Positions 1 to 64,000 of a DNA stretch of 64,000 nt are shown here, in pieces; within the stretch, counting starts at the first letter, position 1; each line of letters opens with the position of its first letter. The DNA is from Actinocorallia populi (lineage in GTDB: Bacteria > Actinomycetota > Actinomycetes > Streptosporangiales > Streptosporangiaceae), in assembly GCF_002995495.1 (NCBI RefSeq), contig NZ_PVZV01000006.1, positions 1 through 64,000 of the forward strand, read 5' to 3'. The notes beneath the pieces were generated by a model. It did no database searches. It saw nothing but the letters and a program-made list of their open reading frames with translations, and was not told the origin of the DNA. A program made the translations under genes and the position numbers.

Positions 1-228
1 AGCTCGAAACTGCCCACGCCCCTGCGCGTCGTCGCGGAGTGGAACCCCGTCTCCACCTTCACCCAGGCGGCCCGCGAGCTCTTCGGCAACACCAGCACCG
101 CGATGCCGGTCTCCGACGCCTGGCCCATCCGTAACTCCATCCCCGCGTCCCTGCTCTGGATCGCCGTCATGCTGATCGTGTTCGTCCCGCTGGCGACCCG
201 CCTCTACAAGAAGGCGGTCAGCGCCTGA
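1..228 (+). CDS. ABC-2 type transporter permease, C-terminal fragment
   Basis: The frame is open from the first base and stops at 226-228, giving 75 residues, so the 5' end lies outside the window. The visible part has a soluble loop with a NPVSTFTQAARELFG-like stretch, followed by one strongly hydrophobic helix (LLWIAVMLIVFVPLA) and a short basic tail ending KKAVSA. This is the usual end of ABC-2 family (DrrB/daunorubicin-resistance type) permeases in actinomycetes. It would act in the cytoplasmic membrane with an ATPase encoded upstream, outside the window. Substrate cannot be inferred. A hairpin follows at 244-281. Confidence 0.75.
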   Translation, partial: SSKLPTPLRVVAEWNPVSTFTQAARELFGNTSTAMPVSDAWPIRNSIPASLLWIAVMLIVFVPLATRLYKKAVSA

Positions 229-243
229 CCCCGGTGCGACACC

Positions 244-281
244 AAGGCGTCCCTCCGACGACCACGCCGGAGGGGCGCCTT
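244..281 (+). terminator. hairpin terminator after the ABC-2 permease
   Basis: The arms 244-257 and 268-281 pair with 13 of 14 positions around a 10-base loop, 16 bases after the permease stop. There is no T-run, as is common for GC-rich actinobacterial terminators. Confidence 0.6.
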
Positions 282-354
282 CGGCACCGCACCGGCAGGC
301 GTCCGCTTCGGGGGGATAGAGGCGATGTCCCGTGTGCTCCGGGATGTTCTGCTC

Positions 355-368
355 TGTCCCGCGGGACA
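355..368. promoter_or_regulatory. perfect 14-bp palindrome upstream of the lipoprotein gene
   Basis: TGTCCCGCGGGACA is self-complementary and lies 92 bases before the lipoprotein start. The half-site TGTCCCG occurs once more at 326-332. This looks like an operator for a dimeric regulator, but the regulator is unknown. Confidence 0.3.
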
Positions 369-460
369 TGCCGCTTCCTAGCCTCGCCCGAGAGGGCCGG
401 TGTGTCGCGGCGGTACCGAGGCCGTTTCCGTGAGCGACGGGGAAGCCGGGCGGGAGCGAC

Positions 461-1030
461 ATGTGGTCTCGGCAGGGCGGGACGCCATGGGTGCGGGCGC
501 TGTTCGCGGCACTGGCAGTGCCGGGGCTGCTGGTCGGCGGCTGCGGGGGAGACGGCGGTGAAGGCCGGGCACGGGCGGAGGCGGCGTCGCCGAAGCCTCC
601 GGTGGAGTTGAACGACGAGCTCACCGTCTCCCACGTGACCCAAGAGCGTGCCGTGCCGTGCCAGAAGAAGGAGCTGGAGCACCGAAACATGTGCTACCGG
701 GTGAGTGACGGCTTCAGCACACGCCGGGTGAAGGGCGTCGAAGCCCTGATGCCCGACCCGGAAAAGGGGCGTACCTGGGCCGCCGTGCAGGTGGATTTCG
801 AGAGCCCGGAAGCCGCGTTGCTCGCGGAGATGACCGAGAAGGCGAACAAGATCTATATCGCCGATCCGTACGCGCCCGGGGCGAAGATCGCGGTCGTGTA
901 CGGGGGCTCCGAGGTCGTGGCGGTCGCGCCGATCATCAATGGTCCGTTGACCAGTGGCGGTATGGAGGTCGATCCCGGCCTCTTCACCGACGAGGAGGCC
1001 AGGGACCTGGTCGCGAGAATGACCGCGTGA
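461..1030 (+). CDS. putative secreted lipoprotein
   Basis: The 189-residue protein begins with a basic start, a hydrophobic stretch (ALFAALAVPGLL) and the lipobox LVGGC near residue 27. It is therefore expected to be exported, lipidated on that Cys and held on the outer face of the membrane. The mature part is Gly/Ala-rich for about 20 residues and then folds as a mixed alpha/beta domain with CQKKELEHRNMCY, two cysteines that may form a disulfide. I recognise no family. It stands alone on this strand, flanked by the end of an ABC-2 permease and a convergent TetR gene. Confidence 0.7.
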   Translation: MWSRQGGTPWVRALFAALAVPGLLVGGCGGDGGEGRARAEAASPKPPVELNDELTVSHVTQERAVPCQKKELEHRNMCYRVSDGFSTRRVKGVEALMPDPEKGRTWAAVQVDFESPEAALLAEMTEKANKIYIADPYAPGAKIAVVYGGSEVVAVAPIINGPLTSGGMEVDPGLFTDEEARDLVARMTA

Positions 1031-1073
1031 CCCGAGTGCCCTGAGCACGGGCGCCGGCCGAGGGGCGGGACGG

Positions 1074-1688
1074 TCAGGTCGCGATCCCCCGCCAGACCAG
1101 GTCGAGGGCGGCCGCGCAGCGTGCCCGCGCGGCCGGGTCGGTCAGGGGGGCGCCCCGGACGACGACCTGGTAGTAGAAGACGCCGTTCATGGTGTCGATG
1201 GCGGCCTCGACGTCGATGTCGGCCCGTACCTCGCCGCGCGCGATGCCGCGGCGCAGGGCCTGGGCCAGCGGCTCGCGGCGCCGGGCCACGTGCGACCGCC
1301 AGATGACGCGTTGCAGGGCGCGGTCGGCCAGGCCGAGGCGGATGCGCAGCCGCAGCCGGTCCTCGGGGTAGCGGCCGGGCGCCTCCAGCGCGTCGAGGTA
1401 GGCGCCCAGCACGGCCTCCCGGACGGGGGCGTCCGGGAGGGGATGCGCCGGGTCGCGTCCCTGGTCCAGGGCCGCGGCGACCAGGTCGGTGAGGGAGCCC
1501 CACCTGCGGTACACGGCCGAGCGGCTGATCCCGGACCGGGCCACGACGGCGTTCACGGTCACCTGTTCGCCGCCGTCGACGAGTTCCCGGACCGCCGTGA
1601 GCACGCGGTCGTCGATGTCGGGGCGGCGGGGGCGGCCGGGCCGCCGCCCGGACGCGGCCGGGCGGGGCGCGGCCTCGGTGCGGCTCAC
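1074..1688 (-). CDS. TetR family transcriptional regulator
   Basis: A 204-residue one-component repressor with a basic Pro/Arg-rich N-terminus, then a TetR helix-turn-helix at about residues 25-70 (VTVNAVVARSGISRSAVYRRWGSL) and an alpha-helical ligand/dimer domain with a TetR_C-like second half. It starts at GTG 1688 and overlaps the stop of the phosphatase gene by four bases (GTGA), so it is the last gene of the phn-phosphatase operon as read on the minus strand. It may report on this operon or an unlinked target; nothing in the sequence shows its ligand. Confidence 0.88.
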   Translation of the reverse strand: MSRTEAAPRPAASGRRPGRPRRPDIDDRVLTAVRELVDGGEQVTVNAVVARSGISRSAVYRRWGSLTDLVAAALDQGRDPAHPLPDAPVREAVLGAYLDALEAPGRYPEDRLRLRIRLGLADRALQRVIWRSHVARRREPLAQALRRGIARGEVRADIDVEAAIDTMNGVFYYQVVVRGAPLTDPAARARCAAALDLVWRGIAT

Positions 1689-2473
1689 GGAACCTCCGCG
1701 GGGACGCCCGGTTCGACCAGCCGCTCGCGGAGGCGGGCCTCCGTCTCCGGTGTCAGACCCGCGTCGCGCAGCAGGCCGAGCAGCCCGGACGCCCCGCCGA
1801 GTTCGGCGAGCATGGTCTGCATGGTCTCGGCCTTGGCGCCGCCCAGCCCGGGCGGCATCTTCTCGCGGTACTCCTCCATGTCGCCGAGGAAGGGCTGCAT
1901 GATGCCGGACAGGCGGGCCATGAGGGCGTCGTGGACGTCGTCGGTGCGCACGTAGTCGGCGACGATCGCGTCCTCGCCGGCGCCCAGCACGGACAGCAGC
2001 GCTGCGGCGAACTGGCCGGTGCGGTCCTTGCCGGCGGCGCAGTGGAACAGGGCGGCGCCGTCGGTCTCCGCGATCGCGGACAGGCCCCGGACGGCCAGGT
2101 GGCCGGTGCCGCGCATGCTCTGGGCGTACCAGCGGCCGAACTCGACGACCGGGTCGTCGACGCTGGTCATGCGCTCCATGAGGTGGGCGGTGCCGCCGGT
2201 CATCTGCGCCATGAGGGGCAGGTGCAGGTGGCGCACACCGGCGTAGGCCTCCAGGGGCCCGCGGCCCGTGCGGGCGAGCTCCTCGGGGGTGCGCAGGTCG
2301 ACGACCAGCCGCAGCCCGTCGTCGACCAGCGCCCGGGCGGACGCCTCGTCGACGGTGCAGACGTCGTCGGAGCGCAGCACGAGGCCGGGGCGGACGGCGC
2401 CGCCCGCGACGGGGATGCCGCCGAGGTCGCGCAGGTTGGCCAGGGGGGACAGTGCGAAGGAGGGGATGGACAC
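1685..2473 (-). CDS. tyrosine-protein phosphatase (PtpB-like)
   Basis: The 262-residue cytoplasmic protein carries the phosphatase P-loop HCAAGKDRTG (C-x5-R-T) at about residue 160 and an N-terminal NLRDLGG motif, both hallmarks of the bacterial PTEN/PtpB-like tyrosine/lipid phosphatases. GTG 2473 gives the family's usual N-terminus (VSIPSFALSPLANLRDLGG). Longer readings upstream run through phnE out of frame and are discarded. The gene follows phnE by 35 bases and overlaps the TetR start by four, so it is operonic. Association with a phosphonate/phosphate-ester importer suggests it may act on a phosphorylated small molecule rather than protein, which is inference. Confidence 0.85.
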   Translation of the reverse strand: MSIPSFALSPLANLRDLGGIPVAGGAVRPGLVLRSDDVCTVDEASARALVDDGLRLVVDLRTPEELARTGRGPLEAYAGVRHLHLPLMAQMTGGTAHLMERMTSVDDPVVEFGRWYAQSMRGTGHLAVRGLSAIAETDGAALFHCAAGKDRTGQFAAALLSVLGAGEDAIVADYVRTDDVHDALMARLSGIMQPFLGDMEEYREKMPPGLGGAKAETMQTMLAELGGASGLLGLLRDAGLTPETEARLRERLVEPGVPAEVP

Positions 2474-2508
2474 TCTCGTCTCTCTTCCGGGTCGGGGACG
2501 GGGCGCCG

Positions 2509-3333
2509 TCAGGAGATCCTGCGGCGGACGATCGCGGAGACCTGGTCGATGACGGTGACCAGGACGATGATGCAGATGACCATGGCGCTCAGATGACCGT
2601 AGTCGTACATGCGCATGGCGGTCGTCAGCTCCAGGCCGATGCCGCCCGCGCCGACCATGCCGAGGATGGTGGCGCCGCGGACGTTGCCCTCGAACATGAG
2701 CAGCGTGTAGCTGGTCAGCAGCGGCGCGGCCTGCGGCAGCACGCCGTACCGGATGATCTGGCGCTTGGAGGCGCCCACGGCCTGCATCGCGGTGACCGGT
2801 CCGCGGTCCACGGACTCCATGGCCTCCGCGAAGATCTTGCCCATCGAGCCGGCCGCGCCGACCGTCATGGCGAGGATGCCGGCGAACGGGCCGAGGCCCA
2901 CCGCGGAGACGAACATGAGCGCGAACACCAGGTCGGGCAGCGAACGGATGACGTTCATGACCCAGCGCGTCGGGTAGTACAGCCACCGCGGCGCGATGTT
3001 CGAGGCGGCGCCGAACGCGCAGAACAGGGAGAGCGCGGCCCCCAGGACGGTGCCGACGATCGCCATCTGCAGCGTCTCGACGAGCAGTTCCAGGATCGTC
3101 GGCAGTTTGTCCCAGGTGGGCGGGAACAGGCGCGAGAGGAACTCGCCCATGTTGGAGGCGCCTTCGCCGAGCTTGGCGAAGTCGAACTCCGCGCCCACCA
3201 TCGACCAGGCGACGATGACGGCGGCCAGGGCCGCGCCGAGCGTGTTGCGGGCCCGCGGCACCCGGAACGTCTGCTCGAGGCGGGCGCGTTCCCGGGGATC
3301 GAGGACGGGTCTCTTCGGGCTGAGGACCGCCAT
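2509..3333 (-). CDS. phnE: phosphonate-type ABC importer, permease
   Basis: This 274-residue membrane protein is the permease of a PhnCDE importer for phosphonates, phosphate esters or phosphite. It has an N-terminal cytoplasmic segment, about six hydrophobic helices and the EAA-type loop (AVGASKRQIIRYGVLPQAAP) that docks on the ATPase, followed by RGATILGMVGAGGIG, highly typical of PhnE. Its ATG overlaps the phnC stop by one base (TGATG). Genes run phnD-phnC-phnE-phosphatase-TetR. There is no C-P lyase or phosphonatase in the window, so a phosphorus-scavenging importer whose catabolic genes are elsewhere is the simplest reading. Confidence 0.92.
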   Translation of the reverse strand: MAVLSPKRPVLDPRERARLEQTFRVPRARNTLGAALAAVIVAWSMVGAEFDFAKLGEGASNMGEFLSRLFPPTWDKLPTILELLVETLQMAIVGTVLGAALSLFCAFGAASNIAPRWLYYPTRWVMNVIRSLPDLVFALMFVSAVGLGPFAGILAMTVGAAGSMGKIFAEAMESVDRGPVTAMQAVGASKRQIIRYGVLPQAAPLLTSYTLLMFEGNVRGATILGMVGAGGIGLELTTAMRMYDYGHLSAMVICIIVLVTVIDQVSAIVRRRIS

Positions 3334-4151
3334 CAGTCCTCGTCCTTCTCGTCGTCGACGTCGTACAGCGGGGCGAGCTGCTCCGCGGAGAGCCGCGCGG
3401 TGGGCGCGGAGACGAGGACCTCGCCGTGCCGCAGGCCGATGACGCGGTCGGAGTGCCGCAGCGCGAGGGGCAGCACGTGCAGGCTGACCAGGACGGGGAT
3501 GCCGTCCTCACGGGCGATCCGCTGCAGCAGTTCCAGGACGGTGTGCGACAGCTTCGGGTCGAGTGAGGCGACGGGTTCGTCGGCCAGGATCACCTTCGGA
3601 CCCTGCATGAGGGCTCGGGCGATGGCCACGCGCTGCTGCTGCCCGCCGCTCAACGCTCGGGCCTGCTCCTTGGCCTTGTGCGCGATGCCGACCCGGTCCA
3701 GCAGTTCCATCGCCCGGCGGCGGTGCGCGGCGGAGAAACCGCCGACCAGGTTGATCGGCCCGGCCTCGTGCAGGGCACCCGTCAGGACGTTCGTCAGGAC
3801 GGAGAGGCGGTCCACGAGGTTGAACCGCTGGAACACCTGCCCGACGTCGGCGCGCAGGCGCCTCAGCTCACCGCGCCGCAGGCCGGCGACGTCGTGACCG
3901 GCGACGCGCACGGACCCGGAGGTGATGGGCGCGAATCCCGTCAGGGACTTCATGAGGGTGGACTTGCCGGAACCGGAGGAGCCCAGCAGCGCCACGGTCT
4001 CGCCGGGACGCAGGTCCAGGTCCACGCCGTCCAGGACCAGGGGGCCGTCGTCGTAGGCGACCTTCAGGCCCCGCACGGTCACGAGGGCAGGGCCCGTGCC
4101 GCCGGACACGAGGTCGACGGGGGGAGCGGTGTTCGTCTTCACCGTGCTCAT
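3333..4151 (-). CDS. phnC: phosphonate-type ABC importer, ATPase
   Basis: The 272-residue cytoplasmic ATPase powers the importer. It shows Walker A GSSGSGKS at about residues 57-64, the Q-loop, the signature LSGGQQQR, Walker B ILADEPVASLD and a switch histidine (SLHVLPLAL). ATG 4151 lies inside the phnD stop (ATGA overlap). Reading further upstream would run into phnD in another frame, so that start is chosen. Length and order match PhnC. Confidence 0.93.
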   Translation of the reverse strand: MSTVKTNTAPPVDLVSGGTGPALVTVRGLKVAYDDGPLVLDGVDLDLRPGETVALLGSSGSGKSTLMKSLTGFAPITSGSVRVAGHDVAGLRRGELRRLRADVGQVFQRFNLVDRLSVLTNVLTGALHEAGPINLVGGFSAAHRRRAMELLDRVGIAHKAKEQARALSGGQQQRVAIARALMQGPKVILADEPVASLDPKLSHTVLELLQRIAREDGIPVLVSLHVLPLALRHSDRVIGLRHGEVLVSAPTARLSAEQLAPLYDVDDEKDED

Positions 4152-5074
4152 CCCAGGTCGGAGATGTCGACGTCGGCCACGGCGGCGATCTCCACGAACG
4201 GCTGGAAGATCTCCTTCGCGGGCTCGACGATCGGCTCGACTCCCTGGGGGAACGCCTCGCCGTACGGGCCCAGTTCGGCGGCGTTCTCCGGGCTGAACAC
4301 CTGCGGGATGCCCTTGAGCAGCGCCGCCCGCTTCTCCTGGCTCATCGCCTGGTTGCCGAGCACGGAGATCGAGACGGGCATCGACACCGACTCGCCGATG
4401 ACCTGGTACTCGCCCTCCTCGAAGGGGAACATCTCGGTCTGAGGCATCATCGTCGCGGTGCAGGCGACGTCCACCTGGCCCTTCTCGATCGCGGTGAAGC
4501 TCATCTCGTGGCCGCCGGAGAACATCGGCTTGTAGTCGGTCTTCGGGTCGAGCCCTGCTTCGTGCAGCATGTGGGTCGGCATGAAGTAGCCGGACGAGGA
4601 CGCCGGGTCGGCGAACGCGATGACCGTCTCGGGCTTGATGTCCTTCATGCTCGTGATGGGGCTGCCCTTGAGCGTGAAGCACAGGGAGACCGGCTCGTCC
4701 GCGGCGCCCGGCCAGGCCACCAGCGAGTCCACCTTGCCGGTGTTCACGGCCAGGGCGGAGGGGAAGCCGCTCATGATGCCGATGTCGGTGTGCCCGTTGC
4801 GCACCGACTCGATGACCGCCGTGTAGTCGGGCACGTCGGTGATCTCCACCTTCATGCCGGTCTTCTCCTCCAGGAGGCGGACGATGCCGTCGACGGGGGT
4901 GGTGGCGGTGCCCGGGTCGTCGCTCAGCGGCAGGGTGGCGAACCGGATGACGTCGTCCTCGCCGCCCTCGGCGGCGCCGCCCCCGCAGGCGGACAGGAGC
5001 AGGGCGGACACGGCGGCCAGGGCCGCGGTGCCGGTGGCGCGGGCGCCGCGGAAGGCACGGAGACGCGGGAACAT
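4148..5074 (-). CDS. phnD: phosphonate-type ABC importer, substrate-binding lipoprotein
   Basis: The 308-residue protein has a lipoprotein signal peptide ending LLLSAC at about residue 30 and a PhnD/PtxB-type periplasmic-binding fold. RFATLPLSDDPG at the start of the mature protein and SSSGYFMPTHML in the hinge region are family landmarks. It would be anchored outside the membrane and deliver ligand to PhnE. It is the first gene of the operon; the 144 bases upstream contain CGTTCACCGGG twice, resembling PhoP direct-repeat units. Phosphonate, phosphite or phosphate-ester specificity cannot be told apart by eye. Confidence 0.92.
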   Translation of the reverse strand: MFPRLRAFRGARATGTAALAAVSALLLSACGGGAAEGGEDDVIRFATLPLSDDPGTATTPVDGIVRLLEEKTGMKVEITDVPDYTAVIESVRNGHTDIGIMSGFPSALAVNTGKVDSLVAWPGAADEPVSLCFTLKGSPITSMKDIKPETVIAFADPASSSGYFMPTHMLHEAGLDPKTDYKPMFSGGHEMSFTAIEKGQVDVACTATMMPQTEMFPFEEGEYQVIGESVSMPVSISVLGNQAMSQEKRAALLKGIPQVFSPENAAELGPYGEAFPQGVEPIVEPAKEIFQPFVEIAAVADVDISDLG

Positions 5075-5129
5075 GGGACGACCTTTCGGGGGAGATCTTG
5101 CGGTTCTGCTGCCCCCCAGGCAACCGGGC

Positions 5130-5185
5130 CCCGGTGAACGCGAATTACGAGACCGACGTACCGGGAACGGAAGTCCCGGTGAACG
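5130..5185 (-). promoter_or_regulatory. possible PHO box upstream of phnD
   Basis: On the phn coding strand the 11-mer CGTTCACCGGG occurs at 5185-5175 and again at 5140-5130. A 7-bp inverted repeat ACCGGGA/TCCCGGT sits at 5160-5180. Streptomyces PhoP binds 11-base direct repeats containing GTTCACC, and a phosphonate importer is a plausible target. The two exact copies are 45 bases apart rather than adjacent, so confidence is moderate. Confidence 0.4.
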
Positions 5186-5218
5186 GGCCCGTTCCGCGCA
5201 CGGCCGTCACCGCCCTGG

Positions 5219-6391
5219 TCAGCGGGGTGGTTCCGCGGACCACGCGGGCCTCCCGAGGTCGAGGAAGGGGGCGAAGGGGTCCTCGGCGGGGTCCAGGGGC
5301 TCGCCGGGGACGAGCAGGCAGGCGTCCAGCAGCGCGTGGACGCGGTCGCGGTCCAGGTCGGGGCCGGTGAAGACCAGGTGCTGGACGCGGTCGCCGTGCT
5401 CGGGGCACCAGTCCAGGTCGGCGGCCAGGACCCGGGCGGCGGGCAGCCGGTCCCGCTCGGCCGCGGGCAGGGCGGCCAGCCAGGCGCCGGCGTCCTCGAC
5501 GCCGACGACCCCGGCGGCGGCGTCCCAGGCGATCATGCGGTCGGGGCGGTTGGCCAGCCAGAACCGGCCGCGGCTGCGCACGGTCTCGGCGGCCAGGGCG
5601 TCGGCCGCGTCGAAGAACCGGCCGGGGTGCAGCGGCCGGCGCTCGCGCCACACGACGGTGTCGACGCCGCCGGTGCGCGTCTCGCACGGCAGGACGGCGG
5701 TGGCCGGGTCGACGCGGGCGGCCAGGTCCGCGGGGCGCAGGGCGGGGCCCGCCACCGCGGGCAGGGGGTCGGCGGTGACGCTCAGCGGCGTGGTCGGCGT
5801 GAGATGGCCGAGGATCTCCCGGCACAGGTCCAGGTCCTCGGCGGGGACTCCGGGCAGCGGGGCGGGCATGAGCTCGGGCAGGACGAGGGCGGTGGCGTAC
5901 TCGATCTGGCGGGCCAGGACCTCGGCCAGGTAGCGCCCGTCATCGGCCGCGCCCGCCTTGCCCGTCTCGCGCAGCAGGTCGCCGCGGCACAGGTCGGTCG
6001 GCAGGTGCTCGGCGTCCAGCGCGGTCAGGACGGCGGTCAGGCGCAGCCGGTCCGCGGTCTCCGCGTGGTCCAGCGCCTCGGCGACCGTGCGCGGCTCCAC
6101 GCAGTCCCACAGCTCCGCCACCAGCAGCGGCGCGGACGCCGAGCGCCGCAGCAGCTCGGGCAGCAGGTCCTCGCGCACGGTGCAGGAGACGCAGCCGTGC
6201 GCGAGCCGCAGTTCGGCCCGCTCCAGGACGCCGTACGCGTCGCGGACGGTCCGCGTGACCCGGCCGTCGGAGATCCCGCGCAGGTCGTGGTGGATCGCCT
6301 CGGCGCCGGGGTTCTCGCGCAGCAGGCGGTCGACGAGCGCGGCGCGGGCGGGACCGTGCAGCCCGGCCACCAGCACGACGGGTACGGACAT
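5219..6391 (-). CDS. mrf: COG0523/CobW-family GTPase, MRF-like (ribosome-hibernation recruiter)
   Basis: The 390-residue protein is a COG0523 metallochaperone-family member, with HGCVSCTVREDLLPEL matching the family's GCxCC region and a C-terminal CobW_C-like domain (about 240-350, FWLANRPDRMIAWD). The P-loop is abnormal: where GxxGxGKT is expected it reads AGLHGPARA, so GTP binding by the classic lysine is doubtful. In mycobacteria a COG0523 relative (MRF) beside the C-minus ribosomal genes recruits a hibernation factor to ribosomes under zinc limitation. Here it is divergent from such an operon and shares a Zur-type box. The assignment rests on context plus family and was not checked by alignment. 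Confidence 0.75.
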   Translation of the reverse strand: MSVPVVLVAGLHGPARAALVDRLLRENPGAEAIHHDLRGISDGRVTRTVRDAYGVLERAELRLAHGCVSCTVREDLLPELLRRSASAPLLVAELWDCVEPRTVAEALDHAETADRLRLTAVLTALDAEHLPTDLCRGDLLRETGKAGAADDGRYLAEVLARQIEYATALVLPELMPAPLPGVPAEDLDLCREILGHLTPTTPLSVTADPLPAVAGPALRPADLAARVDPATAVLPCETRTGGVDTVVWRERRPLHPGRFFDAADALAAETVRSRGRFWLANRPDRMIAWDAAAGVVGVEDAGAWLAALPAAERDRLPAARVLAADLDWCPEHGDRVQHLVFTGPDLDRDRVHALLDACLLVPGEPLDPAEDPFAPFLDLGRPAWSAEPPR

Positions 6392-6410
6392 GACAGCACC
6401 TCACTTGCAA

Positions 6411-6431
6411 TGATAATCGTTTTCATTATCA
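6411..6431. promoter_or_regulatory. Zur box between mrf and the C-minus ribosomal operon
   Basis: TGATAATCGTTTTCA (6411-6425) matches the 15-bp actinobacterial Zur pattern, and the outer bases continue into an inverted repeat ATGATAAT/ATTATCAT (6410-6417 and 6425-6432). The site is 20 bases from the mrf start and 32 bases from the rpmG start, so one repressor could shut both promoters. Confidence 0.85.
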
Positions 6432-6462
6432 TGGCACATCCGCCCAGCAGAGAGGACGGACC

Positions 6463-6627
6463 ATGGCCCGCAACGAGCTGCGTCCGCTGATCAGACTGCG
6501 GTCGACCGCCGGTACCGGACACGCCTACGTGACCCGCAAGAACCGGCGGAACGATCCCGAACGCCTGACCCTGCGCAAGTACGACCCGGTCGTGCGCAGG
6601 CACGTGCTCTACCGAGAGGACCGCTAG
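6463..6627 (+). CDS. rpmG: ribosomal protein bL33, zinc-independent paralogue
   Basis: The 54-residue protein reads [17 protein letters not shown] and ends [10 protein letters not shown], the full bL33 pattern. It has no cysteine, whereas zinc-bound bL33 has two CxxC pairs. Such C-minus copies replace the zinc form in the 50S subunit when zinc is short, freeing metal. It is first in a five-gene operon behind the Zur box, with AGAGGACGG as ribosome-binding site. Confidence 0.95.
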
Positions 6628-6875
6628 TGAAACCCGGCATCCACCCCGAGTACCGGCCGGTGGTGTTCCGCGACGCCTCCGCCGGCTTCGCCTTCCTGAC
6701 GCGCTCGACCGCCACCAGCGGCAAGACGGTCGAATGGGAGGACGGCAACACCTATCCCGTCATCGACGTGGACGTGTCGTCGGCGAGCCACCCCTTCTAC
6801 ACCGGCCGCACCCGCAACCTGGACACCGCCGGACGCGTCGAACGCTTCCAGCAGCGCTACGGGGCCCGCTCGTGA
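6627..6875 (+). CDS. rpmE: ribosomal protein bL31, zinc-independent (type B)
   Basis: The 82-residue product begins [18 protein letters not shown] and contains SHPFYTGR, diagnostic of type B bL31. It has no cysteine, so it belongs to the C-minus class that displaces zinc-bound bL31 from the central protuberance. It starts at GTG 6627, sharing one base with the rpmG stop, and its stop overlaps the rpmB start, so translation is probably coupled. Confidence 0.95.
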
Positions 6876-7108
6876 GCGCGCGCTGCCAGCTGACCGGCGT
6901 CCAGCCGGCCTTCGGCAAGAAGGTCTCCCACTCCCACCGGCGGACCTCCCGCCGGTTCGACCCCAACATCCAGACCAAGCGGTACTTCCTGCCCGGTGAG
7001 AACCGCACGGTCAGGCTGAAGTTGTCGGCCCGCGGCATCAAGACCGTCGACAAGATCGGCGTCGAGGCGGCCGTGCGGCGCATCCGCGCCCGAGGGGGGA
7101 AGGTCTGA
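6872..7108 (+). CDS. rpmB: ribosomal protein bL28, zinc-independent paralogue
   Basis: The 78-residue product starts [20 protein letters not shown] and continues with [18 protein letters not shown], the standard bL28 core. Only one cysteine remains and there is no CxxC pair. GTG 6872 overlaps the rpmE stop by four bases (GTGA), and the stop shares one base with rpsN. It is an alternative 50S component for zinc limitation. Confidence 0.95.
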
Positions 7109-7413
7109 TGGCCAAGAAGAGCAAGATCGCCGCCGACGAGCGCCGCAGGCGCGTGGTCGCCCGGCACTCCGCCCAGCGCGCCGAGCTGAAACGCATCGTC
7201 TCCAGCCCGCACACCTCCCTGGAGGCCAAGGCCGCCGCCGTCCGCGCGCTGAGCGGGCAGCCGCGGGACGCCAGCGCCACCCGGGTGCGCAACCGCGACG
7301 CCGTCGACGGCCGCCCCCGCGGGTACCTGCGCCGCTTCGGCCTCTCCCGCGTCCGCTTCCGGGAGATGGCCCACCGCGGCGAACTCCCCGGCGTCACCAA
7401 GTCGAGCTGGTAA
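7108..7413 (+). CDS. rpsN: ribosomal protein uS14, zinc-independent paralogue
   Basis: A 101-residue long-form uS14: basic N-terminus [15 protein letters not shown], conserved [20 protein letters not shown] and end GVTKSSW. Short zinc uS14 has four cysteines; this one has none. ATG 7108 shares its first base with the rpmB stop. It would replace zinc uS14 in the 30S head when zinc is limiting. Confidence 0.95.
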
Positions 7414-7423
7414 GGAGCCCGCC

Positions 7424-7588
7424 ATGGCAGTCCCCAAACGCAAGAAGTCGCGTTCCAACACGCGTACCCGCCGCGCCCGGTGGAAGGCGTCCCGTCCCGG
7501 CCTCGTCGAGACCGTGGTCGACGGGCGGACCGTGCAGGTCCCCCGCCGCCTGGTCCGCGCCTACCAGCGCGGGCTCCTCTCCTTCTGA
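7424..7588 (+). CDS. rpmF: ribosomal protein bL32, zinc-independent paralogue
   Basis: The 54-residue protein begins [18 protein letters not shown], the bL32 signature, but lacks the four zinc-binding cysteines. It is separated from rpsN by only 10 bases containing AAGGAG, so it belongs to the same operon. C-minus bL32 is a less common partner in such operons. The stop lies inside a 15-base tandem duplication and a strong hairpin follows. Confidence 0.92.
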
Positions 7589-7612
7589 GAACGCGTCTTC
7601 TGAGAACGCGTC
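7583..7612 (+). repeat. 15-bp tandem duplication across the rpmF stop
   Basis: TTCTGAGAACGCGTC is present twice in exact tandem (7583-7597, 7598-7612). Each copy holds an in-frame TGA, so the duplication supplies a second stop and does not lengthen the protein. It looks like recent slippage. Confidence 0.9.
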
Positions 7613-7649
7613 GCCCCGCCCCTTCCGAGTGCCGAAGGGGCGGGGCGAC
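7610..7649 (+). terminator. strong hairpin ending the C-minus ribosomal operon
   Basis: The arms 7610-7625 and 7634-7649 are a perfect 16-bp inverted repeat with an 8-base loop, immediately after rpmF. There is no T-run. It should insulate the ribosomal operon from the NRPS promoter at 7751. Confidence 0.85.
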
Positions 7650-7750
7650 CCATGTCGGACGCTCTGAGCGGGGAGCGGAGGAGGCCGTGCGGTACGTCCG
7701 GATACCTCCAATCAGGGGGCTTTTGCGGAGAAGGCCGTTGAAGGTGGGAA

Positions 7751-7765
7751 TGAAAACGGTTATCG
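7751..7765 (+). promoter_or_regulatory. Zur box upstream of the NRPS-PKS operon
   Basis: TGAAAACGGTTATCG is the reverse form of the site at 6411 (CGATAACCGTTTTCA on the other strand). It lies 49 bases before the start chosen for the first synthetase gene, a good position to block transcription. Confidence 0.75.
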
Positions 7766-7814
7766 TTCCTGAGATATTCCGTCATGTTCCGCCATGCTCT
7801 GCCTAAGGGGATCG

Positions 7815-10800
7815 ATGACTCTCTCGTCTTCTGTCGTGTCCGTCGACGACGTCGTGGACCTGGTCGCGGGGGTCCTCGGGCTCCCGCGGGAGCAGGTGGA
7901 CCCCGACACCGCGCTGACCGTCCTCGGGCTGGAGTCCTTCACCGCCGTCCGGTTGCGCAGGCGGCTGCGCGACCTCGGCATGGACCTGCCCATGACCGCC
8001 TTCCTGGGGAGCGCGACGGCGCGCACGGTCGCGGCCGGCGTCGCCGATCCCGGCGGGGAGGCCGGCACGGGGGAGGGCCACCCGCTGACCCCGCTGCAGA
8101 CGGCCTACTGGATCGGCCGCGACCGCGCGTTCCCGCTCGGCGGGGTGGCGACCTTCTACTACCGGGAGTACGACCGGTCCGCGGCCGACCCCGAGGCCGA
8201 CCTCGCGGCGTTGGAGGCCGGCTGGAACCGGCTGGTCGCCCACCACCCCATGCTGCGCATGGTCGTCGACCGCGCGGGCGGGCAGCACGTCCTGCCGTCC
8301 GTCGAGGACTACCGCATCCGGGTCGAGGACCTGCGCGGCCCGGACGCGGACCGGGCCGAGCGGCGGCTCGCCGAGCTGCGGTACGAGCGCTCCCACCAGA
8401 TCAGGCCCGCCGACCGGTGGCCGCTGTTCGACATCACCGCGGCCTTCCTGCCCGGCGGCCGCACCAGGATCTTCCTCGGCGTCGACGTCCTGGCGCTCGA
8501 CCTGGCGGGCTGGATGCAGATCCTCGCCGAATGGGGCGCCGTGGTGGCCGACCCGGGCCTGGAACTGCCCGGCTCGCCGGTCTCCTTCCCCGAACTGGTC
8601 GCACGGCGCCGAGAGGACCCCGACGAGAGCCTCCGCAGGATCCGGGACGAGGAGTACTGGCGGGCACGGAACCTGCCCCCGGGCCCGGAGCTTCCCTGGA
8701 CCCGCGACCTGGCCGAGGTCCGCTCGCACCGTTTCACCCGCGCCTCCGCCGAACTGGAGGCCGCGGAGTGGGAGGCGCTGCGCGAGCGCGCGGCGCGTCG
8801 CGGGCTGAGCCCCACGGGCGTGCTGCTGGCCGCGTGCGGACTGGTGCTGTCCCGGTGGGGGGCGGGCGGGCCGTTCTGCCTCAACACGACGCTGTTCGAC
8901 CGGCCCGACGAGCCGGAGCTCGCCCATCTGGTCGGTGACTTCACCTCCACGGTGCTCGTCGAGATCCCGCGGCCCGACCTCAGGGAATGGGGCGGCTTCG
9001 GGGACTTCGCCGCCCGGGTCAACCGCCGCTTCTGGACCGACATGGAGCATCGCGCGGTCTCCGGCGTGGAGGTGCGCGGCGGCGGCGACCTCACCCCGGC
9101 CCACCCGGTGGTCTTCACCAGCGGCCTGGGACTGAGCGAGCCGGGCCGCGCCCCGGCGGACTGGCTGGGCGAGGAGGTCTACGGGATCTCCCAGACCCCC
9201 CAGGTGGCGCTCGACCACATCGTCCACGACGAAGGCGGACGGCTGCGCATCGCCTGGGACGCGGTCGAAGGGCTCCTGCCGGACGGGTTCGCCGAAGGCA
9301 TGCGCGACGCCCACCTGCGGCTGCTGCGCCGCCTGGCCGAGGGCGAGGAGGCCTGGAGCGATCCGGCGCTGGGCTGGGACCCGTCGTTCCTGGCGGAGGA
9401 GCCGCTGGAGCAGCGGCCCTTCGGCGACGCCGGGCCGCTGCTGGACGACCCGCTGCGCCGCGCCGCGCGCACGTGCGTGGACGGGCCCGCGCTGCTCGAC
9501 GCGCGAAGCGGCATCACCCACGGGGAACTGGCCGAGCGGACCGCCCGGATCGGCTCGGCCCTGGCGGCGTGCGGCCTGGGCCCCGGCGACCTCGTCGCGG
9601 TCGCCTTCGACAAGGGAGCCGAGCAGGTGACCGCCCTGCTCGGCGTCTGCGCGAGCGGCGCGGGATACGTGCCGGTCGAGCCGTCGTGGCCCGCCGACCG
9701 GATCGCCTCGGTGTGCGAGCAGGCCGCGATCGCCCACGCGGTCGTCCCCGACGGCGACACGACCGCCTGGCCCGCCGGGGTCACCGTCCACCGCCTCTCG
9801 CAGTGCCTGCGGGGCGGCGAGGCGCGACCGCGCCGCGCCGAGGCGGACGACCTGGCCTACGTCATCTTCACCTCCGGCTCCACCGGACGGCCCAAGGGCG
9901 TGGCCATCGAGCACCGGGCCGCCCGCACCACCATCGACGACCTGATCGACCGGTTCCCCGTCGGCCCGCAGGACCGCGTCCTCGGCCTGTCCGCCTTCAG
10001 CTTCGACCTGTCGGTGCACGACGTCTTCGGAGTCATGGGCACCGGCGCGGCGCTCGTGCTGCCCGACGCCGCCCGCCAGCGCGATCCCGGGCACTGGCTC
10101 GAACTGATGGAACGCCACCGGGTCACTGTCTGGAACACCGCGCCCGCCCTGATGGAGATGCTCGTCGAGTACGCCGAACTCGAACCCGAACGCACCCGCA
10201 GGGCGCTGGCCCCGCTGCGCGTGGTGTTCCTGTCGGCGGACTGGATCCCGGTGACGCTGCCCGACCGGGTGCGCGCCCTGGCGCCCGACGCGCAGATCAT
10301 CAGCCTCGGCGGGGCCACCGAGGCCTCGATCTGGTCGATCTGCTTCCCGATCGGCCACGTCCCGCCGTCGTGGCCGAGCATCCCCTACGGGCGGGCGCTG
10401 CGCGGCCAGTGCTTCCACATCCTCGACCCGCGGGGGCGTCCGTGCCCCGTCGGGGAGTCCGGCGAGCTGCACATCGGCGGTGACGGGCTGGCCCGCTGCT
10501 ACATCGGCGACGACCAGCAGACCCGCGAACGGTTCGTCACCGATTCCGTCCTGGACCGCAGGCTCTACCGGACCGGCGACCTGGGCCGCTGGCGCGCCGA
10601 CGGCACCATCGAGTTCCTGGGCCGCCTCGACCGCCAGGTGAAGATCCGCGGCCACCGCATCGAACTCGGCGAGGTGGAGTCCGCGCTCGACCGCACACCC
10701 GGCGTGCGCCACTCGGTGGCGCTGTCGATGCCCGGCCCCGACGACCGCCCCCGCCTGGTCGCCTTCCTCGTCGGCGACCCCGCCGCGCCGCCCACGGACG

Positions 10801-11720
10801 AGGACCTCGTGACCCGGCTGCGCGAACGGGTCCCCGACTCCATGGTCCCCAGCCGCTTCGTCCGCCTGGCCGACTTCCCCGTCACGGCCAACGGGAAGAT
10901 CGACTACAAGGCGCTCCCGAACCCCTACCGCAGGCGGGCGCCCTCGACACCCGCCCGGCCGGACATCCCCGCCCCGGCGGTCCCCGCACCGGAGACCGAG
11001 GCCGTGCCGGTCGCCGGGCCCTCCACCGAGGCCGAGCTGGCCCTCCTGATCCGGACGGCCGTGGAGCAGGGACTCGAGGTCACCCTGCGGATCACGGCAG
11101 GGGCACTGCCTCCCTCCCGGGCACTGACCACCGCGGGAGCCTGCGCGTCGGCACTGCGCGCCGCAGCCGCCCGCAGCGGCCTCTCCCTGGACGAGCGGCT
11201 GGCACCCGGCACGCTGATCGAGCTCACCACCGGTCCGGGAGCCGCGGCCCCGCCTGACCCCCTGCCGGACGAGGCGCTCGCCTGGTCTCCCGCTTCACGC
11301 ACCGCCGCCGAGCCGTCCGCGGACGAGGTCACCGTCCGCGCTCCGCGGCCCCCCGCACCGGCCGCGGAGCCGGCACGTCCGGACGCCGAGACGGAACGGA
11401 CGATCACGAAGGTGCTGAGCGAACTGCTCGCGGGAGCCCCGGTGGACGCCGAGACGCCCTTCTTCCGGCTGGGAGCGACCTCGCTGACCCTGGTGCGCGC
11501 CCACGCCCGGCTGGTGGAGCTGCTCGACCCGGAACTGGAGGTGGTGGACATGTTCAGCCATCCGACCGTCCGGCAACTGGCGACCCGCATCGCGGGCCGG
11601 AGGCGGCCCGCGCCCGAACCCCCTCCGGTCCCGGAGCCGCCCGCCGCGGAGTCCTCGGCCGAGGAACGCGCCCACCAGCGCCGGACGGCCCGCCGCAGGG
11701 CGGCGGAGGTGGCCGGATGA
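7815..11720 (+). CDS. NRPS: carrier-Cy-A-carrier (cysteine-type module)
   Basis: A 1301-residue synthetase. Domains: an N-terminal carrier (GLESF, Ser about 40), a heterocyclization domain about 90-510 with the DxxxxD motif DVLALD (about 223), an adenylation domain about 530-1030 (FTSGSTGRPKG about 684; TGDLGRW; NGKIDYKALPN), a Pro/Ala-rich linker, and a C-terminal carrier (LGATSL about 1218). The specificity residues I read are D-L-H-N-F-S-L-I-W, close to the cysteine code DLYNLSLIW. It should load Cys and form a thiazoline on whatever acyl group the first carrier bears. ATG 7815 is preferred over 7794 because AAGGGG precedes it. It overlaps the PKS start (ATGA). The layout matches the first half of yersiniabactin HMWP2. 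Confidence 0.93.
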   Translation: MTLSSSVVSVDDVVDLVAGVLGLPREQVDPDTALTVLGLESFTAVRLRRRLRDLGMDLPMTAFLGSATARTVAAGVADPGGEAGTGEGHPLTPLQTAYWIGRDRAFPLGGVATFYYREYDRSAADPEADLAALEAGWNRLVAHHPMLRMVVDRAGGQHVLPSVEDYRIRVEDLRGPDADRAERRLAELRYERSHQIRPADRWPLFDITAAFLPGGRTRIFLGVDVLALDLAGWMQILAEWGAVVADPGLELPGSPVSFPELVARRREDPDESLRRIRDEEYWRARNLPPGPELPWTRDLAEVRSHRFTRASAELEAAEWEALRERAARRGLSPTGVLLAACGLVLSRWGAGGPFCLNTTLFDRPDEPELAHLVGDFTSTVLVEIPRPDLREWGGFGDFAARVNRRFWTDMEHRAVSGVEVRGGGDLTPAHPVVFTSGLGLSEPGRAPADWLGEEVYGISQTPQVALDHIVHDEGGRLRIAWDAVEGLLPDGFAEGMRDAHLRLLRRLAEGEEAWSDPALGWDPSFLAEEPLEQRPFGDAGPLLDDPLRRAARTCVDGPALLDARSGITHGELAERTARIGSALAACGLGPGDLVAVAFDKGAEQVTALLGVCASGAGYVPVEPSWPADRIASVCEQAAIAHAVVPDGDTTAWPAGVTVHRLSQCLRGGEARPRRAEADDLAYVIFTSGSTGRPKGVAIEHRAARTTIDDLIDRFPVGPQDRVLGLSAFSFDLSVHDVFGVMGTGAALVLPDAARQRDPGHWLELMERHRVTVWNTAPALMEMLVEYAELEPERTRRALAPLRVVFLSADWIPVTLPDRVRALAPDAQIISLGGATEASIWSICFPIGHVPPSWPSIPYGRALRGQCFHILDPRGRPCPVGESGELHIGGDGLARCYIGDDQQTRERFVTDSVLDRRLYRTGDLGRWRADGTIEFLGRLDRQVKIRGHRIELGEVESALDRTPGVRHSVALSMPGPDDRPRLVAFLVGDPAAPPTDEDLVTRLRERVPDSMVPSRFVRLADFPVTANGKIDYKALPNPYRRRAPSTPARPDIPAPAVPAPETEAVPVAGPSTEAELALLIRTAVEQGLEVTLRITAGALPPSRALTTAGACASALRAAAARSGLSLDERLAPGTLIELTTGPGAAAPPDPLPDEALAWSPASRTAAEPSADEVTVRAPRPPAPAAEPARPDAETERTITKVLSELLAGAPVDAETPFFRLGATSLTLVRAHARLVELLDPELEVVDMFSHPTVRQLATRIAGRRRPAPEPPPVPEPPAAESSAEERAHQRRTARRRAAEVAG

Positions 11721-14700
11721 TCGCCGTCGTCGGACTCGCCTGCCGCTTCCCCGGAGCCGGGGACGCCGAGGCGTTCTGGAGGCTCCTGGCAGAAGAGCGC
11801 GAAGGACTCACCCGGCTGGGAGAAGAGGACCTGAAGGCCGCCGGGGCGCCCCGCAGGCTGCTGCGCACCCCGGGGTACGTGCCGGTCGCCGGGCTCATCG
11901 AAGGGCAGGATCTCTTCGACCCCGAACCGTTCGGCCTCCCCGACACCGAGGCGGCGCTCCTCGACCCCCAGCAGCGGCTGTTCCTGGAATGCGCCTGGCG
12001 GGCCCTGGAGGAGGCCGGTCACGGAGGCGGCAGGGGAGCCGGTTCGGTCGGGGTGTTCGCCGGCGCCGCGCAGAGCGCCTACCTGGCCACCAGCCTCACC
12101 GGGCGCTGGGATCCGACCGGCGGCGGCGCCGACCCGTTCGGCAGCCTGCAGACGGCCATCGCCACCCAGACCGACTACCTGCCGCTGCAGACCGCCTACC
12201 GGCTCGACCTCACCGGGCCCGCCGTCGCGGTGAACACCTCGTGCTCGACCTCCCTGGTGGCCGTCCACCTGGCCGCCCAGTCCCTGGAGACCGGCGAGTG
12301 CGACACCGCCCTGGCCGGAGGGGTGTCGCTGATCGTCCCCCAGGGGCGCGGCTACGTGGCCACCCCCGACGGCATCTACTCCGAGGACGGCAGGGTCAGG
12401 CCGTTCTCCGCGCGCGGCACGGGCGTCGTCTACACCCAGGGCGTCGGCGTCGTGGTGCTCCGCCGCCTCCAGGACGCCCTGGACGACGGCGACCCGATCC
12501 TCGCCGTCGTGCACGGTTCGGCGACCGGCAACGACGGCGCCGACAAGACCGGGTTCACCGCTCCGTCCGTCCGCGGCCAGGCCCGGGTCCTGGCCGAGGC
12601 GCTGGCGGTCGCCAGCGCCGAACCCGCACAGGTCGGCTACGTCGAGGCGCACGGCACCGGCACCCGGCTGGGCGACCCGATCGAGGTGGCGGCGCTGCGC
12701 CGCGTGTTCGGCGACACCGGTCCGGCCTGGTGCGGGCTCGGCTCGGTCAAGAGCAACATCGGCCACGCCAACTCCGCAGCCGGGATCGCCTCCTTCATCA
12801 AGACCGTCCTGGCCGTCCACCACCGCACGCTGCCCGCCTCGCTGCACGCCGAGCCGGTCAACGAACTGCTGGGCCTGGACGGTTCCCCCTTCGAGGTCGT
12901 CACCCGCACCCGCGCCTGGACGGGACCGGAACTGGCGGGCGTCAGCTCCTTCGGCATCGGCGGCACCAACGCCCACGTCGTCGTGGGTCCCGCGCCGCGG
13001 CGGCCGGACCCGGCCCCCGACCCGCGCCCCCACCCGGTGGTGCTGTCCGCGCACAGCGCGCGAGCACTGGAACGGACGGCCCTGGACCTGGCCGCCTGGG
13101 CCGACCGCACCCGGCCCGACACCGCGGACCTGGCCCACACCCTCCAGCAGGGCCGCCGCCACCACAGGCACCGGCTCGCCGTCGTGGCGCCCGACGGAGA
13201 CCTGGGCGCGGCGCTGCGCGGGGCCGCGGCCTCCGGGAAGCCGGTGGAGGAGCGGCCAAGGCTGGTCTTCGCCTTCCCAGGAGGCGGCAGCGCCCAGGCG
13301 GGAATGGGCGCGAGGCTGTACGAGGCCGAGCCGATGTACGCCGACCACGTCGACGAATGCGCCGAGCTCTTCGCCGAACACCTGGGCTTCGACCTGCGCG
13401 AGGTCATCCTAGGCGAGGCGGACGGCGTCCGCGGTCCCGTGCGCGGGCTGCCCGCCCTGTTCACGGTGGAGCTGGCCACCGCACGCCTCCTGGACGACTG
13501 GGGCGTGCGGCCCGACGCCGTCCTCGGCCACAGCCTCGGCGAGTACACAGCGGCCGTGCTCAGCGGGGGACTGCCGCTGAAGGACGCGGTCCGTCTCGTG
13601 TCCGTCCGCTCCGAGGCCATGGCCGAATCCGCCGGGGACGGCGCGATGCTGGCCGTCCCGCTCGGCGAGGATGACATCCGCGCCCTCCTGCGCGAGCATC
13701 CCGGACTCGACCTCGCGGCCGTCAACGCGCCGCACTCCTGTGTGGTCTCCGGACCGCGCGAGCCGATCACGGCCCTGGAACGGGTTCTGCGCGCGGCCGG
13801 GCACGAACCGTCCCTGCTGCGGTTCGACGGCGCCGCGCACTCCCGGCACGTCGAGGCCGCGCTGCCCCGGCTGCGAGCCGCGGCGGAAGGCCTGAGCCCC
13901 GCACCGCTGCGCGTCCCCGCCTTCAGCACCCTGACCGGCACGGCCGTGGACACCGAGTTCGGCCGAGCAGACCACTGGGTGCGGCAGCTACGCGAACCGG
14001 TGCGTTTCTCCCGAGCCCTCCAGGCGGCCGCCGGCACCGGCGCGCTCGTCGTCCAGATCGGACCCGGCTCCGCTCTGGCCTCCCTGGCCCGCGCCCACGG
14101 CCTGCCCGCGCTGACCACGCTGCCGTCCGAGCCGGGCGAGGACGACCTGGCGGCCCTCTACGAGACCGCCGGTCACCTGTGGGCCCGCGGGGTGGACGTC
14201 GACTTCCCCGCCATGCACCGGCCGGGTCGGCGTCGCCTGGCCTCTCCCGGCCTGGCCTTCCAACCGCGCCGTCTGTGGATCGACCCGCCCGAGGCCCCCG
14301 CGCACCGGGCAGACGAGCCCGACGAGGGCGAACCCCTGCAGATCCCGGTCTGGACCCAGTGCCCGCCGCTCGACCGGGACACCGTTCTCGACGGCCGCTG
14401 GCTGGTGGCCGGGACGGACGACGAGCTCCTGACGGCCCTGAGGGCGGCCGGAGCCGACGCCCACTCCCTGGACGCGGACGTCGAGTCCGGCGGCTGGACC
14501 GGAGTGGTGGTCCTCGCCGATCTCGACGAGCGGCGGCGGCACGACCCTGACGCGGTCACCGAAGGCGTCCTGCACCACGCCCGGCTCGCCGAACGCCTGT
14601 TCACCGGCACGGACACGCCCGAATTCCTCCTTCAGGTCACCCGCGGAGCCCACCGGGTGACCGGGACGGAACACCCCAATCCCGCGCTGGCCGCCCTGCA

Positions 14701-17700
14701 CGCCCTGCCGCGGGTCATCGCCCAGGAGCAGCCGGGAGTGCGCTGGCGCGTCCTCGACCTGGACGGGATCTCGGGAGCCGCCGATTCCGTCCCCGCCGAA
14801 CTCGCCGACCTGCGCGGCGGGGATTCCGGCCAAGAGGTGGCCGTCCGCGGCGGGACCCGCTGGATCCGGGGGATCACGCCGTGGTCTCCGATCCGTGCCG
14901 AGGCCGCTCCGGCGCCCATAACGGACGGGCAGGCGATCGCCCTGATCACCGGCGGCCTGGGCGACGTCGGCCTGACGATCGCCGAGCACCTGGCCCGCAA
15001 GGGCCTGCGGGTCGTGGTCACCACCCGGGGGGCCGGCGGCGAGGAACGGAGCCGCTCGCTCGAGCGGCTGGCCGCCGAGGGCCTGGACGTCGAGGTGAGG
15101 AGGCTGGACGCCGCCGACGCCGAGGGGACGGCCGGATTGCTGGCCGAACTCGCGGAGCGCGGGCGGCTCGCCCTCATCGTCCACGCGGCCGGCGTGGTGG
15201 CCGGCGCCGACCTCCAGCCGATGCGGCACGTGCGGGCCGAGCACGTCGACGGGCACGTGCACTCCAAGATCGGCGGGGTGCTCGCCCTGCGCGAGGCCGT
15301 CGGACGGCTCCCCGAGGCGAAGCGCCCCGGGACCGTCGTGCTGATGTCCTCGGCGGGCACCCTGGTCGGCGGGATCGGAATGGGCCCGTACTGCGCGGCC
15401 AACCGCTTCCTGGACGCCTTCGCCGAAGAGGCCGCGGACGGCACCGCGACCCGGTGGACCAGCATCGTGTGGGACGTCTGGAAGGCGGGCCCCGAAGGCG
15501 GGGAGCGGCTCACCCGCCTGCCCTACGCGCTCGGCGCGGCGACCGGCATGGCGGCGCTGGACCGGGTGCTGGCCCACCCGCTGCCCGTGGTGGCCGTCTC
15601 CAGCACCGACCTGCGCGACCGCATGGCCGAAGCGGCGTACGCCGAACCGGTCGAGGCCGGCGCCGACGCCTCGGCGCTGAGCGAGACCGAGCGTGAGGTG
15701 GCGGCGGTGTGGTCGCGCCTGCTGGGCGTAGAGGTCGCCTCCGCCGACGCGGACTTCTTCGCGCTCGGCGGCCACTCCCTGCTGGCCACCCGCATGCTGG
15801 TCATGCTGCGCGGCCTGTTCGGGGTGGAGCTGCGGCTGCGCGACCTGCTGGGCCGGCCCACGCTCGGCGCGCTCGCGAGCCTGCTCGGCTCCGGTGAGAC
15901 GCGGTCCCTGCCGGAGCCGGTCGCCGTCCCCACCGCTCCCGCGGACGGGACCTTCCCCATGACGCGCGTCCAGCACGCCTACTGGATCGGCAGGCAGGGC
16001 GGTTACGCGCTCGGCGACATCGCCTGCCACTTCTACCTGGAGTACGACTGCCCGGACCTGGACCTGCCCCGGTACGAGCGGGCTTGGCGGCAGGTAATCG
16101 AACGGCACCCGATGCTGCGGGCCATCACCACCCGCCAGGGTGCCTTCCAGATCCTCGACCACGTGCCGCCCTACCGCATCCGCGTGCACGACCTGACCGG
16201 CCTGGACGAGACGGCCCGCGAGCAGAGGCTGACCCGGCTGCGCGCCAGGATCTCCCGCGACCCCGGCCCGTCCGACCGGTGGCCGCTGGTGCAGATCCAG
16301 GCTGCCAGGCTGCCCGGCGGCCGCGTCCGCCTGTTCCTCGGCGTGGACGTGCTCGTCTGCGACGCGGGCAGCTACTGGATCATCGACCGGGAGGTGCGCC
16401 ACTTCTACGAGCGGCCCGACGAACCGCTTCCCGCGCCCGCCCTCGACTTCGCCGCCTGCGTGCGGGCGATGGAAGAGAACGGGGACGAACGCGCCGCCCG
16501 CTACTGGCGGCGGCGCACCCTGCCCGGCCCGCCGCCGCTGCCGGTCGACGCCTCCTTCGAAGGGGCGCCGCGGTTCGTACGCCGCACCGCCCGCCTGGAA
16601 CCCGCCGCCTGGCAGCGGCTGCGCCGGGAGGCCGCCCGCCGGGGCGTCACCCCGACCGCGGTGCTGCTGACCGCCTACGCCGAGGCCCTCGCCGCCTGGG
16701 CGGAGACCGAGCACTTCTCCCTCACCCTGACCCTGTTCGACCGGCCCGCGATCCACCCCGACGTGGACAAGGTCGTCGGCGACTTCACCTCCCTGCTCAT
16801 CCACGAGATCGACCGCAGGGAACCCGGCCCGTTCGCCGAGCACGTCCGCAGGGTGCAGGAGAGGCTGTTCGCCGACCTGGACCACCGCGCGCACTCGGCG
16901 CTCGACCTGCTCTCCGAGCGGGGCGCGGGCTCGGTGCCGGTGGTGTTCACCAGCGCCCTGGGACTGGAGGACCTCGTGGGCGGCGAGCCGGACCTGCAGT
17001 GGGTCGGCGAGCAGGTGCACGCGCTCAGCCAGACGCCGCAGACCTGGCTGGACCACCAGGTGCTCGTCCAGCGCGGTGAACTGCTGCTGCAATGGGACGC
17101 CGTCGCGGACCTGCTGCCCGACCACGAGGTGGACGCGGTGTTCACGGCCTACGCCGAACGGGTGCGCGCCCTGGCCTTTGAGCCGTCCGCGTGGGAACCG
17201 CAGGCACGCCCCGAGGAGGACGACGCGCTCGACGACGCCCTCATCCCGCTGCGCGCGGGCACGCAGGCGCGCACGCTCTTCCTGCTGCACCCCTCCGGCG
17301 GCGACGTCATGTGCTACGCCGAGCTGTCCCGGCTCCTGGACGAGCGGTTCGAGATCGTCGCGCTCACCGACCCCGACCTGGTCGGCGGACGGGCCCCGGG
17401 CGGGCTGCCCGGCCTGGCCCGCCGCTACCGCGACGCCATCCGGCGGCGACGGCCGCACGGCCCGTACCTGCTCGGCGGGTGGTCCATGGGCGGCAGCCTC
17501 GGACAGGAGGTGGCGCGGCTGCTCCACGAGCAGGGGGAGCACGTCGCGTTCCTGCTGATGCTCGACTCCAACGACCCTGCTCACATCACGCCGATCGCCG
17601 GAGACGAGGAGGCGGAGGCGACGGTGCGGATGCTGGGCGCGTTCGAGGCCTACCTGGACGTCGACCTCGGCGTCGGCACAGAGCGGGAGCGGACCGCCCT

Positions 17701-18088
17701 GCGGGACCTCCCGCGCGAGGCGCGCCGGGCCGAGACCGCCTCCCGGTTGCGCGCCCGCAGGCTGCTGGGGCGCGGCGACGACGTGGCAGGCCGCGTCGCG
17801 GTCTTCGCCCGGCACCTGCGCGGTCTGGCCGCGCACCGGCCCGGCCGGCTGGAGGACCCGGACACCGCCACGCTGCTGATCCGCGCGGACCGTCCGGCGA
17901 CCCGCAACTCCGGCATCGGCATGGGCGTGGACGACACCCCGCCCGGACTGCCCGACCTGGGCTGGACGGCGCACCTGGCAGGCCCCCTGGAGGTCCACGG
18001 CGTGGCCGCCGACCACTACGGCCTCCTGCGCCCGCCGGCGCTTCCCGGGCTGGCCGAACTGATCAACCGGGCGCTCTCGCGCCTGTGA
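11717..18088 (+). CDS. PKS-NRPS: KS-AT-KR-carrier-Cy-TE
   Basis: A 2123-residue hybrid. Ketosynthase 1-425 (active Cys in NTSCSTSL about 175; EAHGTGT; NIGHANSAAG), acyltransferase about 515-800 (GHSLGE about 603), ketoreductase about 1075-1260 (GGLGDVG; MSSAG; PYCAANRFLD), carrier about 1320-1390 (GGHSLLATRM), heterocyclization about 1410-1830 (DVLVCD about 1543; VVFTSALG; PQTWLDH), type I thioesterase about 1850-2120 (GWSMGG about 1920, His near the end in ADHYGLL). It resembles yersiniabactin HMWP1 (KS-AT-MT-KR-ACP-Cy-MT-PCP-TE) but lacks both methyltransferases and, oddly, the carrier between Cy and TE. Expected role: one ketide extension with reduction, a thiazoline closure, and release. 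The acyltransferase motif does not clearly separate malonyl from methylmalonyl. Confidence 0.94.
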   Translation: MIAVVGLACRFPGAGDAEAFWRLLAEEREGLTRLGEEDLKAAGAPRRLLRTPGYVPVAGLIEGQDLFDPEPFGLPDTEAALLDPQQRLFLECAWRALEEAGHGGGRGAGSVGVFAGAAQSAYLATSLTGRWDPTGGGADPFGSLQTAIATQTDYLPLQTAYRLDLTGPAVAVNTSCSTSLVAVHLAAQSLETGECDTALAGGVSLIVPQGRGYVATPDGIYSEDGRVRPFSARGTGVVYTQGVGVVVLRRLQDALDDGDPILAVVHGSATGNDGADKTGFTAPSVRGQARVLAEALAVASAEPAQVGYVEAHGTGTRLGDPIEVAALRRVFGDTGPAWCGLGSVKSNIGHANSAAGIASFIKTVLAVHHRTLPASLHAEPVNELLGLDGSPFEVVTRTRAWTGPELAGVSSFGIGGTNAHVVVGPAPRRPDPAPDPRPHPVVLSAHSARALERTALDLAAWADRTRPDTADLAHTLQQGRRHHRHRLAVVAPDGDLGAALRGAAASGKPVEERPRLVFAFPGGGSAQAGMGARLYEAEPMYADHVDECAELFAEHLGFDLREVILGEADGVRGPVRGLPALFTVELATARLLDDWGVRPDAVLGHSLGEYTAAVLSGGLPLKDAVRLVSVRSEAMAESAGDGAMLAVPLGEDDIRALLREHPGLDLAAVNAPHSCVVSGPREPITALERVLRAAGHEPSLLRFDGAAHSRHVEAALPRLRAAAEGLSPAPLRVPAFSTLTGTAVDTEFGRADHWVRQLREPVRFSRALQAAAGTGALVVQIGPGSALASLARAHGLPALTTLPSEPGEDDLAALYETAGHLWARGVDVDFPAMHRPGRRRLASPGLAFQPRRLWIDPPEAPAHRADEPDEGEPLQIPVWTQCPPLDRDTVLDGRWLVAGTDDELLTALRAAGADAHSLDADVESGGWTGVVVLADLDERRRHDPDAVTEGVLHHARLAERLFTGTDTPEFLLQVTRGAHRVTGTEHPNPALAALHALPRVIAQEQPGVRWRVLDLDGISGAADSVPAELADLRGGDSGQEVAVRGGTRWIRGITPWSPIRAEAAPAPITDGQAIALITGGLGDVGLTIAEHLARKGLRVVVTTRGAGGEERSRSLERLAAEGLDVEVRRLDAADAEGTAGLLAELAERGRLALIVHAAGVVAGADLQPMRHVRAEHVDGHVHSKIGGVLALREAVGRLPEAKRPGTVVLMSSAGTLVGGIGMGPYCAANRFLDAFAEEAADGTATRWTSIVWDVWKAGPEGGERLTRLPYALGAATGMAALDRVLAHPLPVVAVSSTDLRDRMAEAAYAEPVEAGADASALSETEREVAAVWSRLLGVEVASADADFFALGGHSLLATRMLVMLRGLFGVELRLRDLLGRPTLGALASLLGSGETRSLPEPVAVPTAPADGTFPMTRVQHAYWIGRQGGYALGDIACHFYLEYDCPDLDLPRYERAWRQVIERHPMLRAITTRQGAFQILDHVPPYRIRVHDLTGLDETAREQRLTRLRARISRDPGPSDRWPLVQIQAARLPGGRVRLFLGVDVLVCDAGSYWIIDREVRHFYERPDEPLPAPALDFAACVRAMEENGDERAARYWRRRTLPGPPPLPVDASFEGAPRFVRRTARLEPAAWQRLRREAARRGVTPTAVLLTAYAEALAAWAETEHFSLTLTLFDRPAIHPDVDKVVGDFTSLLIHEIDRREPGPFAEHVRRVQERLFADLDHRAHSALDLLSERGAGSVPVVFTSALGLEDLVGGEPDLQWVGEQVHALSQTPQTWLDHQVLVQRGELLLQWDAVADLLPDHEVDAVFTAYAERVRALAFEPSAWEPQARPEEDDALDDALIPLRAGTQARTLFLLHPSGGDVMCYAELSRLLDERFEIVALTDPDLVGGRAPGGLPGLARRYRDAIRRRRPHGPYLLGGWSMGGSLGQEVARLLHEQGEHVAFLLMLDSNDPAHITPIAGDEEAEATVRMLGAFEAYLDVDLGVGTERERTALRDLPREARRAETASRLRARRLLGRGDDVAGRVAVFARHLRGLAAHRPGRLEDPDTATLLIRADRPATRNSGIGMGVDDTPPGLPDLGWTAHLAGPLEVHGVAADHYGLLRPPALPGLAELINRALSRL

Positions 18089-18110
18089 CCCCCCTGAGAG
18101 AACGGAATCC

Positions 18111-19619
18111 ATGAAAACCCTGCACGTGGGCATCGGATTGCTCATGCTGGCCTTGACCGCCTGCGGAAACGACGGCGGCAAGGCGTCCCCGACCGCAGGC
18201 GACACGCTCCGGTACGTCGCGGTCGGCGCCCCCGCCACCGCGAGCCACGACCCGCACGGCGGGATCGGCAACCAGTCCGACCTGACCAGGTTCGCTCTCG
18301 TCTACGACGTGCTCACCAAGCCCGGACCCGAAGGCGCCACCGAGTTCAGGCTGGCCACCGCGTTCGAGCCGGACGGGAAGCTGACCACCTGGACGGTCAG
18401 GCTCCGCGACGACGCGAAGTTCACCGACGGACGCCCCGTCCGAGCCGCCGACGTGCTGTTCTCCCTGCGGCGCATCCACGAGAAGGCCGCCGAGAACTTC
18501 GGGCGGCTGCAGATGTTCGACTTCGCCGCCTCCAGCGTCGTGGACGACCACACGCTGAAGCTCGTCACGCCGCAGCCCTACGCCGAGGTGCCGCGCGCCC
18601 TGGAATCGATCAGCTTCGTCGTGCCGGAGGGGACCACCGCGTTCGACAAGCCCGCTCCCGGCTCCGGCCCTTACCGGATGACCGGCGGCAACGCCGAGAA
18701 CGCCGTGCTGGAACGCAACGAGGGCTGGTGGGGCGCGAAGCCCCCGACCCGCCGGATCGAGATCCGCGCGGTCGTAGACCCGCAGGCCCGCGCCCAGGCG
18801 GTCATCTCCGGCCAGGCCGACGTGGCCAGCGCCGTCAGCCCCGCCACCGCGCGGCAGGCCGCGCAGAACGCCGACCTCAAGGTGGTGCACCGCCCCGCCG
18901 TCAACATGTACCCGTTCGTCATGCGCCTGGACCGGGAGCCGTTCGACGACCCGCGCGTCCGGGAGGCGGTCAAGCTCGCGGCCGACCGGCAGGAACTGCT
19001 CGACAAGGTCTTCCTCGGCTTCGGGCAGATCGGCAACGACCTCCTCACCCCCGCCGACCCCTCCAGTCCGAAGGACGTGCCGCAGCGCTCCCGCGACCTC
19101 GACCGCGCCAGGGAACTGCTCAAGGAGGCCGGGCACGCCGACGGGCTGAAGCTGACACTGGCCACCACCACCTCCTACCCGGGCATGGACACCGCCGCGA
19201 CGCTCTTCGCCGAACAGCTGGGCGAGGCCGGGATCGACGTCGAGGTGAAGACGGAGGCGCCCGACACCTACTGGACGGCCGTGTTCGCCAAGAGCGACTT
19301 CTACACCGGCTTCTTCGGCGGCATCCCGTTCACCGACGTCGCCCGCGTCTCCCTGCTCGGCGATTCGCCCACCAACGAGACCGCCTGGAAGCGCCCGGAG
19401 TGGGACAAGGCCTTCGGTGACGCGCTGGCCACCGAGGACGAGGCCGCCCGCCGCAGGATCCTCGGCGGCCTGCAGCGCGAGCTGCGCGACGAGGGCGGCT
19501 ACGTCGTCTGGGGCACCGGCGACGGGCTGGACCTCGCCGCCGGGAAGGTGACCGGGCTGCCCGAGGGCCCCGGCTTCGACAGCGCGTTCATCGAACAGGT
19601 CCGCGTGGCGGCTCCGTGA
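18111..19619 (+). CDS. ABC importer substrate-binding lipoprotein, peptide/nickel (SBP_bac_5) family
   Basis: The 502-residue protein has a lipoprotein signal with lipobox ALTAC at about residue 18 and a cluster C (family 5) binding fold: TWTVRLRDDAKFTDGRPVRAADV and GSGPYRM are typical. It would sit outside the membrane and bind a peptide-like or metal-chelate ligand. It starts 22 bases after the synthetase, and its stop overlaps the next permease start. Staphylopine-type metallophores are imported by the same family (CntA), so a zinc-metallophore ligand is likely in this context. That is inference. Confidence 0.88.
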   Translation: MKTLHVGIGLLMLALTACGNDGGKASPTAGDTLRYVAVGAPATASHDPHGGIGNQSDLTRFALVYDVLTKPGPEGATEFRLATAFEPDGKLTTWTVRLRDDAKFTDGRPVRAADVLFSLRRIHEKAAENFGRLQMFDFAASSVVDDHTLKLVTPQPYAEVPRALESISFVVPEGTTAFDKPAPGSGPYRMTGGNAENAVLERNEGWWGAKPPTRRIEIRAVVDPQARAQAVISGQADVASAVSPATARQAAQNADLKVVHRPAVNMYPFVMRLDREPFDDPRVREAVKLAADRQELLDKVFLGFGQIGNDLLTPADPSSPKDVPQRSRDLDRARELLKEAGHADGLKLTLATTTSYPGMDTAATLFAEQLGEAGIDVEVKTEAPDTYWTAVFAKSDFYTGFFGGIPFTDVARVSLLGDSPTNETAWKRPEWDKAFGDALATEDEAARRRILGGLQRELRDEGGYVVWGTGDGLDLAAGKVTGLPEGPGFDSAFIEQVRVAAP

Positions 19620-20542
19620 TCCGGTCCGTCCCGGCCGCGGCGGGCAGGGCACTGGCCCTGCTCGCCGCGACCTCCCTGATCGTCTTCTGGGCCACCGAGC
19701 TGCTGCCCTCCGACGCCGCCGAGTCCAAGGCCGCAGGGCGGGCCACCGGCGCGCAGCTCGCCGCGCTGCGCGCCGAGCTGGGACTCGACCGCCCGGCCTG
19801 GGAGCGCTACCTGTCCTGGGCCGGCGGGCTCGCACACGGCGACGCGGGCACCTCCCTGGTCACCGGCCGCCCGGTGGGGGAGATGCTCGCCGAGCGCCTG
19901 CCCGCCACCCTCACCCTGGCCGGATGCGCGCTCGCCGTGGCCGTCCCGCTCGCCCTCGTCCTGGCCTGGCGCGTCGGCGCCGCCCCGCACGGGCGGATCG
20001 CCGCGCTGACGGCCGTGGCCGCGGCGGTGCCGCAGCCGGTGTTCGCCGCCGCGCTCGTCGCGCTCTTCGCCGGAACCCTGCCCTGGCTGCCCCCCGTCTC
20101 GCTCCTGGCCCCCGACACCCCGCCTCTGGCGCAGCCGGAACTGCTCGTCCTGCCCGCGCTGGCCCTGGCCCTGCCCTCGGCGGCGTTCGGCGCGGGGATG
20201 CTGGGCGGCGCGGTCGCCGACACCCTGCGCCGTTCTTACGTCCGCGACGCCGCGGCCCGGGGCCTGCCGCCGGCCCGGGTGGCGCTGCGCCACGTGGCGC
20301 CCCTCCTGGCGGCCCCCGCCCTGCGGATCCTGGCGCTGCTGACCGGCGGCCTGCTGGCCTCCACCGCCGTCATCGAGGTGATGTTCGGCTACTCCGGACT
20401 CGGCGAACTGCTGGTCAGCGCGATCGGCACCCGCGACCTCCCGGTCGTCCAGGCCGTGGCGATGCTCACCGCGGCCACCGTCCTGTCCGGTCTCGCGACC
20501 GCCGACGTCCTGGCCGCCCGCCACCGGGAGGAGCCGTGCTGA
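19616..20542 (+). CDS. ABC importer permease, DppB/NikB family
   Basis: The 308-residue inner-membrane protein has the DppB/NikB layout: an N-terminal helix, an exposed LGLDRPAWERYLSWAGGLAHGD-like segment, then five further helices with the ATPase-docking EAA loop (DAAARGLPPARVALRHVAPL) and FGYSGLGELLVSAI, typical of this family. GTG 19616 overlaps the binding-protein stop by four bases. It pairs with the fused permease-ATPase encoded next. Confidence 0.9.
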   Translation: MIRSVPAAAGRALALLAATSLIVFWATELLPSDAAESKAAGRATGAQLAALRAELGLDRPAWERYLSWAGGLAHGDAGTSLVTGRPVGEMLAERLPATLTLAGCALAVAVPLALVLAWRVGAAPHGRIAALTAVAAAVPQPVFAAALVALFAGTLPWLPPVSLLAPDTPPLAQPELLVLPALALALPSAAFGAGMLGGAVADTLRRSYVRDAAARGLPPARVALRHVAPLLAAPALRILALLTGGLLASTAVIEVMFGYSGLGELLVSAIGTRDLPVVQAVAMLTAATVLSGLATADVLAARHREEPC

Positions 20543-22716
20543 GGACGCGGGTGGTGATCGCAGGGCTCATCGTGGTCTGGGCTTTGGGCGGGGGTCTGCT
20601 GGCGCCGTACGACCCGCAGGAGTCCGTGGGGTCGCCCTGGCAGCCGCCCGGCGGCGGGTTCGTGCTCGGCACGGACGTGGCGGGCCGGGACGTGCTGTCG
20701 CGGTTGCTGGCCGGAGGACGGGAGCTGACCCTGGTCGCGCTGGCCGGCGCCGCCATCGCCGGGGCCGTGGGGGTCGCGGGCGGCCTGGCCGCCGGGTGGC
20801 GCGACGGCCGGACGTCCCGGTGGCTGACGGCGACGGCGGACCTGCTGCTCGCCGTTCCCTTCCTGCTGCTGGCGCTGCTGCTGGCCGTCGCGCTCCCGGC
20901 CCCGGCGGCCGTGATCGCGGGGACGGTCTGCGGAGGCGCGCCTCTGGGCCTGCGGGTGGCCCGCGACCTCGTACGGCAGGTCAGGCACGCCGGGTACGTG
21001 GAGGCCGCCCGGTGCAGGGGCGAACGACCGGCCGTCATCATGGTCCGGGAGATCCTGCCCGCGCTGGCCGGTTTCGCCTTCGCCGACCTGCTGCTGCGCT
21101 TCGTCCTGGCCCTCCAGCTCGGAGCGGCCTTCGGCATCCTCGGCTTCGGCGCCGATCCCTCCGCTCCCGATTGGGGCCGCATGGTCCGCGAGAACCTGCC
21201 CGGCGTCGCGCTCAACCGCTGGGCGCTGGTGGCCCCCGCACTCGCCCTGACCCTCCTCGTGCTCGCCGCCTTGCCGGTCTCCGCCCGCCGGTCCCGTCCC
21301 TCGCGGCGGACTCCCGTCCGGTGGCGTCCGGTCGGGGAACAGGTCCCTGCGGGGGAGCGGAGGAGCGCGCTGCTCCAGGTGAAGGGGTTGACCGTCGTGG
21401 ACGCGAACGGCCGCGGGGTCGTCGACGGGCTGGGATTCGACCTCGCACCCGGCGAGGTGCTCGCACTGACGGGGCCTTCGGGCTGCGGCAAGACCAGCGC
21501 CGTCCGCGGAGTGCTCGATGTGCTCGAACCCGGCCTGCGGCGGGTCGCAGGGACGGTGGCGTGGCGCGGGAGCGAGGTGCGGCCGGGACGGGCGGCCCGG
21601 CGCTGGCGGCGGACGGAGGTCGGGCTGCTCGACCAGGACCCGGCGGGAACGCTGAACCCGCTGATGAGCGTCGGCTCCCTGGTGCTGGAAGGGTCGGGCC
21701 GGACGGCAGGGGAGGCCCGCGCCCTGCTGGAGTCGCTCGGCCTGGACGCCGGGCGGATCTGGGATCTGCGGCCGCGTCCGCTGTCGGGCGGGCAGGCCCA
21801 GCGGGTCGCGCTGGCGCGTGCGCTGCTCGAAGACCCGGCGCTGCTCGTGCTCGACGAACCCACCAGCGGCCTGGACCCGCAGACGCTGGACCTGGTCGTG
21901 CGCGTGCTGAAGGAACCCGGCCGCACGGCGCTGGTGATCACCCACGACGAGGACTTCGCGTCCCGTGTCGCCGACCGTTTCCTGCGCTTCGCGGAGCCAC
22001 CGGCATCCGTCAAGCGCCCGGCGCCCGAGAGCACCCCCGCCGGAGCACCGGTACTGCGGGTACGGGAACTGAGCCTGGGGCACGGCGACCGGCCCCTGAT
22101 CCAGGACGGGGAGCTGACCCTGGCGCAGGGGGAGTTCGTCGCGGTCGTCGGCCCGTCCGGCAGCGGCAAGAGCACACTGCTGCGCGCACTCGCCGGGCTG
22201 CGGCCCCCCGAGAGCGGCCGGGCGGACTTCCAGGGGCGTCCGCTCGCCTGGCCGCCGACCGAACGGGACGCCGGAACGCTCCGCGCCATCCAGTTCGTCG
22301 GCCAGGATCCCTCCGACGCGCTCAACCCCGCCCACCGGATCGGCACGGCGATCGCCCGCCCGGGACGGGTCTTCGGCATGCCCGTGGACGTCCCCGAGCT
22401 GCTGGAGCGCGTCGGCCTCGATCCGGCGCTGGCCGGAAGCCGCCCGGGGGAGCTGTCCGGCGGGCAGCGCCAGCGGGCGGCGCTCGCCCGCGCGCTGGCC
22501 GCGCGGCCCGCCGTGCTGCTCGCCGACGAGATCACCTCCGCCCTGGACACCGGCACCGCCGCCGGGCTGCTGGACCTGCTCGACGGGCTGCGCGCCGACG
22601 GGCTGGCGCTGCTGCTGGTCACCCATGACACCGCGGTCGCCGCCCGCGCCGACCGGGTCCTCCGACTTTCCGATCATCGACTCGTCCGAACGGAGAACGA
22701 TGTTCACGCACGCTGA
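20536..22716 (+). CDS. fused ABC importer: DppC/NikC permease plus two ATPase domains
   Basis: A 726-residue single polypeptide. Residues 1-250 are a DppC/NikC permease (LGTDVAGRDVLSRLLAGGRE; EAA loop EAARCRGERPAVIMVREILP). Residues about 275-490 are a DppD-like ATPase (GPSGCGKT about 313, LSGGQAQR, VLDEPTSGLD). Residues about 505-720 are a DppF-like ATPase (GPSGSGKS about 538, LSGGQRQR, LADEITSALD). These are normally three separate genes. GTG 20536 follows GGGAGGAGCC and overlaps the previous stop; the longer frame upstream is a shadow of the DppB gene. With the preceding two genes it forms a complete importer inside the metallophore operon. Confidence 0.9.
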   Translation: MLRTRVVIAGLIVVWALGGGLLAPYDPQESVGSPWQPPGGGFVLGTDVAGRDVLSRLLAGGRELTLVALAGAAIAGAVGVAGGLAAGWRDGRTSRWLTATADLLLAVPFLLLALLLAVALPAPAAVIAGTVCGGAPLGLRVARDLVRQVRHAGYVEAARCRGERPAVIMVREILPALAGFAFADLLLRFVLALQLGAAFGILGFGADPSAPDWGRMVRENLPGVALNRWALVAPALALTLLVLAALPVSARRSRPSRRTPVRWRPVGEQVPAGERRSALLQVKGLTVVDANGRGVVDGLGFDLAPGEVLALTGPSGCGKTSAVRGVLDVLEPGLRRVAGTVAWRGSEVRPGRAARRWRRTEVGLLDQDPAGTLNPLMSVGSLVLEGSGRTAGEARALLESLGLDAGRIWDLRPRPLSGGQAQRVALARALLEDPALLVLDEPTSGLDPQTLDLVVRVLKEPGRTALVITHDEDFASRVADRFLRFAEPPASVKRPAPESTPAGAPVLRVRELSLGHGDRPLIQDGELTLAQGEFVAVVGPSGSGKSTLLRALAGLRPPESGRADFQGRPLAWPPTERDAGTLRAIQFVGQDPSDALNPAHRIGTAIARPGRVFGMPVDVPELLERVGLDPALAGSRPGELSGGQRQRAALARALAARPAVLLADEITSALDTGTAAGLLDLLDGLRADGLALLLVTHDTAVAARADRVLRLSDHRLVRTENDVHAR

Positions 22717-25081
22717 ACTCACCGACGCCGCCGCCCGCCTGTCCGGCCACCCCTGGATCGCCGAGGCCCTCCCGGGAGCCGACGGCACGCTGCTCCTGCG
22801 CCCCGGCCCGTCGGCCCTGGCGGCGCGGCCCGTCCCGGGCGGGCTCGTCGCCGAGTACCTCGAGCACTGGGGCGAGGTGTACGACTGGACGTACACGCGA
22901 GGCGACGGAAGGCACGCCGAGGACCTTGACCTGTCGGGCTGGCGGGCCTCCGACACCGGGCAGCCGCTGCCGGTCGAGCACATGCGCGCATGGGTGGAGC
23001 ACACCGTCGACCTGGTGGCGGGGCTGCGTCCCCGCCGGATCCTGGAACTCGGCTGCGGCACGGGCCTGCTGGCGCACCGGTTGCGCGGGCGGGCGGAGGG
23101 CTACGTCGGCACGGACGTGTCCGGCACGGCGGTCGAGCGGCTGAGCGCCCAGGACCTGCCCGGCACGGCCTTCGTCCGGGCGGGCGCGCACGAGGCCGCC
23201 TCGCCGGAGGTCCGCGCGGCCATGGCCGGGCTGGGCTTCCCCGAGGGCAGGCCCGACTGCGTGGTGATCAACTCGGTGACCCAGTGCTTCCCGGGGGTCG
23301 CCTACCTGCGCGCGGTGCTGCACGACGCGATCGAACTGGTCGAGCCCGGCGGCTCGATCCTCGTCGGGGACGTACGGGACGCCCGGCTGCTCGACCACTT
23401 CGCCCGGTGGGCCGAGCACGGCGACCCCGAGGCCGCCGCGGAGCGGCGGGCCCGCGAGCCGGAGCTGCTCTTCGACCCGCCGCTGCTGGCCCGCCTGGCC
23501 CGCGAGAGCGGCCGGACGGTCCGCATGAGCGTCCATCCCAAGACGATGACGGCCGACACCGAGCTCACCCGCTACCGGTTCGACGCGGTGCTGAGGATCG
23601 ACTCACCATCACCGGAGGCCGTCCCCGTCGTGCCCTGGAGCGGTGAGAACGCGCTGAAGGAGCAACTCGCGGAGGGCCCCGTCCGCATCGGAGGCATCCC
23701 CAACGCCCTGCTGGCGCCCGGCCCGGACGCGGTGACCCCGCACCGGCTGCGCGACCTGGCCGCAGGCCGTGCCGCAGTGGTCGCCGACCCCGCCGATCCC
23801 GCCCGGCTCGCGCTGGTCTCACCCCCGGAAGCAGCACCCCGCCCCGTGGAGGAGTGCCCGGGATCGGGCACCGCCCACGACCCGCTGCCCGCGTTCGTGG
23901 AGCGCCGCCTGAGCGAGGTCGCACGCGCCGTGCTGCGCCGTTCGTTCCCGGTGGCCGTCCTTCCCTCCGGCCTGCCGGACCGGGCCGACGCCCTGGCGGA
24001 AGCCGCGGTCGGCCAGGAGCAGGCGAGGGAGCTGCCGGAGTTCCTGCGCCGCCTGGACGAAGCCGCCTTGGCAGCGATGGCGCTCACCCTGCGCCCGGCG
24101 GGCGAGGCGCGCTCCGAGGGCGAGGTCGCCGCGGCGCTGGGCGTCGCCGACCGGCACCGCTGGATCCTGCGGCGCTGGCTCGCCGTCCTGGCGGCGGAAG
24201 GCGAACCGGGCCCGGTCGCCACCACCGGCCTCGCCGAGGAAGGAGAACGCCTCGGCTATCCGGCCGAGACCACCCGGTTCATGCTGGCGGCGATGGCCCG
24301 GCTGCCCGAACTGCTGCGGGACGAGCTGACACTTCAGGCGCTGCTGTTCGAGGACCCGAAGACCGCCGACGGCGCCTACCGGGAGAACACCGTCAACCGG
24401 TACCTCAACGCCGGAGTCGCCGAGGTGATGCGCTGGGCCCGGGAGAAAACCCCGCAGACCCGGCCGCTGCGCGTCCTGGAACTGGGCGCGGGCGTCGGCG
24501 GCACCACCATGGACGCCTTGGACGCGCTGGCCGGAGAAGAAATCGATTACCACTTCACCGACGTGTCCCGCTATTTCCTGTCGCTGGGCCGTGAACGCTT
24601 CGGCCACCGGAAGGGGGTGCGGTTCGGGCTCTTCGACATCAACGAAGACCCGCTCGGGCAGGGCGTCCCACCCGGTTCCCTGGACGTGGTGCTGTCGGCG
24701 AACGTGCTGCACAACGCCCGCGACATCAGGGCGACCCTGTCGGGACTGAGGGAGCTGCTGGCGCCGGACGGGCTGTTCGTCTTCGTCGAGACGAGCCGGG
24801 AGCTGTACTCGATCCTGACCTCGATGCAGTTCCTCATGTCCGCCCCGCAGGGCCGCGAACGCCTGGACCCGGCCGACCCCAGGGCCGCCGACGACCGCGT
24901 CTTCCTCAGCCGCCGGGAATGGCGGGACGAACTGGAGCGGGCGGGCCTGAACCACTGGTTCACCCTCCCGCGACAGGACCGTCCGCTGTCGGCGACCGGC
25001 CTCCACCTCTTCGTCGCACGCCGCGCGCAGCCCGCCGAAGCGGAAGCGGACCACGGCCCGGCAGCGTCATCGCCGTCCTGA
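22700..25081 (+). CDS. stand-alone tandem SAM methyltransferase (MT-MT)
   Basis: A 793-residue protein with two unrelated-looking class I methyltransferase domains. The first (about 50-320) has an EYLEHWGEVYDWTY entry motif and LELGCGTGLL about 114, as in methyltransferases embedded in NRPS adenylation domains. The second (about 420-780) has LELGAGVGGTT about 592 and SANVLHNARDI, like the C-methyltransferases of HMWP1-type synthetases. Here they are detached and must act in trans on carrier-bound thiazoline or ketide intermediates. ATG 22700 with GGAG upstream is chosen; it overlaps the previous gene by 17 bases. It is the last gene of the rightward operon, before a strong terminator. Confidence 0.85.
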   Translation: MFTHAELTDAAARLSGHPWIAEALPGADGTLLLRPGPSALAARPVPGGLVAEYLEHWGEVYDWTYTRGDGRHAEDLDLSGWRASDTGQPLPVEHMRAWVEHTVDLVAGLRPRRILELGCGTGLLAHRLRGRAEGYVGTDVSGTAVERLSAQDLPGTAFVRAGAHEAASPEVRAAMAGLGFPEGRPDCVVINSVTQCFPGVAYLRAVLHDAIELVEPGGSILVGDVRDARLLDHFARWAEHGDPEAAAERRAREPELLFDPPLLARLARESGRTVRMSVHPKTMTADTELTRYRFDAVLRIDSPSPEAVPVVPWSGENALKEQLAEGPVRIGGIPNALLAPGPDAVTPHRLRDLAAGRAAVVADPADPARLALVSPPEAAPRPVEECPGSGTAHDPLPAFVERRLSEVARAVLRRSFPVAVLPSGLPDRADALAEAAVGQEQARELPEFLRRLDEAALAAMALTLRPAGEARSEGEVAAALGVADRHRWILRRWLAVLAAEGEPGPVATTGLAEEGERLGYPAETTRFMLAAMARLPELLRDELTLQALLFEDPKTADGAYRENTVNRYLNAGVAEVMRWAREKTPQTRPLRVLELGAGVGGTTMDALDALAGEEIDYHFTDVSRYFLSLGRERFGHRKGVRFGLFDINEDPLGQGVPPGSLDVVLSANVLHNARDIRATLSGLRELLAPDGLFVFVETSRELYSILTSMQFLMSAPQGRERLDPADPRAADDRVFLSRREWRDELERAGLNHWFTLPRQDRPLSATGLHLFVARRAQPAEAEADHGPAASSPS

Positions 25082-25126
25082 CGGCACCGGTCCGCTGCGG
25101 CCTCCTTCACTTCGGTGGGCGAGAAG

Positions 25127-25158
25127 GCGGGACCGGCCGCCGGCCGGTCCCGCTTTTT
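25127..25158. terminator. bidirectional intrinsic terminator
   Basis: A perfect 12-bp stem (25127-25138 with 25142-25153) and 3-base loop is followed by TTTTT, with A residues on the other side. It separates the convergent methyltransferase and flavoprotein genes and is the clearest intrinsic terminator in the window. Confidence 0.92.
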
Positions 25159-25179
25159 CACCTCCTCACTGGGCGCAGG

Positions 25180-26100
25180 TCAGATCTCGCCCAGGTCGGA
25201 TCGGAAGAGGTCGCCCTCCATCCAGACGGCGGCGCGGACGCCGTCGGCGGCTCCCAGCGAGACCAGGGTGACCGCGTCGGGGACGGCCGGGAGCTTGGCG
25301 GTGTCTCCGGCGGCCGCCACCCCCGGCACCGTGGTCTGCTGCAGTTCGTCGACCCGCACGGTGCCGTCGGGCAGGATCTCGCAGCCCAGTCCGGCGGCGA
25401 GCGAGGCGTGCTGGCGGGTGGGGGCGCGGTGGTAGACCGCCTCGCGGGCCAGGACCTCGCCGTCGGCGAAGTGCACCTCCAGCGCGCCGGGCTCGCCGGT
25501 CAGCCGGGCTATCGGCGTGGAGACGACCCGGACGCCGCGCTCGCCGAGCTTCTTGGCGACCCCGTCGGCCAGGTCGAGGGGACCGTCGGTGCACAGCACC
25601 ACGTCGTCGCTGAACCGGTCGGCGACGTAGAGGGCGAGCATGGCCTCGGCGGGCTCGCGGGTGATCACCGCGAGGGTCTTGCCGGTGGTCTCCCAGCCGT
25701 GGCAGAACGGGCAGTGGAAGACGCCGCGGCCGAACCGCTCGGGCAGCCCCTCGATCCGGTAGGGCTCGTCGACCTGGCCGGTGGCCAGCACCAGCCGCCG
25801 CGCCCGCTCGACCGTCCCGTCGGCCAGTTCGACCGCGAAGTCCTCCTTGGCTCCGCGCGCGGTCACCACGCTGCCCGCGCGGACCTCCACCGTGGGGTAG
25901 GCGGCCAGCTCGGCGCGGCCCAGCGCCAGGAGCTCCGAAGGCGGGAACCCGTCCCGGCTCAGGTACATGTGCATCTCGTCCGCCGGGGCGTTGCGCACCC
26001 GCCCGCCGTCGACGACCAGCACCCTGCGGCGCTGCCGCCCGAACACCAGGGCGGCGCTGAGCCCGGCGGGCCCTCCGCCGACCACGATCACGTCGTACAT
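25180..26100 (-). CDS. thioredoxin-reductase-like flavoprotein (GliT/HlmI type)
   Basis: The 306-residue protein opens with the FAD motif VIVVGGGPAGLSAAL and carries the redox pair CPFCHGWE at about residue 135, plus a C-terminal FAD segment VAAAGDT. The second nucleotide motif (GGGxSA in thioredoxin reductases) is replaced by VITREPAEAML, so NADPH use is doubtful. Dithiol oxidases of gliotoxin and holomycin pathways have the same layout. ATG 26100 is chosen because AGAAGGGG sits six bases upstream; ATG 26106 is an alternative. It lies between the two arms of the metallophore cluster, divergent from the thioesterase by 43 bases. Thiol/disulfide or thiazoline redox tailoring is inferred. Confidence 0.85.
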   Translation of the reverse strand: MYDVIVVGGGPAGLSAALVFGRQRRRVLVVDGGRVRNAPADEMHMYLSRDGFPPSELLALGRAELAAYPTVEVRAGSVVTARGAKEDFAVELADGTVERARRLVLATGQVDEPYRIEGLPERFGRGVFHCPFCHGWETTGKTLAVITREPAEAMLALYVADRFSDDVVLCTDGPLDLADGVAKKLGERGVRVVSTPIARLTGEPGALEVHFADGEVLAREAVYHRAPTRQHASLAAGLGCEILPDGTVRVDELQQTTVPGVAAAGDTAKLPAVPDAVTLVSLGAADGVRAAVWMEGDLFRSDLGEI

Positions 26101-26143
26101 CCTCATCCCCTTCTGTTCACTCCGCGATTGACGGGAGCCTGTC

Positions 26144-26914
26144 TTGTCCGCTGAATTCGGTCCTTGGCTGCGCTGCTTCACCCCCAGGCCGCGGGCACGG
26201 CTGCGGCTGGTGTGCCTGCCGCACGGCGGCGGCGGCGCGGCCGCCTACGCGGGCTGGGGCGACCTGGCCCCCGACGTCGAGGTGCTGGCCGTCTGCTACC
26301 CCGGCCGGGAGGACCGGCTCGGCGAGCCCTTCCCGGCCGACCTGCACACGCTCGTCGCCGAACTGGCGGACGCGCTGAAGCCGCTGGCCGACCGGCCGTA
26401 CGCGCTGTTCGGGCACAGCATGGGCGCGACGATCGCCTACGAGCTGGCCCGCGTCCTCCCCCGGCCCGAGCACCTGGTGGCGTCGGGCCGGGAGGCCCCG
26501 CAGGACGAGCGGGGCGGGACCGTCCACCTGCGCGACGAGGCGGGCCTGCTGGAGGAGGTCTCCCGGCTGGGCGGCACCGCGTCCGAGGTGCTCGCCGACC
26601 CCGCGCTGCGCACGATGATCCTGCGCTGCCTGCGCGAGGACTACCGGCTCATCGAGACCTACCGGCCCCGCCAGGCGCCGCCGCTGGACTGCCCCGTCTC
26701 GGTGTTCGTCGGCGACGCGGACCCCGACCTGACCGCCGCGCAGGCGGCCAGGTGGCGGCGCGTCACCTCCGGGAGGACCCGGCTGAGGGTCTTCCCCGGC
26801 GACCACTTCTACCTGGTGCCGCAACGCCGCGCCGTCCTGGCCGCGCTGCGCGAGGCGCTGGCCCGGCCTCAGGACCGGCGCCAGGCCTGGACGCCCTCGG
26901 CCGGGTCCTCCTGA
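26144..26914 (+). CDS. type II thioesterase
   Basis: A 256-residue alpha/beta hydrolase with the type II thioesterase signature: PWLRCFTPRPRARLRLVCLP at the start, oxyanion PHGGGGA, nucleophile GHSMGA about 91, and catalytic His in GDHFYL about 222. Such enzymes strip wrong or stalled acyl groups from carrier domains. TTG 26144 gives the standard family N-terminus and has GGGAG upstream; no ATG or GTG fits better. Its last 46 bases overlap the 3' end of the convergent methyltransferase gene. In a system where one adenylation domain must charge several carriers, an editing enzyme makes sense. Confidence 0.9.
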   Translation: MSAEFGPWLRCFTPRPRARLRLVCLPHGGGGAAAYAGWGDLAPDVEVLAVCYPGREDRLGEPFPADLHTLVAELADALKPLADRPYALFGHSMGATIAYELARVLPRPEHLVASGREAPQDERGGTVHLRDEAGLLEEVSRLGGTASEVLADPALRTMILRCLREDYRLIETYRPRQAPPLDCPVSVFVGDADPDLTAAQAARWRRVTSGRTRLRVFPGDHFYLVPQRRAVLAALREALARPQDRRQAWTPSAGSS

Positions 26915-27633
26915 CGGGTGAACCCGGCCCCGGTCAGCTCGGCGGCCAGCCGCTCGTCGGAGACCACGTGGCAGTCGAACTCCGCGGTCTCCGACAGCAG
27001 CAGCTCCTCGCCCTCCCAGGTGCGGTAGGTCATGATCCAGCGGATGAGGTCCTCGCCGGCCACCTCGGCGCGCGAGACGGTGTCGTAGCGGCGGCGCCCC
27101 AGGGTGCGGCCGGGGACCTCCGAGGCGGGCACGGCCACGGCGGTCTGCGGGTACTGCGTCTCCAGGAGCAGCAGCCCTCCGGGGCGCAGGGCCTCGCCCC
27201 ACTTGCGCCACAGCTTCGCCCTCTCCCGAGGGCCGAAGTGCATGACGAGGTTGAACAGGACCACCGCGTCGCACGGGGTGTCCAGCTCGGCCTCCAGCGC
27301 GCCTTCGGGCAGCACGGTGACGCGCGCGGCGTCCCCGGGCAGCGCGGCCAGGCGGGTGGCGAGGGCGGCGCGCATGATCCGGGCCGGTTCGACGGCGAAG
27401 ACCTCCGCCTCGGAGCCGAGCAGCCGGGCGATCACCTCGGTGAACTGGCCGGTGCCCGGACCGAGTTCCGCGACTGCGCGGGCACCCGGCAGGACCGCGC
27501 GCAGCGCCCCCGCCAGGGTGTCGCGGACCACCGACGGGAAGATCAGGTCGTAGTAGGGGGCGTTGACCACGTACCCCGGGTCCTCCTGGGCGCGGGAGGC
27601 CTCGAAGGCGGGGGCGGTCGTGGTGTCGGTCAT
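26869..27633 (-). CDS. class I SAM-dependent methyltransferase
   Basis: A 254-residue methyltransferase with motif I VAELGPGTGQF at about residue 54, motif II region DAVVLFNLVMHFG and a GGLLLLETQYP strand, followed by a C-terminal substrate cap. It is the distal gene of the leftward metallophore operon, 15 bases after the reductase. It overlaps the thioesterase gene tail-to-tail. Its target (N, O or C) cannot be told from sequence; small-molecule methylation of the product is the likely job. Confidence 0.82.
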   Translation of the reverse strand: MTDTTTAPAFEASRAQEDPGYVVNAPYYDLIFPSVVRDTLAGALRAVLPGARAVAELGPGTGQFTEVIARLLGSEAEVFAVEPARIMRAALATRLAALPGDAARVTVLPEGALEAELDTPCDAVVLFNLVMHFGPRERAKLWRKWGEALRPGGLLLLETQYPQTAVAVPASEVPGRTLGRRRYDTVSRAEVAGEDLIRWIMTYRTWEGEELLLSETAEFDCHVVSDERLAAELTGAGFTRQEDPAEGVQAWRRS

Positions 27634-27648
27634 GGGTCGGCCTTCCGT

Positions 27649-28692
27649 TCAGAGCAGTTCGACATCGGTCACGAGGGGGTCGCCGGACAGGCGGTCGAGC
27701 ACGGCCGCCGGGTCCAGGACGTCGGCGGCCAGATGGGCGCCGGGTTTGACGCGGCCGTGCAGGATCTCCTCGGCGGCGATCGCGGCGACGACCCCGCTCA
27801 GCGCGTAGGAGTCGGGGGTGCGCAGGGTCAGGCGCCGGGGTCCGGGTGACGCCGGGGCGCGGGGCACGGCCTGGAACAGCAGCGTGTAGTACGGGCCGGT
27901 GGCCGCCAGGTCGTCCTCAGCGGCCGCGACCACGGCGGGCACGTGCCGTTCCAGCGGCCCGCCGTCGGCCCAGGCCTCGGCGAGGGCCCGGGGGATGCTC
28001 TCGGTGACGTAGACGGTGTAGTTGCGCAGCTCGCCGACCTGCAGCTCGGTGGCCAGCGCGTCCATCTCGGCCGACAGGAACGGCCAGGCGTGCACCTTCC
28101 CCCGGAAGCCGGGGAGGGCGACCTTCTGCAGCGGGGCCAGCGGCATGGTCTCCTTCCCGCGCCGCCCGACGAGCGGGGTCCCGAAGCCCGGCCCCCGGGT
28201 GAGCAGGGCGTCGACCGCCGACAACTCCCCGATCCTGGCGGCACCGCCGACATAGCAGTCCAGCCGCGTCAGCGGCCGGGTGGCCAGCAGCCTGGGCAGC
28301 AGCCCCGACAGGCCGGGCATCAGCCCTGCGGAGAAGACCGAGACCGACTCGCCGAGATCGACCACGGGTTCCCCGCGCAATGCTTCGAGCGCCGCGAAGT
28401 CGCCCGCGGCATCGACGTAGTGTGCTCCGGCCGCCGCCGCGGCGCGGGCCACCAGATCGAGCACCTGATAGGAGGGCCCCGCGCAGTTGACGACGACCTC
28501 GCACCCGTCACAGAACGCCGCGAGGCTCTCGGGGTCGTGCAGGTCGACCCGCACGGGGCGGGCCGTCTCCGTTGGGCAGACCGCCGCGGCACGCTCCAGG
28601 TCCCGTCCCCCGACGCGCAGCTCGTACCGGCCGGCGAGCCTGTCCACGACGACCCGTCCCACGGTCCCCGCGCCGCCGAGCACCCCGATCAC
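27649..28692 (-). CDS. saccharopine-dehydrogenase-like NAD(P) reductase
   Basis: A 347-residue oxidoreductase with an N-terminal Rossmann motif GVLGGAGTVGRVVVDRL and the saccharopine-dehydrogenase family run VVNCAGPSYQVLDLVARAA...HYVDAAGD. GTG 28692 overlaps the NRPS stop (GTGA), setting the start; longer readings are NRPS shadows. In yersiniabactin and pyochelin clusters the equivalent slot is held by a thiazoline reductase (YbtU/PchG) of a different family. Here it may reduce a thiazoline to a thiazolidine or an imine in trans. The opine-metallophore dehydrogenases are another precedent for reductive C-N chemistry. Both assignments are inference. Confidence 0.78.
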   Translation of the reverse strand: MIGVLGGAGTVGRVVVDRLAGRYELRVGGRDLERAAAVCPTETARPVRVDLHDPESLAAFCDGCEVVVNCAGPSYQVLDLVARAAAAAGAHYVDAAGDFAALEALRGEPVVDLGESVSVFSAGLMPGLSGLLPRLLATRPLTRLDCYVGGAARIGELSAVDALLTRGPGFGTPLVGRRGKETMPLAPLQKVALPGFRGKVHAWPFLSAEMDALATELQVGELRNYTVYVTESIPRALAEAWADGGPLERHVPAVVAAAEDDLAATGPYYTLLFQAVPRAPASPGPRRLTLRTPDSYALSGVVAAIAAEEILHGRVKPGAHLAADVLDPAAVLDRLSGDPLVTDVELL

Positions 28693-30641
28693 AGGGCGGG
28701 GGCTTCCGCGCGGGCGCGGACGGCGGCGGCCAGTCCTGCGACGGTCGGCGCGTCCAGGAACTCCCGGACGGTGGGCACGGCTCCGGTGTGCCTGGCCAGG
28801 CGGGCGAGGGCGCGGACCGCCAGGAGGGAGTCCCCGCCAAGGGTGAAGAACCCGGCGGCGCGGTCCAGGACGGGCACGCCCAGCAGCTCCTCCCACAGGT
28901 CGCAGATCTGCTGCTCGAGCTCGTCGGCGGGCGGGCCGGAGGCCGGGGCGTCGGCGCTTTCGGGCAGGCGGGCGAGGGTGAGCGCGGTGCTCTCCGGGGC
29001 GTCCGAGGTCATGGGGAGTTCGGGGACCAGGTCCCAGCCGGGCCCGTCGGCCAGGGACTCGACCAGGGCGACCAGATCGGCGAAGGCGGCGTCCACCTGG
29101 TCGCTCTCGAAGAGCTCCTCCACCAGGGAGAAGACGACGGCCATGCGGTCGCGCAGCTCGTAGAACCGCACCTCCAAGGCCACCTGCGGGGTGCGGAGCT
29201 GGTGGTGGAAGTCGGCGAAGTCGACGTCGCCCAGCGGACCCGCCGACTCGGTGTGCGCCGCGCCGACAGCGGCGTCCATGCCCAGGGTGCTCTGGAAGAC
29301 GACGGGCCCGACGGGGCGGGTGGTGCCGCGGTCGCGGGCCAGCTCCCGGGAGACCTCCACGCCCGAGACGAGGTTGTGGGAGGCGCTGTCGGTGAGGTCG
29401 CGGTGCACGCCTCGGGCCAGCTCGGCGAACGTACGCCCCTCGGGGAGGTCGACGGGCAGCAGCATCGTCGAGGCGAACGCGCCGATGACCCGGTGGATGT
29501 CGGGATGCAGCGGCAGGCGGTTGAGCTGGAGGGAGTTCAGCAGCATCCGGCGGTGGCCCGCCCAGCGGGCCAGGGCGACGCCGAAGGCGGTGAGCATGGC
29601 CGCGGAAGGAGTGACGTCGTGGGCGGCGCACCGGCCGCGCAGCGCCTCCCACCGTTCGGGGGACAGGTGGGTCTCGCGGGTGCCCATCAGCGTCGGGCGC
29701 ACGTCCCGGGGATCGGCGCGCAGCGGCAGGGCGGGGGGAGTGGGGGCGTTCCGGAGGCGGTCGCGCCACCAGTCGCGGTCGGCGGTCCACGGTTCGGTGT
29801 CCCGCAACCGGCCCAGGGCGGTCACGTAGTCCCCGAAGTCGATCTCAAGCGGGGCCAGGACGGCGTTCCAGTCGGCGGCCAGGGCGAGCAGCTCGCGGTT
29901 GAGCAGGGTGGCCGACCATCCGTCCAGGGTGAGCAGGTTCATCGCGGTGTGCAGCCGGGCGCGTCCCCCGGGCAGGAGGCTCAGCCGCACGTCCAGGCCA
30001 GGTCCGGACATCGGGTTCGGGCCGGTCGTGCTCATCTCATGCCGGACGCCCGCCAGGACGTCTTCGATCTCCTGCTCCTCGGCCTTGCGCAGGTCGTGGA
30101 TCTGCGGCTCGGGAATCGCGCCCGGGGCGTCGGGGGGCAGCACGTGCTGGGCTCCCTCGGGGGTGACCCGGGCGCGCAGTGCGGGCTGGTGCAGGGCCAG
30201 CCGCTGGAGGGCGTCGGCCAGCGCCTCGGGAGCCTCCTCGCCGTCGACGCCGGTGAGCCCGACGTCGCCGTAGAAGTGCGCGGAGTCGTAGGACAGCTCC
30301 CAGCCGTCGTGCTGCCCGACGAAGTAGCCCTGCTGGAGGGACATGAGCGGGAACGGCGCGAGCGGGTCCGGGCGGCGTTCGACCTCCACCGGCAGCGCCC
30401 GCGCCGCGCCGCCGGACTCCGCGCGCCAGGCGACCAGGTCGGCCAGCCCGTCCAGGGTGATCTCGACCGTCACGTCCGAGAGGGCCAGCTCCACCGCCAG
30501 CCGCTTGCGGACCAGGGCCGACATCCGCACCGCCAGCACCGAGTCGCCGCCCAGGCGCAGGAAGCTGGTGTCGCGGGGGATGGTCGCGGGATCGAGGTCG
30601 AGGAGCTCGCCCCAGATCTCGCTCAGCTCGGTCTGTGTCAT
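28689..30641 (-). CDS. NRPS: carrier-Cy(degenerate)-carrier
   Basis: A 650-residue protein with no adenylation domain. Carrier 1 has LGGDSVLAV (Ser about 33), then a heterocyclization/condensation domain about 75-510, then carrier 2 with LGGDSLLAV (about 603). The Cy motif DxxxxD reads NLLTLD; the usual FTS of PVVFTS is PVVFQS; and the conserved LDH after PQ is PQVALEV. All three catalytic signatures kept by the other two Cy domains of the cluster are therefore altered. It may only condense, or serve as a scaffold. Its carriers must be charged in trans, presumably by the A domain at 9.4-10.9 kb, and could supply the carrier missing from the PKS. Clean start at ATG 30641. Confidence 0.88.
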   Translation of the reverse strand: MTQTELSEIWGELLDLDPATIPRDTSFLRLGGDSVLAVRMSALVRKRLAVELALSDVTVEITLDGLADLVAWRAESGGAARALPVEVERRPDPLAPFPLMSLQQGYFVGQHDGWELSYDSAHFYGDVGLTGVDGEEAPEALADALQRLALHQPALRARVTPEGAQHVLPPDAPGAIPEPQIHDLRKAEEQEIEDVLAGVRHEMSTTGPNPMSGPGLDVRLSLLPGGRARLHTAMNLLTLDGWSATLLNRELLALAADWNAVLAPLEIDFGDYVTALGRLRDTEPWTADRDWWRDRLRNAPTPPALPLRADPRDVRPTLMGTRETHLSPERWEALRGRCAAHDVTPSAAMLTAFGVALARWAGHRRMLLNSLQLNRLPLHPDIHRVIGAFASTMLLPVDLPEGRTFAELARGVHRDLTDSASHNLVSGVEVSRELARDRGTTRPVGPVVFQSTLGMDAAVGAAHTESAGPLGDVDFADFHHQLRTPQVALEVRFYELRDRMAVVFSLVEELFESDQVDAAFADLVALVESLADGPGWDLVPELPMTSDAPESTALTLARLPESADAPASGPPADELEQQICDLWEELLGVPVLDRAAGFFTLGGDSLLAVRALARLARHTGAVPTVREFLDAPTVAGLAAAVRARAEAPAL

Positions 30642-30657
30642 CAGATACTCCGTTTCG

Positions 30658-31758
30658 TCAGCGGTGTGCCAGGAGCAGGAACTGGGAGAAGGCCGCCAGC
30701 GGGTGGCCGGGGTGCGGCAGGTCCAGCGCGGGCCGCAACCCCGCCGCCGTGAGGGCGGCGAGCCATTCCTCCCGGGTGAGGTAGGTGCGGTGGGTCCCCG
30801 CCCGCTGGTCGCGGCGCTCCGTCCGCCCCGACAGCAGGAACGGCATGGAGGCCAGCGACTGGTGGTGCTCGTGCCCGGTTTCGACGAGCAGCAGCGCGCC
30901 TCCGGGGGCGAGGAGGTCCCTGATCCGGCCCAGGAGGTCTCCCACGTGGGAGGCGTTGTGCGCGGCGTTCACCGCGACCACCAGGTCGAACGGGTCCGCG
31001 CCGCACCGCGCGGCGAGGTCGGCGTCGAGGTCCACGACCTCGTAGCGCAGGAACGGGTGCGGGAAGCGGGTGCGCGCGTGCTCCAGGAAGAACGGCGACA
31101 GGTCGGTGAACAGGTACTCCGAGGTGTGGCCGTCCAGGACCGGCAGGAGGTCGGCGGTCAGGGAACCCGTTCCCGCGCCGAGTTCCAGGATCCGGGTGCG
31201 GCCGAGGTCGCGGACGGTGCGCGCGGCGGCGGCGTTGAGGTAGAGGTTGATGAGGTTGTCCCGGTAGGCCGCCTCGGCCACGCCCAGATCCCCATCGGGG
31301 AAGAGCAGCGCCTGCGCGCTCACCTCGTCGCGCAGCAGCCCGGACAAGTGCCGCAGCGAGTCCAGCAGGTAGCGGGTGAGTTCCGGCGGATATCCCAAGG
31401 TGCGGCGCGCTTCGTCAATGGCTTTCCGCGCTTCCACCAGTTCCGCCCTGCGGTGGCGGCGCGGTGCGAGCCCCTCGCCGGCGAGTGCGGCGAGCCAGTG
31501 GCCGGGAATCCACGCGTGCCGGGGCGCCGTCTGGAGGATCCGGGCGGCTTCCGCGGCGTCGCAGGATCTTGGGAGCCGTTCGCCCAGGTGGGCGGCGATG
31601 CCCGTCAGCACCGCCAGGTCGAGCCGTCTGACCTGCTCGGGGATCCGGTCGAGCGGAACGCCGCCGAGGGCGGCGAGTCCGGCGCCGTGCGCGGCGCGGG
31701 CCGTCGCGTGCCCGGTTTCGGCGTGCGGCGCGGTCACCGTCCGGGCCCGCTCGTCCAC
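30658..31758 (-). CDS. C-methyltransferase-like protein
   Basis: A 366-residue protein resembling the second domain of the tandem methyltransferase at 22.7-25.1 kb. It has a helical N-terminal part (RRTLGYPPELTRYLLDSLRHL), then ALLFPDGDLGVAEAAYRDN, motif I ILELGAGTGSLT and VAVNAAHNASHV. These match trans versions of NRPS/PKS-embedded methyltransferases. GTG 31758 is the first gene start of the leftward operon, 100 bases from the Zur box at 31858. It probably methylates a carrier-bound ketide or thiazoline carbon. Confidence 0.82.
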   Translation of the reverse strand: MDERARTVTAPHAETGHATARAAHGAGLAALGGVPLDRIPEQVRRLDLAVLTGIAAHLGERLPRSCDAAEAARILQTAPRHAWIPGHWLAALAGEGLAPRRHRRAELVEARKAIDEARRTLGYPPELTRYLLDSLRHLSGLLRDEVSAQALLFPDGDLGVAEAAYRDNLINLYLNAAAARTVRDLGRTRILELGAGTGSLTADLLPVLDGHTSEYLFTDLSPFFLEHARTRFPHPFLRYEVVDLDADLAARCGADPFDLVVAVNAAHNASHVGDLLGRIRDLLAPGGALLLVETGHEHHQSLASMPFLLSGRTERRDQRAGTHRTYLTREEWLAALTAAGLRPALDLPHPGHPLAAFSQFLLLAHR

Positions 31759-31857
31759 GGGCGCGGTGCCGAAGCGGTCCGGCGCCGGTGGACGCCGTGC
31801 TCCGTCGGTCCTCCGCGGGGGGCGGTTGCGTATACCAAGATCTCCGACATGCGTTAA

Positions 31858-31872
31858 TGATAATCATTTTCG
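31858..31872 (-). promoter_or_regulatory. Zur box for the leftward metallophore operon
   Basis: TGATAATCATTTTCG differs from the site at 6411 at only two positions. It sits in the divergent intergenic region, 100 bases upstream of the leftward methyltransferase gene. Confidence 0.78.
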
Positions 31873-32021
31873 ATTTACTGGGGAAGCTCTGGGTTTGCGG
31901 GGGAGTGCGGGGATCGCTGGGAATCACGCACTTCGTGTCGCGCGGGCACGAGAGGGCGCCCCGTACTTCGGGGGTTCGCGGTTCCGTCTGGTGACGTCCG
32001 GGCTCGATCATGCCATAGTAG

Positions 32022-32036
32022 TGATAACGGTTTTCA
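32022..32036 (+). promoter_or_regulatory. Zur box for the small gene at 32115
   Basis: TGATAACGGTTTTCA matches the site at 6411 at 13 of 15 positions and lies 79 bases before the 128-residue gene. This divergent region (31759-32114) thus carries two separate Zur sites, one per direction. Confidence 0.78.
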
Positions 32037-32114
32037 TTTCACTTCGGCGATGGGGACCGTCCGAACGGGCCCTGCCCCAGACCCTGAGATCCGCGCACCG
32101 ACCGGGAGGAACCC

Positions 32115-32501
32115 ATGTCCTTGACCGTGCCCACCGACCTTCTCGCCGCCGCGGAACGCGGCGAGGTGGACGACGCCGCCTTCCTCGACTGCATCGCCGC
32201 CTCGCTTCCCTACGCCTGGGAGACGGTCACCGCTCTCGCCGGCCGCCTCGCCGAGAGCGGGGCCGACCTGGCCGACAACCGGGTGCCGCCGCCGGACGAG
32301 TCCTCGCGCGGCCAGCTGCTGCGCCTGGTGGCCAGCGACGCCATGCGCGCCGCCGTCGAACGGCACTTCGGCGTCCGCCTCGCCTTCCAGAACTGCCACC
32401 GCGTCGCCCTGTTCCGTCCCGAGGCGACCGAATCCCACCGGCGGTTCGTCAGCCCCCGCGCCCAGCTGCTGAACCAGAGCCCCGAGTTCGTCGACTGCTG
32501 A
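32115..32501 (+). CDS. small conserved-looking protein under its own Zur box, unknown function
   Basis: A 128-residue soluble protein with a strong ribosome-binding site (GGGAGGAACCC) and no signal peptide or membrane segment. It is mostly helical with a Cys-His pair (QNCHRVALF), and the end FVSPRAQLLNQSPEFVDC finishes in Cys. I do not recognise the family. A private Zur box and position beside the metallophore genes imply a role in zinc starvation, for example a metallophore accessory or metallochaperone. A hairpin follows the stop. Confidence 0.82.
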   Translation: MSLTVPTDLLAAAERGEVDDAAFLDCIAASLPYAWETVTALAGRLAESGADLADNRVPPPDESSRGQLLRLVASDAMRAAVERHFGVRLAFQNCHRVALFRPEATESHRRFVSPRAQLLNQSPEFVDC

Positions 32502-32510
32502 TCCCGCCTT

Positions 32511-32529
32511 CGTCCGGAACCTCCGGACG
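32511..32529 (+). terminator. hairpin after the small Zur-boxed gene
   Basis: CGTCCGGA and TCCGGACG pair perfectly (8 bp) around ACC, nine bases after the stop. No T-run. Confidence 0.7.
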
Positions 32530-33277
32530 ACACCGGCCTCACCCGGCCACCACGCTCTGCGGACCGTGAGCCGTCAGCGGTACCCGCAGAGCGGCCGCCT
32601 GCGGAAGGCGTACGGGCGACGGGACGGGTGAGGCCCGCGGGCGGCGGGACCGCGGGGCCGAGGGAAGGGGCCACCGGCCCCGCGGTCCCGTCCCGGCGGC
32701 CGCCATGCGCCGACGTCGAGTGCACTCCGTCCGGCCCGTGCCTTCGGCACCGTCCTCATCTGGCCACACAGCCGCCGTATTCCGGCCCGTGGGCCCGCAG
32801 GGCCTCATGAACAACTGCCGCTTCGGTGCCGCCACCCGGATCTTCACGTGTGGAACAGGCCGTCCAAGGCGTTCTGCGAGGCGTCCTTCGGCTGAGACTT
32901 CTGTGTGTTGAGCCGCGACGGGCACGTCCCGCCGGGTGCCGAGCTTCACGGTGAACGACCGCGGTGCGTGCAGCCCGAGCCGCATCCGCGAGGTGCCCGC
33001 CTGGCCCTGCTCCGCCCGCCCCGCCGAGGGCGAGACCACGCATGCCCGCTCACCGCGGGAGCCCGTCCGCATGCGCACGAACCCGTAGGGACCAGTCGTT
33101 CTCCTCGGCATGGATGAGCAACTACAAGTGTAATAATATTGCCGCGCGGCGGAGGGGCCGGTGCGGGATCCGGGCGTCTGGCGGAGGCGGCGAAGGGCGG
33201 TTTGGCTTATTGGGGTGTCATGGGGGGCGCTCTGACCGGATGATGACTGAGGGGGAGAAGTCCTGAGGAGATCGCAG
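32530..33277. other. 748-bp region without a convincing gene; contains one large hairpin
   Basis: No reading frame here has a ribosome-binding site, a recognisable domain or clean third-position codon use. The one clear structure is a perfect 15-bp inverted repeat (32645-32659 with 32676-32690, 16-base loop). A less GC-rich stretch lies at 33110-33150. It may be a decayed gene at the edge of the zinc island. Confidence 0.6.
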
Positions 33278-33583
33278 ATGGAAGACCCGGGGGCAGGCGA
33301 GCAGTCCATGCTCTGGCTCGCGACCCAGGTGACCGAGGTCGAAGCACTGTTCGCCCTCGCGCTCACCGCACCCACCCTTCTCACCGAACGCCGTGCGCTC
33401 GGTGAGCTGTCCGAGGCGGCCGAAAGGCTCGCCTTCTACGCGCGCCACACCGCAGGGGGAATGCCGTTGCGCCGCACCCCGGGCATCCGCGTCGCGCCCG
33501 GCAGCGCCCGCGCCAGGCGCAGGGCCGCGATCGCCCGGCGGGGTGCCGACCTGATCGTCATGTGGGCGACCCGCCGCCCCTGA
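33278..33583 (+). CDS. small hypothetical protein
   Basis: A 101-residue frame with an excellent ribosome-binding site (GAGGAG seven bases before ATG). The N-terminal half is a helical amphipathic stretch (LATQVTEVEALFALALTAP then ERRALGELSEAAERLAFYARH); the C-terminal half is very Arg-rich. No family recognised. It converges on the P-type ATPase gene, with a perfect terminator stem between them. Confidence 0.6.
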   Translation: MEDPGAGEQSMLWLATQVTEVEALFALALTAPTLLTERRALGELSEAAERLAFYARHTAGGMPLRRTPGIRVAPGSARARRRAAIARRGADLIVMWATRRP

Positions 33584-33588
33584 CCTCC

Positions 33589-33628
33589 GCCCGGCCGTCC
33601 GCCCCGCTCCGGCGGCGGACGGCCGGGC
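33589..33628. terminator. bidirectional hairpin terminator
   Basis: A perfect 15-bp inverted repeat (33589-33603 with 33614-33628), 10-base loop, between two convergent genes. Confidence 0.85.
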
Positions 33629-33637
33629 CCGGCGGGC

Positions 33638-35623
33638 TTACCCCGGATGTCCTCCGGTGTGGCGGTCCCAGGCCGACCGGCGCAGCAGCCGCAGGCCGTT
33701 GAGGGCGACGAGGATGGTCGAGCCCTCGTGCCCGGCGACGCCCAGCGGCAGCGGCAGGTCACCGAACAGGTCCCAGGCGACCAGGACGGTGATGAACGTC
33801 CCGGCGATGACGAGGTTCTGCACGACGAGGCGGCGGGCGGCGCGGGCCAGGCCGATGACGGCGGGGATCGCGGCGAGCTCGTCGCGTACGGCGACGGCGT
33901 CGGCGGTCTCCAGGGCGAGGTCGGATCCGGCCTGCCCCATGGCGATGCCGGTGTGGGCGGCGGCCAAGGCGGGCGCGTCGTTGATGCCGTCCCCGACGAC
34001 CAGCACCTTGTGCCCCCGCCCTGACAGTTCGCGGACGGCGGCGACCTTGTCGGCGGGCAGCAGCCCGGCGCGTACGTCGGTGATGCCGACGTCGGCGGCC
34101 AGGCGGCGCGCCGCGGCCGGGCCGTCGCCGGTCAGCAGGATCGGTGCGCGCCCGGTCAGCGGGGTGAGGGCCGCGACGGCGTCGGCCGCGTCCGGGCGCA
34201 GGGCGTCGGCGACTCCCAGGAGCCCGACCGGTTTCCCGTCGGCGAGGACCACCACCACGGTACGACCGCCGGCCTGCAGTTCTTCGGCCGACTTCCGGGC
34301 CGCGGCCGTGCGCGGACCGTCGTCGGCGAGCAGCCGGACAGGCGCGCCGACCTCGACGGTCCGCCCGTCCACGGTGGCCCGGACGCCCACCCCCGGGACC
34401 GCCGAGAAGCCGGTCGCCTGCGCGACGGGCAGGGACCGCTCGCGGGCGGCGCCGACGATCGCGCGGGCCAGCGGATGCTCGCTGGAGTACTCGGCCGCCG
34501 CCGCGAGCGCGACCAGTTCGTCCTCGCTCGCCGAGCCGTCCCGCGCGCCGGGGCCGGGCAGCGGCCGGATCTCCGCGAGCCGGGGAGTGCCGCGGGTGAG
34601 GGTGCCGGTCTTGTCCAGGGCGACCGCGTCGATCTGGGCGAGGCGCTCCATCACCACCGCGGACTTGACCAGCATGCCGTTGCGTCCCGCGGTGGCGATC
34701 GCCGACAGCAGCGGGGGCATGGTGGCCAGCACCACCGCGCACGGCGACGCCACGATCATGAACGTCATCGCCCGCAGCAGCGCCTCCTCCACCGGGACGC
34801 CGAAGGCCAGTGGCACGAGGAACAGCGCCAGGGTCGCGGCGACCATGACGACCGAATAGCGCTGCTCCACCTTCTCGACGAACAGCTGCGTGGGCGCCTT
34901 GGTCGCCGACGCCTCCTCGACCATCCGGACGATCCGGGCGAGCACCGAGTCCGCCGGGTCCCGTTCGACGCGCACCGTCAGCACGCCGGTCCCGTTGACG
35001 GTCCCGGCGAACACCTCGTCCCCGGCCTGTCTGGTGACCGGCAGCGGCTCACCGGTGATCATGGCCTGGTCGACCTCGCTCGCCCCCGCGAGGACCCGGC
35101 CGTCGGCCGGAAGCCGTTCGCCCGGCCGCACCAGCACCCGTTCCCCCGCCGCCAGCGCCTCGGCGGGGACCGTCTCCTCGCCGTCGGCGAGCAGCCGCGT
35201 CGCGGTGGCGGGCGCCAGGTCCAGCAGGCCGCGCACGGAGTCCGCGGTCCGCGCGGTCGCCACCGCCTCCAGCGCCCCCGAGGTGGCGAAGATCACGATG
35301 AGCAGGGCCCCGTCCAGCACCTGCCCGATCGCCGCCGCGCCCAGCGCGGCCACGACCATGAGCAGGTCCACGTCCAGCGTCCGCTCCCGCAGCGCCTTCA
35401 GCCCGGCCCAGCCCGGCTCCCACCCGCCGGCCGCGTAGACCGCGGCGTACAGCGGCCCCCACAGCCACACCGGGCCGCCCAGCAGGTCCGCCGGCAGGGC
35501 GGCCAGGAACAGCCCGAGCGCGGCCAGCGCCCACCGGACCTCGGGCAGCGCCAGCATCCGGGTGCGGCCGGACGCCGCCGGGAACGTGCGGCCGGGCGGG
35601 GCCTCGAGCGTGGTCGAAGACAT
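33638..35623 (-). CDS. P1B-type metal-exporting ATPase (P1B-4-like)
   Basis: A 661-residue membrane pump with no N-terminal metal-binding domain. It has the metal-site motif SPCAVVLAT in the sixth helix, phosphorylation site DKTGTLT, TGEPLPV (actuator), GDGINDAPALA and the last-helix motif GHEGSTILVALNGLRLL. SPC with HEG(S/G)T is the P1B-4 pattern, whose known members export cobalt, iron or zinc. It is divergent from an ArsR sensor over a shared operator. It may balance over-uptake of cobalt or zinc by the neighbouring metallophore systems, though that link is only positional. Confidence 0.9.
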   Translation of the reverse strand: MSSTTLEAPPGRTFPAASGRTRMLALPEVRWALAALGLFLAALPADLLGGPVWLWGPLYAAVYAAGGWEPGWAGLKALRERTLDVDLLMVVAALGAAAIGQVLDGALLIVIFATSGALEAVATARTADSVRGLLDLAPATATRLLADGEETVPAEALAAGERVLVRPGERLPADGRVLAGASEVDQAMITGEPLPVTRQAGDEVFAGTVNGTGVLTVRVERDPADSVLARIVRMVEEASATKAPTQLFVEKVEQRYSVVMVAATLALFLVPLAFGVPVEEALLRAMTFMIVASPCAVVLATMPPLLSAIATAGRNGMLVKSAVVMERLAQIDAVALDKTGTLTRGTPRLAEIRPLPGPGARDGSASEDELVALAAAAEYSSEHPLARAIVGAARERSLPVAQATGFSAVPGVGVRATVDGRTVEVGAPVRLLADDGPRTAAARKSAEELQAGGRTVVVVLADGKPVGLLGVADALRPDAADAVAALTPLTGRAPILLTGDGPAAARRLAADVGITDVRAGLLPADKVAAVRELSGRGHKVLVVGDGINDAPALAAAHTGIAMGQAGSDLALETADAVAVRDELAAIPAVIGLARAARRLVVQNLVIAGTFITVLVAWDLFGDLPLPLGVAGHEGSTILVALNGLRLLRRSAWDRHTGGHPG

Positions 35624-35680
35624 GGTCGTGTGTTCCTTCGCGAGTGACGGCGGTTGTTGTCCGCCAAGCTACAGGAAAGC

Positions 35681-35710
35681 ATGAACAATCATTCAACTAT
35701 TCATTCTCAT
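35681..35710. promoter_or_regulatory. ArsR/SmtB-type operator between ATPase and sensor
   Basis: The AT-rich stretch contains TGAACAATCATTC and ACTATTCATTC, with TGAA...TTCA half-sites of the kind bound by SmtB/CzrA/NmtR repressors, centred between the two divergent starts (35623 and 35730). Confidence 0.65.
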
Positions 35711-35729
35711 GTCTCCCTAGGATGGGGGC

Positions 35730-36134
35730 ATGGGCCACGGAGCAGCACCCCCCGAAGACGGCGGAACGCCGCGCGCACGGCTGTCCCCGCAGACCGCGCA
35801 GAAGGTCGCCACGACCCTGCAGGCCCTCGCCACCCCGTCCCGCCTGCTGATCCTCGCCCACCTGCGCGAAGGCCCCTGCCCCGCGACCGAGCTCGCCGAA
35901 GCCGTCGGCATGGAGCAGTCCGCCTGCTCCCACCAGCTGCGGCTCCTGCGCAACCTCGGCCTGGTCACCGGCACGCGCCAGGGCCGCCACATCGTCTACG
36001 CCCTGCACGACGACCACGTCGCCGCGCTCCTCGACCAGGCCCTCTACCACGTCGAGCACCTCAACCTCGGCCTCGCCGACACCCCGGCCCGCCAGGCGCT
36101 CCCCGACCGGGAGGAGCCCGCCCCCGCCGGCTGA
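35730..36134 (+). CDS. ArsR/SmtB metal-sensing repressor (NmtR/CzrA alpha-5 type)
   Basis: A 134-residue winged-helix repressor. DNA-binding region about 52-80 (ATELAEAVGMEQSACSHQLRLL). The alpha-5 metal ligands D94, H96, H107 and H110 have exactly the spacing of D-x-H-x10-H-x2-H in NmtR and CzrA, so it should sense zinc, nickel or cobalt. The N-terminal MGHG also recalls NmtR, whose N-terminal Gly-His residues help bind nickel. Apo-protein represses and metal releases; target is the divergent ATPase. Confidence 0.9.
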   Translation: MGHGAAPPEDGGTPRARLSPQTAQKVATTLQALATPSRLLILAHLREGPCPATELAEAVGMEQSACSHQLRLLRNLGLVTGTRQGRHIVYALHDDHVAALLDQALYHVEHLNLGLADTPARQALPDREEPAPAG

Positions 36135-36146
36135 GCCCGACCGCTT

Positions 36147-36971
36147 TCATCCGCCGGACGGCGCGGAGCTCCGGGTCGGGCCTCCGGTCGGGAGGGGGGC
36201 GTCGGGGATGCAGCGGGGATGGTGGCGCACCTCGTCGATGACGACCCTCCCGGCGACTCCGAAGACCTCGCTCAGCAGGTCCGGGGTGAGCACGGCGGAC
36301 GGGGGGCCGTCGGCGTGGACCGCGCCCCGGTGGAGGGCGACGATGCGGTCGGTGAAGCGCGCGGCGTGGTCGAGCTCGTGGAGGACGGTGACGACGGTCA
36401 GCCCGCGGGCGGCGCGCAGTTCCCGGACGAGTTCGAGGACCTCGAGCTGGTGCCGGATGTCGAGGTGCGCGGTGGGCTCGTCGAGGAAGAGGATGTCGGC
36501 CTCCTGGGCGAGCGCGAGGGCGAGGCGGGCGCGCTGCCTCTCGCCGCCGGACAGGGTGTCGAGGACGCGATCGGCGAGACCGGTGAGGCCGGTGAGGGCG
36601 AGGGCCTCCTCGGTGGCCGGGTCGTGTCCGGGGGCGCGGAGCATGCCGAGGGGGCCCTGGCCGGGGTAGCGGCCCTGGTGGACGAGCTGCCGGACGGTGA
36701 GGCCGGGCACCGGGGGCAGCGCCTGGTGCATGACGGCGATACGGCGGGCGATCTGCCTGCGGGACATCCGGGCCAGGGGGCGCCCGTCGAGCTCGACGGT
36801 GCCGGAGCCGGGGGGCAGGACGCCGGAGAGCAGCCTGAGGAGCGTGCTCTTGCCGCTGCCGTTGACCCCGACCAGCGCGACCGACTCGCCTTTCTCGACG
36901 GTCAGGTCGATCCCGGCGAGGAGGGGGCGGCCGCCGTGTCCGAAGCTCAGGCCGAGGGTTCTCAGGCTCAC
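36147..36971 (-). CDS. siderophore-type ABC importer ATPase
   Basis: A 274-residue FepC/FecE-class ATPase with Walker A GVNGSGKST about residue 37, signature LSGGERQR, Walker B ILFLDEPTAHLD and switch TVLHELDHAARF. GTG 36971 overlaps the permease stop (GTGA). It is last in a four-gene set (binding protein, two FecCD permeases, ATPase). It would drive uptake of a metal chelate across the cytoplasmic membrane. Confidence 0.93.
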   Translation of the reverse strand: MSLRTLGLSFGHGGRPLLAGIDLTVEKGESVALVGVNGSGKSTLLRLLSGVLPPGSGTVELDGRPLARMSRRQIARRIAVMHQALPPVPGLTVRQLVHQGRYPGQGPLGMLRAPGHDPATEEALALTGLTGLADRVLDTLSGGERQRARLALALAQEADILFLDEPTAHLDIRHQLEVLELVRELRAARGLTVVTVLHELDHAARFTDRIVALHRGAVHADGPPSAVLTPDLLSEVFGVAGRVVIDEVRHHPRCIPDAPLPTGGPTRSSAPSGG

Positions 36972-37951
36972 GGGTTCTTCTCCCTGTAGACGATGGCGAC
37001 GAGGACCGCGGCTCCGGCCAGCGCGGTGATGACGCCGGCCGGCAGGCCGAGGCGGTGGCCGAGCTCGGTCCCGGCGATGAGGCGGGTGAGGACCTGGGCG
37101 GCGGCGTCCGCTCCGACGAGGGCCACGGCTCCGAGCAGCGCGGCCGCGGGAACGTGGCCGCCGGGACCACCGGTGAGGCGCCGTGCGGCGTGCGGGACGA
37201 CCAGCCCGACGAAGGCGATGGCTCCGGCGAGGCTCGCCGCGCACGCGATGAGGGCGACGGCGATGCCGAGGACCGCCAGGCGGGCGCGCCGCGGCGCCAG
37301 CCCGAGGGAGGCGGCGTGCTGGTCGCCGCCCTGCAGGAGGGTGGTGACGGCGGTCGCCGCCCACGCGACGCAGAGCCACAGGGGGATCCACCAGACGGCG
37401 ATGACCAGGTGGTCCCAGACCCGGCCCTCGACGGATCCGACGAGCCAGCGCAGGACGTTGCCGAACCGGCCGGGCTGGTAGGCGAGCAGCAGCGTGACGA
37501 GCCCGCCCATGAGCGCCGATCCGAGCAGGCCCGCGATGACCGCGCGGCCCGGTCCGCCGCCCGCGGAGAGCAGCCAGGTCACCGCCCCGCCCAGGACGCC
37601 GCCGAGGAGCGCGGCGCCCAGCCCGCCGAGCGCGGAGTCCGGGGAGACCAGTCCGAAGGTGGTGGCGGCGAGCACGCCCAGGACCGCTCCGGGGTTGACG
37701 GCGGTGAGCTCGGGGGCGGCCAGCTGGTTGCGCAGCGAGGTCTGGAGGAGGTGCCCGGCGACGCCGAGCGCCGCGCCCGCGAGCGCCGCGGTGACGAGCC
37801 GGGGCAGGCCGAGCTCCCACAGGATCCGCTCGTCCAGCGTCGCCGGGCGGCCGTCGGCGACCGCGAGGAGGTCGCCGGGCCCGGCGCCCCCGGCGCCCAG
37901 ATGCAGGAGGGCGGTCAGCACCACGAGGAGGAGGACGAGCACTCTGGTCAC
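36968..37951 (-). CDS. FecCD-family metal-chelate permease
   Basis: A 327-residue membrane protein with about nine hydrophobic helices, the early motif LWELGLPRLVTAALAGAAL, and the ATPase-docking segment GAIAFVGLVVPHAARRL. These define FecCD permeases of iron/B12/haem importers. GTG 37951 overlaps the other permease stop. It forms a heterodimer with the 37948-38955 product. Confidence 0.9.
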   Translation of the reverse strand: MTRVLVLLLVVLTALLHLGAGGAGPGDLLAVADGRPATLDERILWELGLPRLVTAALAGAALGVAGHLLQTSLRNQLAAPELTAVNPGAVLGVLAATTFGLVSPDSALGGLGAALLGGVLGGAVTWLLSAGGGPGRAVIAGLLGSALMGGLVTLLLAYQPGRFGNVLRWLVGSVEGRVWDHLVIAVWWIPLWLCVAWAATAVTTLLQGGDQHAASLGLAPRRARLAVLGIAVALIACAASLAGAIAFVGLVVPHAARRLTGGPGGHVPAAALLGAVALVGADAAAQVLTRLIAGTELGHRLGLPAGVITALAGAAVLVAIVYREKNP

Positions 37952-38955
37952 CGGGCGCCTCCGCGCAGGAGGGCGGCTCCGGCGAGGACGCCGACGAGCA
38001 CGGTCCAGGCGCCGAGCGGCGTCTCGACGGGGGCGAGGGCCAGCCGGGCCACCTGGTCGGCGGCCGTGGTGATCACCGCGCCGAGGACGGCGGTCCAGAG
38101 CATCCAGGTGCGGGCGTCGCCGTCCGGCCGCACCCGGCGGGCCAGGAGCGGCGCGACGAACCCGACCCAGGCGATCGGGCCGCAGGGCCCGGTGACCGCG
38201 CCGACCAGGAGCGCCGCGACGGCCAGGACCCCGGTGCGCGCGGCGCCGACGCCGACGCCGAGGGAGGTCGCCGCCTCGTCCCCGAGGCGGAGCAGCCCGA
38301 GCGCGGGGAGCGTCAGCAGGACGAGGGGGACGGCCAGGGCGAACCACGGCAGCGTCCGGGAGACCTGGTCCCACAGGATGCCGTTGAGGCTGCCGACGAG
38401 GTAGCGGAAGAGCAGGTCGTACTGGAGCCGGTCGGCCGTCGCCATGATCGCGAAGAGGAGCGCCTGGACGGCCGCGGTGACGGCGGATCCGATGAGCAGG
38501 ACCCCGCCCGCGGTGCGGGCCGCGCGGGCGGCGGCCAGGGTGAGCGCCCCGCCTGCGGCGGCGCCCGCGAGCCCGACGAGCGGGTGGAGCGCGGGGGAGA
38601 CGGGCAGCGCCCAGACGACGCAGGCGGCGACGGCGACGGCCGCGCCGGAGGAGACGCCGAGGAGTTCGGGGACGGCGAGCGGGTTGCGCAGCGCCTCCTG
38701 GAGCAGCAGCCCGGCCACGGCGACGGCGGCGCCGCCCAGCAGCCCGAGCAGGAGCCGGGGCAGGCGCAGCTCCCAGAGCACCACGTACTCCAGGGAGGCG
38801 TGGTCGTTCAGGACGGCCGGGATCCGCTGCGGCGCGATCACCGGGGTGCCCAGGCACAGGCCGGACAGGACCAGCAGCACCAGTGCGGCGGCCGGAAGGG
38901 CGAGACGGAGCGGGGGCACGGCCCGGCCGTGCCCCCTGACGAGCGAGGAGGTCAC
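37948..38955 (-). CDS. FecCD-family metal-chelate permease
   Basis: A 335-residue permease of the same family: LWELRLPRLLLGLLGGAAV early, LAVPELLGVSSGAAVAVA, and the docking loop GPIAWVGFVAPLLARRV. GTG 38955 overlaps the binding-protein stop, fixing the start. Partner of the preceding FecCD gene product. Confidence 0.9.
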   Translation of the reverse strand: MTSSLVRGHGRAVPPLRLALPAAALVLLVLSGLCLGTPVIAPQRIPAVLNDHASLEYVVLWELRLPRLLLGLLGGAAVAVAGLLLQEALRNPLAVPELLGVSSGAAVAVAACVVWALPVSPALHPLVGLAGAAAGGALTLAAARAARTAGGVLLIGSAVTAAVQALLFAIMATADRLQYDLLFRYLVGSLNGILWDQVSRTLPWFALAVPLVLLTLPALGLLRLGDEAATSLGVGVGAARTGVLAVAALLVGAVTGPCGPIAWVGFVAPLLARRVRPDGDARTWMLWTAVLGAVITTAADQVARLALAPVETPLGAWTVLVGVLAGAALLRGGAR

Positions 38956-39923
38956 CCGGCGGCCTTGGCCAGGGCTTCTTCGAGGATGATGCCGAACGCG
39001 CGGGTACCGCGGCCGGACGCCCACAACGCGGGCTGAACCTCGTAGACCCTGCCCGCGGCGACCGCCGGGATGCGCTTCCAGACGGGGTTGTCGCGGTAGG
39101 TCTCGGTGACGGGCTTGGAGTCGCCGAACGAGAACGACTGCACGAAGAGCACCTGCGGCGCCTTGGCCAGGATCTCCTCGAGGCTGTAGGCCTGCGCGGT
39201 CTCGAACCCGCCGCCCTTGCCGGGCCACGGGTAGTCGAAGTACTGCGACAGGAAGTTCCCGAGCACGTCCTCGGTGGTGTTGACGCCGATGGACCCGCCG
39301 CCGTACATGGCCAGGACGGTCCTGTCCTTCAGCCCGGCGGCCTTGGACTTGACGGCCCCGTCGGAGAGCTTGGCACGGAAGACGTTCTCGGCCTTCGCCT
39401 GCTGCTCGCCGCGGCCGGTCAGGGCGGCGACGTTGCGGAGGTAGCCGATGGAGTCCTCATAGGACTTCACCCGGACGTTCCACAGCGGTGCGAACTTCTC
39501 CACCGCGGGGGCCAGGCCCTCGTGCACGTCGGCCAGGCCGATCACGAGGTCGGGCTTCGCCTTGGCGATGGCGGCGACGTCCTCACCGCCGAAGCTGCCG
39601 GGGATGACGGGCACGTCCGCCCCGGCGGAGCCGAGGTAGTCGGGCCGGGTCAGCAGTTCGGGGGTGGTCGTGCCGACGGGGACCAGGCCGAGTTCGACGA
39701 GTATGTCGTCGCAGATCCCGGTCAGGCAGACGATCCGCTCCGGCGCCTTCTTCAGTGTGAGGGTCGCACCGGTGGGGTCGGTGACGGTCAGGGACGCGGC
39801 CACCGCAGTGGCGGAGGCCGCCGGGGCCGCCGGTGCGGAGGCGGCCGGCGTCCTGGCCTCCGAGCCGCCGCACCCGCTGACGGCGAGCGCGAGGAGCGCG
39901 GTCGCGGCGAGCAGCCTTCTCAT
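38952..39923 (-). CDS. metal-chelate ABC importer binding lipoprotein
   Basis: A 323-residue protein with lipobox AVSGC at about residue 18, an Ala/Pro-rich tether, then a TroA/FepB-type (cluster A) binding domain: RIVCLTGICDDILVELGLVPVG, KPDLVIGLADV and WASGRGTRAFGIILEE. It captures a metal chelate outside the membrane for the FecCD pair. It is the first gene of the leftward importer operon, about 100 bases from a Fur/Zur-type palindrome, and divergent from the paired ABC transporter. In this setting the ligand is plausibly the metallophore or its metal complex. Confidence 0.9.
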   Translation of the reverse strand: MRRLLAATALLALAVSGCGGSEARTPAASAPAAPAASATAVAASLTVTDPTGATLTLKKAPERIVCLTGICDDILVELGLVPVGTTTPELLTRPDYLGSAGADVPVIPGSFGGEDVAAIAKAKPDLVIGLADVHEGLAPAVEKFAPLWNVRVKSYEDSIGYLRNVAALTGRGEQQAKAENVFRAKLSDGAVKSKAAGLKDRTVLAMYGGGSIGVNTTEDVLGNFLSQYFDYPWPGKGGGFETAQAYSLEEILAKAPQVLFVQSFSFGDSKPVTETYRDNPVWKRIPAVAAGRVYEVQPALWASGRGTRAFGIILEEALAKAAG

Positions 39924-40021
39924 CAGCGGCCCGCCTTGCCGGTGCGGGCGGCCGTGCCGCGATAAAGCGCCGTGAAGCGCATCAGGCCTCCAGAAAAGTG
40001 ATCATGTCGGTTCATGGACGC

Positions 40022-40041
40022 GATAATGACTATCATTATCA
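40022..40041. promoter_or_regulatory. Fur/Zur-family operator between the two transporter operons
   Basis: GATAATGA-CTA-TCATTATC (40022-40040) is a perfect inverted repeat that matches the classical Fur consensus at 17 of 19 positions. On the minus strand it contains TGATAATGATAGTCA (40041-40027), close to the Zur sites at 6411 and 31858. In actinomycetes iron is usually sensed by DtxR/IdeR, whose box looks different, so Zur is the likeliest reader. It can serve both directions. Confidence 0.7.
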
Positions 40042-40121
40042 TTATCTGCGTACCAAGGCGGGGTTGCGAAGAGTGTTCAACTTCGCCGCGTTCGCCACGC
40101 CCCCGAGGCCGAGGAGCCACA

Positions 40122-41822
40122 TTGATCGTCCACAGGCGCCTGCTGCAGCTCTCCGGAGCCGTCAGGGCCCCCATGGCCGTGTGCGCAGGACTGGGCCTCG
40201 CGGTCTCGGCCGCCCACGTCGGGCAGGCGCTCCTGCTCGCGGGCGCGCTGACCGCGCTGGCCCGCGGCGACCACGACACCGCCGTCACGCTTCTGGCCTG
40301 GGCGTTCGCCGTGATCGCGGGCCGGGCCGTGCTCCTGTGGGTGCGCGAGACCGCCACCGTCCGGGCGGGCGCCCTCATCCGGGCGCGGCTGCGCGACCGC
40401 CTCATCGAACGGCTCGGGCTGCTCGGCCCCGCCCATCTCACCGAGGCCCGCACCGGCTCGGTGCAGACCACCGTCGTGGACGGCGTCGAGGGCCTGGACG
40501 CCTACTTCAGCCGCTACCTGCCCCAGGTCGTCGTCACGTTCTGCGTTCCCGTGGCGCTCGTCGGCTGGCTGTTCACGGTGAACGCGGCGGCCGCGACGGT
40601 CCTCGCCGCGGCCGTCATCGGCGTGCTCGTGATCCCGCGGCTGTGGGACGTGACGCTGCTGCGCCGCGGCCGGACCCGCTGGACGGCCTTCGCCGACCTG
40701 GCCTCCGACTACCTCGAGGCCGTGCAGGGCGTCGCGACCCTGCGCGCGTTCGGCGCCTCCGGCCGTCTCGGGGCCCGGCTCGCCGCCCGCGCCCACGACC
40801 TGTACACCACCACGATGCGGCAGCTCAGGGTGTCGCTGATCGAGACCGGGGTCAGCGCCTTCCTCGTCCAGGCGGGCACCGTCGCCGCCGTCCTCGTCGC
40901 CGTCTCGGCCACCTCCCCCGACGCCTGGTCGGTGTTCGCCGTCCTCATGACCACCACCGAGTGCTTCCGCCCGGTCCGGCAGCTGTCGGAGTACTGGCAC
41001 GCCGGCTACCTCGGCATCACCGCCGTCGACGGGCTCGAGGACCTGCTGTCGGCCGAGCCCGCCGTCGCCGACACCGGCACGAGGACCGCGTTCCCGGACC
41101 GTCCCGAGATCGTGTTCGACCGCGTCACGTTCACCTACCCGGGCGCGTCCGCCGAAGCCCTGCACGAAGTGACGTTCACCATCCAGGCGGGGGAGACCGT
41201 CGCGCTCATCGGACCTTCGGGAGCCGGCAAGAGCACCGTCGCCGCGCTCCTCCAACGGCACCACGACCCCGGCTCCGGGAGCATCACGGTCGACGGCTCC
41301 CCGCTCGCCGACTTCACCCTGAGCACCCTGCGCGCCGGGATCGCCGTGGTCGCCCAGGACACCTACCTCTTCCACGGAACGATCGCGGACAACCTGCGGC
41401 TGGCCCGCCCCGACGCGTCCGACGCCGACCTCGAGCGGGCCGCGCGGGACGCCGACGCGCACGCCTTCATCACCGGCCTCCCCGACGGGTACGCCACGGT
41501 CCTCGGCGAACGCGGCACGACCCTCTCGGGCGGGCAGCGCCAGCGCGTCGCCGTCGCCCGGGCCCTGCTCGCCGACGCGCCGGTCCTCCTCCTGGACGAG
41601 GCGACCTCGCACGTCGACGTCCACGGCGAACGGGCACTGGCCCGCCTCAAGAAGGGCCGCACCTGCCTGCTGATCGCCCACCGGCTCTCGACCGTCCGGG
41701 ACGCCGACCGCATCGTCGTCCTCGAACGGGGACGGATCACCGAGACCGGCGACCATGCCGCCCTCACCGCCGCCGGCGGCTCCTACCACCGGCTCCTCGC
41801 GCTTCAGGAGACCCGCGCATGA
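40122..41822 (+). CDS. ABC transporter, membrane-ATPase half (YbtP/IrtA-like)
   Basis: A 566-residue half-transporter: six-helix type IV membrane domain (about 1-320) then an ATPase with GPSGAGKST (about 360), LSGGQRQR and LLLDEATSHVD. It overlaps its partner gene by four bases, so the two form a heterodimer. Yersiniabactin YbtPQ and mycobactin IrtAB have this exporter-like fold but import metal-siderophores. TTG 40122 is chosen because GAGGAG lies six bases upstream and the longer reading begins with low-complexity sequence from the operator. Import or export of the metallophore is possible; direction is unproven. Confidence 0.87.
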   Translation: MIVHRRLLQLSGAVRAPMAVCAGLGLAVSAAHVGQALLLAGALTALARGDHDTAVTLLAWAFAVIAGRAVLLWVRETATVRAGALIRARLRDRLIERLGLLGPAHLTEARTGSVQTTVVDGVEGLDAYFSRYLPQVVVTFCVPVALVGWLFTVNAAAATVLAAAVIGVLVIPRLWDVTLLRRGRTRWTAFADLASDYLEAVQGVATLRAFGASGRLGARLAARAHDLYTTTMRQLRVSLIETGVSAFLVQAGTVAAVLVAVSATSPDAWSVFAVLMTTTECFRPVRQLSEYWHAGYLGITAVDGLEDLLSAEPAVADTGTRTAFPDRPEIVFDRVTFTYPGASAEALHEVTFTIQAGETVALIGPSGAGKSTVAALLQRHHDPGSGSITVDGSPLADFTLSTLRAGIAVVAQDTYLFHGTIADNLRLARPDASDADLERAARDADAHAFITGLPDGYATVLGERGTTLSGGQRQRVAVARALLADAPVLLLDEATSHVDVHGERALARLKKGRTCLLIAHRLSTVRDADRIVVLERGRITETGDHAALTAAGGSYHRLLALQETRA

Positions 41823-43543
41823 CCGCGTCCCCCATGCGGTGGCTGGCCCGCACGGTCGGCGAGCACCGCCGCGCCTTCGCCTCCACCCTCGTCTCGCACC
41901 TGCTCGGCCAGCTCGCCGCCCTCGGCATCGCCGTCACCGCGGCCTGGCTCGTCGGCCACACCGTCGCGGGGCGGCCGACGCCCCTGGGCGCGTTCGCCGG
42001 GATCCTCGCCGGGCTCGTCCTCGTCGCCACCCTGGCGTCCTGGTGGGAGACGTACGTCGCCCACGACCTCGCCTACCTCCTGCTCGCCGGGCTCCGCGGC
42101 AAGGTCTACGACGCCATCACCCGCACCAGCCCGTCCCGCCGGCTCGGCAGGCGCAGCGGGGACCTGTCCGCGACCGTGCTCTCCGACGTCGAGACCCTCG
42201 AGTGGCTCTTCGCGCACACCCTGGCCCAGTCCCTCACCGCAGGGGCCGTCCTCACCCTCGGCAGCGTGCTCGCCGCGCTCCTCGACCCCCGGCTCCTGAT
42301 CGTGCCGCTGGCCGTCACCGCGTGCGTCCTGACCCTCCCGCTGTGGTCGCGGCGGACCTCGCGGCGGCACGGTGAGGAGCTGCGCGAGGCCACCGCGGAA
42401 CTGACCGCCGACGTCATCGACACCGTGCAGGGGATGCGGGAGCTCACCGCGTTCGGCGCCCTGGGACGGCGCCGGGAGATGCTCACCGAACGCACCCGGC
42501 GCCTGGCCCGCGTCCAGGCGGCCAACGCCGGACGCGGCGGCCTGGAAGCAGCCCTCCTGGACCTGCTCGTCGCCGCCGCCGCGGCCGGGACGCTCCTGGT
42601 CGTCGCCGCGCTCGTCCGCTCCGGCGACCTCCCGCTCGCGCACGGTCCCGTCGCGATGGTCCTCGCCGCGGGCTCCCTGGGACCCGCCGTCCAGGTCGCC
42701 CTGCTGCTCAAGGAGTACGGCACGCTCCGCGCGGCGGCGGGCCGCGTCCACGGCCTCGTCACCGCGCCGGCCGAGACGCCCCCGCCCTCCGACGGCCCCG
42801 CACCCGCGCCCGCCCCGGACCTGGTCTTCGACGACGTGCACTTCCGGTACTCCGCCGACGGGCCGGAGGTCCTGCGCGGCGTGTCGTTCACGGTCCCGCA
42901 CGGCAGGACCGTCGCCCTCGTCGGCCACTCGGGCGCGGGCAAGACCACCTGCGTCTCCCTGATGCTGCGCTTCTGGGATCCCGACCGCGGCCGCGTCCTC
43001 CTCGGCGGCACGCCCCTCGACCAGGTCGCCGACCTGCCCTCCCGCATCACCGTCGTCCCCCAGGACGTCCACCTCTTCGCCGGGACGATCGGCGACAACG
43101 TCCGCCTCGGCGCCCCGTCCGCCGATCCCGCCCCCGCCCTGGCCCGCGCGCAGCTGGCCCTCGACCCGGACACCGCGGCCGGGGAACGCGGCGCCATGCT
43201 CTCCGGCGGCCAGCGCGCCCGCGTCGCCATCGCCCGCGCCCTGGCCGTCGACGCCCCCGTCCTCATCCTCGACGAGGCCATCGCGAACCTGGACCCCGAG
43301 AACGAGGCACGGCTCGCCGACACCCTCCAGGCCGCCGCCCGCGACCGCGCCACCCTGGTGATCGCCCACCGCCTGTCCACCATCCGCCGCGCCGACCACG
43401 TCGTCGTCCTCCACGACGGCCGCGTCGCCGAACAGGGCGCCTTCGAGGACCTCGCCGCCGACCCCGAAGGCCACCTGTCCCGGCTCTTCCGGCTCCACCC
43501 GGCCGGGCGAGGTGAAGCGGACGGGGCACGGAACGGTCGATAG
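41819..43543 (+). CDS. ABC transporter, membrane-ATPase half (YbtQ/IrtB-like)
   Basis: A 574-residue partner half-transporter: membrane domain about 1-310 with a DLSATVLSDVETLEWLFAH intracellular loop, ATPase with GHSGAGKTT (about 375), LSGGQRARVAIA and LILDEAIANLD. ATG 41819 overlaps the previous stop (ATGA). The Walker B region ends AIANLD rather than ATSNLD, a mild deviation that leaves the catalytic Glu in place. Expected to work with the preceding gene product in the cytoplasmic membrane. Confidence 0.88.
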   Translation: MTASPMRWLARTVGEHRRAFASTLVSHLLGQLAALGIAVTAAWLVGHTVAGRPTPLGAFAGILAGLVLVATLASWWETYVAHDLAYLLLAGLRGKVYDAITRTSPSRRLGRRSGDLSATVLSDVETLEWLFAHTLAQSLTAGAVLTLGSVLAALLDPRLLIVPLAVTACVLTLPLWSRRTSRRHGEELREATAELTADVIDTVQGMRELTAFGALGRRREMLTERTRRLARVQAANAGRGGLEAALLDLLVAAAAAGTLLVVAALVRSGDLPLAHGPVAMVLAAGSLGPAVQVALLLKEYGTLRAAAGRVHGLVTAPAETPPPSDGPAPAPAPDLVFDDVHFRYSADGPEVLRGVSFTVPHGRTVALVGHSGAGKTTCVSLMLRFWDPDRGRVLLGGTPLDQVADLPSRITVVPQDVHLFAGTIGDNVRLGAPSADPAPALARAQLALDPDTAAGERGAMLSGGQRARVAIARALAVDAPVLILDEAIANLDPENEARLADTLQAAARDRATLVIAHRLSTIRRADHVVVLHDGRVAEQGAFEDLAADPEGHLSRLFRLHPAGRGEADGARNGR

Positions 43544-43695
43544 GTCCGGCGGCGCCGTGAGCACGGCCTGGGTGAGGAGCTCCACGGCCATATCGAGCCC
43601 GGGAGGAACCCCGGCGGGACGTCCCGATGCTCCGCGAGATCGTCATGGTGGTGCCGCGGGGATCGACGGGTAGGGATGTGGCAGGGGAGGCTGAG

Positions 43696-44919
43696 ATGAC
43701 GGAAATAGACCCGGCGGTGCTGTTCGACGCCGCACCGGCGCCCTTGGCGCTGGTCTCGCCGGACCTGGTCTTCGTCGCGGTCAACCAGGCCTATGAGAAG
43801 CTGCTGGACCGTTCGCGCCGGGAGATCATCGGCCGCGGTGTGTTCGAGGTGCTCCCCGGCGGTCCCACCGGCAAGGAGGCCCAGATGTTGCGGTACTCGC
43901 TGGAGCGGGTGCTGTCCGAAGGCGAGAGCGACCTCCTGCCGGTGCACCGCTACGACGTGGAACTCCCCGGAAGGCCGGGCGAGTTCGAGGAGCGGTACTG
44001 GAACGTCACGACCGCTCCGCTGCTGGATGAGACGGGCGCGGTCATCGGGGCCTTCCTCCAACCCCAGGAGGTGACGGCCTTCGTTCAGCACCGGCAGCAG
44101 GAAGCTCCGCCCGTCCGCGCCGCTCTGTCCTTGCCGTACGTGGAGGCCATCGAGGCCCACCTGCTCGCCCAGACCGACCAGCTGTGCGAGATCAACCAGC
44201 AGTTGCGCCAAGCTCACATCCAGGAACGGCAGGCCACCGAGGCGCTGCGCAAAGCGGTGCAGCAGCAGCGCGAGGCGCTCGCCGACGCCTCCCACGACCT
44301 GCGCGGACCGCTCACCGGTTTGCTGATGCGTCTGCAGGACGCCCTGGACGATCCGGAGGCGGACCCCCGCGAAGTCCTGCAAGCCGCTCTGCAGGATGCC
44401 GAGCGGCTCGGTGACATCGTCGGTGACCTGCTGGAACTGGCCCGCCTGGAGGCCGGTGCGCCCACCGAGACCGAGTCGGTCAACCTCTCACGCCTGGTGG
44501 CGGGCGAACTGCTCCGCCGTTCCCCCAAAGCCGCCGTCACCACCCACCTGGACCCGGGCGTCATCGTGGAGGGCTCCCCGCTGCGGCTGGCCCGGTTGGT
44601 GACCAACCTGCTGGCCAACGCCGAGCGCCATGCCCGCTCCCGCCTGGAGACGAAGGTCAGCACCTCCGCCGGCCAGGCGGTCCTGGAAGTCATCGACGAC
44701 GGCCCCGGCATCCCCGACGCCGACAAGGAAGCGGTCTTCCGCCGCTTCTACCGCCGCGCCGACGCCCGCCGCAGCGATCCCGGCGGGACCGGCCTCGGCC
44801 TGGCCATCGCCCGCCAGATCGCCCAGCTTCACGGCGGCACCCTGCGCGCAGCCGACCGCACCGACCACAGACCCGGCGCCCGCCTCATCCTGAGCCTGCC
44901 CCTGCGCCGCTCCGGATGA
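43696..44919 (+). CDS. PAS-domain sensor histidine kinase (orphan)
   Basis: A 407-residue kinase without membrane helices. PAS domain about 8-130 (APAPLALVSPDLVFVAVNQAYEKL), a coiled coil about 165-205 rich in Gln/Glu, H-box ASHDLRGPLTGLL (His about 222), N-box NLLANAERHAR, and G-boxes DDGPGIPD and GGTGLGLAIARQ. ATG 43696 is preferred to 43627 because GGGGAGG precedes it and the PAS then starts normally. There is no response regulator next to it, so its partner is elsewhere. A cytoplasmic signal (redox, light or metabolite) is likely. Confidence 0.87.
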   Translation: MTEIDPAVLFDAAPAPLALVSPDLVFVAVNQAYEKLLDRSRREIIGRGVFEVLPGGPTGKEAQMLRYSLERVLSEGESDLLPVHRYDVELPGRPGEFEERYWNVTTAPLLDETGAVIGAFLQPQEVTAFVQHRQQEAPPVRAALSLPYVEAIEAHLLAQTDQLCEINQQLRQAHIQERQATEALRKAVQQQREALADASHDLRGPLTGLLMRLQDALDDPEADPREVLQAALQDAERLGDIVGDLLELARLEAGAPTETESVNLSRLVAGELLRRSPKAAVTTHLDPGVIVEGSPLRLARLVTNLLANAERHARSRLETKVSTSAGQAVLEVIDDGPGIPDADKEAVFRRFYRRADARRSDPGGTGLGLAIARQIAQLHGGTLRAADRTDHRPGARLILSLPLRRSG

Positions 44920-44994
44920 CGGCCTGGCCGCCGGAGTGCCGTGGGTCGCGTGATCGACCGGAGAAGTACGTGACGCGTCCTCGCCGTCCCCGCG

Positions 44995-45023
44995 GTGGAC
45001 TCTCCCACGGTGGGAGGGTCCAC
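44995..45023. promoter_or_regulatory. 29-bp near-palindrome upstream of the BtrH-like gene
   Basis: The arms 44995-45008 and 45010-45023 match at 13 of 14 positions around a single centre base (core CTCCCACGGTGGGAG). It ends 47 bases before the next start. An operator for a dimeric regulator is likelier than a terminator because the previous stop is 76 bases away and the loop would be too small. Confidence 0.45.
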
Positions 45024-45070
45024 GATGGCGGTGCAGGACGAACCCCCATCCCCGTCGAGGAGAACACGGC

Positions 45071-46060
45071 ATGACCATGGTGGAAGGCATCGACGCCCGT
45101 GGAGCGCGGCACTGCGAGACCACGGCGCTGGGGGTGCTTCTGCGGCACGAAGGCCTCGACCTGTCCGAGCCCATGCTCTTCGGCCTCGGATCCGGCCTGT
45201 CCTTCATCTACTGGGACGCCAAGAACATGGACTTCCCCTTCCTCGGCGGACGGGTCAAGCCTTTCGAGCTCACCAGGAACCTGGCCGCCCGGCTCGGCCT
45301 GGAGCTGCTGGTCCGGGAGACCTCCTCGCCCCGCAGGGCCTGGGAGAACGTGACGGCCCCCATCGACGCCGGCCGCCCGGTCGGCCTGCAGCTCGACAGC
45401 CACCACCTGGACTACTTCACCTCGAAGGCGCACTTCGGCGGCCACGTCGTGGCCATGTACGGCTACGACGAACACACCGCCTACCTGGTGGACACCGACC
45501 AGCAGGGCGGAGCGGTGACCACCGGCCTGCCCGGCCTCGCACGGGCCAGGGCCGAACGCGGCCCGATGACCGCCAGGCACCGCTCCTTCACCCTCACCGT
45601 TCCGGAGAACGCGCCCTCCCCGCAGAGCCGGATCATCCCCGCCCTCACCGCCTGCGCCGCCGCCTTCCTCGACCCGCCCATCGCCAACCTCGGCCACCGG
45701 GGCATCGAGAAGGCGGCCAGGCTGGTGCGCACCTGGCTCCAACGCACCGACGACCCGCAGCACGACCTGCCGCAGGCCGCCCTCCTGATGGAGAAGGCCG
45801 GCACCGGCGGCGCCCTGTTCCGCAACCTCTACCGGGACTTCCTCGCCGAATGCACCGAGTCCGTCGACAGCGTCCACCTGCGCACCGCCCACACGCTGTA
45901 CGCCGAAGCCGCCACCCTGTGGACGGAGACGGCGACACTGATCAATAAAGCAGGCGAATCACTCGACACCCGGCCCCTCGACCAGGCAGGCACGCTCCTC
46001 GGCGACCTCTCCCGCCTGGAACGCGAAGCCATGCGGGCACTGAGCCGCCTGGAGGAGTGA
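45071..46060 (+). CDS. BtrH N-terminal-domain protein (DUF4872-like C-terminus)
   Basis: A 329-residue protein. Residues 1-150 resemble the BtrH N-terminal domain, a papain-like fold: HCETTALGVLLRHEGLDLSEPMLFGLGSGL places a Cys-containing entry motif at about residue 15, and GGHVVAMYGYD supplies a His. The second half (about 165-320) is helical, like DUF4872. BtrH itself is an acyltransferase of butirosin biosynthesis; other members are stand-alone and uncharacterised. An acyl- or aminoacyl-transferase is a fair guess. It is monocistronic behind a strong palindrome. Confidence 0.75.
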   Translation: MTMVEGIDARGARHCETTALGVLLRHEGLDLSEPMLFGLGSGLSFIYWDAKNMDFPFLGGRVKPFELTRNLAARLGLELLVRETSSPRRAWENVTAPIDAGRPVGLQLDSHHLDYFTSKAHFGGHVVAMYGYDEHTAYLVDTDQQGGAVTTGLPGLARARAERGPMTARHRSFTLTVPENAPSPQSRIIPALTACAAAFLDPPIANLGHRGIEKAARLVRTWLQRTDDPQHDLPQAALLMEKAGTGGALFRNLYRDFLAECTESVDSVHLRTAHTLYAEAATLWTETATLINKAGESLDTRPLDQAGTLLGDLSRLEREAMRALSRLEE

Positions 46061-46149
46061 GACACCGAACGCGCGAGCCCCGGACCACGGCCGGGCGCGG
46101 TGGCGATCGGTCGGGGATCTGCAGAAGGTCCGGGTTGTATGGTCGGCGC

Positions 46150-46509
46150 GTGGATGATCCGGAGGAGCCTGCCCCGCGTGTCCGCCGGTCCGAGCGGCAC
46201 GACGACCACACGATCAACGTCAATGTGCGGTCGCCGGAACGGGACCGGCCGTACCCGTGTCCCTGCTGCGGCTATCTGACTTTGCACGCCAGAGGCATGT
46301 ACGAGATCTGTCCCGTCTGTTCCTGGGAGGACGACGGGCAGGACGTCCATGACGCCCACGTGGTCCGAGGCGGCCCCAACGGGAACCTTAGCCTCGCCCG
46401 GGCCCGGCTCAACTTCGCCGCCTTCGGCGCCAAACGGATGCGCGACCTCCCGCACGTCCGCGATCCGCACCCGCACGAACATCCGCTGGACGAACGACAC
46501 GGACCGTAA
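46150..46509 (+). CDS. CPCC-type cysteine-rich small protein
   Basis: A 119-residue protein centred on a zinc-ribbon-like motif: YPCPCCGYLTL then CPVCSWEDDGQD, four to five Cys that match the CPCC (cysteine-rich) domain. The C-terminus is His-rich (DPHPHEHPLDERHG). The function of this family is unknown. GTG 46150 is chosen; an ATG at 46057 lies upstream but overlaps the end of the previous gene and gives a low-complexity start. It may bind zinc. Confidence 0.7.
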   Translation: MDDPEEPAPRVRRSERHDDHTINVNVRSPERDRPYPCPCCGYLTLHARGMYEICPVCSWEDDGQDVHDAHVVRGGPNGNLSLARARLNFAAFGAKRMRDLPHVRDPHPHEHPLDERHGP

Positions 46510-46546
46510 CACCCGACCGTCACGCCGCTCTGGTGAAAGGCGGGGT

Positions 46547-47164
46547 TCAGCTGTCGAACCAGACCACGAGGCGCACGCCGTCAGGTCCGGCTCGTTCGGC
46601 CAGCGACTGCATCTTCCGCCAGACGGGCTGCCAGTTTCCGTCGGCGGGTACCGCGTCACGGCGCCGCAGTACCTCCGCGCGGAAGACGAGGTCGTCGATG
46701 GCGAATTCCTGACCGGCCTCCCAGCGGACCCGGCCGTCCAGGAAGTCCTCGCGCGGGATACCGGTCGCCTCGGTGAGCTTCGGCGCCCAGGTGCACTTCC
46801 CCACGTAGGCCAGAGCACCGTCGGCCTGCCGCTGGTACTCATGGAGCCGCAGGTCGGGGGTCTCCGCGGGTTCGTCCCAGTCCACCGCCGCCACTTCGGC
46901 CCAGCTGATCCAGGTCGCATCGTGATGCGGCCACGCTTCGGCCGCCTCCCGCGCTGTCGGGGACAGGTCCTCGGGCAGCCCTCGCCCGGCCGCCAGCGGC
47001 CGGAAGCCCGCATGGTTCCGTACTCCGAACAGGCACCCGAACGCGTCGTAGTCCCGGACGTCGTAGAGCTGATCGAGTTCGACGGCTGCCTGCCAGACAT
47101 GCCTTTCGGTCGGCGGCACCACCGGTTCTCGATACTCGACGAAGCCGCTGATATCGGTTCCCAT
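46547..47164 (-). CDS. conserved hypothetical protein
   Basis: A 205-residue soluble, acidic protein starting MGTDISGFVEYREPVVPP, with a central GCLFGVRNHAGFRPLAAGRGLP and many Trp/Asp residues. Proteins starting MGTDI(S/H)GF are met in actinomycetes and some phages, but I cannot assign a function. It is 49 bases from the downstream Mrr-like gene on the same strand. Confidence 0.7.
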   Translation of the reverse strand: MGTDISGFVEYREPVVPPTERHVWQAAVELDQLYDVRDYDAFGCLFGVRNHAGFRPLAAGRGLPEDLSPTAREAAEAWPHHDATWISWAEVAAVDWDEPAETPDLRLHEYQRQADGALAYVGKCTWAPKLTEATGIPREDFLDGRVRWEAGQEFAIDDLVFRAEVLRRRDAVPADGNWQPVWRKMQSLAERAGPDGVRLVVWFDS

Positions 47165-47213
47165 ATCGGGATCGTCGCAGGGCCCGGGAAGCCCGCGGTA
47201 CCGGTTTTCCCCG

Positions 47214-47924
47214 TCAGCCGGCGGTTTCGTAGCGGGCGCCGGGTTCGATGTCCAGGACGTCGTGCAGGTGGACGCCGTCGGTGGCCCAGCGGATGAGGGC
47301 GGGTTTGTCGATGAGGTGGATACCGGCCTTGCCGGAGAAGGTGCGGGCGTCGCGGGTGTAGTCGCTGGTCGTGACGACGAGTTTGAGACGGGCCTGGTAG
47401 ATGGGCCAGGCCGCTCCGGCGACCTTCTGGACGTCGTGGGAGTTCACCCGTTTGTTCGGTCCGTAGTGTTTGACCTGGACCATCCACCGTTCGTCCAGGG
47501 CTGGGTCGCGGCCGACGACGTCGCCGGAGAAGTCGCCCGCGCGGCCGGTGTGCTCGGCCTCGATGCCGTCGCGGCGGAGGAGGTGCATGACGGCGAGTTC
47601 GAAGTCCCGCCAGTGCATCCCTTCCATCTCGGCGAACGTCAGGCTGTAGGAGGCGATCCGCTCGCGGCGCTCCTGCTCGGCCGCCCACAACGCGCGCCAG
47701 TACCGGTCGGCGGCGAACGCGGCCACCGCCAGCACGGGCAGCGACACGTGCCAGTGCTCGACCGACAGCCTCCAGCAGAGGCGCAGCAGCCAGACCAGGG
47801 CCAGCAGGCCGATCGCCCAGGCGGCCCACCCCTCGGCGCCGCGCGGCCGGGGCGGCGGCCGGAACCACCACGGCACCCACCACGGACGCCGGCCGTCCCC
47901 GTCCTCGAACCGACCGCCACCCAT
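47214..47924 (-). CDS. membrane-anchored Mrr-like restriction endonuclease
   Basis: A 236-residue protein with a Trp/Pro/Arg-rich start, two hydrophobic segments (about 30-55 and 62-78) and a C-terminal Mrr_cat nuclease domain from about residue 95: MHWRDFELAVMHLLRRDGIEAEHTGRAGDFSGDVV then VQVKHYG, giving the D...QxK catalytic pattern of the PD-(D/E)xK fold. Such proteins cleave modified or foreign DNA. ATG 47924 with AGGAGG upstream is preferred to GTG 47930. No methylase is adjacent, consistent with Mrr-type, modification-dependent action. Confidence 0.85.
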   Translation of the reverse strand: MGGGRFEDGDGRRPWWVPWWFRPPPRPRGAEGWAAWAIGLLALVWLLRLCWRLSVEHWHVSLPVLAVAAFAADRYWRALWAAEQERRERIASYSLTFAEMEGMHWRDFELAVMHLLRRDGIEAEHTGRAGDFSGDVVGRDPALDERWMVQVKHYGPNKRVNSHDVQKVAGAAWPIYQARLKLVVTTSDYTRDARTFSGKAGIHLIDKPALIRWATDGVHLHDVLDIEPGARYETAG

Positions 47925-48096
47925 GGACACCTCCTGATCCGCACAACGCTCCGCGACGGGACCGTGACCAGGATGAAAACACGCCGTACCGACAGAATCC
48001 GCCGAATGGGCAGGCGAGTAAGGAAGATGTCCACCAACCGCCAGGGCGGCATCCCTGCCCCGTACGGACGCCTCGTTGTCCGCCCGGTCGATCTGG

Positions 48097-48702
48097 TCAC
48101 GGCCGGTCGTCGTCGCCCCTGACGGCCAGGGCCTGGCCCAGTTCGTCGGAGTGGCGCAGGGTGCGGATCAGGAACGGGACCACGAGCGCCTTCACGGAGA
48201 AGGCCGCGTTCCGGGCGATGGCCGCCTGGCGGACTTCGGCGGCGATCGTGGTGAGGGCGGCGATCGCCTGGAGGGTGAGGCCGACCGTGAGGCCCACGCG
48301 GTCCGGCCGGACGCCGAAGCGCCGCAGCGGCCTCAGGGCGTTCTCGACGGTGTCGACGACGGCGTCGACCCGCGTGGTGACCGTGAAGAGCTCGGCGGCG
48401 GAGAACGCGGCGACCAGGCGAAGGCAGATGGTGAGGGCGGCTGCGGGCCCGAGGAGGAGCCCCTGGATCGTGAAGACGAAGGCGACGAGCAGCGTGAGGG
48501 TGACGGCCAGGCGGAGGCAGCGGCGGGGCGTGACCCGCGCCGACGCGTAGCCGAGGGCGATCACCGCGCAGACCCCGCCGAGGAGGAAGGGGGAGTGCAG
48601 GACCAGGACCGTCGCGGCGAGGGCCAGCAGGACGAGCAGCTTCACGCCCGCGGGCGCGCGGTGCAGCGGGCTGGTGCCGGGCTCGTACCAGCCGCCGGTC
48701 AT
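48097..48702 (-). CDS. bioN: ECF transporter transmembrane subunit (EcfT/BioN)
   Basis: A 201-residue membrane protein with about five helices and the two coupling helices of EcfT (RLVAAFSAAELFTVTT and TLQAIAALTTIAAEVRQAAIARN, the ARG/ARN-type coupling motif). It links the BioM ATPase to BioY. ATG 48702 overlaps the ATPase stop. Last gene of bioY-bioM-bioN. Confidence 0.9.
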   Translation of the reverse strand: MTGGWYEPGTSPLHRAPAGVKLLVLLALAATVLVLHSPFLLGGVCAVIALGYASARVTPRRCLRLAVTLTLLVAFVFTIQGLLLGPAAALTICLRLVAAFSAAELFTVTTRVDAVVDTVENALRPLRRFGVRPDRVGLTVGLTLQAIAALTTIAAEVRQAAIARNAAFSVKALVVPFLIRTLRHSDELGQALAVRGDDDRP

Positions 48703-49373
48703 CCGGCCAGGTCCCGGTAGTGGTGGAGCGCGGGTCCGGGCGCGTCGTCGGCGACGACGCGCCCGGCGTCGAGGACGATGACGCGGTCGAAGCCGGCGAG
48801 GAGGTCGAGGTCGTGGGTGACCATGACGATCTGCTGGTCCAGGGTGTGCAGAAGTTCCACGAACCGGCGCTTGTTGCGCAGGTCGAGCAGCGTGGTCGGC
48901 TCGTCGCAGACCAGGACGGCGGGCTCCAGGACGAGCGTCGAGCAGAGGGCGAGGAGCTGCTTCTGGCCGTCGGAGAGAAGGTGGGCGGGATGGTCGGCGT
49001 ATCCGCCCAGCCCGTACTCGGCCAGGACCTCGATGGAGCGTTCCGCTCGCTCCCTCTTGGACATGCCGCTGCGGCGGAGGGAGAACGCGACGTCCTCACC
49101 CGCCGTCGGCATGACGATCTGGCTGTCCGGATTGGCGAACACGAAGCCGACCCGCCGCCGTACGGCACGGCCGTCGCGGGCCGGGTCGAGCCCGTCGACG
49201 AGCACCCGGCCCGCCGTCGGCCGGATCAGCCCGTTGATCGTGCGGGCCAGGGTGGACTTGCCGGAGCCGTTGGAGCCCACGAAGGCCACGCGCCGCTCCG
49301 TGACGCGGAGGTCGACCCGGTCGAGCACGACCCGGTCCCCGTACCGGTGCCCGACGCCCTCGAACTCGATCAT
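48699..49373 (-). CDS. bioM: ECF transporter ATPase (EcfA/BioM)
   Basis: A 224-residue ATPase: GSNGSGKSTL (about 34), Q-loop FANPDSQI typical of ECF ATPases, signature LLSDGQKQLLAL (SDGQ in place of SGGQ) and VCDEPTTLLD. ATG 49373 lies in the bioY stop (ATGA). It powers biotin uptake with BioN and BioY. The DGQ signature is an ordinary variation in BioM. Confidence 0.9.
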   Translation of the reverse strand: MIEFEGVGHRYGDRVVLDRVDLRVTERRVAFVGSNGSGKSTLARTINGLIRPTAGRVLVDGLDPARDGRAVRRRVGFVFANPDSQIVMPTAGEDVAFSLRRSGMSKRERAERSIEVLAEYGLGGYADHPAHLLSDGQKQLLALCSTLVLEPAVLVCDEPTTLLDLRNKRRFVELLHTLDQQIVMVTHDLDLLAGFDRVIVLDAGRVVADDAPGPALHHYRDLAG

Positions 49374-49933
49374 GTGGCGGCGCCCGCCATCCGGTTCGGC
49401 AGCGCGCGGTGCACCGTGGCGGCGACGACGGCGGCGCCCGCTACCTTGATCGCGTCGCCCGGCACGTAGACCAGGGACTGCACGGCCGCCGACCACAGGT
49501 CCTCGGTGTACAGGCCGAGGAAGGGCACGCCGACCAGGTAGTCGGCGGCCGCTCCGGCCACGCCGGCCAGCAGCAGCACCGGCAGGGTCCTGCGCTTCAG
49601 GCGCGCGACGACGAGCCCGGCGACCAGCGCGGACAGCAGCCAGCCCAGGAGGAAGCCGCCGCCGGGCCCGAAGAACGGGGCGATCCCGCCGCGTCCCCCC
49701 GACAGCAGGGGCAGCCCGATGGCGGTCAGTGCCAGGAACAGGGCGGTGGCCGCGGTTCCCCGGCGCGCGCCCAGCAGGCACGCCGCCAGGATCGGCCCGA
49801 CGTTCTGCAGGACGATGGGGACGCCGGAGCTGCCGGCGTTGATGCCGGGGAAGAGGCCCAGCACCGCGATGAACGCGGCGAAGACGACCGTCGTGGCGAG
49901 GTCGGCGGGGGAGAGGGAACGCGAATCTGACAA
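49370..49933 (-). CDS. bioY: biotin ECF transporter substrate-binding subunit
   Basis: A 187-residue membrane protein with six helices, a GINAGSSGVPIVLQNVGPILAACLLG segment and PFFGPGGGFLLGW, both strongly typical of BioY. It binds biotin in the membrane. The start is TTG 49933, giving LSDSRSLSPADLATTV; there is no better codon. First gene of a bioYMN operon; no BirA-type operator is evident upstream. Confidence 0.92.
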   Translation of the reverse strand: MSDSRSLSPADLATTVVFAAFIAVLGLFPGINAGSSGVPIVLQNVGPILAACLLGARRGTAATALFLALTAIGLPLLSGGRGGIAPFFGPGGGFLLGWLLSALVAGLVVARLKRRTLPVLLLAGVAGAAADYLVGVPFLGLYTEDLWSAAVQSLVYVPGDAIKVAGAAVVAATVHRALPNRMAGAAT

Positions 49934-50012
49934 GCTGCACTTCCCCGACTGGGCGATTTCTTCCGGCTCAGGAAATTTACGCGAACCGGATCGCCCACCC
50001 GCCGCCGCCCTC

Positions 50013-50049
50013 CCCGCTCGGCCCGGGCGCGCAGTTCGGGCCGAGCGGG
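50013..50049 (-). terminator. hairpin downstream of a gene remnant
   Basis: A perfect 13-bp inverted repeat (50013-50025 with 50037-50049), 11-base loop. It lies just after the stop of the minus-strand remnant at 50060, so it probably terminated that lost gene. Confidence 0.75.
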
Positions 50050-50059
50050 TGCATGGGGG

Positions 50060-50146
50060 TCAGGAGGCCGGCGCGTTGGTGGTGATGTGGTCGGTGCCGT
50101 TCCACTGGTTGCGGCCGTAGGCGTAGAGGCGGTCGCCGCCGGAGAG
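50060..50146 (-). pseudogene. C-terminal remnant of a lost (probably secreted) gene
   Basis: On the minus strand the frame reads LSGGDRLYAYGRNQWNGTDH and ends ITTNAPAS-stop, then a terminator. The sequence has the look of the last beta-propeller/FG-GAP repeat of an exported protein. Upstream (above 50146) the frame meets unrelated sequence and the kshA promoter. Only the 3' end survives. Confidence 0.5.
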
Positions 50147-50247
50147 TCACAAACATAGGGATGTGGCCGATCTCGGACAGGTCACCCGGCGATCTTCCGT
50201 GTATGAGGGGACTGACACGATTTTCCACTCCGACCGGAGGGACCCGG

Positions 50248-51426
50248 ATGAGCGCAACCCACGCCGAAGGAGAGACCGAGGTCCGCGTGATCGAGGCGGC
50301 GGCGCCTCCCGCGCGTTACGCGCGGGGGTGGCACTGCCTCGGCCTGATCGAGCATTTCAACGACGGCGAGCCGCATGCGGTGGAGGCGTTCGGCACCAAG
50401 CTGGTGGTGTTCGCCGACAGCAACGGCAGGCTGAACATCCTCGACGCCTACTGTCGGCACATGGGCGGGGATCTCACCCAGGGTCGGGTGAAGGGCGACG
50501 CGGTCGCGTGCCCGTTCCATGACTGGCGCTGGGGCGGTGACGGCCGGTGCGCCGGCATCCCTTATGCGCGGCGTGTGCCGCTGCGGGCGCGGACGAAGTC
50601 GTGGCCGGTGCTGGAGCGCAACGGCCAGCTCTACGTCTGGCACGATCCACAAGGCAACCCGCCTCCGCCGGAGGTGACGATCCCGGTGATCGAGGAGTAC
50701 GGCTCACCGGAATGGACGTCGTTCACGTGGAACCGGATGCTGATCGAGGGGTCGCACTGCCGGGAGATCGTCGACAACGTCGTGGACATGGCGCACTTCT
50801 TCTACATCCACTACTCGTTCCCGACGTTCTTCAGGAACGTCTTCGAGGGTCATGTCGCCTGGCAGTACATGAACGGCCAGTCCCGGCCCGACGTGGACCT
50901 GGGCACCAACTACACCGGCGAGGCGACGCGCAACGTGTCCGAGGCCGCCTACTATGGCCCGTCCTACATGATCAACCCGATGAAGACGATCGGGGGCGGG
51001 CTCACGATCGAGACGGTCCTCATCAACTGCCACTACCCGGTGTCGCCGACCAGCTTCGTGCTCCAGTGGGGCGTGATGGTCAAGAAGATCGACGGCATGG
51101 GCGAGCAGGACGCCGAGCAGTTCGCGCTCGCCTTCGCCTCGGGTGTGGAGACGGGTTTCCTGCAGGACGTGGAGATCTGGAAGAACAAGGCCAAGATCGA
51201 CAATCCGCTGCTGTGCGAGGAGGACGGCCCGGTCTACCAGCTGCGCCGCTGGTACGAGCAGTTCTACGTCGACGTCGAGGACGTCACTCCCGAGATGACC
51301 AACCGGTTCGAGTTCGAGATCGACACCGCGCAGGCCCGGGAGTTCTGGCAGAAGGAGGTCGAGGAGAACCTCGCCGCCGGCCGGGTCGTCGGCGACGTCG
51401 ACCTCGAGGCGCCGATCCGCGCCTGA
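50248..51426 (+). CDS. kshA: 3-ketosteroid 9-alpha-monooxygenase oxygenase subunit
   Basis: A 392-residue Rieske oxygenase. Rieske [2Fe-2S] ligands C69/H71 and C88/H91 (CRHMGGD...CPFHDWRW), mononuclear iron motif NVVDMAHFFYIHYSFP, and a C-terminal KshA domain (GYDVEDVTPEM-like, FEIDTAQAREFWQKEVEENLA). It 9-alpha-hydroxylates 3-ketosteroids, opening ring B in sterol or cholesterol breakdown; electrons come from KshB, not encoded nearby. ATG 50248 with GGAGGGACCCGG is preferred to 50161. Ends at a 13-bp hairpin. Confidence 0.93.
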   Translation: MSATHAEGETEVRVIEAAAPPARYARGWHCLGLIEHFNDGEPHAVEAFGTKLVVFADSNGRLNILDAYCRHMGGDLTQGRVKGDAVACPFHDWRWGGDGRCAGIPYARRVPLRARTKSWPVLERNGQLYVWHDPQGNPPPPEVTIPVIEEYGSPEWTSFTWNRMLIEGSHCREIVDNVVDMAHFFYIHYSFPTFFRNVFEGHVAWQYMNGQSRPDVDLGTNYTGEATRNVSEAAYYGPSYMINPMKTIGGGLTIETVLINCHYPVSPTSFVLQWGVMVKKIDGMGEQDAEQFALAFASGVETGFLQDVEIWKNKAKIDNPLLCEEDGPVYQLRRWYEQFYVDVEDVTPEMTNRFEFEIDTAQAREFWQKEVEENLAAGRVVGDVDLEAPIRA

Positions 51427-51430
51427 CGTC

Positions 51431-51459
51431 GGAGGCCTCCCGGCCACCGGGAGGCCTCC
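51431..51459 (+). terminator. hairpin terminator after kshA
   Basis: GGAGGCCTCCCGG and CCGGGAGGCCTCC pair perfectly (13 bp) around CCA, five bases after the kshA stop. Confidence 0.85.
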
Positions 51460-51473
51460 CCGACTCCTCAGCG

Positions 51474-51713
51474 GTGATCGAGTTCGGCGACGGCGACCTT
51501 CCCGGACTCCTCGCCTCGGCGCAGCACCAGCTCCGGGGCTTCCTCCGGCTCGTCCGCGAGTGGACCGACCGGCATGCTCCCGGGCTGTCCCTTCCGCTGC
51601 CGGCGGCGCTCGACACGCATCTGAAGATCAACCCGCCTCTCGAGCTCTCTGAACCGGACCCGGTCTCCGGGACACCGCGAGCTCCCGAAACCGCCTCCCC
51701 ATCGCGGTGGTGA
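51474..51713 (+). CDS. possible small hypothetical protein
   Basis: A 79-codon frame from GTG 51474 with coding-like codon use: VIEFGDGDLPGLLASAQHQL then RGFLRLVREWTDRHAPGLSL. It has no clear ribosome-binding site because the kshA terminator immediately precedes it, and no family is recognised. It could be a fragment. It converges on the YciI-type gene. Confidence 0.3.
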   Translation: MIEFGDGDLPGLLASAQHQLRGFLRLVREWTDRHAPGLSLPLPAALDTHLKINPPLELSEPDPVSGTPRAPETASPSRW

Positions 51714-51726
51714 GCGGTGCCGTCCA

Positions 51727-52293
51727 TCAGGGCGCCGGGCGGCCGCCGGGCGCCCAGCGGTGGACGTCGATCGAGCCGTAGCGGCCGTCCGTCAGGATCG
51801 AGCGGGCGGCATCGGGGGAGGAGGCGCGCAGGAGGACGGCCGTGCCGAGCCAGGCGGCGCCGTCGTCGGACAGCAGCGGGCCGTAGGCGATCAGCGGGGA
51901 CGGGTCGCGGGGAAGGCCGAGGTCGGCGGGCTCGCCGGAACCCAGGCCGATGACCAGGTAGCCGTCCTCGACCTCCAGGTAGCCTTCCGCGTCCCGCCTC
52001 ATCGGGTGCTCCCACATCGTCCGTCCCAGCGTGTTCCGCCAGCGCCGCAACAGCACGTCCCGGTAGACACCGGCCTGGTGACCCGGCTCGTCGAACGCGA
52101 ACGCCCGCGCCGCCACCGCGTCCGGCAGCCCGAGAACGTGCACGCTCCCGGTCGGCCCCTCCTCGGTGTAGGTGGGCCCCCGGGCGATCATCGTCTCCGC
52201 GAACCCGTCCATGTACGCCCAGTGCCGCTCTCCCAATCGCCTGCGCAATTCCAGCGACCCCGACCGATCCCGGTGATAGCAGAAGAACTCCAT
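51727..52293 (-). CDS. YciI-like dimeric alpha-beta barrel protein (two repeats)
   Basis: A 188-residue protein with two YCII-like units: MEFFCYHRDRSGSLELRRRL...HWAYMDGFAETMIARGPTY (about 1-95) and GYLVIGLGSGEPADLG...LIAYGPLLSDDGAAWLGTAVLL (about 105-185). Single-domain YciI proteins are about 95 residues; this is a fused pair. Family members bind or transform small molecules; some accompany sigma factors. Function unknown. It is not operonic with its neighbours. Confidence 0.7.
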   Translation of the reverse strand: MEFFCYHRDRSGSLELRRRLGERHWAYMDGFAETMIARGPTYTEEGPTGSVHVLGLPDAVAARAFAFDEPGHQAGVYRDVLLRRWRNTLGRTMWEHPMRRDAEGYLEVEDGYLVIGLGSGEPADLGLPRDPSPLIAYGPLLSDDGAAWLGTAVLLRASSPDAARSILTDGRYGSIDVHRWAPGGRPAP

Positions 52294-52618
52294 GTCTCAG
52301 TCATAGCGGACTTCACACCGTCAGACGCCCGCCCCACCCGCCCCACCCGCGCCACCGAAGAGGCCGGAGAACACTCGACCCGGCCGCAGGCCGCCCTGTC
52401 CTACGTTCATCGGTCCCGCCCTCACCTCCTCATGTTCCGGGCGGTCGGCGTCCCATGCCTTCTCTCGCCCCTGGGACGCTCCGCGATCGGCAGGGCGGTG
52501 GTCGTCCTCCTCGCGGTGACCGTGGCTCTCACGGCGGTGTGTTTCGGGGTGAGCGACCTTGCTTTCTGCTGGTGGCGGGCGCGAGACTGGCCATCCCTGC
52601 TCGCCGGTCAAGGATCGT
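52294..52618. other. 325-bp stretch without a supported gene
   Basis: Contains a CCCACCCGCC-rich run at 52325-52350 and a short hydrophobic frame around 52495-52560 that has no start or ribosome-binding site. Probably promoter region of the YciI-like gene plus spacer. Confidence 0.5.
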
Positions 52619-52975
52619 ATGGTCGCCACTGCTCCTTCCGGGACGCGTCCGCGGAACCGCCTTGCCCGGCTGGGTCTGGCCACGGTGTTCTGGGCGCTCC
52701 TCTGGATTCCCGCCGGCGTTTTGAGCACGGTCGTCAAGAGGACGATCGAGCCTGCCCGCCTCTTCCCGGACAGCTACCTGATCAGCGACTCGATCACGGG
52801 GCTGCCCTACCTGCTGCCCGTCGTGGCGCTGGCCGTCGTCCTCCCGTCGATCGCCTACCGGCGCCGCGACGCCTTCTTCTTCCTGATCCCGTTCTGGAAC
52901 ATCGCGTTCTCAGGGGTGGTGTGCTGGCGGCTGGCCGGGTTGCCTCACGTCGACTGGCCTCTTCGCAGGGCTTGA
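52619..52975 (+). CDS. small integral membrane protein
   Basis: A 118-residue protein with three hydrophobic helices (about 17-36, 60-78 and 85-105) and a basic N-terminus, suggesting the start is cytoplasmic. ATG 52619 follows AAGGATCGT. No family recognised. It converges on the small secreted protein, with a hairpin terminator between. Confidence 0.6.
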   Translation: MVATAPSGTRPRNRLARLGLATVFWALLWIPAGVLSTVVKRTIEPARLFPDSYLISDSITGLPYLLPVVALAVVLPSIAYRRRDAFFFLIPFWNIAFSGVVCWRLAGLPHVDWPLRRA

Positions 52976-53057
52976 GCGCAAGCCGAGGCGGTGCTCCCCG
53001 GTCGTACCGGTGTCCGGCCCCGGGCGCATGATGGCTGCGGCCGAGTGACGTCACGGG

Positions 53058-53097
53058 CGCACCGCGCCGCCGGGTCGGTCGCCGGTGGCGCGGTGCG
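53058..53097. terminator. hairpin between convergent small genes
   Basis: CGCACCGCGCC (53058-53068) and GGCGCGGTGCG (53087-53097) pair perfectly, with an 18-base loop. Confidence 0.7.
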
Positions 53098-53113
53098 TTC
53101 ACGGGGTGGGGTG

Positions 53114-53464
53114 TCAGGGCGTCTCGCGGAGCTCGACGTCGCCGCCCATGGTGACGCCGATGCAGGTGAGGGTCACGGAGGTGTGCGGGCCCGCGTCGAC
53201 CCACTGGCTGTACTTCGTGCTGAGGACCGGGAAGCCGTGGCTGCTGTTCAGGCATTTCATCATGCCCCGGTACTGGCCGGTCCCCGAGGCGCAGTTCCTC
53301 GTCACGACGGTCCGCAGCGTGCCGTTGGGGGTGCGGCTGCGTTCCACCTGCGCGGTGCAGTCGGCGGGGAGGGCGAAGGCGGGGGAGGCGGCCCCGATCA
53401 CGGTGACCGGGAGGGCGAGGGCTGCGGCCGCGAGCATCACGGCGGCCTTGACGCGAAAGCGCAT
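53114..53464 (-). CDS. small secreted protein
   Basis: A 116-residue protein with a clear Sec signal peptide (MRFRVKAAVMLAAAALALPV, cleavage after PAFA about residue 31). The mature part of about 85 residues has four cysteines (DCTAQ, NCASG, KCLNS, TCIGV), probably two disulfides, and is otherwise beta-rich. No family recognised; it may be an extracellular inhibitor or a cell-wall-associated peptide. Confidence 0.7.
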   Translation of the reverse strand: MRFRVKAAVMLAAAALALPVTVIGAASPAFALPADCTAQVERSRTPNGTLRTVVTRNCASGTGQYRGMMKCLNSSHGFPVLSTKYSQWVDAGPHTSVTLTCIGVTMGGDVELRETP

Positions 53465-53651
53465 GGTCGGTCTCCTTCTCAGCCGCCTCGAACGGCCCGG
53501 CGGGCCGTATCGCGGTTCCGGGCGGCTTCGCCATGGTCGGCCGGACCGTGTCCCTGCCGCCTGAGCCGGGTGTCCCTTTCCAGGTCCCTGAAAATCACGC
53601 CGTGTCCCGGGTCACGGCCTTGGCCACGCGATCGTCCGCGGGCCTCCGGGT

Positions 53652-55562
53652 TCAGTCGGCCGTCAGTTTCATGATGGGAGCGGGGGTTCCCGTCGGGGGG
53701 ACCTTCAGGGTCCTGAGGGAGAAGTTCAGGAGTTCCCTGAACACCGGTGCGGCCACGGTGCCGCCGTAGTAGCCCTTTCGGGGGTTCTGCAGCACGATCT
53801 GGACGACGACCTTCGGGTCGTCGGCGGGGGCGAATCCGGCGAACATGCCGGTGTAGCCGGCATAGCCGCCGCGGGTGCCGTCCTTGTTCTTCTTCTCGGG
53901 GTCGTAGCGGTTGGCGGTGCCGGTCTTGCCCGCCACCCGGTACCCGCCGAGCCGGGCGGCCTTGGCGGTGCCCTGGTTGACGACCGCCTCCATCATCGTG
54001 GTGAGCCGGCGGGCGGTGTCCGGGGCGACCACCCGACGGCTCGCCGGCGCCGCGGCGGGGACGAACCCACCCCGGCTGTCGTAGGTGCCCGCGATCACCG
54101 AGGGCGTCACCCGTACGCCGCCGTTGGCGATCGTCGCGTAGACGCCGGCCATCTGGAGCGAGCTGACCGAGATGGCCTGCCCGAAGGAGATCGGGTAGCG
54201 GTCGGTGCCGTTCCAGTCCTGGGGTTCCTTGAGCCGGCCCGCGGTCTCGCCGGGCAGGTTCACCCCGGTCGGCTCGGCGAACCCGAACGCCCGCAGGTAG
54301 CCGTGGAGGTCCTTGTCGGACAGCGGCTCGCCGGCGAGGATCGTGCCGACGTTGCTGGACCTGGCGATGATGCCCGCGAAGGTCAGCCGTTCGGTCCCGT
54401 GGAACTCCGAGTCGTGGAACTCCCGGTCCGCGCGGCGGATCCGGTAGGGCACGGTGAACGGCTGCTCGGGCGTGACCAGGCCCTTGTCCAGCAGCGCCGC
54501 CGCCGTGACGATCTTTCCGGTCGAGCCGGGTTCGAACGGCGCCTGCACGACCGGGTTGGCCAGCGCGGCCGGGTCGGCCTCGGCGTAGTGGTTGGGGTCG
54601 TAGGTCGGGGCGGAGGCCATGGCCAGCAGCCGCTGGCCGGGGGTCATGACCACGGCGGTGCCCCAGTCGGCCGCGTGGTCCTCGACCGCCGCGGCGATCA
54701 GGTCCTCGGCCTTCCACTGGACGTCCTGGTCGATCGTGAGCCTGAGGCCCTGGCCGGCGACAGGTTTCTTGATCCGGCCGCCGCCCATCGGGATGCGCTG
54801 GCCGCCCCCGCCGCGCTCGACCCGCTGCCAGCCGTCGGTGCCCCTGAGCAGCTTGTCGTACTGGAACTCCAGGCCTTCGCCGCCCACGCCGTCGGCGTTG
54901 ACGAACCCGATGAGGTTGGAGGCGACCGCGTCGGCGGGATAGACACGGCGGGACTGGGGGACGGCGCCGATGCCGCGGAAGCCCAGGGAGGCGACCAGCT
55001 CCGCCCGCTGCGCGGGCACCCGGTGGGCCAGTTCGACGTACTGCGTGTCCGGCGCGGACAGGCCGGCGAGGACCTTGCCGGGGTCGAGGCCGAGGGCGTC
55101 GGCGAGCCGGCCGGCGATCTCCTCGCGGCGGGACGGCTTGATCTGGGTGGGGTCGGCGAAGATGCCGAAGGCGTCCTGGGTCATGGCCAGCGGTGCGCCG
55201 TTGACGTCGGTGATGGTCCCGCGCTCGGCGAGCAGGCCGATCTCGTCCATGCGCTGGGCGAGCGCCCGCGCGGCGTACTCCTCGGACTTGACGCCCTGGA
55301 TCTGCACGAGACGCCCGGTGAACAGCGACAGGACGAACGCGACGATCAGCAGGCTCACGTTGAGCCGCTTCATCGGGTCCGTCAACCGCATCGGCGGACG
55401 GCGGCGGCGGGGCGGCGGCCGGCGGGGGACGCTCGGCCGAGGCGGCCTGCCGGAGCTTCGCGGCGAGCCGCCCGGGCCCGGCCTGCGCGGCGGGGCCCCG
55501 CCCGCCCGGCGGCGGGCCGGCTCGGCGCTCGGGGCGCCGCGCCGGCCGGGCGGCCGCGTCAC
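53652..55562 (-). CDS. class B penicillin-binding protein (FtsI-like)
   Basis: A 636-residue transpeptidase. A Pro/Arg-rich cytoplasmic tail (about 1-62) precedes one helix (LNVSLLIVAFVLSLFTGRLV), a PBP dimer domain about 90-270 (AERGTITDVNG) and the transpeptidase domain with SxxK in EPGSTGKI, SxN in SSN and KTG in AGKTGTA. Gene order is not the dcw cluster, so this is probably an accessory paralogue rather than the essential FtsI. GTG 55562 is the longest start; ATG 55374 just before the helix is a possible shorter one. Confidence 0.9.
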   Translation of the reverse strand: MTRPPGRRGAPSAEPARRRAGGAPPRRPGPGGSPRSSGRPPRPSVPRRPPPRRRRPPMRLTDPMKRLNVSLLIVAFVLSLFTGRLVQIQGVKSEEYAARALAQRMDEIGLLAERGTITDVNGAPLAMTQDAFGIFADPTQIKPSRREEIAGRLADALGLDPGKVLAGLSAPDTQYVELAHRVPAQRAELVASLGFRGIGAVPQSRRVYPADAVASNLIGFVNADGVGGEGLEFQYDKLLRGTDGWQRVERGGGGQRIPMGGGRIKKPVAGQGLRLTIDQDVQWKAEDLIAAAVEDHAADWGTAVVMTPGQRLLAMASAPTYDPNHYAEADPAALANPVVQAPFEPGSTGKIVTAAALLDKGLVTPEQPFTVPYRIRRADREFHDSEFHGTERLTFAGIIARSSNVGTILAGEPLSDKDLHGYLRAFGFAEPTGVNLPGETAGRLKEPQDWNGTDRYPISFGQAISVSSLQMAGVYATIANGGVRVTPSVIAGTYDSRGGFVPAAAPASRRVVAPDTARRLTTMMEAVVNQGTAKAARLGGYRVAGKTGTANRYDPEKKNKDGTRGGYAGYTGMFAGFAPADDPKVVVQIVLQNPRKGYYGGTVAAPVFRELLNFSLRTLKVPPTGTPAPIMKLTAD

Positions 55563-55860
55563 GGCCGGACCCGGGCGGCCGTCCCGGTCCGGCCGGGCAT
55601 GCCGTCGCGCAGGACGAACGGGGCCGCCCCGCCGGCCGTGACGGCCTCGGGCACCCGCCCGGCGGGGCGGCGCCCGGACAACACCTTCTTGCCTTCAGCC
55701 CCGTACGCAGACCGAAGCTCCCATATCCGCACGACACTCATCATGATCCGTAAGGGCGTTTCCGGATGGGCGACTCGCCCGAGAATCTAACGGAAAGGGT
55801 CCTGCCGGATCGTGCCATGCGACGGGGATCGGTGGTTCCCGCCCCGGACCGGCGTCAGAC

Positions 55861-55903
55861 GGGACGGCGGCCGAACCCGGGGAGGGGTTTCGGCCGCCGT
55901 CCC
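55861..55903 (-). terminator. long hairpin downstream of the Lcp-like gene
   Basis: A perfect 15-bp inverted repeat (55861-55875 with 55889-55903), 13-base loop, 17 bases after the gene's stop on the minus strand. Confidence 0.85.
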
Positions 55904-55920
55904 GCTCGCCGGGACGAAGG

Positions 55921-57153
55921 TCAGTTCGGGTAGTTCGGGTTGTTCATCTCGGGGATCTCGATGCTGATCGGGAACTTCGCCCCGGACAGCACGAGCAGGA
56001 CGCCCAGGCGGAGGATCTCGTCGAAGAGCCAGTAGAACTTCTGCACCGGCCCCGGCGCCTTCTCCAGGGAGAGCAGCCCCTCGCGCACGGCGATGAACGG
56101 CTCCCACGCGGTCTCCAGGATGCCGGACCAGAACGGCGTCTCGCGGATCTTCAGCCAGCCGGCGACCTCGTCGCCCAGGGTGTAGCGCGTCAGCGCCGAC
56201 AGCACCGGCGCGCTCACGTGGCCGCCGTCGACGAACTCGGCCAGGTTCAGCAGGGTGTCGGCGAGCTTGACGCCCTCGGGGGTGGGTCCCAGGATCGGCG
56301 TGAGGACCTGCGCGGCCTGGGCGTTCGCCTCGTCCCACGAGGCGGGGATGTACTCGTCCTTGATGCCGAGCATGTGCGCGGTGAGCTGCCAGGAGTGCAG
56401 GAACCCGTCGGACTCCGCCGCGGCGATGGGGACCTTCCACTGGTTCAGCTGCTGCATCACCGTCGTGGGCAGGCTGTGCCAGGTGACCATCATGTCCGCC
56501 TGGCTGATCGGGATCGCCTCGTCGGCGACCTTGTCCCAGTGCGGCGACTTGGGCAGCAGGTGCCGCACGCCCGCGTGGGCCAGGCGCGTCTTGACGCACG
56601 TCACGATCATCTCGCCGTCGGGGGCGAAGGCGTTCTTCGTGCCGACGTCGTAGCCCAGCTTCGCGGTCTTGGTGATGCGGTCGCGCATGTCCGCGCCGCC
56701 CTTGGAGTAGTAGACCGCCCGCGCCTCCCTGGGGATGACGGTGCTCATCATCCCGCTGACGAACCCGTAGGTGACGCCCAGGTACAGGCCGCGCTTCTCG
56801 TTGAAGTTCACCGCCGCGGCGAGCTTGCCCTGGTCCGTCCACGACGGCAGCTGCCGGGCCTTCTCCATGAAGGCCTTCAGGTCCGCGGGCAGCCCGGCCG
56901 GCAGCGCCTGGCCGTTCTTGGTCCACGTCTTCAGAAGCTCGTTGACCTTGGACGTCTCGCCCCGGTCGATCACGGCGGCGACCACCGGGTCGGCCTCCGC
57001 GTCCCACACGCCCTTCGGGTCCAGGCCCGCGCCCTCGCCGACGACCGAGCCCTTGGGGGACCACGACCACGCCGGCGACGCCGCGCCGATCGCGCCGAGC
57101 GCGCCCAGCGCCCCGCCCATCTGCAGGATGTTCCTTCTGCTGGGTTCTGCCAT
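55921..57153 (-). CDS. Lcp/MpaB-family oxygenase, exported by Tat
   Basis: A 410-residue protein beginning MAEPSRRNILQMGGALGALG, a twin-arginine signal. The rest matches latex-clearing-protein-like oxygenases (DUF2236/MpaB): FNEKRGLYLGVTYGFVSGMMST, VKTRLAHAGVRHLL with the conserved Arg and His around the haem pocket, and LHSWQLTAHMLGI. Lcp proteins are haem enzymes that cleave polyisoprene; many relatives have unknown substrates. ATG 57153 follows GAGGAGGA. A palindrome lies upstream at 57186-57220 and a strong terminator downstream. Confidence 0.82.
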   Translation of the reverse strand: MAEPSRRNILQMGGALGALGAIGAASPAWSWSPKGSVVGEGAGLDPKGVWDAEADPVVAAVIDRGETSKVNELLKTWTKNGQALPAGLPADLKAFMEKARQLPSWTDQGKLAAAVNFNEKRGLYLGVTYGFVSGMMSTVIPREARAVYYSKGGADMRDRITKTAKLGYDVGTKNAFAPDGEMIVTCVKTRLAHAGVRHLLPKSPHWDKVADEAIPISQADMMVTWHSLPTTVMQQLNQWKVPIAAAESDGFLHSWQLTAHMLGIKDEYIPASWDEANAQAAQVLTPILGPTPEGVKLADTLLNLAEFVDGGHVSAPVLSALTRYTLGDEVAGWLKIRETPFWSGILETAWEPFIAVREGLLSLEKAPGPVQKFYWLFDEILRLGVLLVLSGAKFPISIEIPEMNNPNYPN

Positions 57154-57185
57154 CTTTCATTCCTCCTCGACGAGCAAAGACCGAT

Positions 57186-57220
57186 TGATACGGTGAAACA
57201 TGGTCTGCATCTCCGTATCA
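57186..57220. promoter_or_regulatory. inverted repeat in the Lcp-like promoter region
   Basis: TGATACGG (57186-57193) and CCGTATCA (57213-57220) are exact reverse complements separated by 19 bases, 33 bases upstream of the start. The rest of this 382-bp gap (57154-57535) shows no gene. Confidence 0.4.
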
Positions 57221-57535
57221 TGGACGGTGAATCCAATAAGAGCACACGTCGAAGATCACGACAAGACCCCGGCACCGGCGGGTGCTACGGAAACCGCCTT
57301 CGCGGAGAGGGGCGTGGAGTCCGGCTGCCGTTCACCGCGGCCGGAAACACCAGGTCAGGCAGGGGAGGCCGTGGAAAAGAACCGATGCCGCGACCCGTGG
57401 CCGCCGTTCGGTATCAGTGAGATCTCGAGGCGGGACGGCCCGCTCAGGGGCGGGGGAGAGCACAGGGCCGCGGCCTGCGGCGTGAATTCCGATCCTTACT
57501 GTGTCAAGGCGGCGGCCCTGCCGCCGGTGACCGGC

Positions 57536-58378
57536 TCACCGATCGGCGAAGCGGTCCTGTCCCAGCACCGCGAGCAACCGGAGCTTCTCGTCGTCCTCGG
57601 TGTGGGGCGGGGCGGTGAGAACGAGCAGCGCCTGCGACTGGTCCTCGGTGAACAGCGCCTGGCAGTCCAGCTCGATCGGGCCGATCTCGGGGTGGATGAG
57701 CGTCTTGTGGTCGGCGAAACGCTGGGCGACCTCGTGCCGCTCCCACAGTTCGGCGAACTCCGTGCTCGCCTTCTGCAGCGCCCGTACGAGTTCGCCCGCC
57801 CGTGAACGCGACCCCATCGACCCGTAGGCGGCGCGCAGGTTCGCGACCTGGGCGCGGCTCTGGCGGTCGCGGTCGTCCTCGGGATAGCGCAGCCGCTCGC
57901 GCGGGTCGGTGAACCACCGGTAGATCTCGCTTCGGGCGAGGCCGGTGCAGGCCGACCTGTCGCCGAACAGGGCGTCGGCCATCCGGTTCTGCACCAGCGT
58001 CTCGCCCAGGTTGGACAGGATGAGCGCGGGAACGTCGTGCAGGCGGTCCAGCACCCGCAGCAGCGCGGGGGCGACGTGCGTCGCGGCCGAGACCGTGGTC
58101 GGGGCGCTGTGCCCCGCCACGCGGAAGAGGTAGTCGCGCTCGTCGCCGGTCAGGCGGAGCGCACGGGCGAGCGAGGCGAGCATCTGCTCGCTCGGCTGCG
58201 GGCCGCGCCGCTGTTCGAGCCGCGTGTAGTAGTCGGTCGACATCACGGCGAGGGCGGCGACCTCCTCCCGTCTGAGGCCCGGGGTCCGGCGGCGCACGCC
58301 CGCGGGGAGCCCCGCGTCCTCGGGCCGCAGCGCCTCGCGGCGGCGGCGCAGGAAGTCTGCCAGTGCTGCACGGTCCAT
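57536..58378 (-). CDS. XRE-family regulator with MmyB-type ligand domain
   Basis: A 280-residue regulator. Helix-turn-helix about 30-65 (RTPGLRREEVAALAVMSTDYYTRLEQRRG, the typical actinomycete form) followed by an MmyB ligand-binding domain about 100-275 (NRMADALFGDRS, WFTDPRERLRYPEDDRD, TLIHPEIGPIELDC). Members usually control a divergent oxidoreductase gene, as here: the SDR gene starts 100 bases away on the other strand. Ligand unknown, perhaps a fatty acid. Confidence 0.9.
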   Translation of the reverse strand: MDRAALADFLRRRREALRPEDAGLPAGVRRRTPGLRREEVAALAVMSTDYYTRLEQRRGPQPSEQMLASLARALRLTGDERDYLFRVAGHSAPTTVSAATHVAPALLRVLDRLHDVPALILSNLGETLVQNRMADALFGDRSACTGLARSEIYRWFTDPRERLRYPEDDRDRQSRAQVANLRAAYGSMGSRSRAGELVRALQKASTEFAELWERHEVAQRFADHKTLIHPEIGPIELDCQALFTEDQSQALLVLTAPPHTEDDEKLRLLAVLGQDRFADR

Positions 58379-58478
58379 GTCTCCATTATCGGGTGGCCAC
58401 CCGAGCTCACCCAGGGATCGCCGATCCCCCGATGAGCGGTCCCTGCACGTACGGCGGCCGGACGGGGAGGATCAAGGC

Positions 58479-59243
58479 ATGGACATCTCCGGAAACACCG
58501 TCTTCATCCCCGGCTCCACCAGCGGCATCGGCCTCGCGCTCGCCCTCGAACTGCACGCCAAGGGCAACACCGTCATCGTCGGCGGCAGGCGCGCCGAACT
58601 GCTGGAGCGGATCGCCGCCGAGCACCCCGGCATCGACACCGTCCGGATCGACACGGCGGACGCCGCGAGCATCGCCTCGGCCGCGGAGCAGGTGCTGGCG
58701 AGGCACCCGGACCTCAACGTCCTCGTCACGATGGCCGGCATCATGCGCGTCGAGGACTGGCACAGGCCCGAGTCGTTCCTCGCCTCGGCCGAGGAGGTCG
58801 TGACGACCAACGTGCTCGGCCCGATCCGGCTCATCGCGGCCTTCGTCGAGCACCTGCGGGCGCAGCCGGACGCCACGATCGTCACCGTCTCCTCGGGCCT
58901 GGCGTTCGCACCGCTCAGGGCCACGCCGAGCTACAACGCCTCCAAGGCCGCGATCCACATGCTCAGCGAGTCGATCCGGCTGCAGTTCGCCGACACGAAC
59001 GTGAAGGTCATGGAACTCGAGCCGCCGTCCGTCCGCACCGCGCTGCTGCCCGGCCAGGAGAGCAGCGACTTCGCGATGCCGCTCGAGGAGTTCGTGGCGG
59101 AGGTCGTCGAGCTGATCGAGACCCGTCCCGACGCCAGGGAGATCCAGGTTGAGCGCGTGAAGTTCCTCCGTTACGGCGAGGCGCGCGGCGACTACGACCA
59201 GGTCGTCGCGACCCTCAACGCCGCCGACCCGCACGGGAAGTAG
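58479..59243 (+). CDS. short-chain dehydrogenase/reductase (DltE-like)
   Basis: A 254-residue SDR with TGxxxGIG-type PGSTSGIGLALALELH (Pro in the first position), NAG-type TMAGIMRVEDW, catalytic SSG and YNASK (Tyr-x3-Lys). NAD(P)-dependent; the substrate is unknown. ATG 58479 with GGGGAGG upstream is chosen; the longer frame reads through the regulator's promoter. The divergent MmyB-type gene is the likely regulator. Confidence 0.9.
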   Translation: MDISGNTVFIPGSTSGIGLALALELHAKGNTVIVGGRRAELLERIAAEHPGIDTVRIDTADAASIASAAEQVLARHPDLNVLVTMAGIMRVEDWHRPESFLASAEEVVTTNVLGPIRLIAAFVEHLRAQPDATIVTVSSGLAFAPLRATPSYNASKAAIHMLSESIRLQFADTNVKVMELEPPSVRTALLPGQESSDFAMPLEEFVAEVVELIETRPDAREIQVERVKFLRYGEARGDYDQVVATLNAADPHGK

Positions 59244-59285
59244 CGACGTGAAGTCGTCCGATCTTTTCGCCTGCGGCGGCCATCT

Positions 59286-59315
59286 GAATGACCAGTGCCC
59301 CGCCGCTGGTCATTC
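59286..59315 (+). promoter_or_regulatory. 10-bp inverted repeat just before the secreted-protein start
   Basis: GAATGACCAG and CTGGTCATTC are exact reverse complements around a 10-base loop. The stem ends only two bases before the GAAGGAG ribosome-binding region of the TTG start at 59331. It could be a terminator for the SDR gene (42 bases upstream) or an RNA hairpin or operator affecting expression. Confidence 0.5.
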
Positions 59316-59330
59316 TGAAGGAGTACCGAC

Positions 59331-59909
59331 TTGTCCACCGCCCCCCTCCGGCTGCTCACGGCCGCCGCCCTGACCGCCGGCCTCGCCGTCACCGTCGCGT
59401 CACCGGCCTCCGCCGCGCCCGGCCCCTGCGCCGTAGGCACCTGGAAGCTCACCAAGTACACGCTGAAGAGCCACATCGAAGAGGTCACCGCCAACGCCAA
59501 GGGCGGTGAGGGCACCCGGCTGACCATCACCAGGAAGTCGGCCTCCTACGACTTCTCCCGCGCCAAGAAGGTCGTCACCAGGGGCGTCGCGGAAGGCGAC
59601 CCCTACACCGTGACCGACGTCTTCAAGAAGAAGCTGGCCTTCAAGTCCACCCTCGTCGGCAAGAAGAAGACGGGCAGCCTCACCCTCAAGCCCAAGACCG
59701 CCACCGGCGCCGCGACCATCTCCAGCTTCCTCGGCGACCAGTCCACCGGCACGGCCGAGCTCGCCAAGAACTACCGCGCCGGTCTGAAAGATCCGTTCAT
59801 CCCCGACTTCGGCCAGTACACCTGCACGTCCAAGACCCTGAAGCTCGTCCTGGAGGCCGACGGCCCCCGGACCACCATCACCTCCGTCCACCACTACAGA
59901 CGCGTCTGA
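59331..59909 (+). CDS. secreted protein, unknown function
   Basis: A 192-residue protein with a signal peptide (LLTAAALTAGLAVTVA, cleavage after ASA about residue 28). The mature domain is Lys/Thr-rich and beta-strand-like (TRLTITRKSASYDFS, GSLTLKPKTATGAATI), with two cysteines (GPCAVG and YTCTSK) likely to be bridged. It recalls small lipocalin-like exported proteins but no family can be named. TTG 59331 with GGAG upstream is the start. Ends at an 11-bp hairpin. Confidence 0.7.
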   Translation: MSTAPLRLLTAAALTAGLAVTVASPASAAPGPCAVGTWKLTKYTLKSHIEEVTANAKGGEGTRLTITRKSASYDFSRAKKVVTRGVAEGDPYTVTDVFKKKLAFKSTLVGKKKTGSLTLKPKTATGAATISSFLGDQSTGTAELAKNYRAGLKDPFIPDFGQYTCTSKTLKLVLEADGPRTTITSVHHYRRV

Positions 59910-59927
59910 CCCCAGAACCCCCTGCCC

Positions 59928-59954
59928 GGAGAGACCGGCCCATCCGGTCTCTCC
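59928..59954 (+). terminator. hairpin after the secreted-protein gene
   Basis: GGAGAGACCGG and CCGGTCTCTCC pair perfectly (11 bp) around CCCAT, 18 bases after the stop. Confidence 0.8.
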
Positions 59955-60450
59955 GCTGCCGGCCCCCATCCGGCTCGCCCAAGGCGAAGCCCGCGAAACA
60001 CCGGATGAGGCTCTTCTGGCCTGGCATCCGGCATCATTACCTGATCTACGACGTGAAGTCCTTGGGTCGAAGCGGCACAGAACACGACATGCGTACGGTC
60101 ATGAGCGCGATCCTGAAGGACGCCAAAGGCGAGTTGGGGGAGGAAGGGCTGCGCCGCTGCGTCCACGACATGCTCAGCCCGGAAGTCCTTGTTCACCCGT
60201 CGGTGGAGTTGCCGCCGTACGTCGGTTACGGACCGGTATTGATCCTTTGTTGCATATAGATAAGGTTGTCTTGCTGTCGGGCGGAAGCCGGTTCATCGAG
60301 GCGGCGTCTCGGGATCGTGGCGGGGCGCGTATTCCCACCGCAGGGGAGCCGACCCTGCGCAGGCGGTGCTGATCGGCGACGAGCGCGCCCAGATGGTGCG
60401 GACCGCGGCCCGGGAGCAAGGGCAGGACGGACGAGACGAGGCGGTCGCGG
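59955..60450. other. 496-bp region without a supported gene
   Basis: A plus-strand frame from 60005 (84 codons, ending VLILCCI) and a minus-strand frame 59894-60196 overlap here. Neither has a ribosome-binding site or recognisable domain. An AT-richer island at 60230-60275 (TTGCATATAGATAAGG) may be the promoter of the fusion gene at 60451. Confidence 0.5.
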
Positions 60451-62598
60451 ATGAACGTCGGAACAGCGGACGGGCGGGAGTACCGGCCCCTGGTGCTCGA
60501 TCCGGCTCAGGACGGTGACGCCGCGGTGCTCGAGGGCCTGCGCTCGCGGGGGGACGTCGCGTTCCTCGATCTGCGGGAGCCGATCCGGGCCGAGCTGGCG
60601 GACATCCTCGACCTCCCGGACACCGGTGAGGGGCCGGAGTGCGACCGGTGGGTGCACTATCCGTGGTTGCGCCGCGCCGTGGGGCTGCCGGGTCCGCGCA
60701 CCATGCGCCTGGTCCGGCTCGACCGCAACCGCAACAAGCTGACCCGCGAGGAGCAGGACCGGCTCGGGTCCCTGGTCGTGGGTGTCGTCGGCCAGAGCGT
60801 CGGCCATGCCATCGCCCACACGCTCGCGCTGGAAGGCGTCTGCGCCGAGCTGCGGCTGGCCGACTTCGACAGCCTGGAGCTGGCGAACCTCAACCGCATT
60901 CCGGCCTCGGTGTTCGACATCGGCCTCAACAAAGCCGTGATCACCGCGCGGCGGATCGCCGAACTCGACCCCTACCTGCCGGTGACCGTCTACCCGATGG
61001 GCATCACGGACGAGGTGATCGACGAGTTCTTCGACGGCCTGTCGGTCGTCGTGGAGGAATGCGACTCGCTCGACGTCAAACTGGCGGTCCGCGAGGCCGC
61101 GCAGCGGTACCGGGTCCCGCTGCTGATGGAAACGAGCGACCGGGGCCTGCTGGACGTCGAACGCTACGACCTGGAGCCGGGCCGCCCGCCGTTCCACGGC
61201 ATGCTGAACGGTGCCGGCCGGGCCGACCTGCGCGGGCTGTCGACGCGGGACAAGGCGCCGTACGTCATCCGGATCCTCGACGCGCAGGGCCTGTCGACCG
61301 ACTTCGCCGCGAGCCTGGTCGAGATCGACCAGACGCTTTCGAGCTGGCCGCAGCTCGGCGGCGACGTCCAGCTCGGCGGCGCGACCGTCGCCGCCGCGGT
61401 GCGGCGCATCGGCCTGGGCCTCCCGCTGCCCTCGGGCCGGACGCGCGTCGACGTCCAGCGGTGCCTGGACGAGCTGGCACCGCCGGTCGCCGCGGCGGAA
61501 CCGGACTGGAGCGGCGTCACCGCGCCCGGACCTCCGTCCGTGGCCGACCTGTCCGCCCTGCCGGTCGCCGAAGCCGTCGCCGTCTGCGCGGGCCTGGCCC
61601 CGTCCGGGGGAAACGTCCAGCCCTGGAGCATCACGTCGGACGCCGCGGACGGGATCCGGATCGAGCTGGACCCGGCGGCCAGTACCGGCATGGACATCGG
61701 CTACCGCGGCAGTGCCGTCGCCGTCGGCGCCGCGCTGTACAACGCGCGGGTCGCCGCGGCCGCGTACGGCGTCCTCGGCGACGCCGAGATCACCGAGGCC
61801 CCGGCCAAGCTGACCGCCACCCTGCGCTGGGGCACCGGAACGGACCACGACCTGGCCCGCGACCTCCCGGGTGTGACGACCCGCCACACGAACCGGCGCC
61901 CGGGCACCGGCGCGGCACTCGACCCGGGCGTCCTGGAGTCCCTGGTGCGAGCGGCGCACCCGGCCGGCGGCACGGTCCGCGCGATCACCGAACCGGACGC
62001 GCTGGAAACCGCGGCCACCCTGCTGGCCGCCTCCGACCGGATCCGCTACCTGACCCCCGTCCTGCACGCCGAGATGTTCGCGGAACTCCGCTGGCCGCAG
62101 GACGACCTGGACAGCGGGCTCGACCTGCGCACCATGGAACTGGCACCGGACGAACTCGCCAAGCTCGCCATCGCCCGCCGCCCCGACGTGATGGCCCGGA
62201 TCCGCGCCTTCGGCGGCGGCGTCGCGCTCGGCGAATACTCCCGGGACCGGGTCCGCTCCTCCTCCGCCCTCCTGGCGGTCTGCTTCGGCTTCGAAGGCGC
62301 CGAACCCACCCTGATCGACTACGCGAAGGCCGGTGCCGCCGTCCAGCGCGTCTGGATCGAGGCCGACCGCCACGGCCTGGCCGTCCAGCCCATGTCCCCG
62401 GTCTTCCTGTACGCGAACACCCGCGACGAGATCGGCGCGGCCACCCCGGGCTTCGAAAGCGAGGTGACGGAACTTCGGGAACGTTTCCTGAAGCTGCTGA
62501 CGGTCCCCGCCACCGAGGCCGTGGCCCTGGTCCTCCGCCTCGGCCACGCCGCACCAGCCGCCACCCGCAGCATCCGCAGAGCCCGAACGCCGCGGTAG
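60451..62598 (+). CDS. ThiF/E1-like plus nitroreductase fusion (Rv1355c family)
   Basis: A 715-residue protein. Residues about 90-300 form a ThiF/E1-like Rossmann domain (VVGVVGQSVGHAIAHTLALEG, ADFDSLELANLNRI, EECDSLDVKLAVREAA). Residues about 370-690 form a nitroreductase-like flavin domain (LAPSGGNVQPWSI, TTRHTNRR, DYAKAGAAVQRVWIEA). The same pairing occurs in the Mycobacterium protein Rv1355c, of unknown function. E1-type domains adenylate a C-terminal carboxylate or peptide, and nitroreductase-like domains can oxidise azolines or reduce flavin substrates, so modification of a small peptide or carrier is conceivable. Start ATG 60451. It is monocistronic. Confidence 0.85.
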   Translation: MNVGTADGREYRPLVLDPAQDGDAAVLEGLRSRGDVAFLDLREPIRAELADILDLPDTGEGPECDRWVHYPWLRRAVGLPGPRTMRLVRLDRNRNKLTREEQDRLGSLVVGVVGQSVGHAIAHTLALEGVCAELRLADFDSLELANLNRIPASVFDIGLNKAVITARRIAELDPYLPVTVYPMGITDEVIDEFFDGLSVVVEECDSLDVKLAVREAAQRYRVPLLMETSDRGLLDVERYDLEPGRPPFHGMLNGAGRADLRGLSTRDKAPYVIRILDAQGLSTDFAASLVEIDQTLSSWPQLGGDVQLGGATVAAAVRRIGLGLPLPSGRTRVDVQRCLDELAPPVAAAEPDWSGVTAPGPPSVADLSALPVAEAVAVCAGLAPSGGNVQPWSITSDAADGIRIELDPAASTGMDIGYRGSAVAVGAALYNARVAAAAYGVLGDAEITEAPAKLTATLRWGTGTDHDLARDLPGVTTRHTNRRPGTGAALDPGVLESLVRAAHPAGGTVRAITEPDALETAATLLAASDRIRYLTPVLHAEMFAELRWPQDDLDSGLDLRTMELAPDELAKLAIARRPDVMARIRAFGGGVALGEYSRDRVRSSSALLAVCFGFEGAEPTLIDYAKAGAAVQRVWIEADRHGLAVQPMSPVFLYANTRDEIGAATPGFESEVTELRERFLKLLTVPATEAVALVLRLGHAAPAATRSIRRARTPR

Positions 62599-62674
62599 CC
62601 ACCGGACTCAGCGGACCCCAGAAGCGCCTGGTCATGCGGCCACGTCCCTCCTGTCCCTCCTGGCAGGAGAAGGC

Positions 62675-62797
62675 GTGGAGGAGCTCGATCCCGAACTCTC
62701 CGACCGGCTGTGCGGTGTGCTGACCACACTCGTCGCGCTCACCCCGGACACCGGCCGGACCGTTCGGGGAGGCTTGGTGTTCCTGGTGCGTGAGTGA
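62675..62797 (+). CDS. possible 40-residue ORF or gene remnant
   Basis: GTG 62675 follows AGGAGAAGGC. The frame reads VEELDPELSDRLCGVLTTLV and ends GRTVRGGLVFLVRE, with coding-like codon bias that continues upstream of the GTG without a better start. It could be the tail of a decayed gene. The surrounding 62599-62940 holds nothing else convincing. Confidence 0.25.
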   Translation: MEELDPELSDRLCGVLTTLVALTPDTGRTVRGGLVFLVRE

Positions 62798-62940
62798 GGC
62801 CGGGACGGCGTCAGGGGCGTGTCGCCTTCGCACCATGGACACGGGGGGCCGGTCGGGGACAGGGTGATCGGTGCAGGTTCACCAACGGGGCCGTGTTCCG
62901 CGTAGACCGGCCCCGTCCCGACCGCCAGAGAGGACCCCCC

Positions 62941-64000
62941 ATGACCGAATCCCGTAGCGCCGTCCTTCGCGACCTCACCGGTCCATATTCCATTGAGACC
63001 GTCACCATCGCCGATCCCGGTCCCGGCGAGGCGCTGGTGCGGGTGGCGGCCACCGGCATGTGCCACACCGACCAGCTCGGCCGCCTGGGCGTGTTCGGGG
63101 AGGCGTTCCTTCCCGCGATCCTCGGGCACGAGGGCGCGGGCGTCGTCGAGGCGGTCGGGCCCGGGGTCACCTCGGTCGCGCCGGGCGACCACGTCGTGCT
63201 GACCTTCGACTCCTGCGGGACGTGCCCGGCGTGCCTGACCGGAGCGCCGGCGAACTGCGCGCTGTTCGAGCTGAACAACCTCACCGGCAACCGGCCCGAC
63301 GGCAGCGGGTGCGCCACGGACGCCTCCGGCGCCCCGGTGACCAGCCGGTGGTTCGGGCAGTCGTCCTTCGGGCAGTTCACGCTCGCCACCGAACGCAACA
63401 TGGTCAAGGTCGGAAAGGACGTTCCGCTGGCGGTCCTCGGCCCGCTCGGCTGCGGGATCCAGACCGGGGCGGGCGCGGTGCTCAACACCGCGAAGCTGGC
63501 GCCCGGCCAGTCCATCGCGGTGTTCGGCACGGGCGCGGTGGGCCTGGCCGCGGTCATGGCGGCGAAGGCGTCCGGCGCGGGGGAGATCGTCGCGGTGGAC
63601 CTGAACCCCGCGCGGCGCGAGACGGCGCTGGAGCTGGGAGCCACGCGGGCCGTCGACGGGGCGGACCCGGCGCTGGCGGACGAGATCCGCGCCGGGGGTC
63701 CCGGCATGGACGTCACCTTCGACACCACCGGCGTCGCCTCGGTGATGGCCACCGCGGTGGAGGTGCTGGCCAGGCCCGGCGCGTGCATCCTCGTCGGCGC
63801 GGGCATGGACGTGCTCACCGTGCACCCGGCGTCCCTCGCCGGCAAGACCGTGACCTACGTCTACGAGGGCGACGCGGTGCCCCGGGTGTTCATCCCCCGC
63901 CTGATCGGCCTGTGGAAGCGCGGCCTGTTCCCGTTCGACCGGCTGATCAAGGAGTACCCGCTGGAGGAGATCGACCAGGCCGAGGCGGACACGAACGCCG
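62941..64000 (+). CDS. zinc-dependent alcohol dehydrogenase (aryl/benzyl type), 3' truncated by window
   Basis: 353 codons are visible; the usual length is about 365-370, so only the last residues are missing. GroES-like domain: catalytic zinc ligands in GMCHTD and GHEGAG, structural zinc cysteines in SCGTCPACLTGAPANC. NAD Rossmann motif GTGAVGLAAVMAAK about residue 195, and the aspartate in VAVDLN favours NAD. The C-terminal LIKEYPLEEIDQAEAD is typical of benzyl-alcohol/S-hydroxymethyl-type dehydrogenases. Substrate unknown. Zinc-containing enzymes like this are the housekeeping users of the metal scavenged upstream, but no regulatory link is seen. Confidence 0.92.
   Translation, partial: MTESRSAVLRDLTGPYSIETVTIADPGPGEALVRVAATGMCHTDQLGRLGVFGEAFLPAILGHEGAGVVEAVGPGVTSVAPGDHVVLTFDSCGTCPACLTGAPANCALFELNNLTGNRPDGSGCATDASGAPVTSRWFGQSSFGQFTLATERNMVKVGKDVPLAVLGPLGCGIQTGAGAVLNTAKLAPGQSIAVFGTGAVGLAAVMAAKASGAGEIVAVDLNPARRETALELGATRAVDGADPALADEIRAGGPGMDVTFDTTGVASVMATAVEVLARPGACILVGAGMDVLTVHPASLAGKTVTYVYEGDAVPRVFIPRLIGLWKRGLFPFDRLIKEYPLEEIDQAEADTNA

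Follow-up and report, generated by a model that had tools for sequence, protein, structure and literature searches.

We propose, at a probability of roughly 0.6, that a Zur-repressed NRPS-PKS cluster in the genome of Actinocorallia populi makes and recovers a thiazoline-ketide zinc metallophore. The biosynthetic core lies at 7815..31758 of a 64-kb window (the whole stretch of DNA that was analysed), in line with the initial annotation, and its zinc-related surroundings extend from about 5219 to 43543 (Table 1). Gene content, Zur boxes and conservation were computed, and from these we infer all of the chemistry, including the product structure and the metal; that the product is a metallophore is highly probable, and zinc is probably its main metal.

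Cluster organisation

Pfam and NCBIfam searches bore out the domain content first described for this locus, namely carrier-Cy-A-carrier, KS-AT-KR-carrier-Cy-TE and carrier-Cy-carrier, and also the presence of three methyltransferase proteins, one reductase and one type II thioesterase, the last recognised from its sequence and a GHSMG motif found in 10/10 proteins. The gene strands confirm that the modules are distributed over divergent operons, and the methyltransferases are free-standing as had been stated, with no methyltransferase match inside NRPS1, PKS or NRPS2. An Opp/NikA-type ABC importer (18111-22716) and a DepH-like FAD protein (25180-26106) also fall inside the core and had gone unmentioned in the initial annotation. 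We noticed no record of the cluster in the open-access literature searched.

Table 1. Features of the A. populi cluster and its surroundings (window positions)
Feature	Position	Strand	Basis
CobW/Mrf-like GTPase	5219..6391	-	Pfam CobW_C and cobW; NF047431 below cut-off
Zur box, intergenic between GTPase gene and ribosomal genes	6410..6426		0 mismatches to 15-base core TGAWAAYNRTTWTCA
Alternative ribosomal proteins L33, L31, L28, S14, L32	6463..7588	+	All five over Pfam cut-off
Zur box 5' of NRPS1	7750..7766		Motif scan
NRPS1, CP1-Cy1-A(Cys)-CP2	7815..11720	+	Pfam, HMM scan; alternative start 7794
PKS, KS-AT-KR-ACP-Cy3-TE	11717..18088	+	Pfam
Solute-binding protein, NikA/Opp type (SBP_bac_5)	18111..19619	+	Profile matches
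ABC permease, NikB/Opp type	19616..20542	+	Profile matches
Permease and two ABC ATPases, fused	20539..22716	+	Pfam on frame 19924-22716; start by inspection
Double methyltransferase (two MT domains)	22625..25081	+	Pfam; structure-chain matches
FAD dithiol-oxidase homologue, DepH-like, CPFC	25180..26106	-	Closest solved chains; alternative start 26181
Type II thioesterase	26210..26914	+	Translation and GHSMG motif
Methyltransferase MT254	26869..27633	-	Pfam/NCBIfam
Saccharopine-dehydrogenase-like reductase SacDH	27649..28692	-	Sacchrp_dh_NADP, PF03435
NRPS2, CP3-Cy2-CP4	28689..30641	-	Pfam; HMM scan
Methyltransferase MT366	30658..31758	-	Pfam/NCBIfam
Zur box, 100 bp 5' of MT366	31857..31873		Motif scan
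Zur box, 78 bp 5' of second SCO5389-family gene	32021..32037		Motif scan
Heavy-metal P-type ATPase, possible part	33638..35623	-	TIGR01525 over cut-off; SPC, HEGS motifs
FecB/FecCD-type ABC importer, possible part	36147..39923	-	Profile matches
Two overlapping weak Zur-like sites, importer/exporter intergenic	40021..40041		2 mismatches each
ABC exporter pair, CydDC-like, possible part	40122..43543	+	CydD and CydC as best families, neither over cut-off

Predicted control by Zur and the choice of metal

A scan allowing up to one mismatch returned seven Zur boxes in the 8.25-Mb genome, four of them inside the window, and none when the pattern was reversed as a control. The motif in the window agrees with the S. 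coelicolor Zur motif tGaNNatSatNNtCa (PMC5472717). Outside the window, one site lies 5' of znuACB (a ZnuA gene, then genes for an ABC ATPase, a permease and a Fur-family protein) and two others precede an ArsP_1 permease and a ParA-like ATPase. With up to two mismatches, the window and the regions of 17 relatives (18 regions) hold 59 sites, distributed over 53 places, where 0.33 would be expected. In 14 of 15 loci NRPS1 has a Zur box no more than 400 bp 5' of it; in the exception (G039) the distance is 451 bp. Within the same 400 bp, boxes occur by the FAD gene in only 6/18 loci, MT366 in 6/13 and MT254 in 6/16, and in the window itself the FAD gene and MT254 have none; none precedes the gene for the solute-binding protein (0/16), the PKS (0/15), SacDH (0/18) or the double methyltransferase (0/18). 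The GTPase gene, divergent from the ribosomal set, has its box 20 bp 5'. These sites argue strongly for repression by zinc through Zur, and control of the cluster by this regulator is predicted with high confidence.

The genes for alternative ribosomal proteins beside the core also favour Zur control; of their products, L33, L31, S14 and L32 contain no cysteine and L28 contains one. The gene at 32115-32501 was considered as a zinc-independent paralogue and rejected, as both SCO5389-family copies in the genome retain all three cysteines. Staphylopine-type import was likewise set aside, the solute-binding protein scoring a weak 59.6 bits against the CntA model (cut-off 800).

Three Cy domains with one ketide are typical of iron chelators, and FecBCD-like genes lie nearby, both of which would suit an iron siderophore or antibiotic placed beside zinc genes by chance. 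We consider this very improbable, as Zur boxes also recur before NRPS1 in relatives with no ribosomal gene found in the fetched region, and an iron-box pattern (up to five mismatches) is absent from the window and otherwise occurs only as three weak matches, spread over two relatives' regions and outside the core genes; iron regulation was rejected on this basis. Cobalt as the cargo, standing in for zinc under zinc starvation, is also improbable, if less so. The neighbouring P-type ATPase belongs to the heavy-metal group and carries SPC and HEGS motifs that would fit either cobalt or zinc, the importer resembles NikA, and by reading one further Zur site is near CbiM/CbiQ-like genes. Pyochelin under Zur control in P. 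aeruginosa is reported to carry cobalt (PMC11481552). However, the ATPase is outside the conserved core, being found in only two relatives' regions (in one at 30%), and nothing else points specifically to cobalt.

Assembly line

The cluster has a single A domain, cysteine-specific by code residues read by eye and compared with the cysteine code table of PMC3672683, as well as three Cy domains and one KS-AT-KR module (Pfam, HMM scan). For an NRPS-PKS that bears Zur boxes, this domain set makes a thiazoline/thiazolidine-ketide chelator the probable product. The single A domain of the initial annotation is thus borne out, and its proposed type of product stands as probable. NRPS2 is a CP-Cy-CP protein in 18/18 cases (window and 17 relatives), all 17 PKS proteins (window and 16 relatives) lack a carrier between Cy3 and TE, and an N or S replaces the first Asp of the DxxxxD motif of Cy2 in 18/18.

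For comparison we used four reference loci, from Serratia symbiotica, Rhizobium rhizoryzae, Nonomuraea and Streptomyces clavuligerus. The S. clavuligerus locus is the closest of the four for A, CP-Cy-CP, TE and the free methyltransferase, and Nonomuraea for KS, AT and the joined Cy-A. In the carrier tree, which had not settled (10/35 inner branches starred), CP2 joins the final, KS-facing carriers of two HMWP2-like proteins (96/91) and CP3 the post-A carrier of S. clavuligerus (95/79); pairwise, CP3 scores 112 against the cluster's own ACP and 110 against S. clavuligerus. The tree gives CP4 no firm place, its closest carrier by score being from Nonomuraea. In the Cy tree the S. clavuligerus Cy is sister of Cy2 (100/99), and Cy3 joins Cy1 only at 84/91, away from the Cy3 domains of the two yersiniabactin-type references, of which one forms a long branch. 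A tblastn search of plasmids also matched Klebsiella and Salmonella irp2 records, which were outside the reference set.

In the order of assembly that we prefer, to which we give even odds, the modules would act in trans. The starter would be loaded on CP1 and coupled by Cy1 to cysteine on CP2, giving the first thiazoline; KS-AT-KR-ACP would add one reduced ketide, to be methylated by the free-standing cMTs; Cy3 would hand the chain in trans to cysteine on CP3 of the separate NRPS2, Cy2 would add the last cysteine on CP4, and the C-terminal TE of the PKS would release the finished chain from CP4. A single A domain would serve every cysteine carrier, some in trans, and NRPS2 would supply in trans the second post-PKS Cy seen in piscibactin and photoxenobactin. 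This order provides each Cy with both a donor and an acceptor carrier and uses the five carriers once each. PxbG/PxbF of photoxenobactin, described in PMC9396620, offer a precedent both for such a tail and for a lone A domain that is believed to load multiple carriers in trans. Our best guess for the product is a starter-thiazoline-ketide-bis-thiazol(id)ine for zinc, perhaps cobalt; for thiazoline chelators, binding of iron and of copper has been described (PMC9396620, PMC12210259).

The order of yersiniabactin could instead be kept with scattered parts (starter, Cy1/Cys-CP3, Cy2/Cys-CP2, PKS, Cy3/Cys-CP4, TE), yielding a starter-thiazoline-thiazolidine-ketide-thiazoline. We regard this as rather unlikely: it likewise uses all five carriers once, agrees with the grouping of CP2 with KS-facing carriers of HMWP2-like proteins and has a parallel in the methyltransferase and reductase complement, but Cy1 and Cy2 would each skip their own fused carrier, CP-Cy-CP-TE is contiguous in S. 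clavuligerus, and the position of Cy3 away from the HMWP1-type Cy3 domains speaks against it. How a Cy works when joined to a TE with no carrier between them is a question of enzymology that the cluster raises, as is the means by which CP1 is primed where the genes include no ligase.

Supply of the starter

The match of NRPS1 to PchE begins at residue 13 (match table only), which places CP1 at the position of the PchE aryl carrier and is consistent with an aryl or acyl acid starter from an unlinked ligase; the product would then be a classic phenolate or lipid-capped thiazoline chelator. We hold this as a tentative possibility. Many ligase-family matches occur in the A. populi genome, all below cut-off, and at E 1e-90 a DHB-AMP-ligase-like protein is encoded elsewhere in the genomes of 9 of the 17 relatives, exceeding the cut-off in a single case; the remaining 8 cluster-bearing relatives, however, have no ligase match at that threshold, and the best whole-genome scores in A. 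populi are 201 bits for an aryl-AMP ligase (cut-off 724) and 107 for a salicylate synthase (cut-off 325). No conserved starter enzyme emerged from the 192 unassigned ORFs that lie up to 12 kb from the cores (names by reading), where the only families recurring in three or more genomes were FAD hydroxylase-like (9 by single linkage, the distant G015 member being placed elsewhere) and MFS-like (3), nor is there a starter-ligase gene at the genome's other three Zur sites. Two relatives (G058 and G130) have other A-domain NRPS genes nearby.

Cysteine itself as the starter is somewhat more doubtful. Less likely again is a thiol zincophore with no dedicated starter, in which the A domain charges CP1 with cysteine, the CP-Cy-CP unit has been excised and acts in trans, and the DepH-like oxidase switches between a zinc-binding thiol and an exportable disulfide. 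On this reading the terminal CP-Cy-CP would once have stood between the Cy and the TE of the synthetase that it now assists, and with cysteine on CP1 the molecule would start with a free cysteine amine and thiol. To judge from its motif, the substituted Cy2 may leave a further thiol uncyclised.

Proposed tailoring and recovery

In the double methyltransferase the N half resembles the methyltransferase embedded in NRPS A domains and the C half a PKS cMT (5wmm, CurJ). SacDH belongs to Pfam Sacchrp_dh_NADP and matches NF006073 only at E 0.001; a fold search with its AF2 model found lysine, carboxyspermidine and saccharopine dehydrogenases nearest, and no thiazolinyl reductase among the best 50 matches. 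We regard it as a candidate thiazoline reductase; sorangibactin is reported to require a reductase of the same Pfam family, and coelibactin clusters also encode one (PMC10127202). The closest solved chains to the FAD protein, which has CP[FY]C in 18/18, include DepH, GliT and 4ntd, the last of which we take to be HlmI, plus two with no assigned function. For the metallophore favoured here, SacDH would reduce a thiazoline to a thiazolidine, which the excised methyltransferase would N-methylate, the DepH-like oxidase would close or guard thiols, and the NikA/Opp-type importer, whose genes are absent in one relative (G031), would bring the loaded complex back.

Distribution

The double methyltransferase, taken as marker gene, is present with both halves close together in at least 29 of 297 genomes of the order, about one in ten of those sampled (at E 1e-40, 108/297 genomes match, mostly with one half). 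Cluster genes recur in the regions of 17 relatives more than by chance, with the A. populi gene order in 12, some of them with single genes absent, displaced or past the contig end; in five more distant relatives MT366, NRPS2 and SacDH form a block on the opposite flank of NRPS1. Among 396 phylum-wide genomes only A. populi matched at E 1e-70, a strict threshold applied to three candidates per genome, which S. clavuligerus-like relatives could escape. A scan of a genome collection with the PKS found three loci, one in Rhodospirillaceae.

Comparison with known systems

The description of the cluster as a split-up yersiniabactin system holds in part: one cysteine A domain, three Cy domains, a PKS module and a TE are present, but aryl starter enzymes, a Gfo/Idh reductase and a carrier before the TE are not. 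With yersiniabactin, piscibactin and photoxenobactin it shares a cysteine A domain that serves several carriers (by prediction in A. populi), at least three Cy domains, one KS-AT-KR, a TE and a type II TE; PxbG of photoxenobactin has Cy-T-Cy-A-T-TE after the PKS module (PMC9396620). It differs from this group in having no salicylate enzymes (including the PxbJ type), free-standing methyltransferases, CP-Cy-CP as a protein of its own, no carrier before TE and a saccharopine-type rather than Gfo/Idh thiazolinyl imine reductase, and in its Zur boxes, dithiol-oxidase homologue and NikA/Opp importer. Homologues in S. clavuligerus (pSCL4, locus L105) are 55% (A), 38% (CP-Cy-CP), 41% (TE) and 41% (free methyltransferase) identical, but they occupy two genes only, in a record with no annotation; the first Cy is a remnant, and the 37.8 kb fetched hold no PKS, importer, reductase or oxidase homologue.

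Staphylopine and pseudopaline, the opine zincophores, resemble our cluster in a NikA/Opp-family importer and in Zur control, the latter predicted here; by contrast, in our cluster the CntA model scores far below cut-off and no opine enzymes occur among the scanned core proteins. Few zincophores are known to be made by NRPS. Coelibactin, an actinobacterial one that according to PMC10127202 could not be isolated as of 2023, has in common with the A. populi cluster Zur control, reported for coelibactin (PMC5472717) and predicted here, and a saccharopine-type oxidoreductase (PMC10127202), and sorangibactin such an oxidoreductase with separate methyltransferase genes (PMC10127202); the PKS module sets our cluster apart from both, judged by published descriptions. 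No P450, and thus no CYP105N1-like enzyme as in coelibactin, is found among the scanned proteins of 7794-31758. The Zur boxes should ease induction, so that zinc-limited culture and one deletion could yield a first isolated member. Finally, the FAD protein shares CPxC and structural kinship with DepH, HlmI and GliT. Those enzymes serve disulfide natural products, and the family also holds proteins with no assigned function. The dithiols gliotoxin and holomycin are reported to chelate zinc (PMC10500201), and if thiols are ligands in the A. populi product as well, disulfide-forming oxidases would be linked to metal acquisition.

Gene content and predicted zinc control

Judged from its sequence, the cluster is probably an NRPS-PKS metallophore system of an uncharacterised type under predicted Zur-box control, for which we infer both product and metal; zinc is the likely cargo and cobalt a possible one. 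The window forms the beginning of contig 6 of the 8.25-Mb genome. The domain list of the initial annotation was correct: the architectures of NRPS1, PKS and NRPS2 (Table) and three methyltransferase proteins, which carry four methyltransferase domains, were all found. Interspersed with these are importer-type genes for a NikA/Opp-type solute-binding protein (SBP), a permease and a fused permease-ATPase-ATPase, together with an FAD protein, a type II thioesterase and a saccharopine-dehydrogenase-like reductase (SacDH).

Table. Coordinates of features in the window and of related features elsewhere
Feature	Position	Strand	Description
NRPS1	7815-11720		CP1-Cy1-A-CP2
PKS	11717-18088		KS-AT-KR-ACP-Cy3-TE
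NRPS2	28689-30641	minus	CP3-Cy2-CP4
Zur-like sites	6410; 7750; 31857; 32021
Weaker Zur-like sites	40021-40041
Phosphonate-type ABC transporter	2509-5123
SCO5389-family (PF20704) copy	32115-32501
Heavy-metal P-type ATPase	33638-35623		SPC and HEGS motifs
ABC exporter pair	40122-43543
PAS histidine kinase	43627-44919
BtrH_N/DUF4872 protein	45071-46060
Mrr-type endonuclease domain protein	47217-47930
FAD hydroxylase-like gene	G039:C1:484507-485805		across loci L055/L056; like places in G025, G045, G058, G086, G155, G173, G215
S. clavuligerus pSCL4 protein and free methyltransferase	L105 15757-22313		A-CP-Cy-CP-TE

The Zur motif of S. coelicolor is given as tGaNNatSatNNtCa (PMC5472717). Seven sites with at most one mismatch were found genome-wide, four of them inside the window, and the reversed pattern yielded none at this threshold in the whole genome. 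Of the three outside the window, one on contig C2 precedes a ZnuA gene, after which come genes for an ATPase of the ABC type, a permease and a protein of the Fur family; the other two precede an ArsP_1 permease (C3:350548) and a ParA-like ATPase (C4:627650). The first two window boxes flank alternative ribosomal genes (L33, L31, L28, S14 and L32), four of whose five products contain no cysteine, and the Zur targets reported for S. coelicolor include cysteine-less rpmG/B and rpmF paralogues (PMC5472717). A perfect Zur-like box precedes the SCO5389-family gene by 78 bp; this gene is the family's second copy in the genome and retains all three cysteines, like the first copy at C2:268476.

Across the window and the regions of 17 relatives, 59 sites with at most two mismatches occur at 53 separate places, against 0.33 expected from first-order shuffles; some of the 59 do not adjoin a gene of the cluster. 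Of the 15 loci in which the 5' end of NRPS1 could be used, 14 have a box no more than 400 bp away, and the remaining one (genome G039) has it at 451 bp. By the same limit, a box is near the CobW-like gene in 4/4 loci, and less regularly near the methyltransferase genes MT366 (6/13) and MT254 (6/16), the FAD gene (6/18) and NRPS2 (2/18); the internal genes SBP (0/16), PKS (0/15), SacDH (0/18) and double methyltransferase (0/18) have none within this distance. In seven relatives without a close MT366 box, an FAD hydroxylase-like gene directly follows a box and separates it from MT366; G058, the eighth such relative, has a CobW-like gene in between as well. Because this hydroxylase-like gene is present upstream of MT366 in eight relatives and missing in the window, product variants are likely among these clusters.

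Neighbouring genes

The best families of the ABC exporter pair, which adjoins the weak Zur-like sites, are CydD and CydC (both below cut-off), which are thiol reductant exporters; the pair could export a thiol chelator. The phosphonate-type transporter lies immediately downstream of the CobW-like gene and perhaps shares its Zur-controlled operon. A 67% homologue of the P-type ATPase is located next to the cluster in genome G241. The Mrr-type protein weakly matches the ZorD C-terminus. The BtrH_N/DUF4872 protein and the PAS histidine kinase lie side by side and are apparently unrelated to the cluster.

Conservation among relatives

With the double methyltransferase as query, both halves were found close together in at least 29 of the 297 genomes sampled from the order, this one among them, and the cluster itself was examined by tblastn and ORF reading in fetched regions of 17 of the at least 28 relatives. 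All 17 carry NRPS2, SacDH, the FAD protein and the double methyltransferase. A PKS at 68% identity is also found in A. kijaniata. Among the 17, the PKS is present in 16, the exception being a contig end in G173, and NRPS1 in 15, with contig ends in G173 and G045 and a fragment at a contig end in G188. SBP and the first permease occur in 15, being absent in G031 and past the end of the contig in G173; G031 also lacks the fused ATPases, which the other 16 have. MT366 occurs in 14 and the type II thioesterase in nine, while 15 have an MT254-like protein, eight at 33-41% identity and some at a different position. Gene order matches the window in 12 relatives and is partly inverted in five more distant ones; frame breaks interrupt some orthologs in the assemblies. 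Its distribution seems to centre on this order: NRPS2 matched no further genome of a 396-genome phylum sample (three candidates scored per genome) at E 1e-70, a strict threshold that S. clavuligerus-like relatives could escape.

Predicted assembly line

Neither a salicylate synthase (top score 107 bits, with a cut-off of 325) nor a DHB/salicyl-AMP ligase (top score 201 bits, with a cut-off of 724) was found in the genome. At E 1e-90, eight of the 17 relatives have no ligase match and nine do, one exceeding the cut-off. The CP1 serine is conserved in 15/15 aligned sequences, therefore something is probably loaded on this carrier. Read by eye, the single A domain has the code D-L-H-N-F-S-L-I in the window and D-L-Y-N-[FL]-S-L-I in the distant group, the tabulated cysteine code being D-L-[YF]-N-[LM]-S-[LM]-[IV] (PMC3672683). 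Given the missing salicylate genes, the retained serine and this cysteine-like code, cysteine on CP1 would be the simplest, if unproven, candidate starter.

In the PKS of the window and those of 16 relatives, 17 proteins in all, ACP is the only carrier found, and none separates Cy3 from TE; NRPS2 supplies CP3 and CP4. NRPS2 may be functionally inserted between Cy3 and TE, which would give each Cy domain a donor and an acceptor and use the five carriers once each. In a carrier tree whose bootstrap had not settled, CP2 clusters with the carrier that faces the KS in two HMWP2-like proteins (96/91), and CP3 clusters with the post-A carrier of S. clavuligerus (95/79, below the starred level); CP4 has no resolved place in it. 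A yersiniabactin-like module order is a possible alternative.

The six closest solved chains to the FAD protein include DepH, 4ntd (presumably HlmI) and GliT, with uncharacterised oxidoreductases between them, and its CP[FY]C motif is conserved in 18/18. The N-terminal half of the double methyltransferase matches the NRPS methyltransferase chain 5wmm, which we take to be A-embedded, and the C-terminal half matches the CurJ methyltransferase. For the predicted SacDH model (pLDDT 89), the nearest folds among the matches listed are lysine, carboxyspermidine and saccharopine dehydrogenases; sorangibactin requires SrbE, of the same Pfam family (PMC10127202). The first Asp of DxxxxD is retained in Cy1 (15/15) and Cy3 (17/17) and replaced by N or S in Cy2 (18/18). 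Mutation of that Asp in Cy4 of PxbG halved one product (PMC9396620); by analogy, Cy2 may have kept a low activity instead of having lost it.

Comparison with known systems

Among four reference loci, Nonomuraea is closest for KS, AT and the joined Cy-A, and S. clavuligerus for A (55% identity), CP-Cy-CP (38%), TE (41%) and the free methyltransferase (41%). Cy2 is sister to the S. clavuligerus Cy (100/99). By eye, the S. clavuligerus specificity code equals the BacA cysteine code at eight positions, and a squalene-hopene-cyclase-like sequence lies near this locus. The S. clavuligerus homologues are arranged as A-CP-Cy-CP-TE in a single chain, with a Cy remnant in front by our reading. In the photoxenobactin system, PxbG has Cy-T-Cy-A-T-TE following the PKS, while the partner A domain has been proposed to supply four carriers (PMC9396620).
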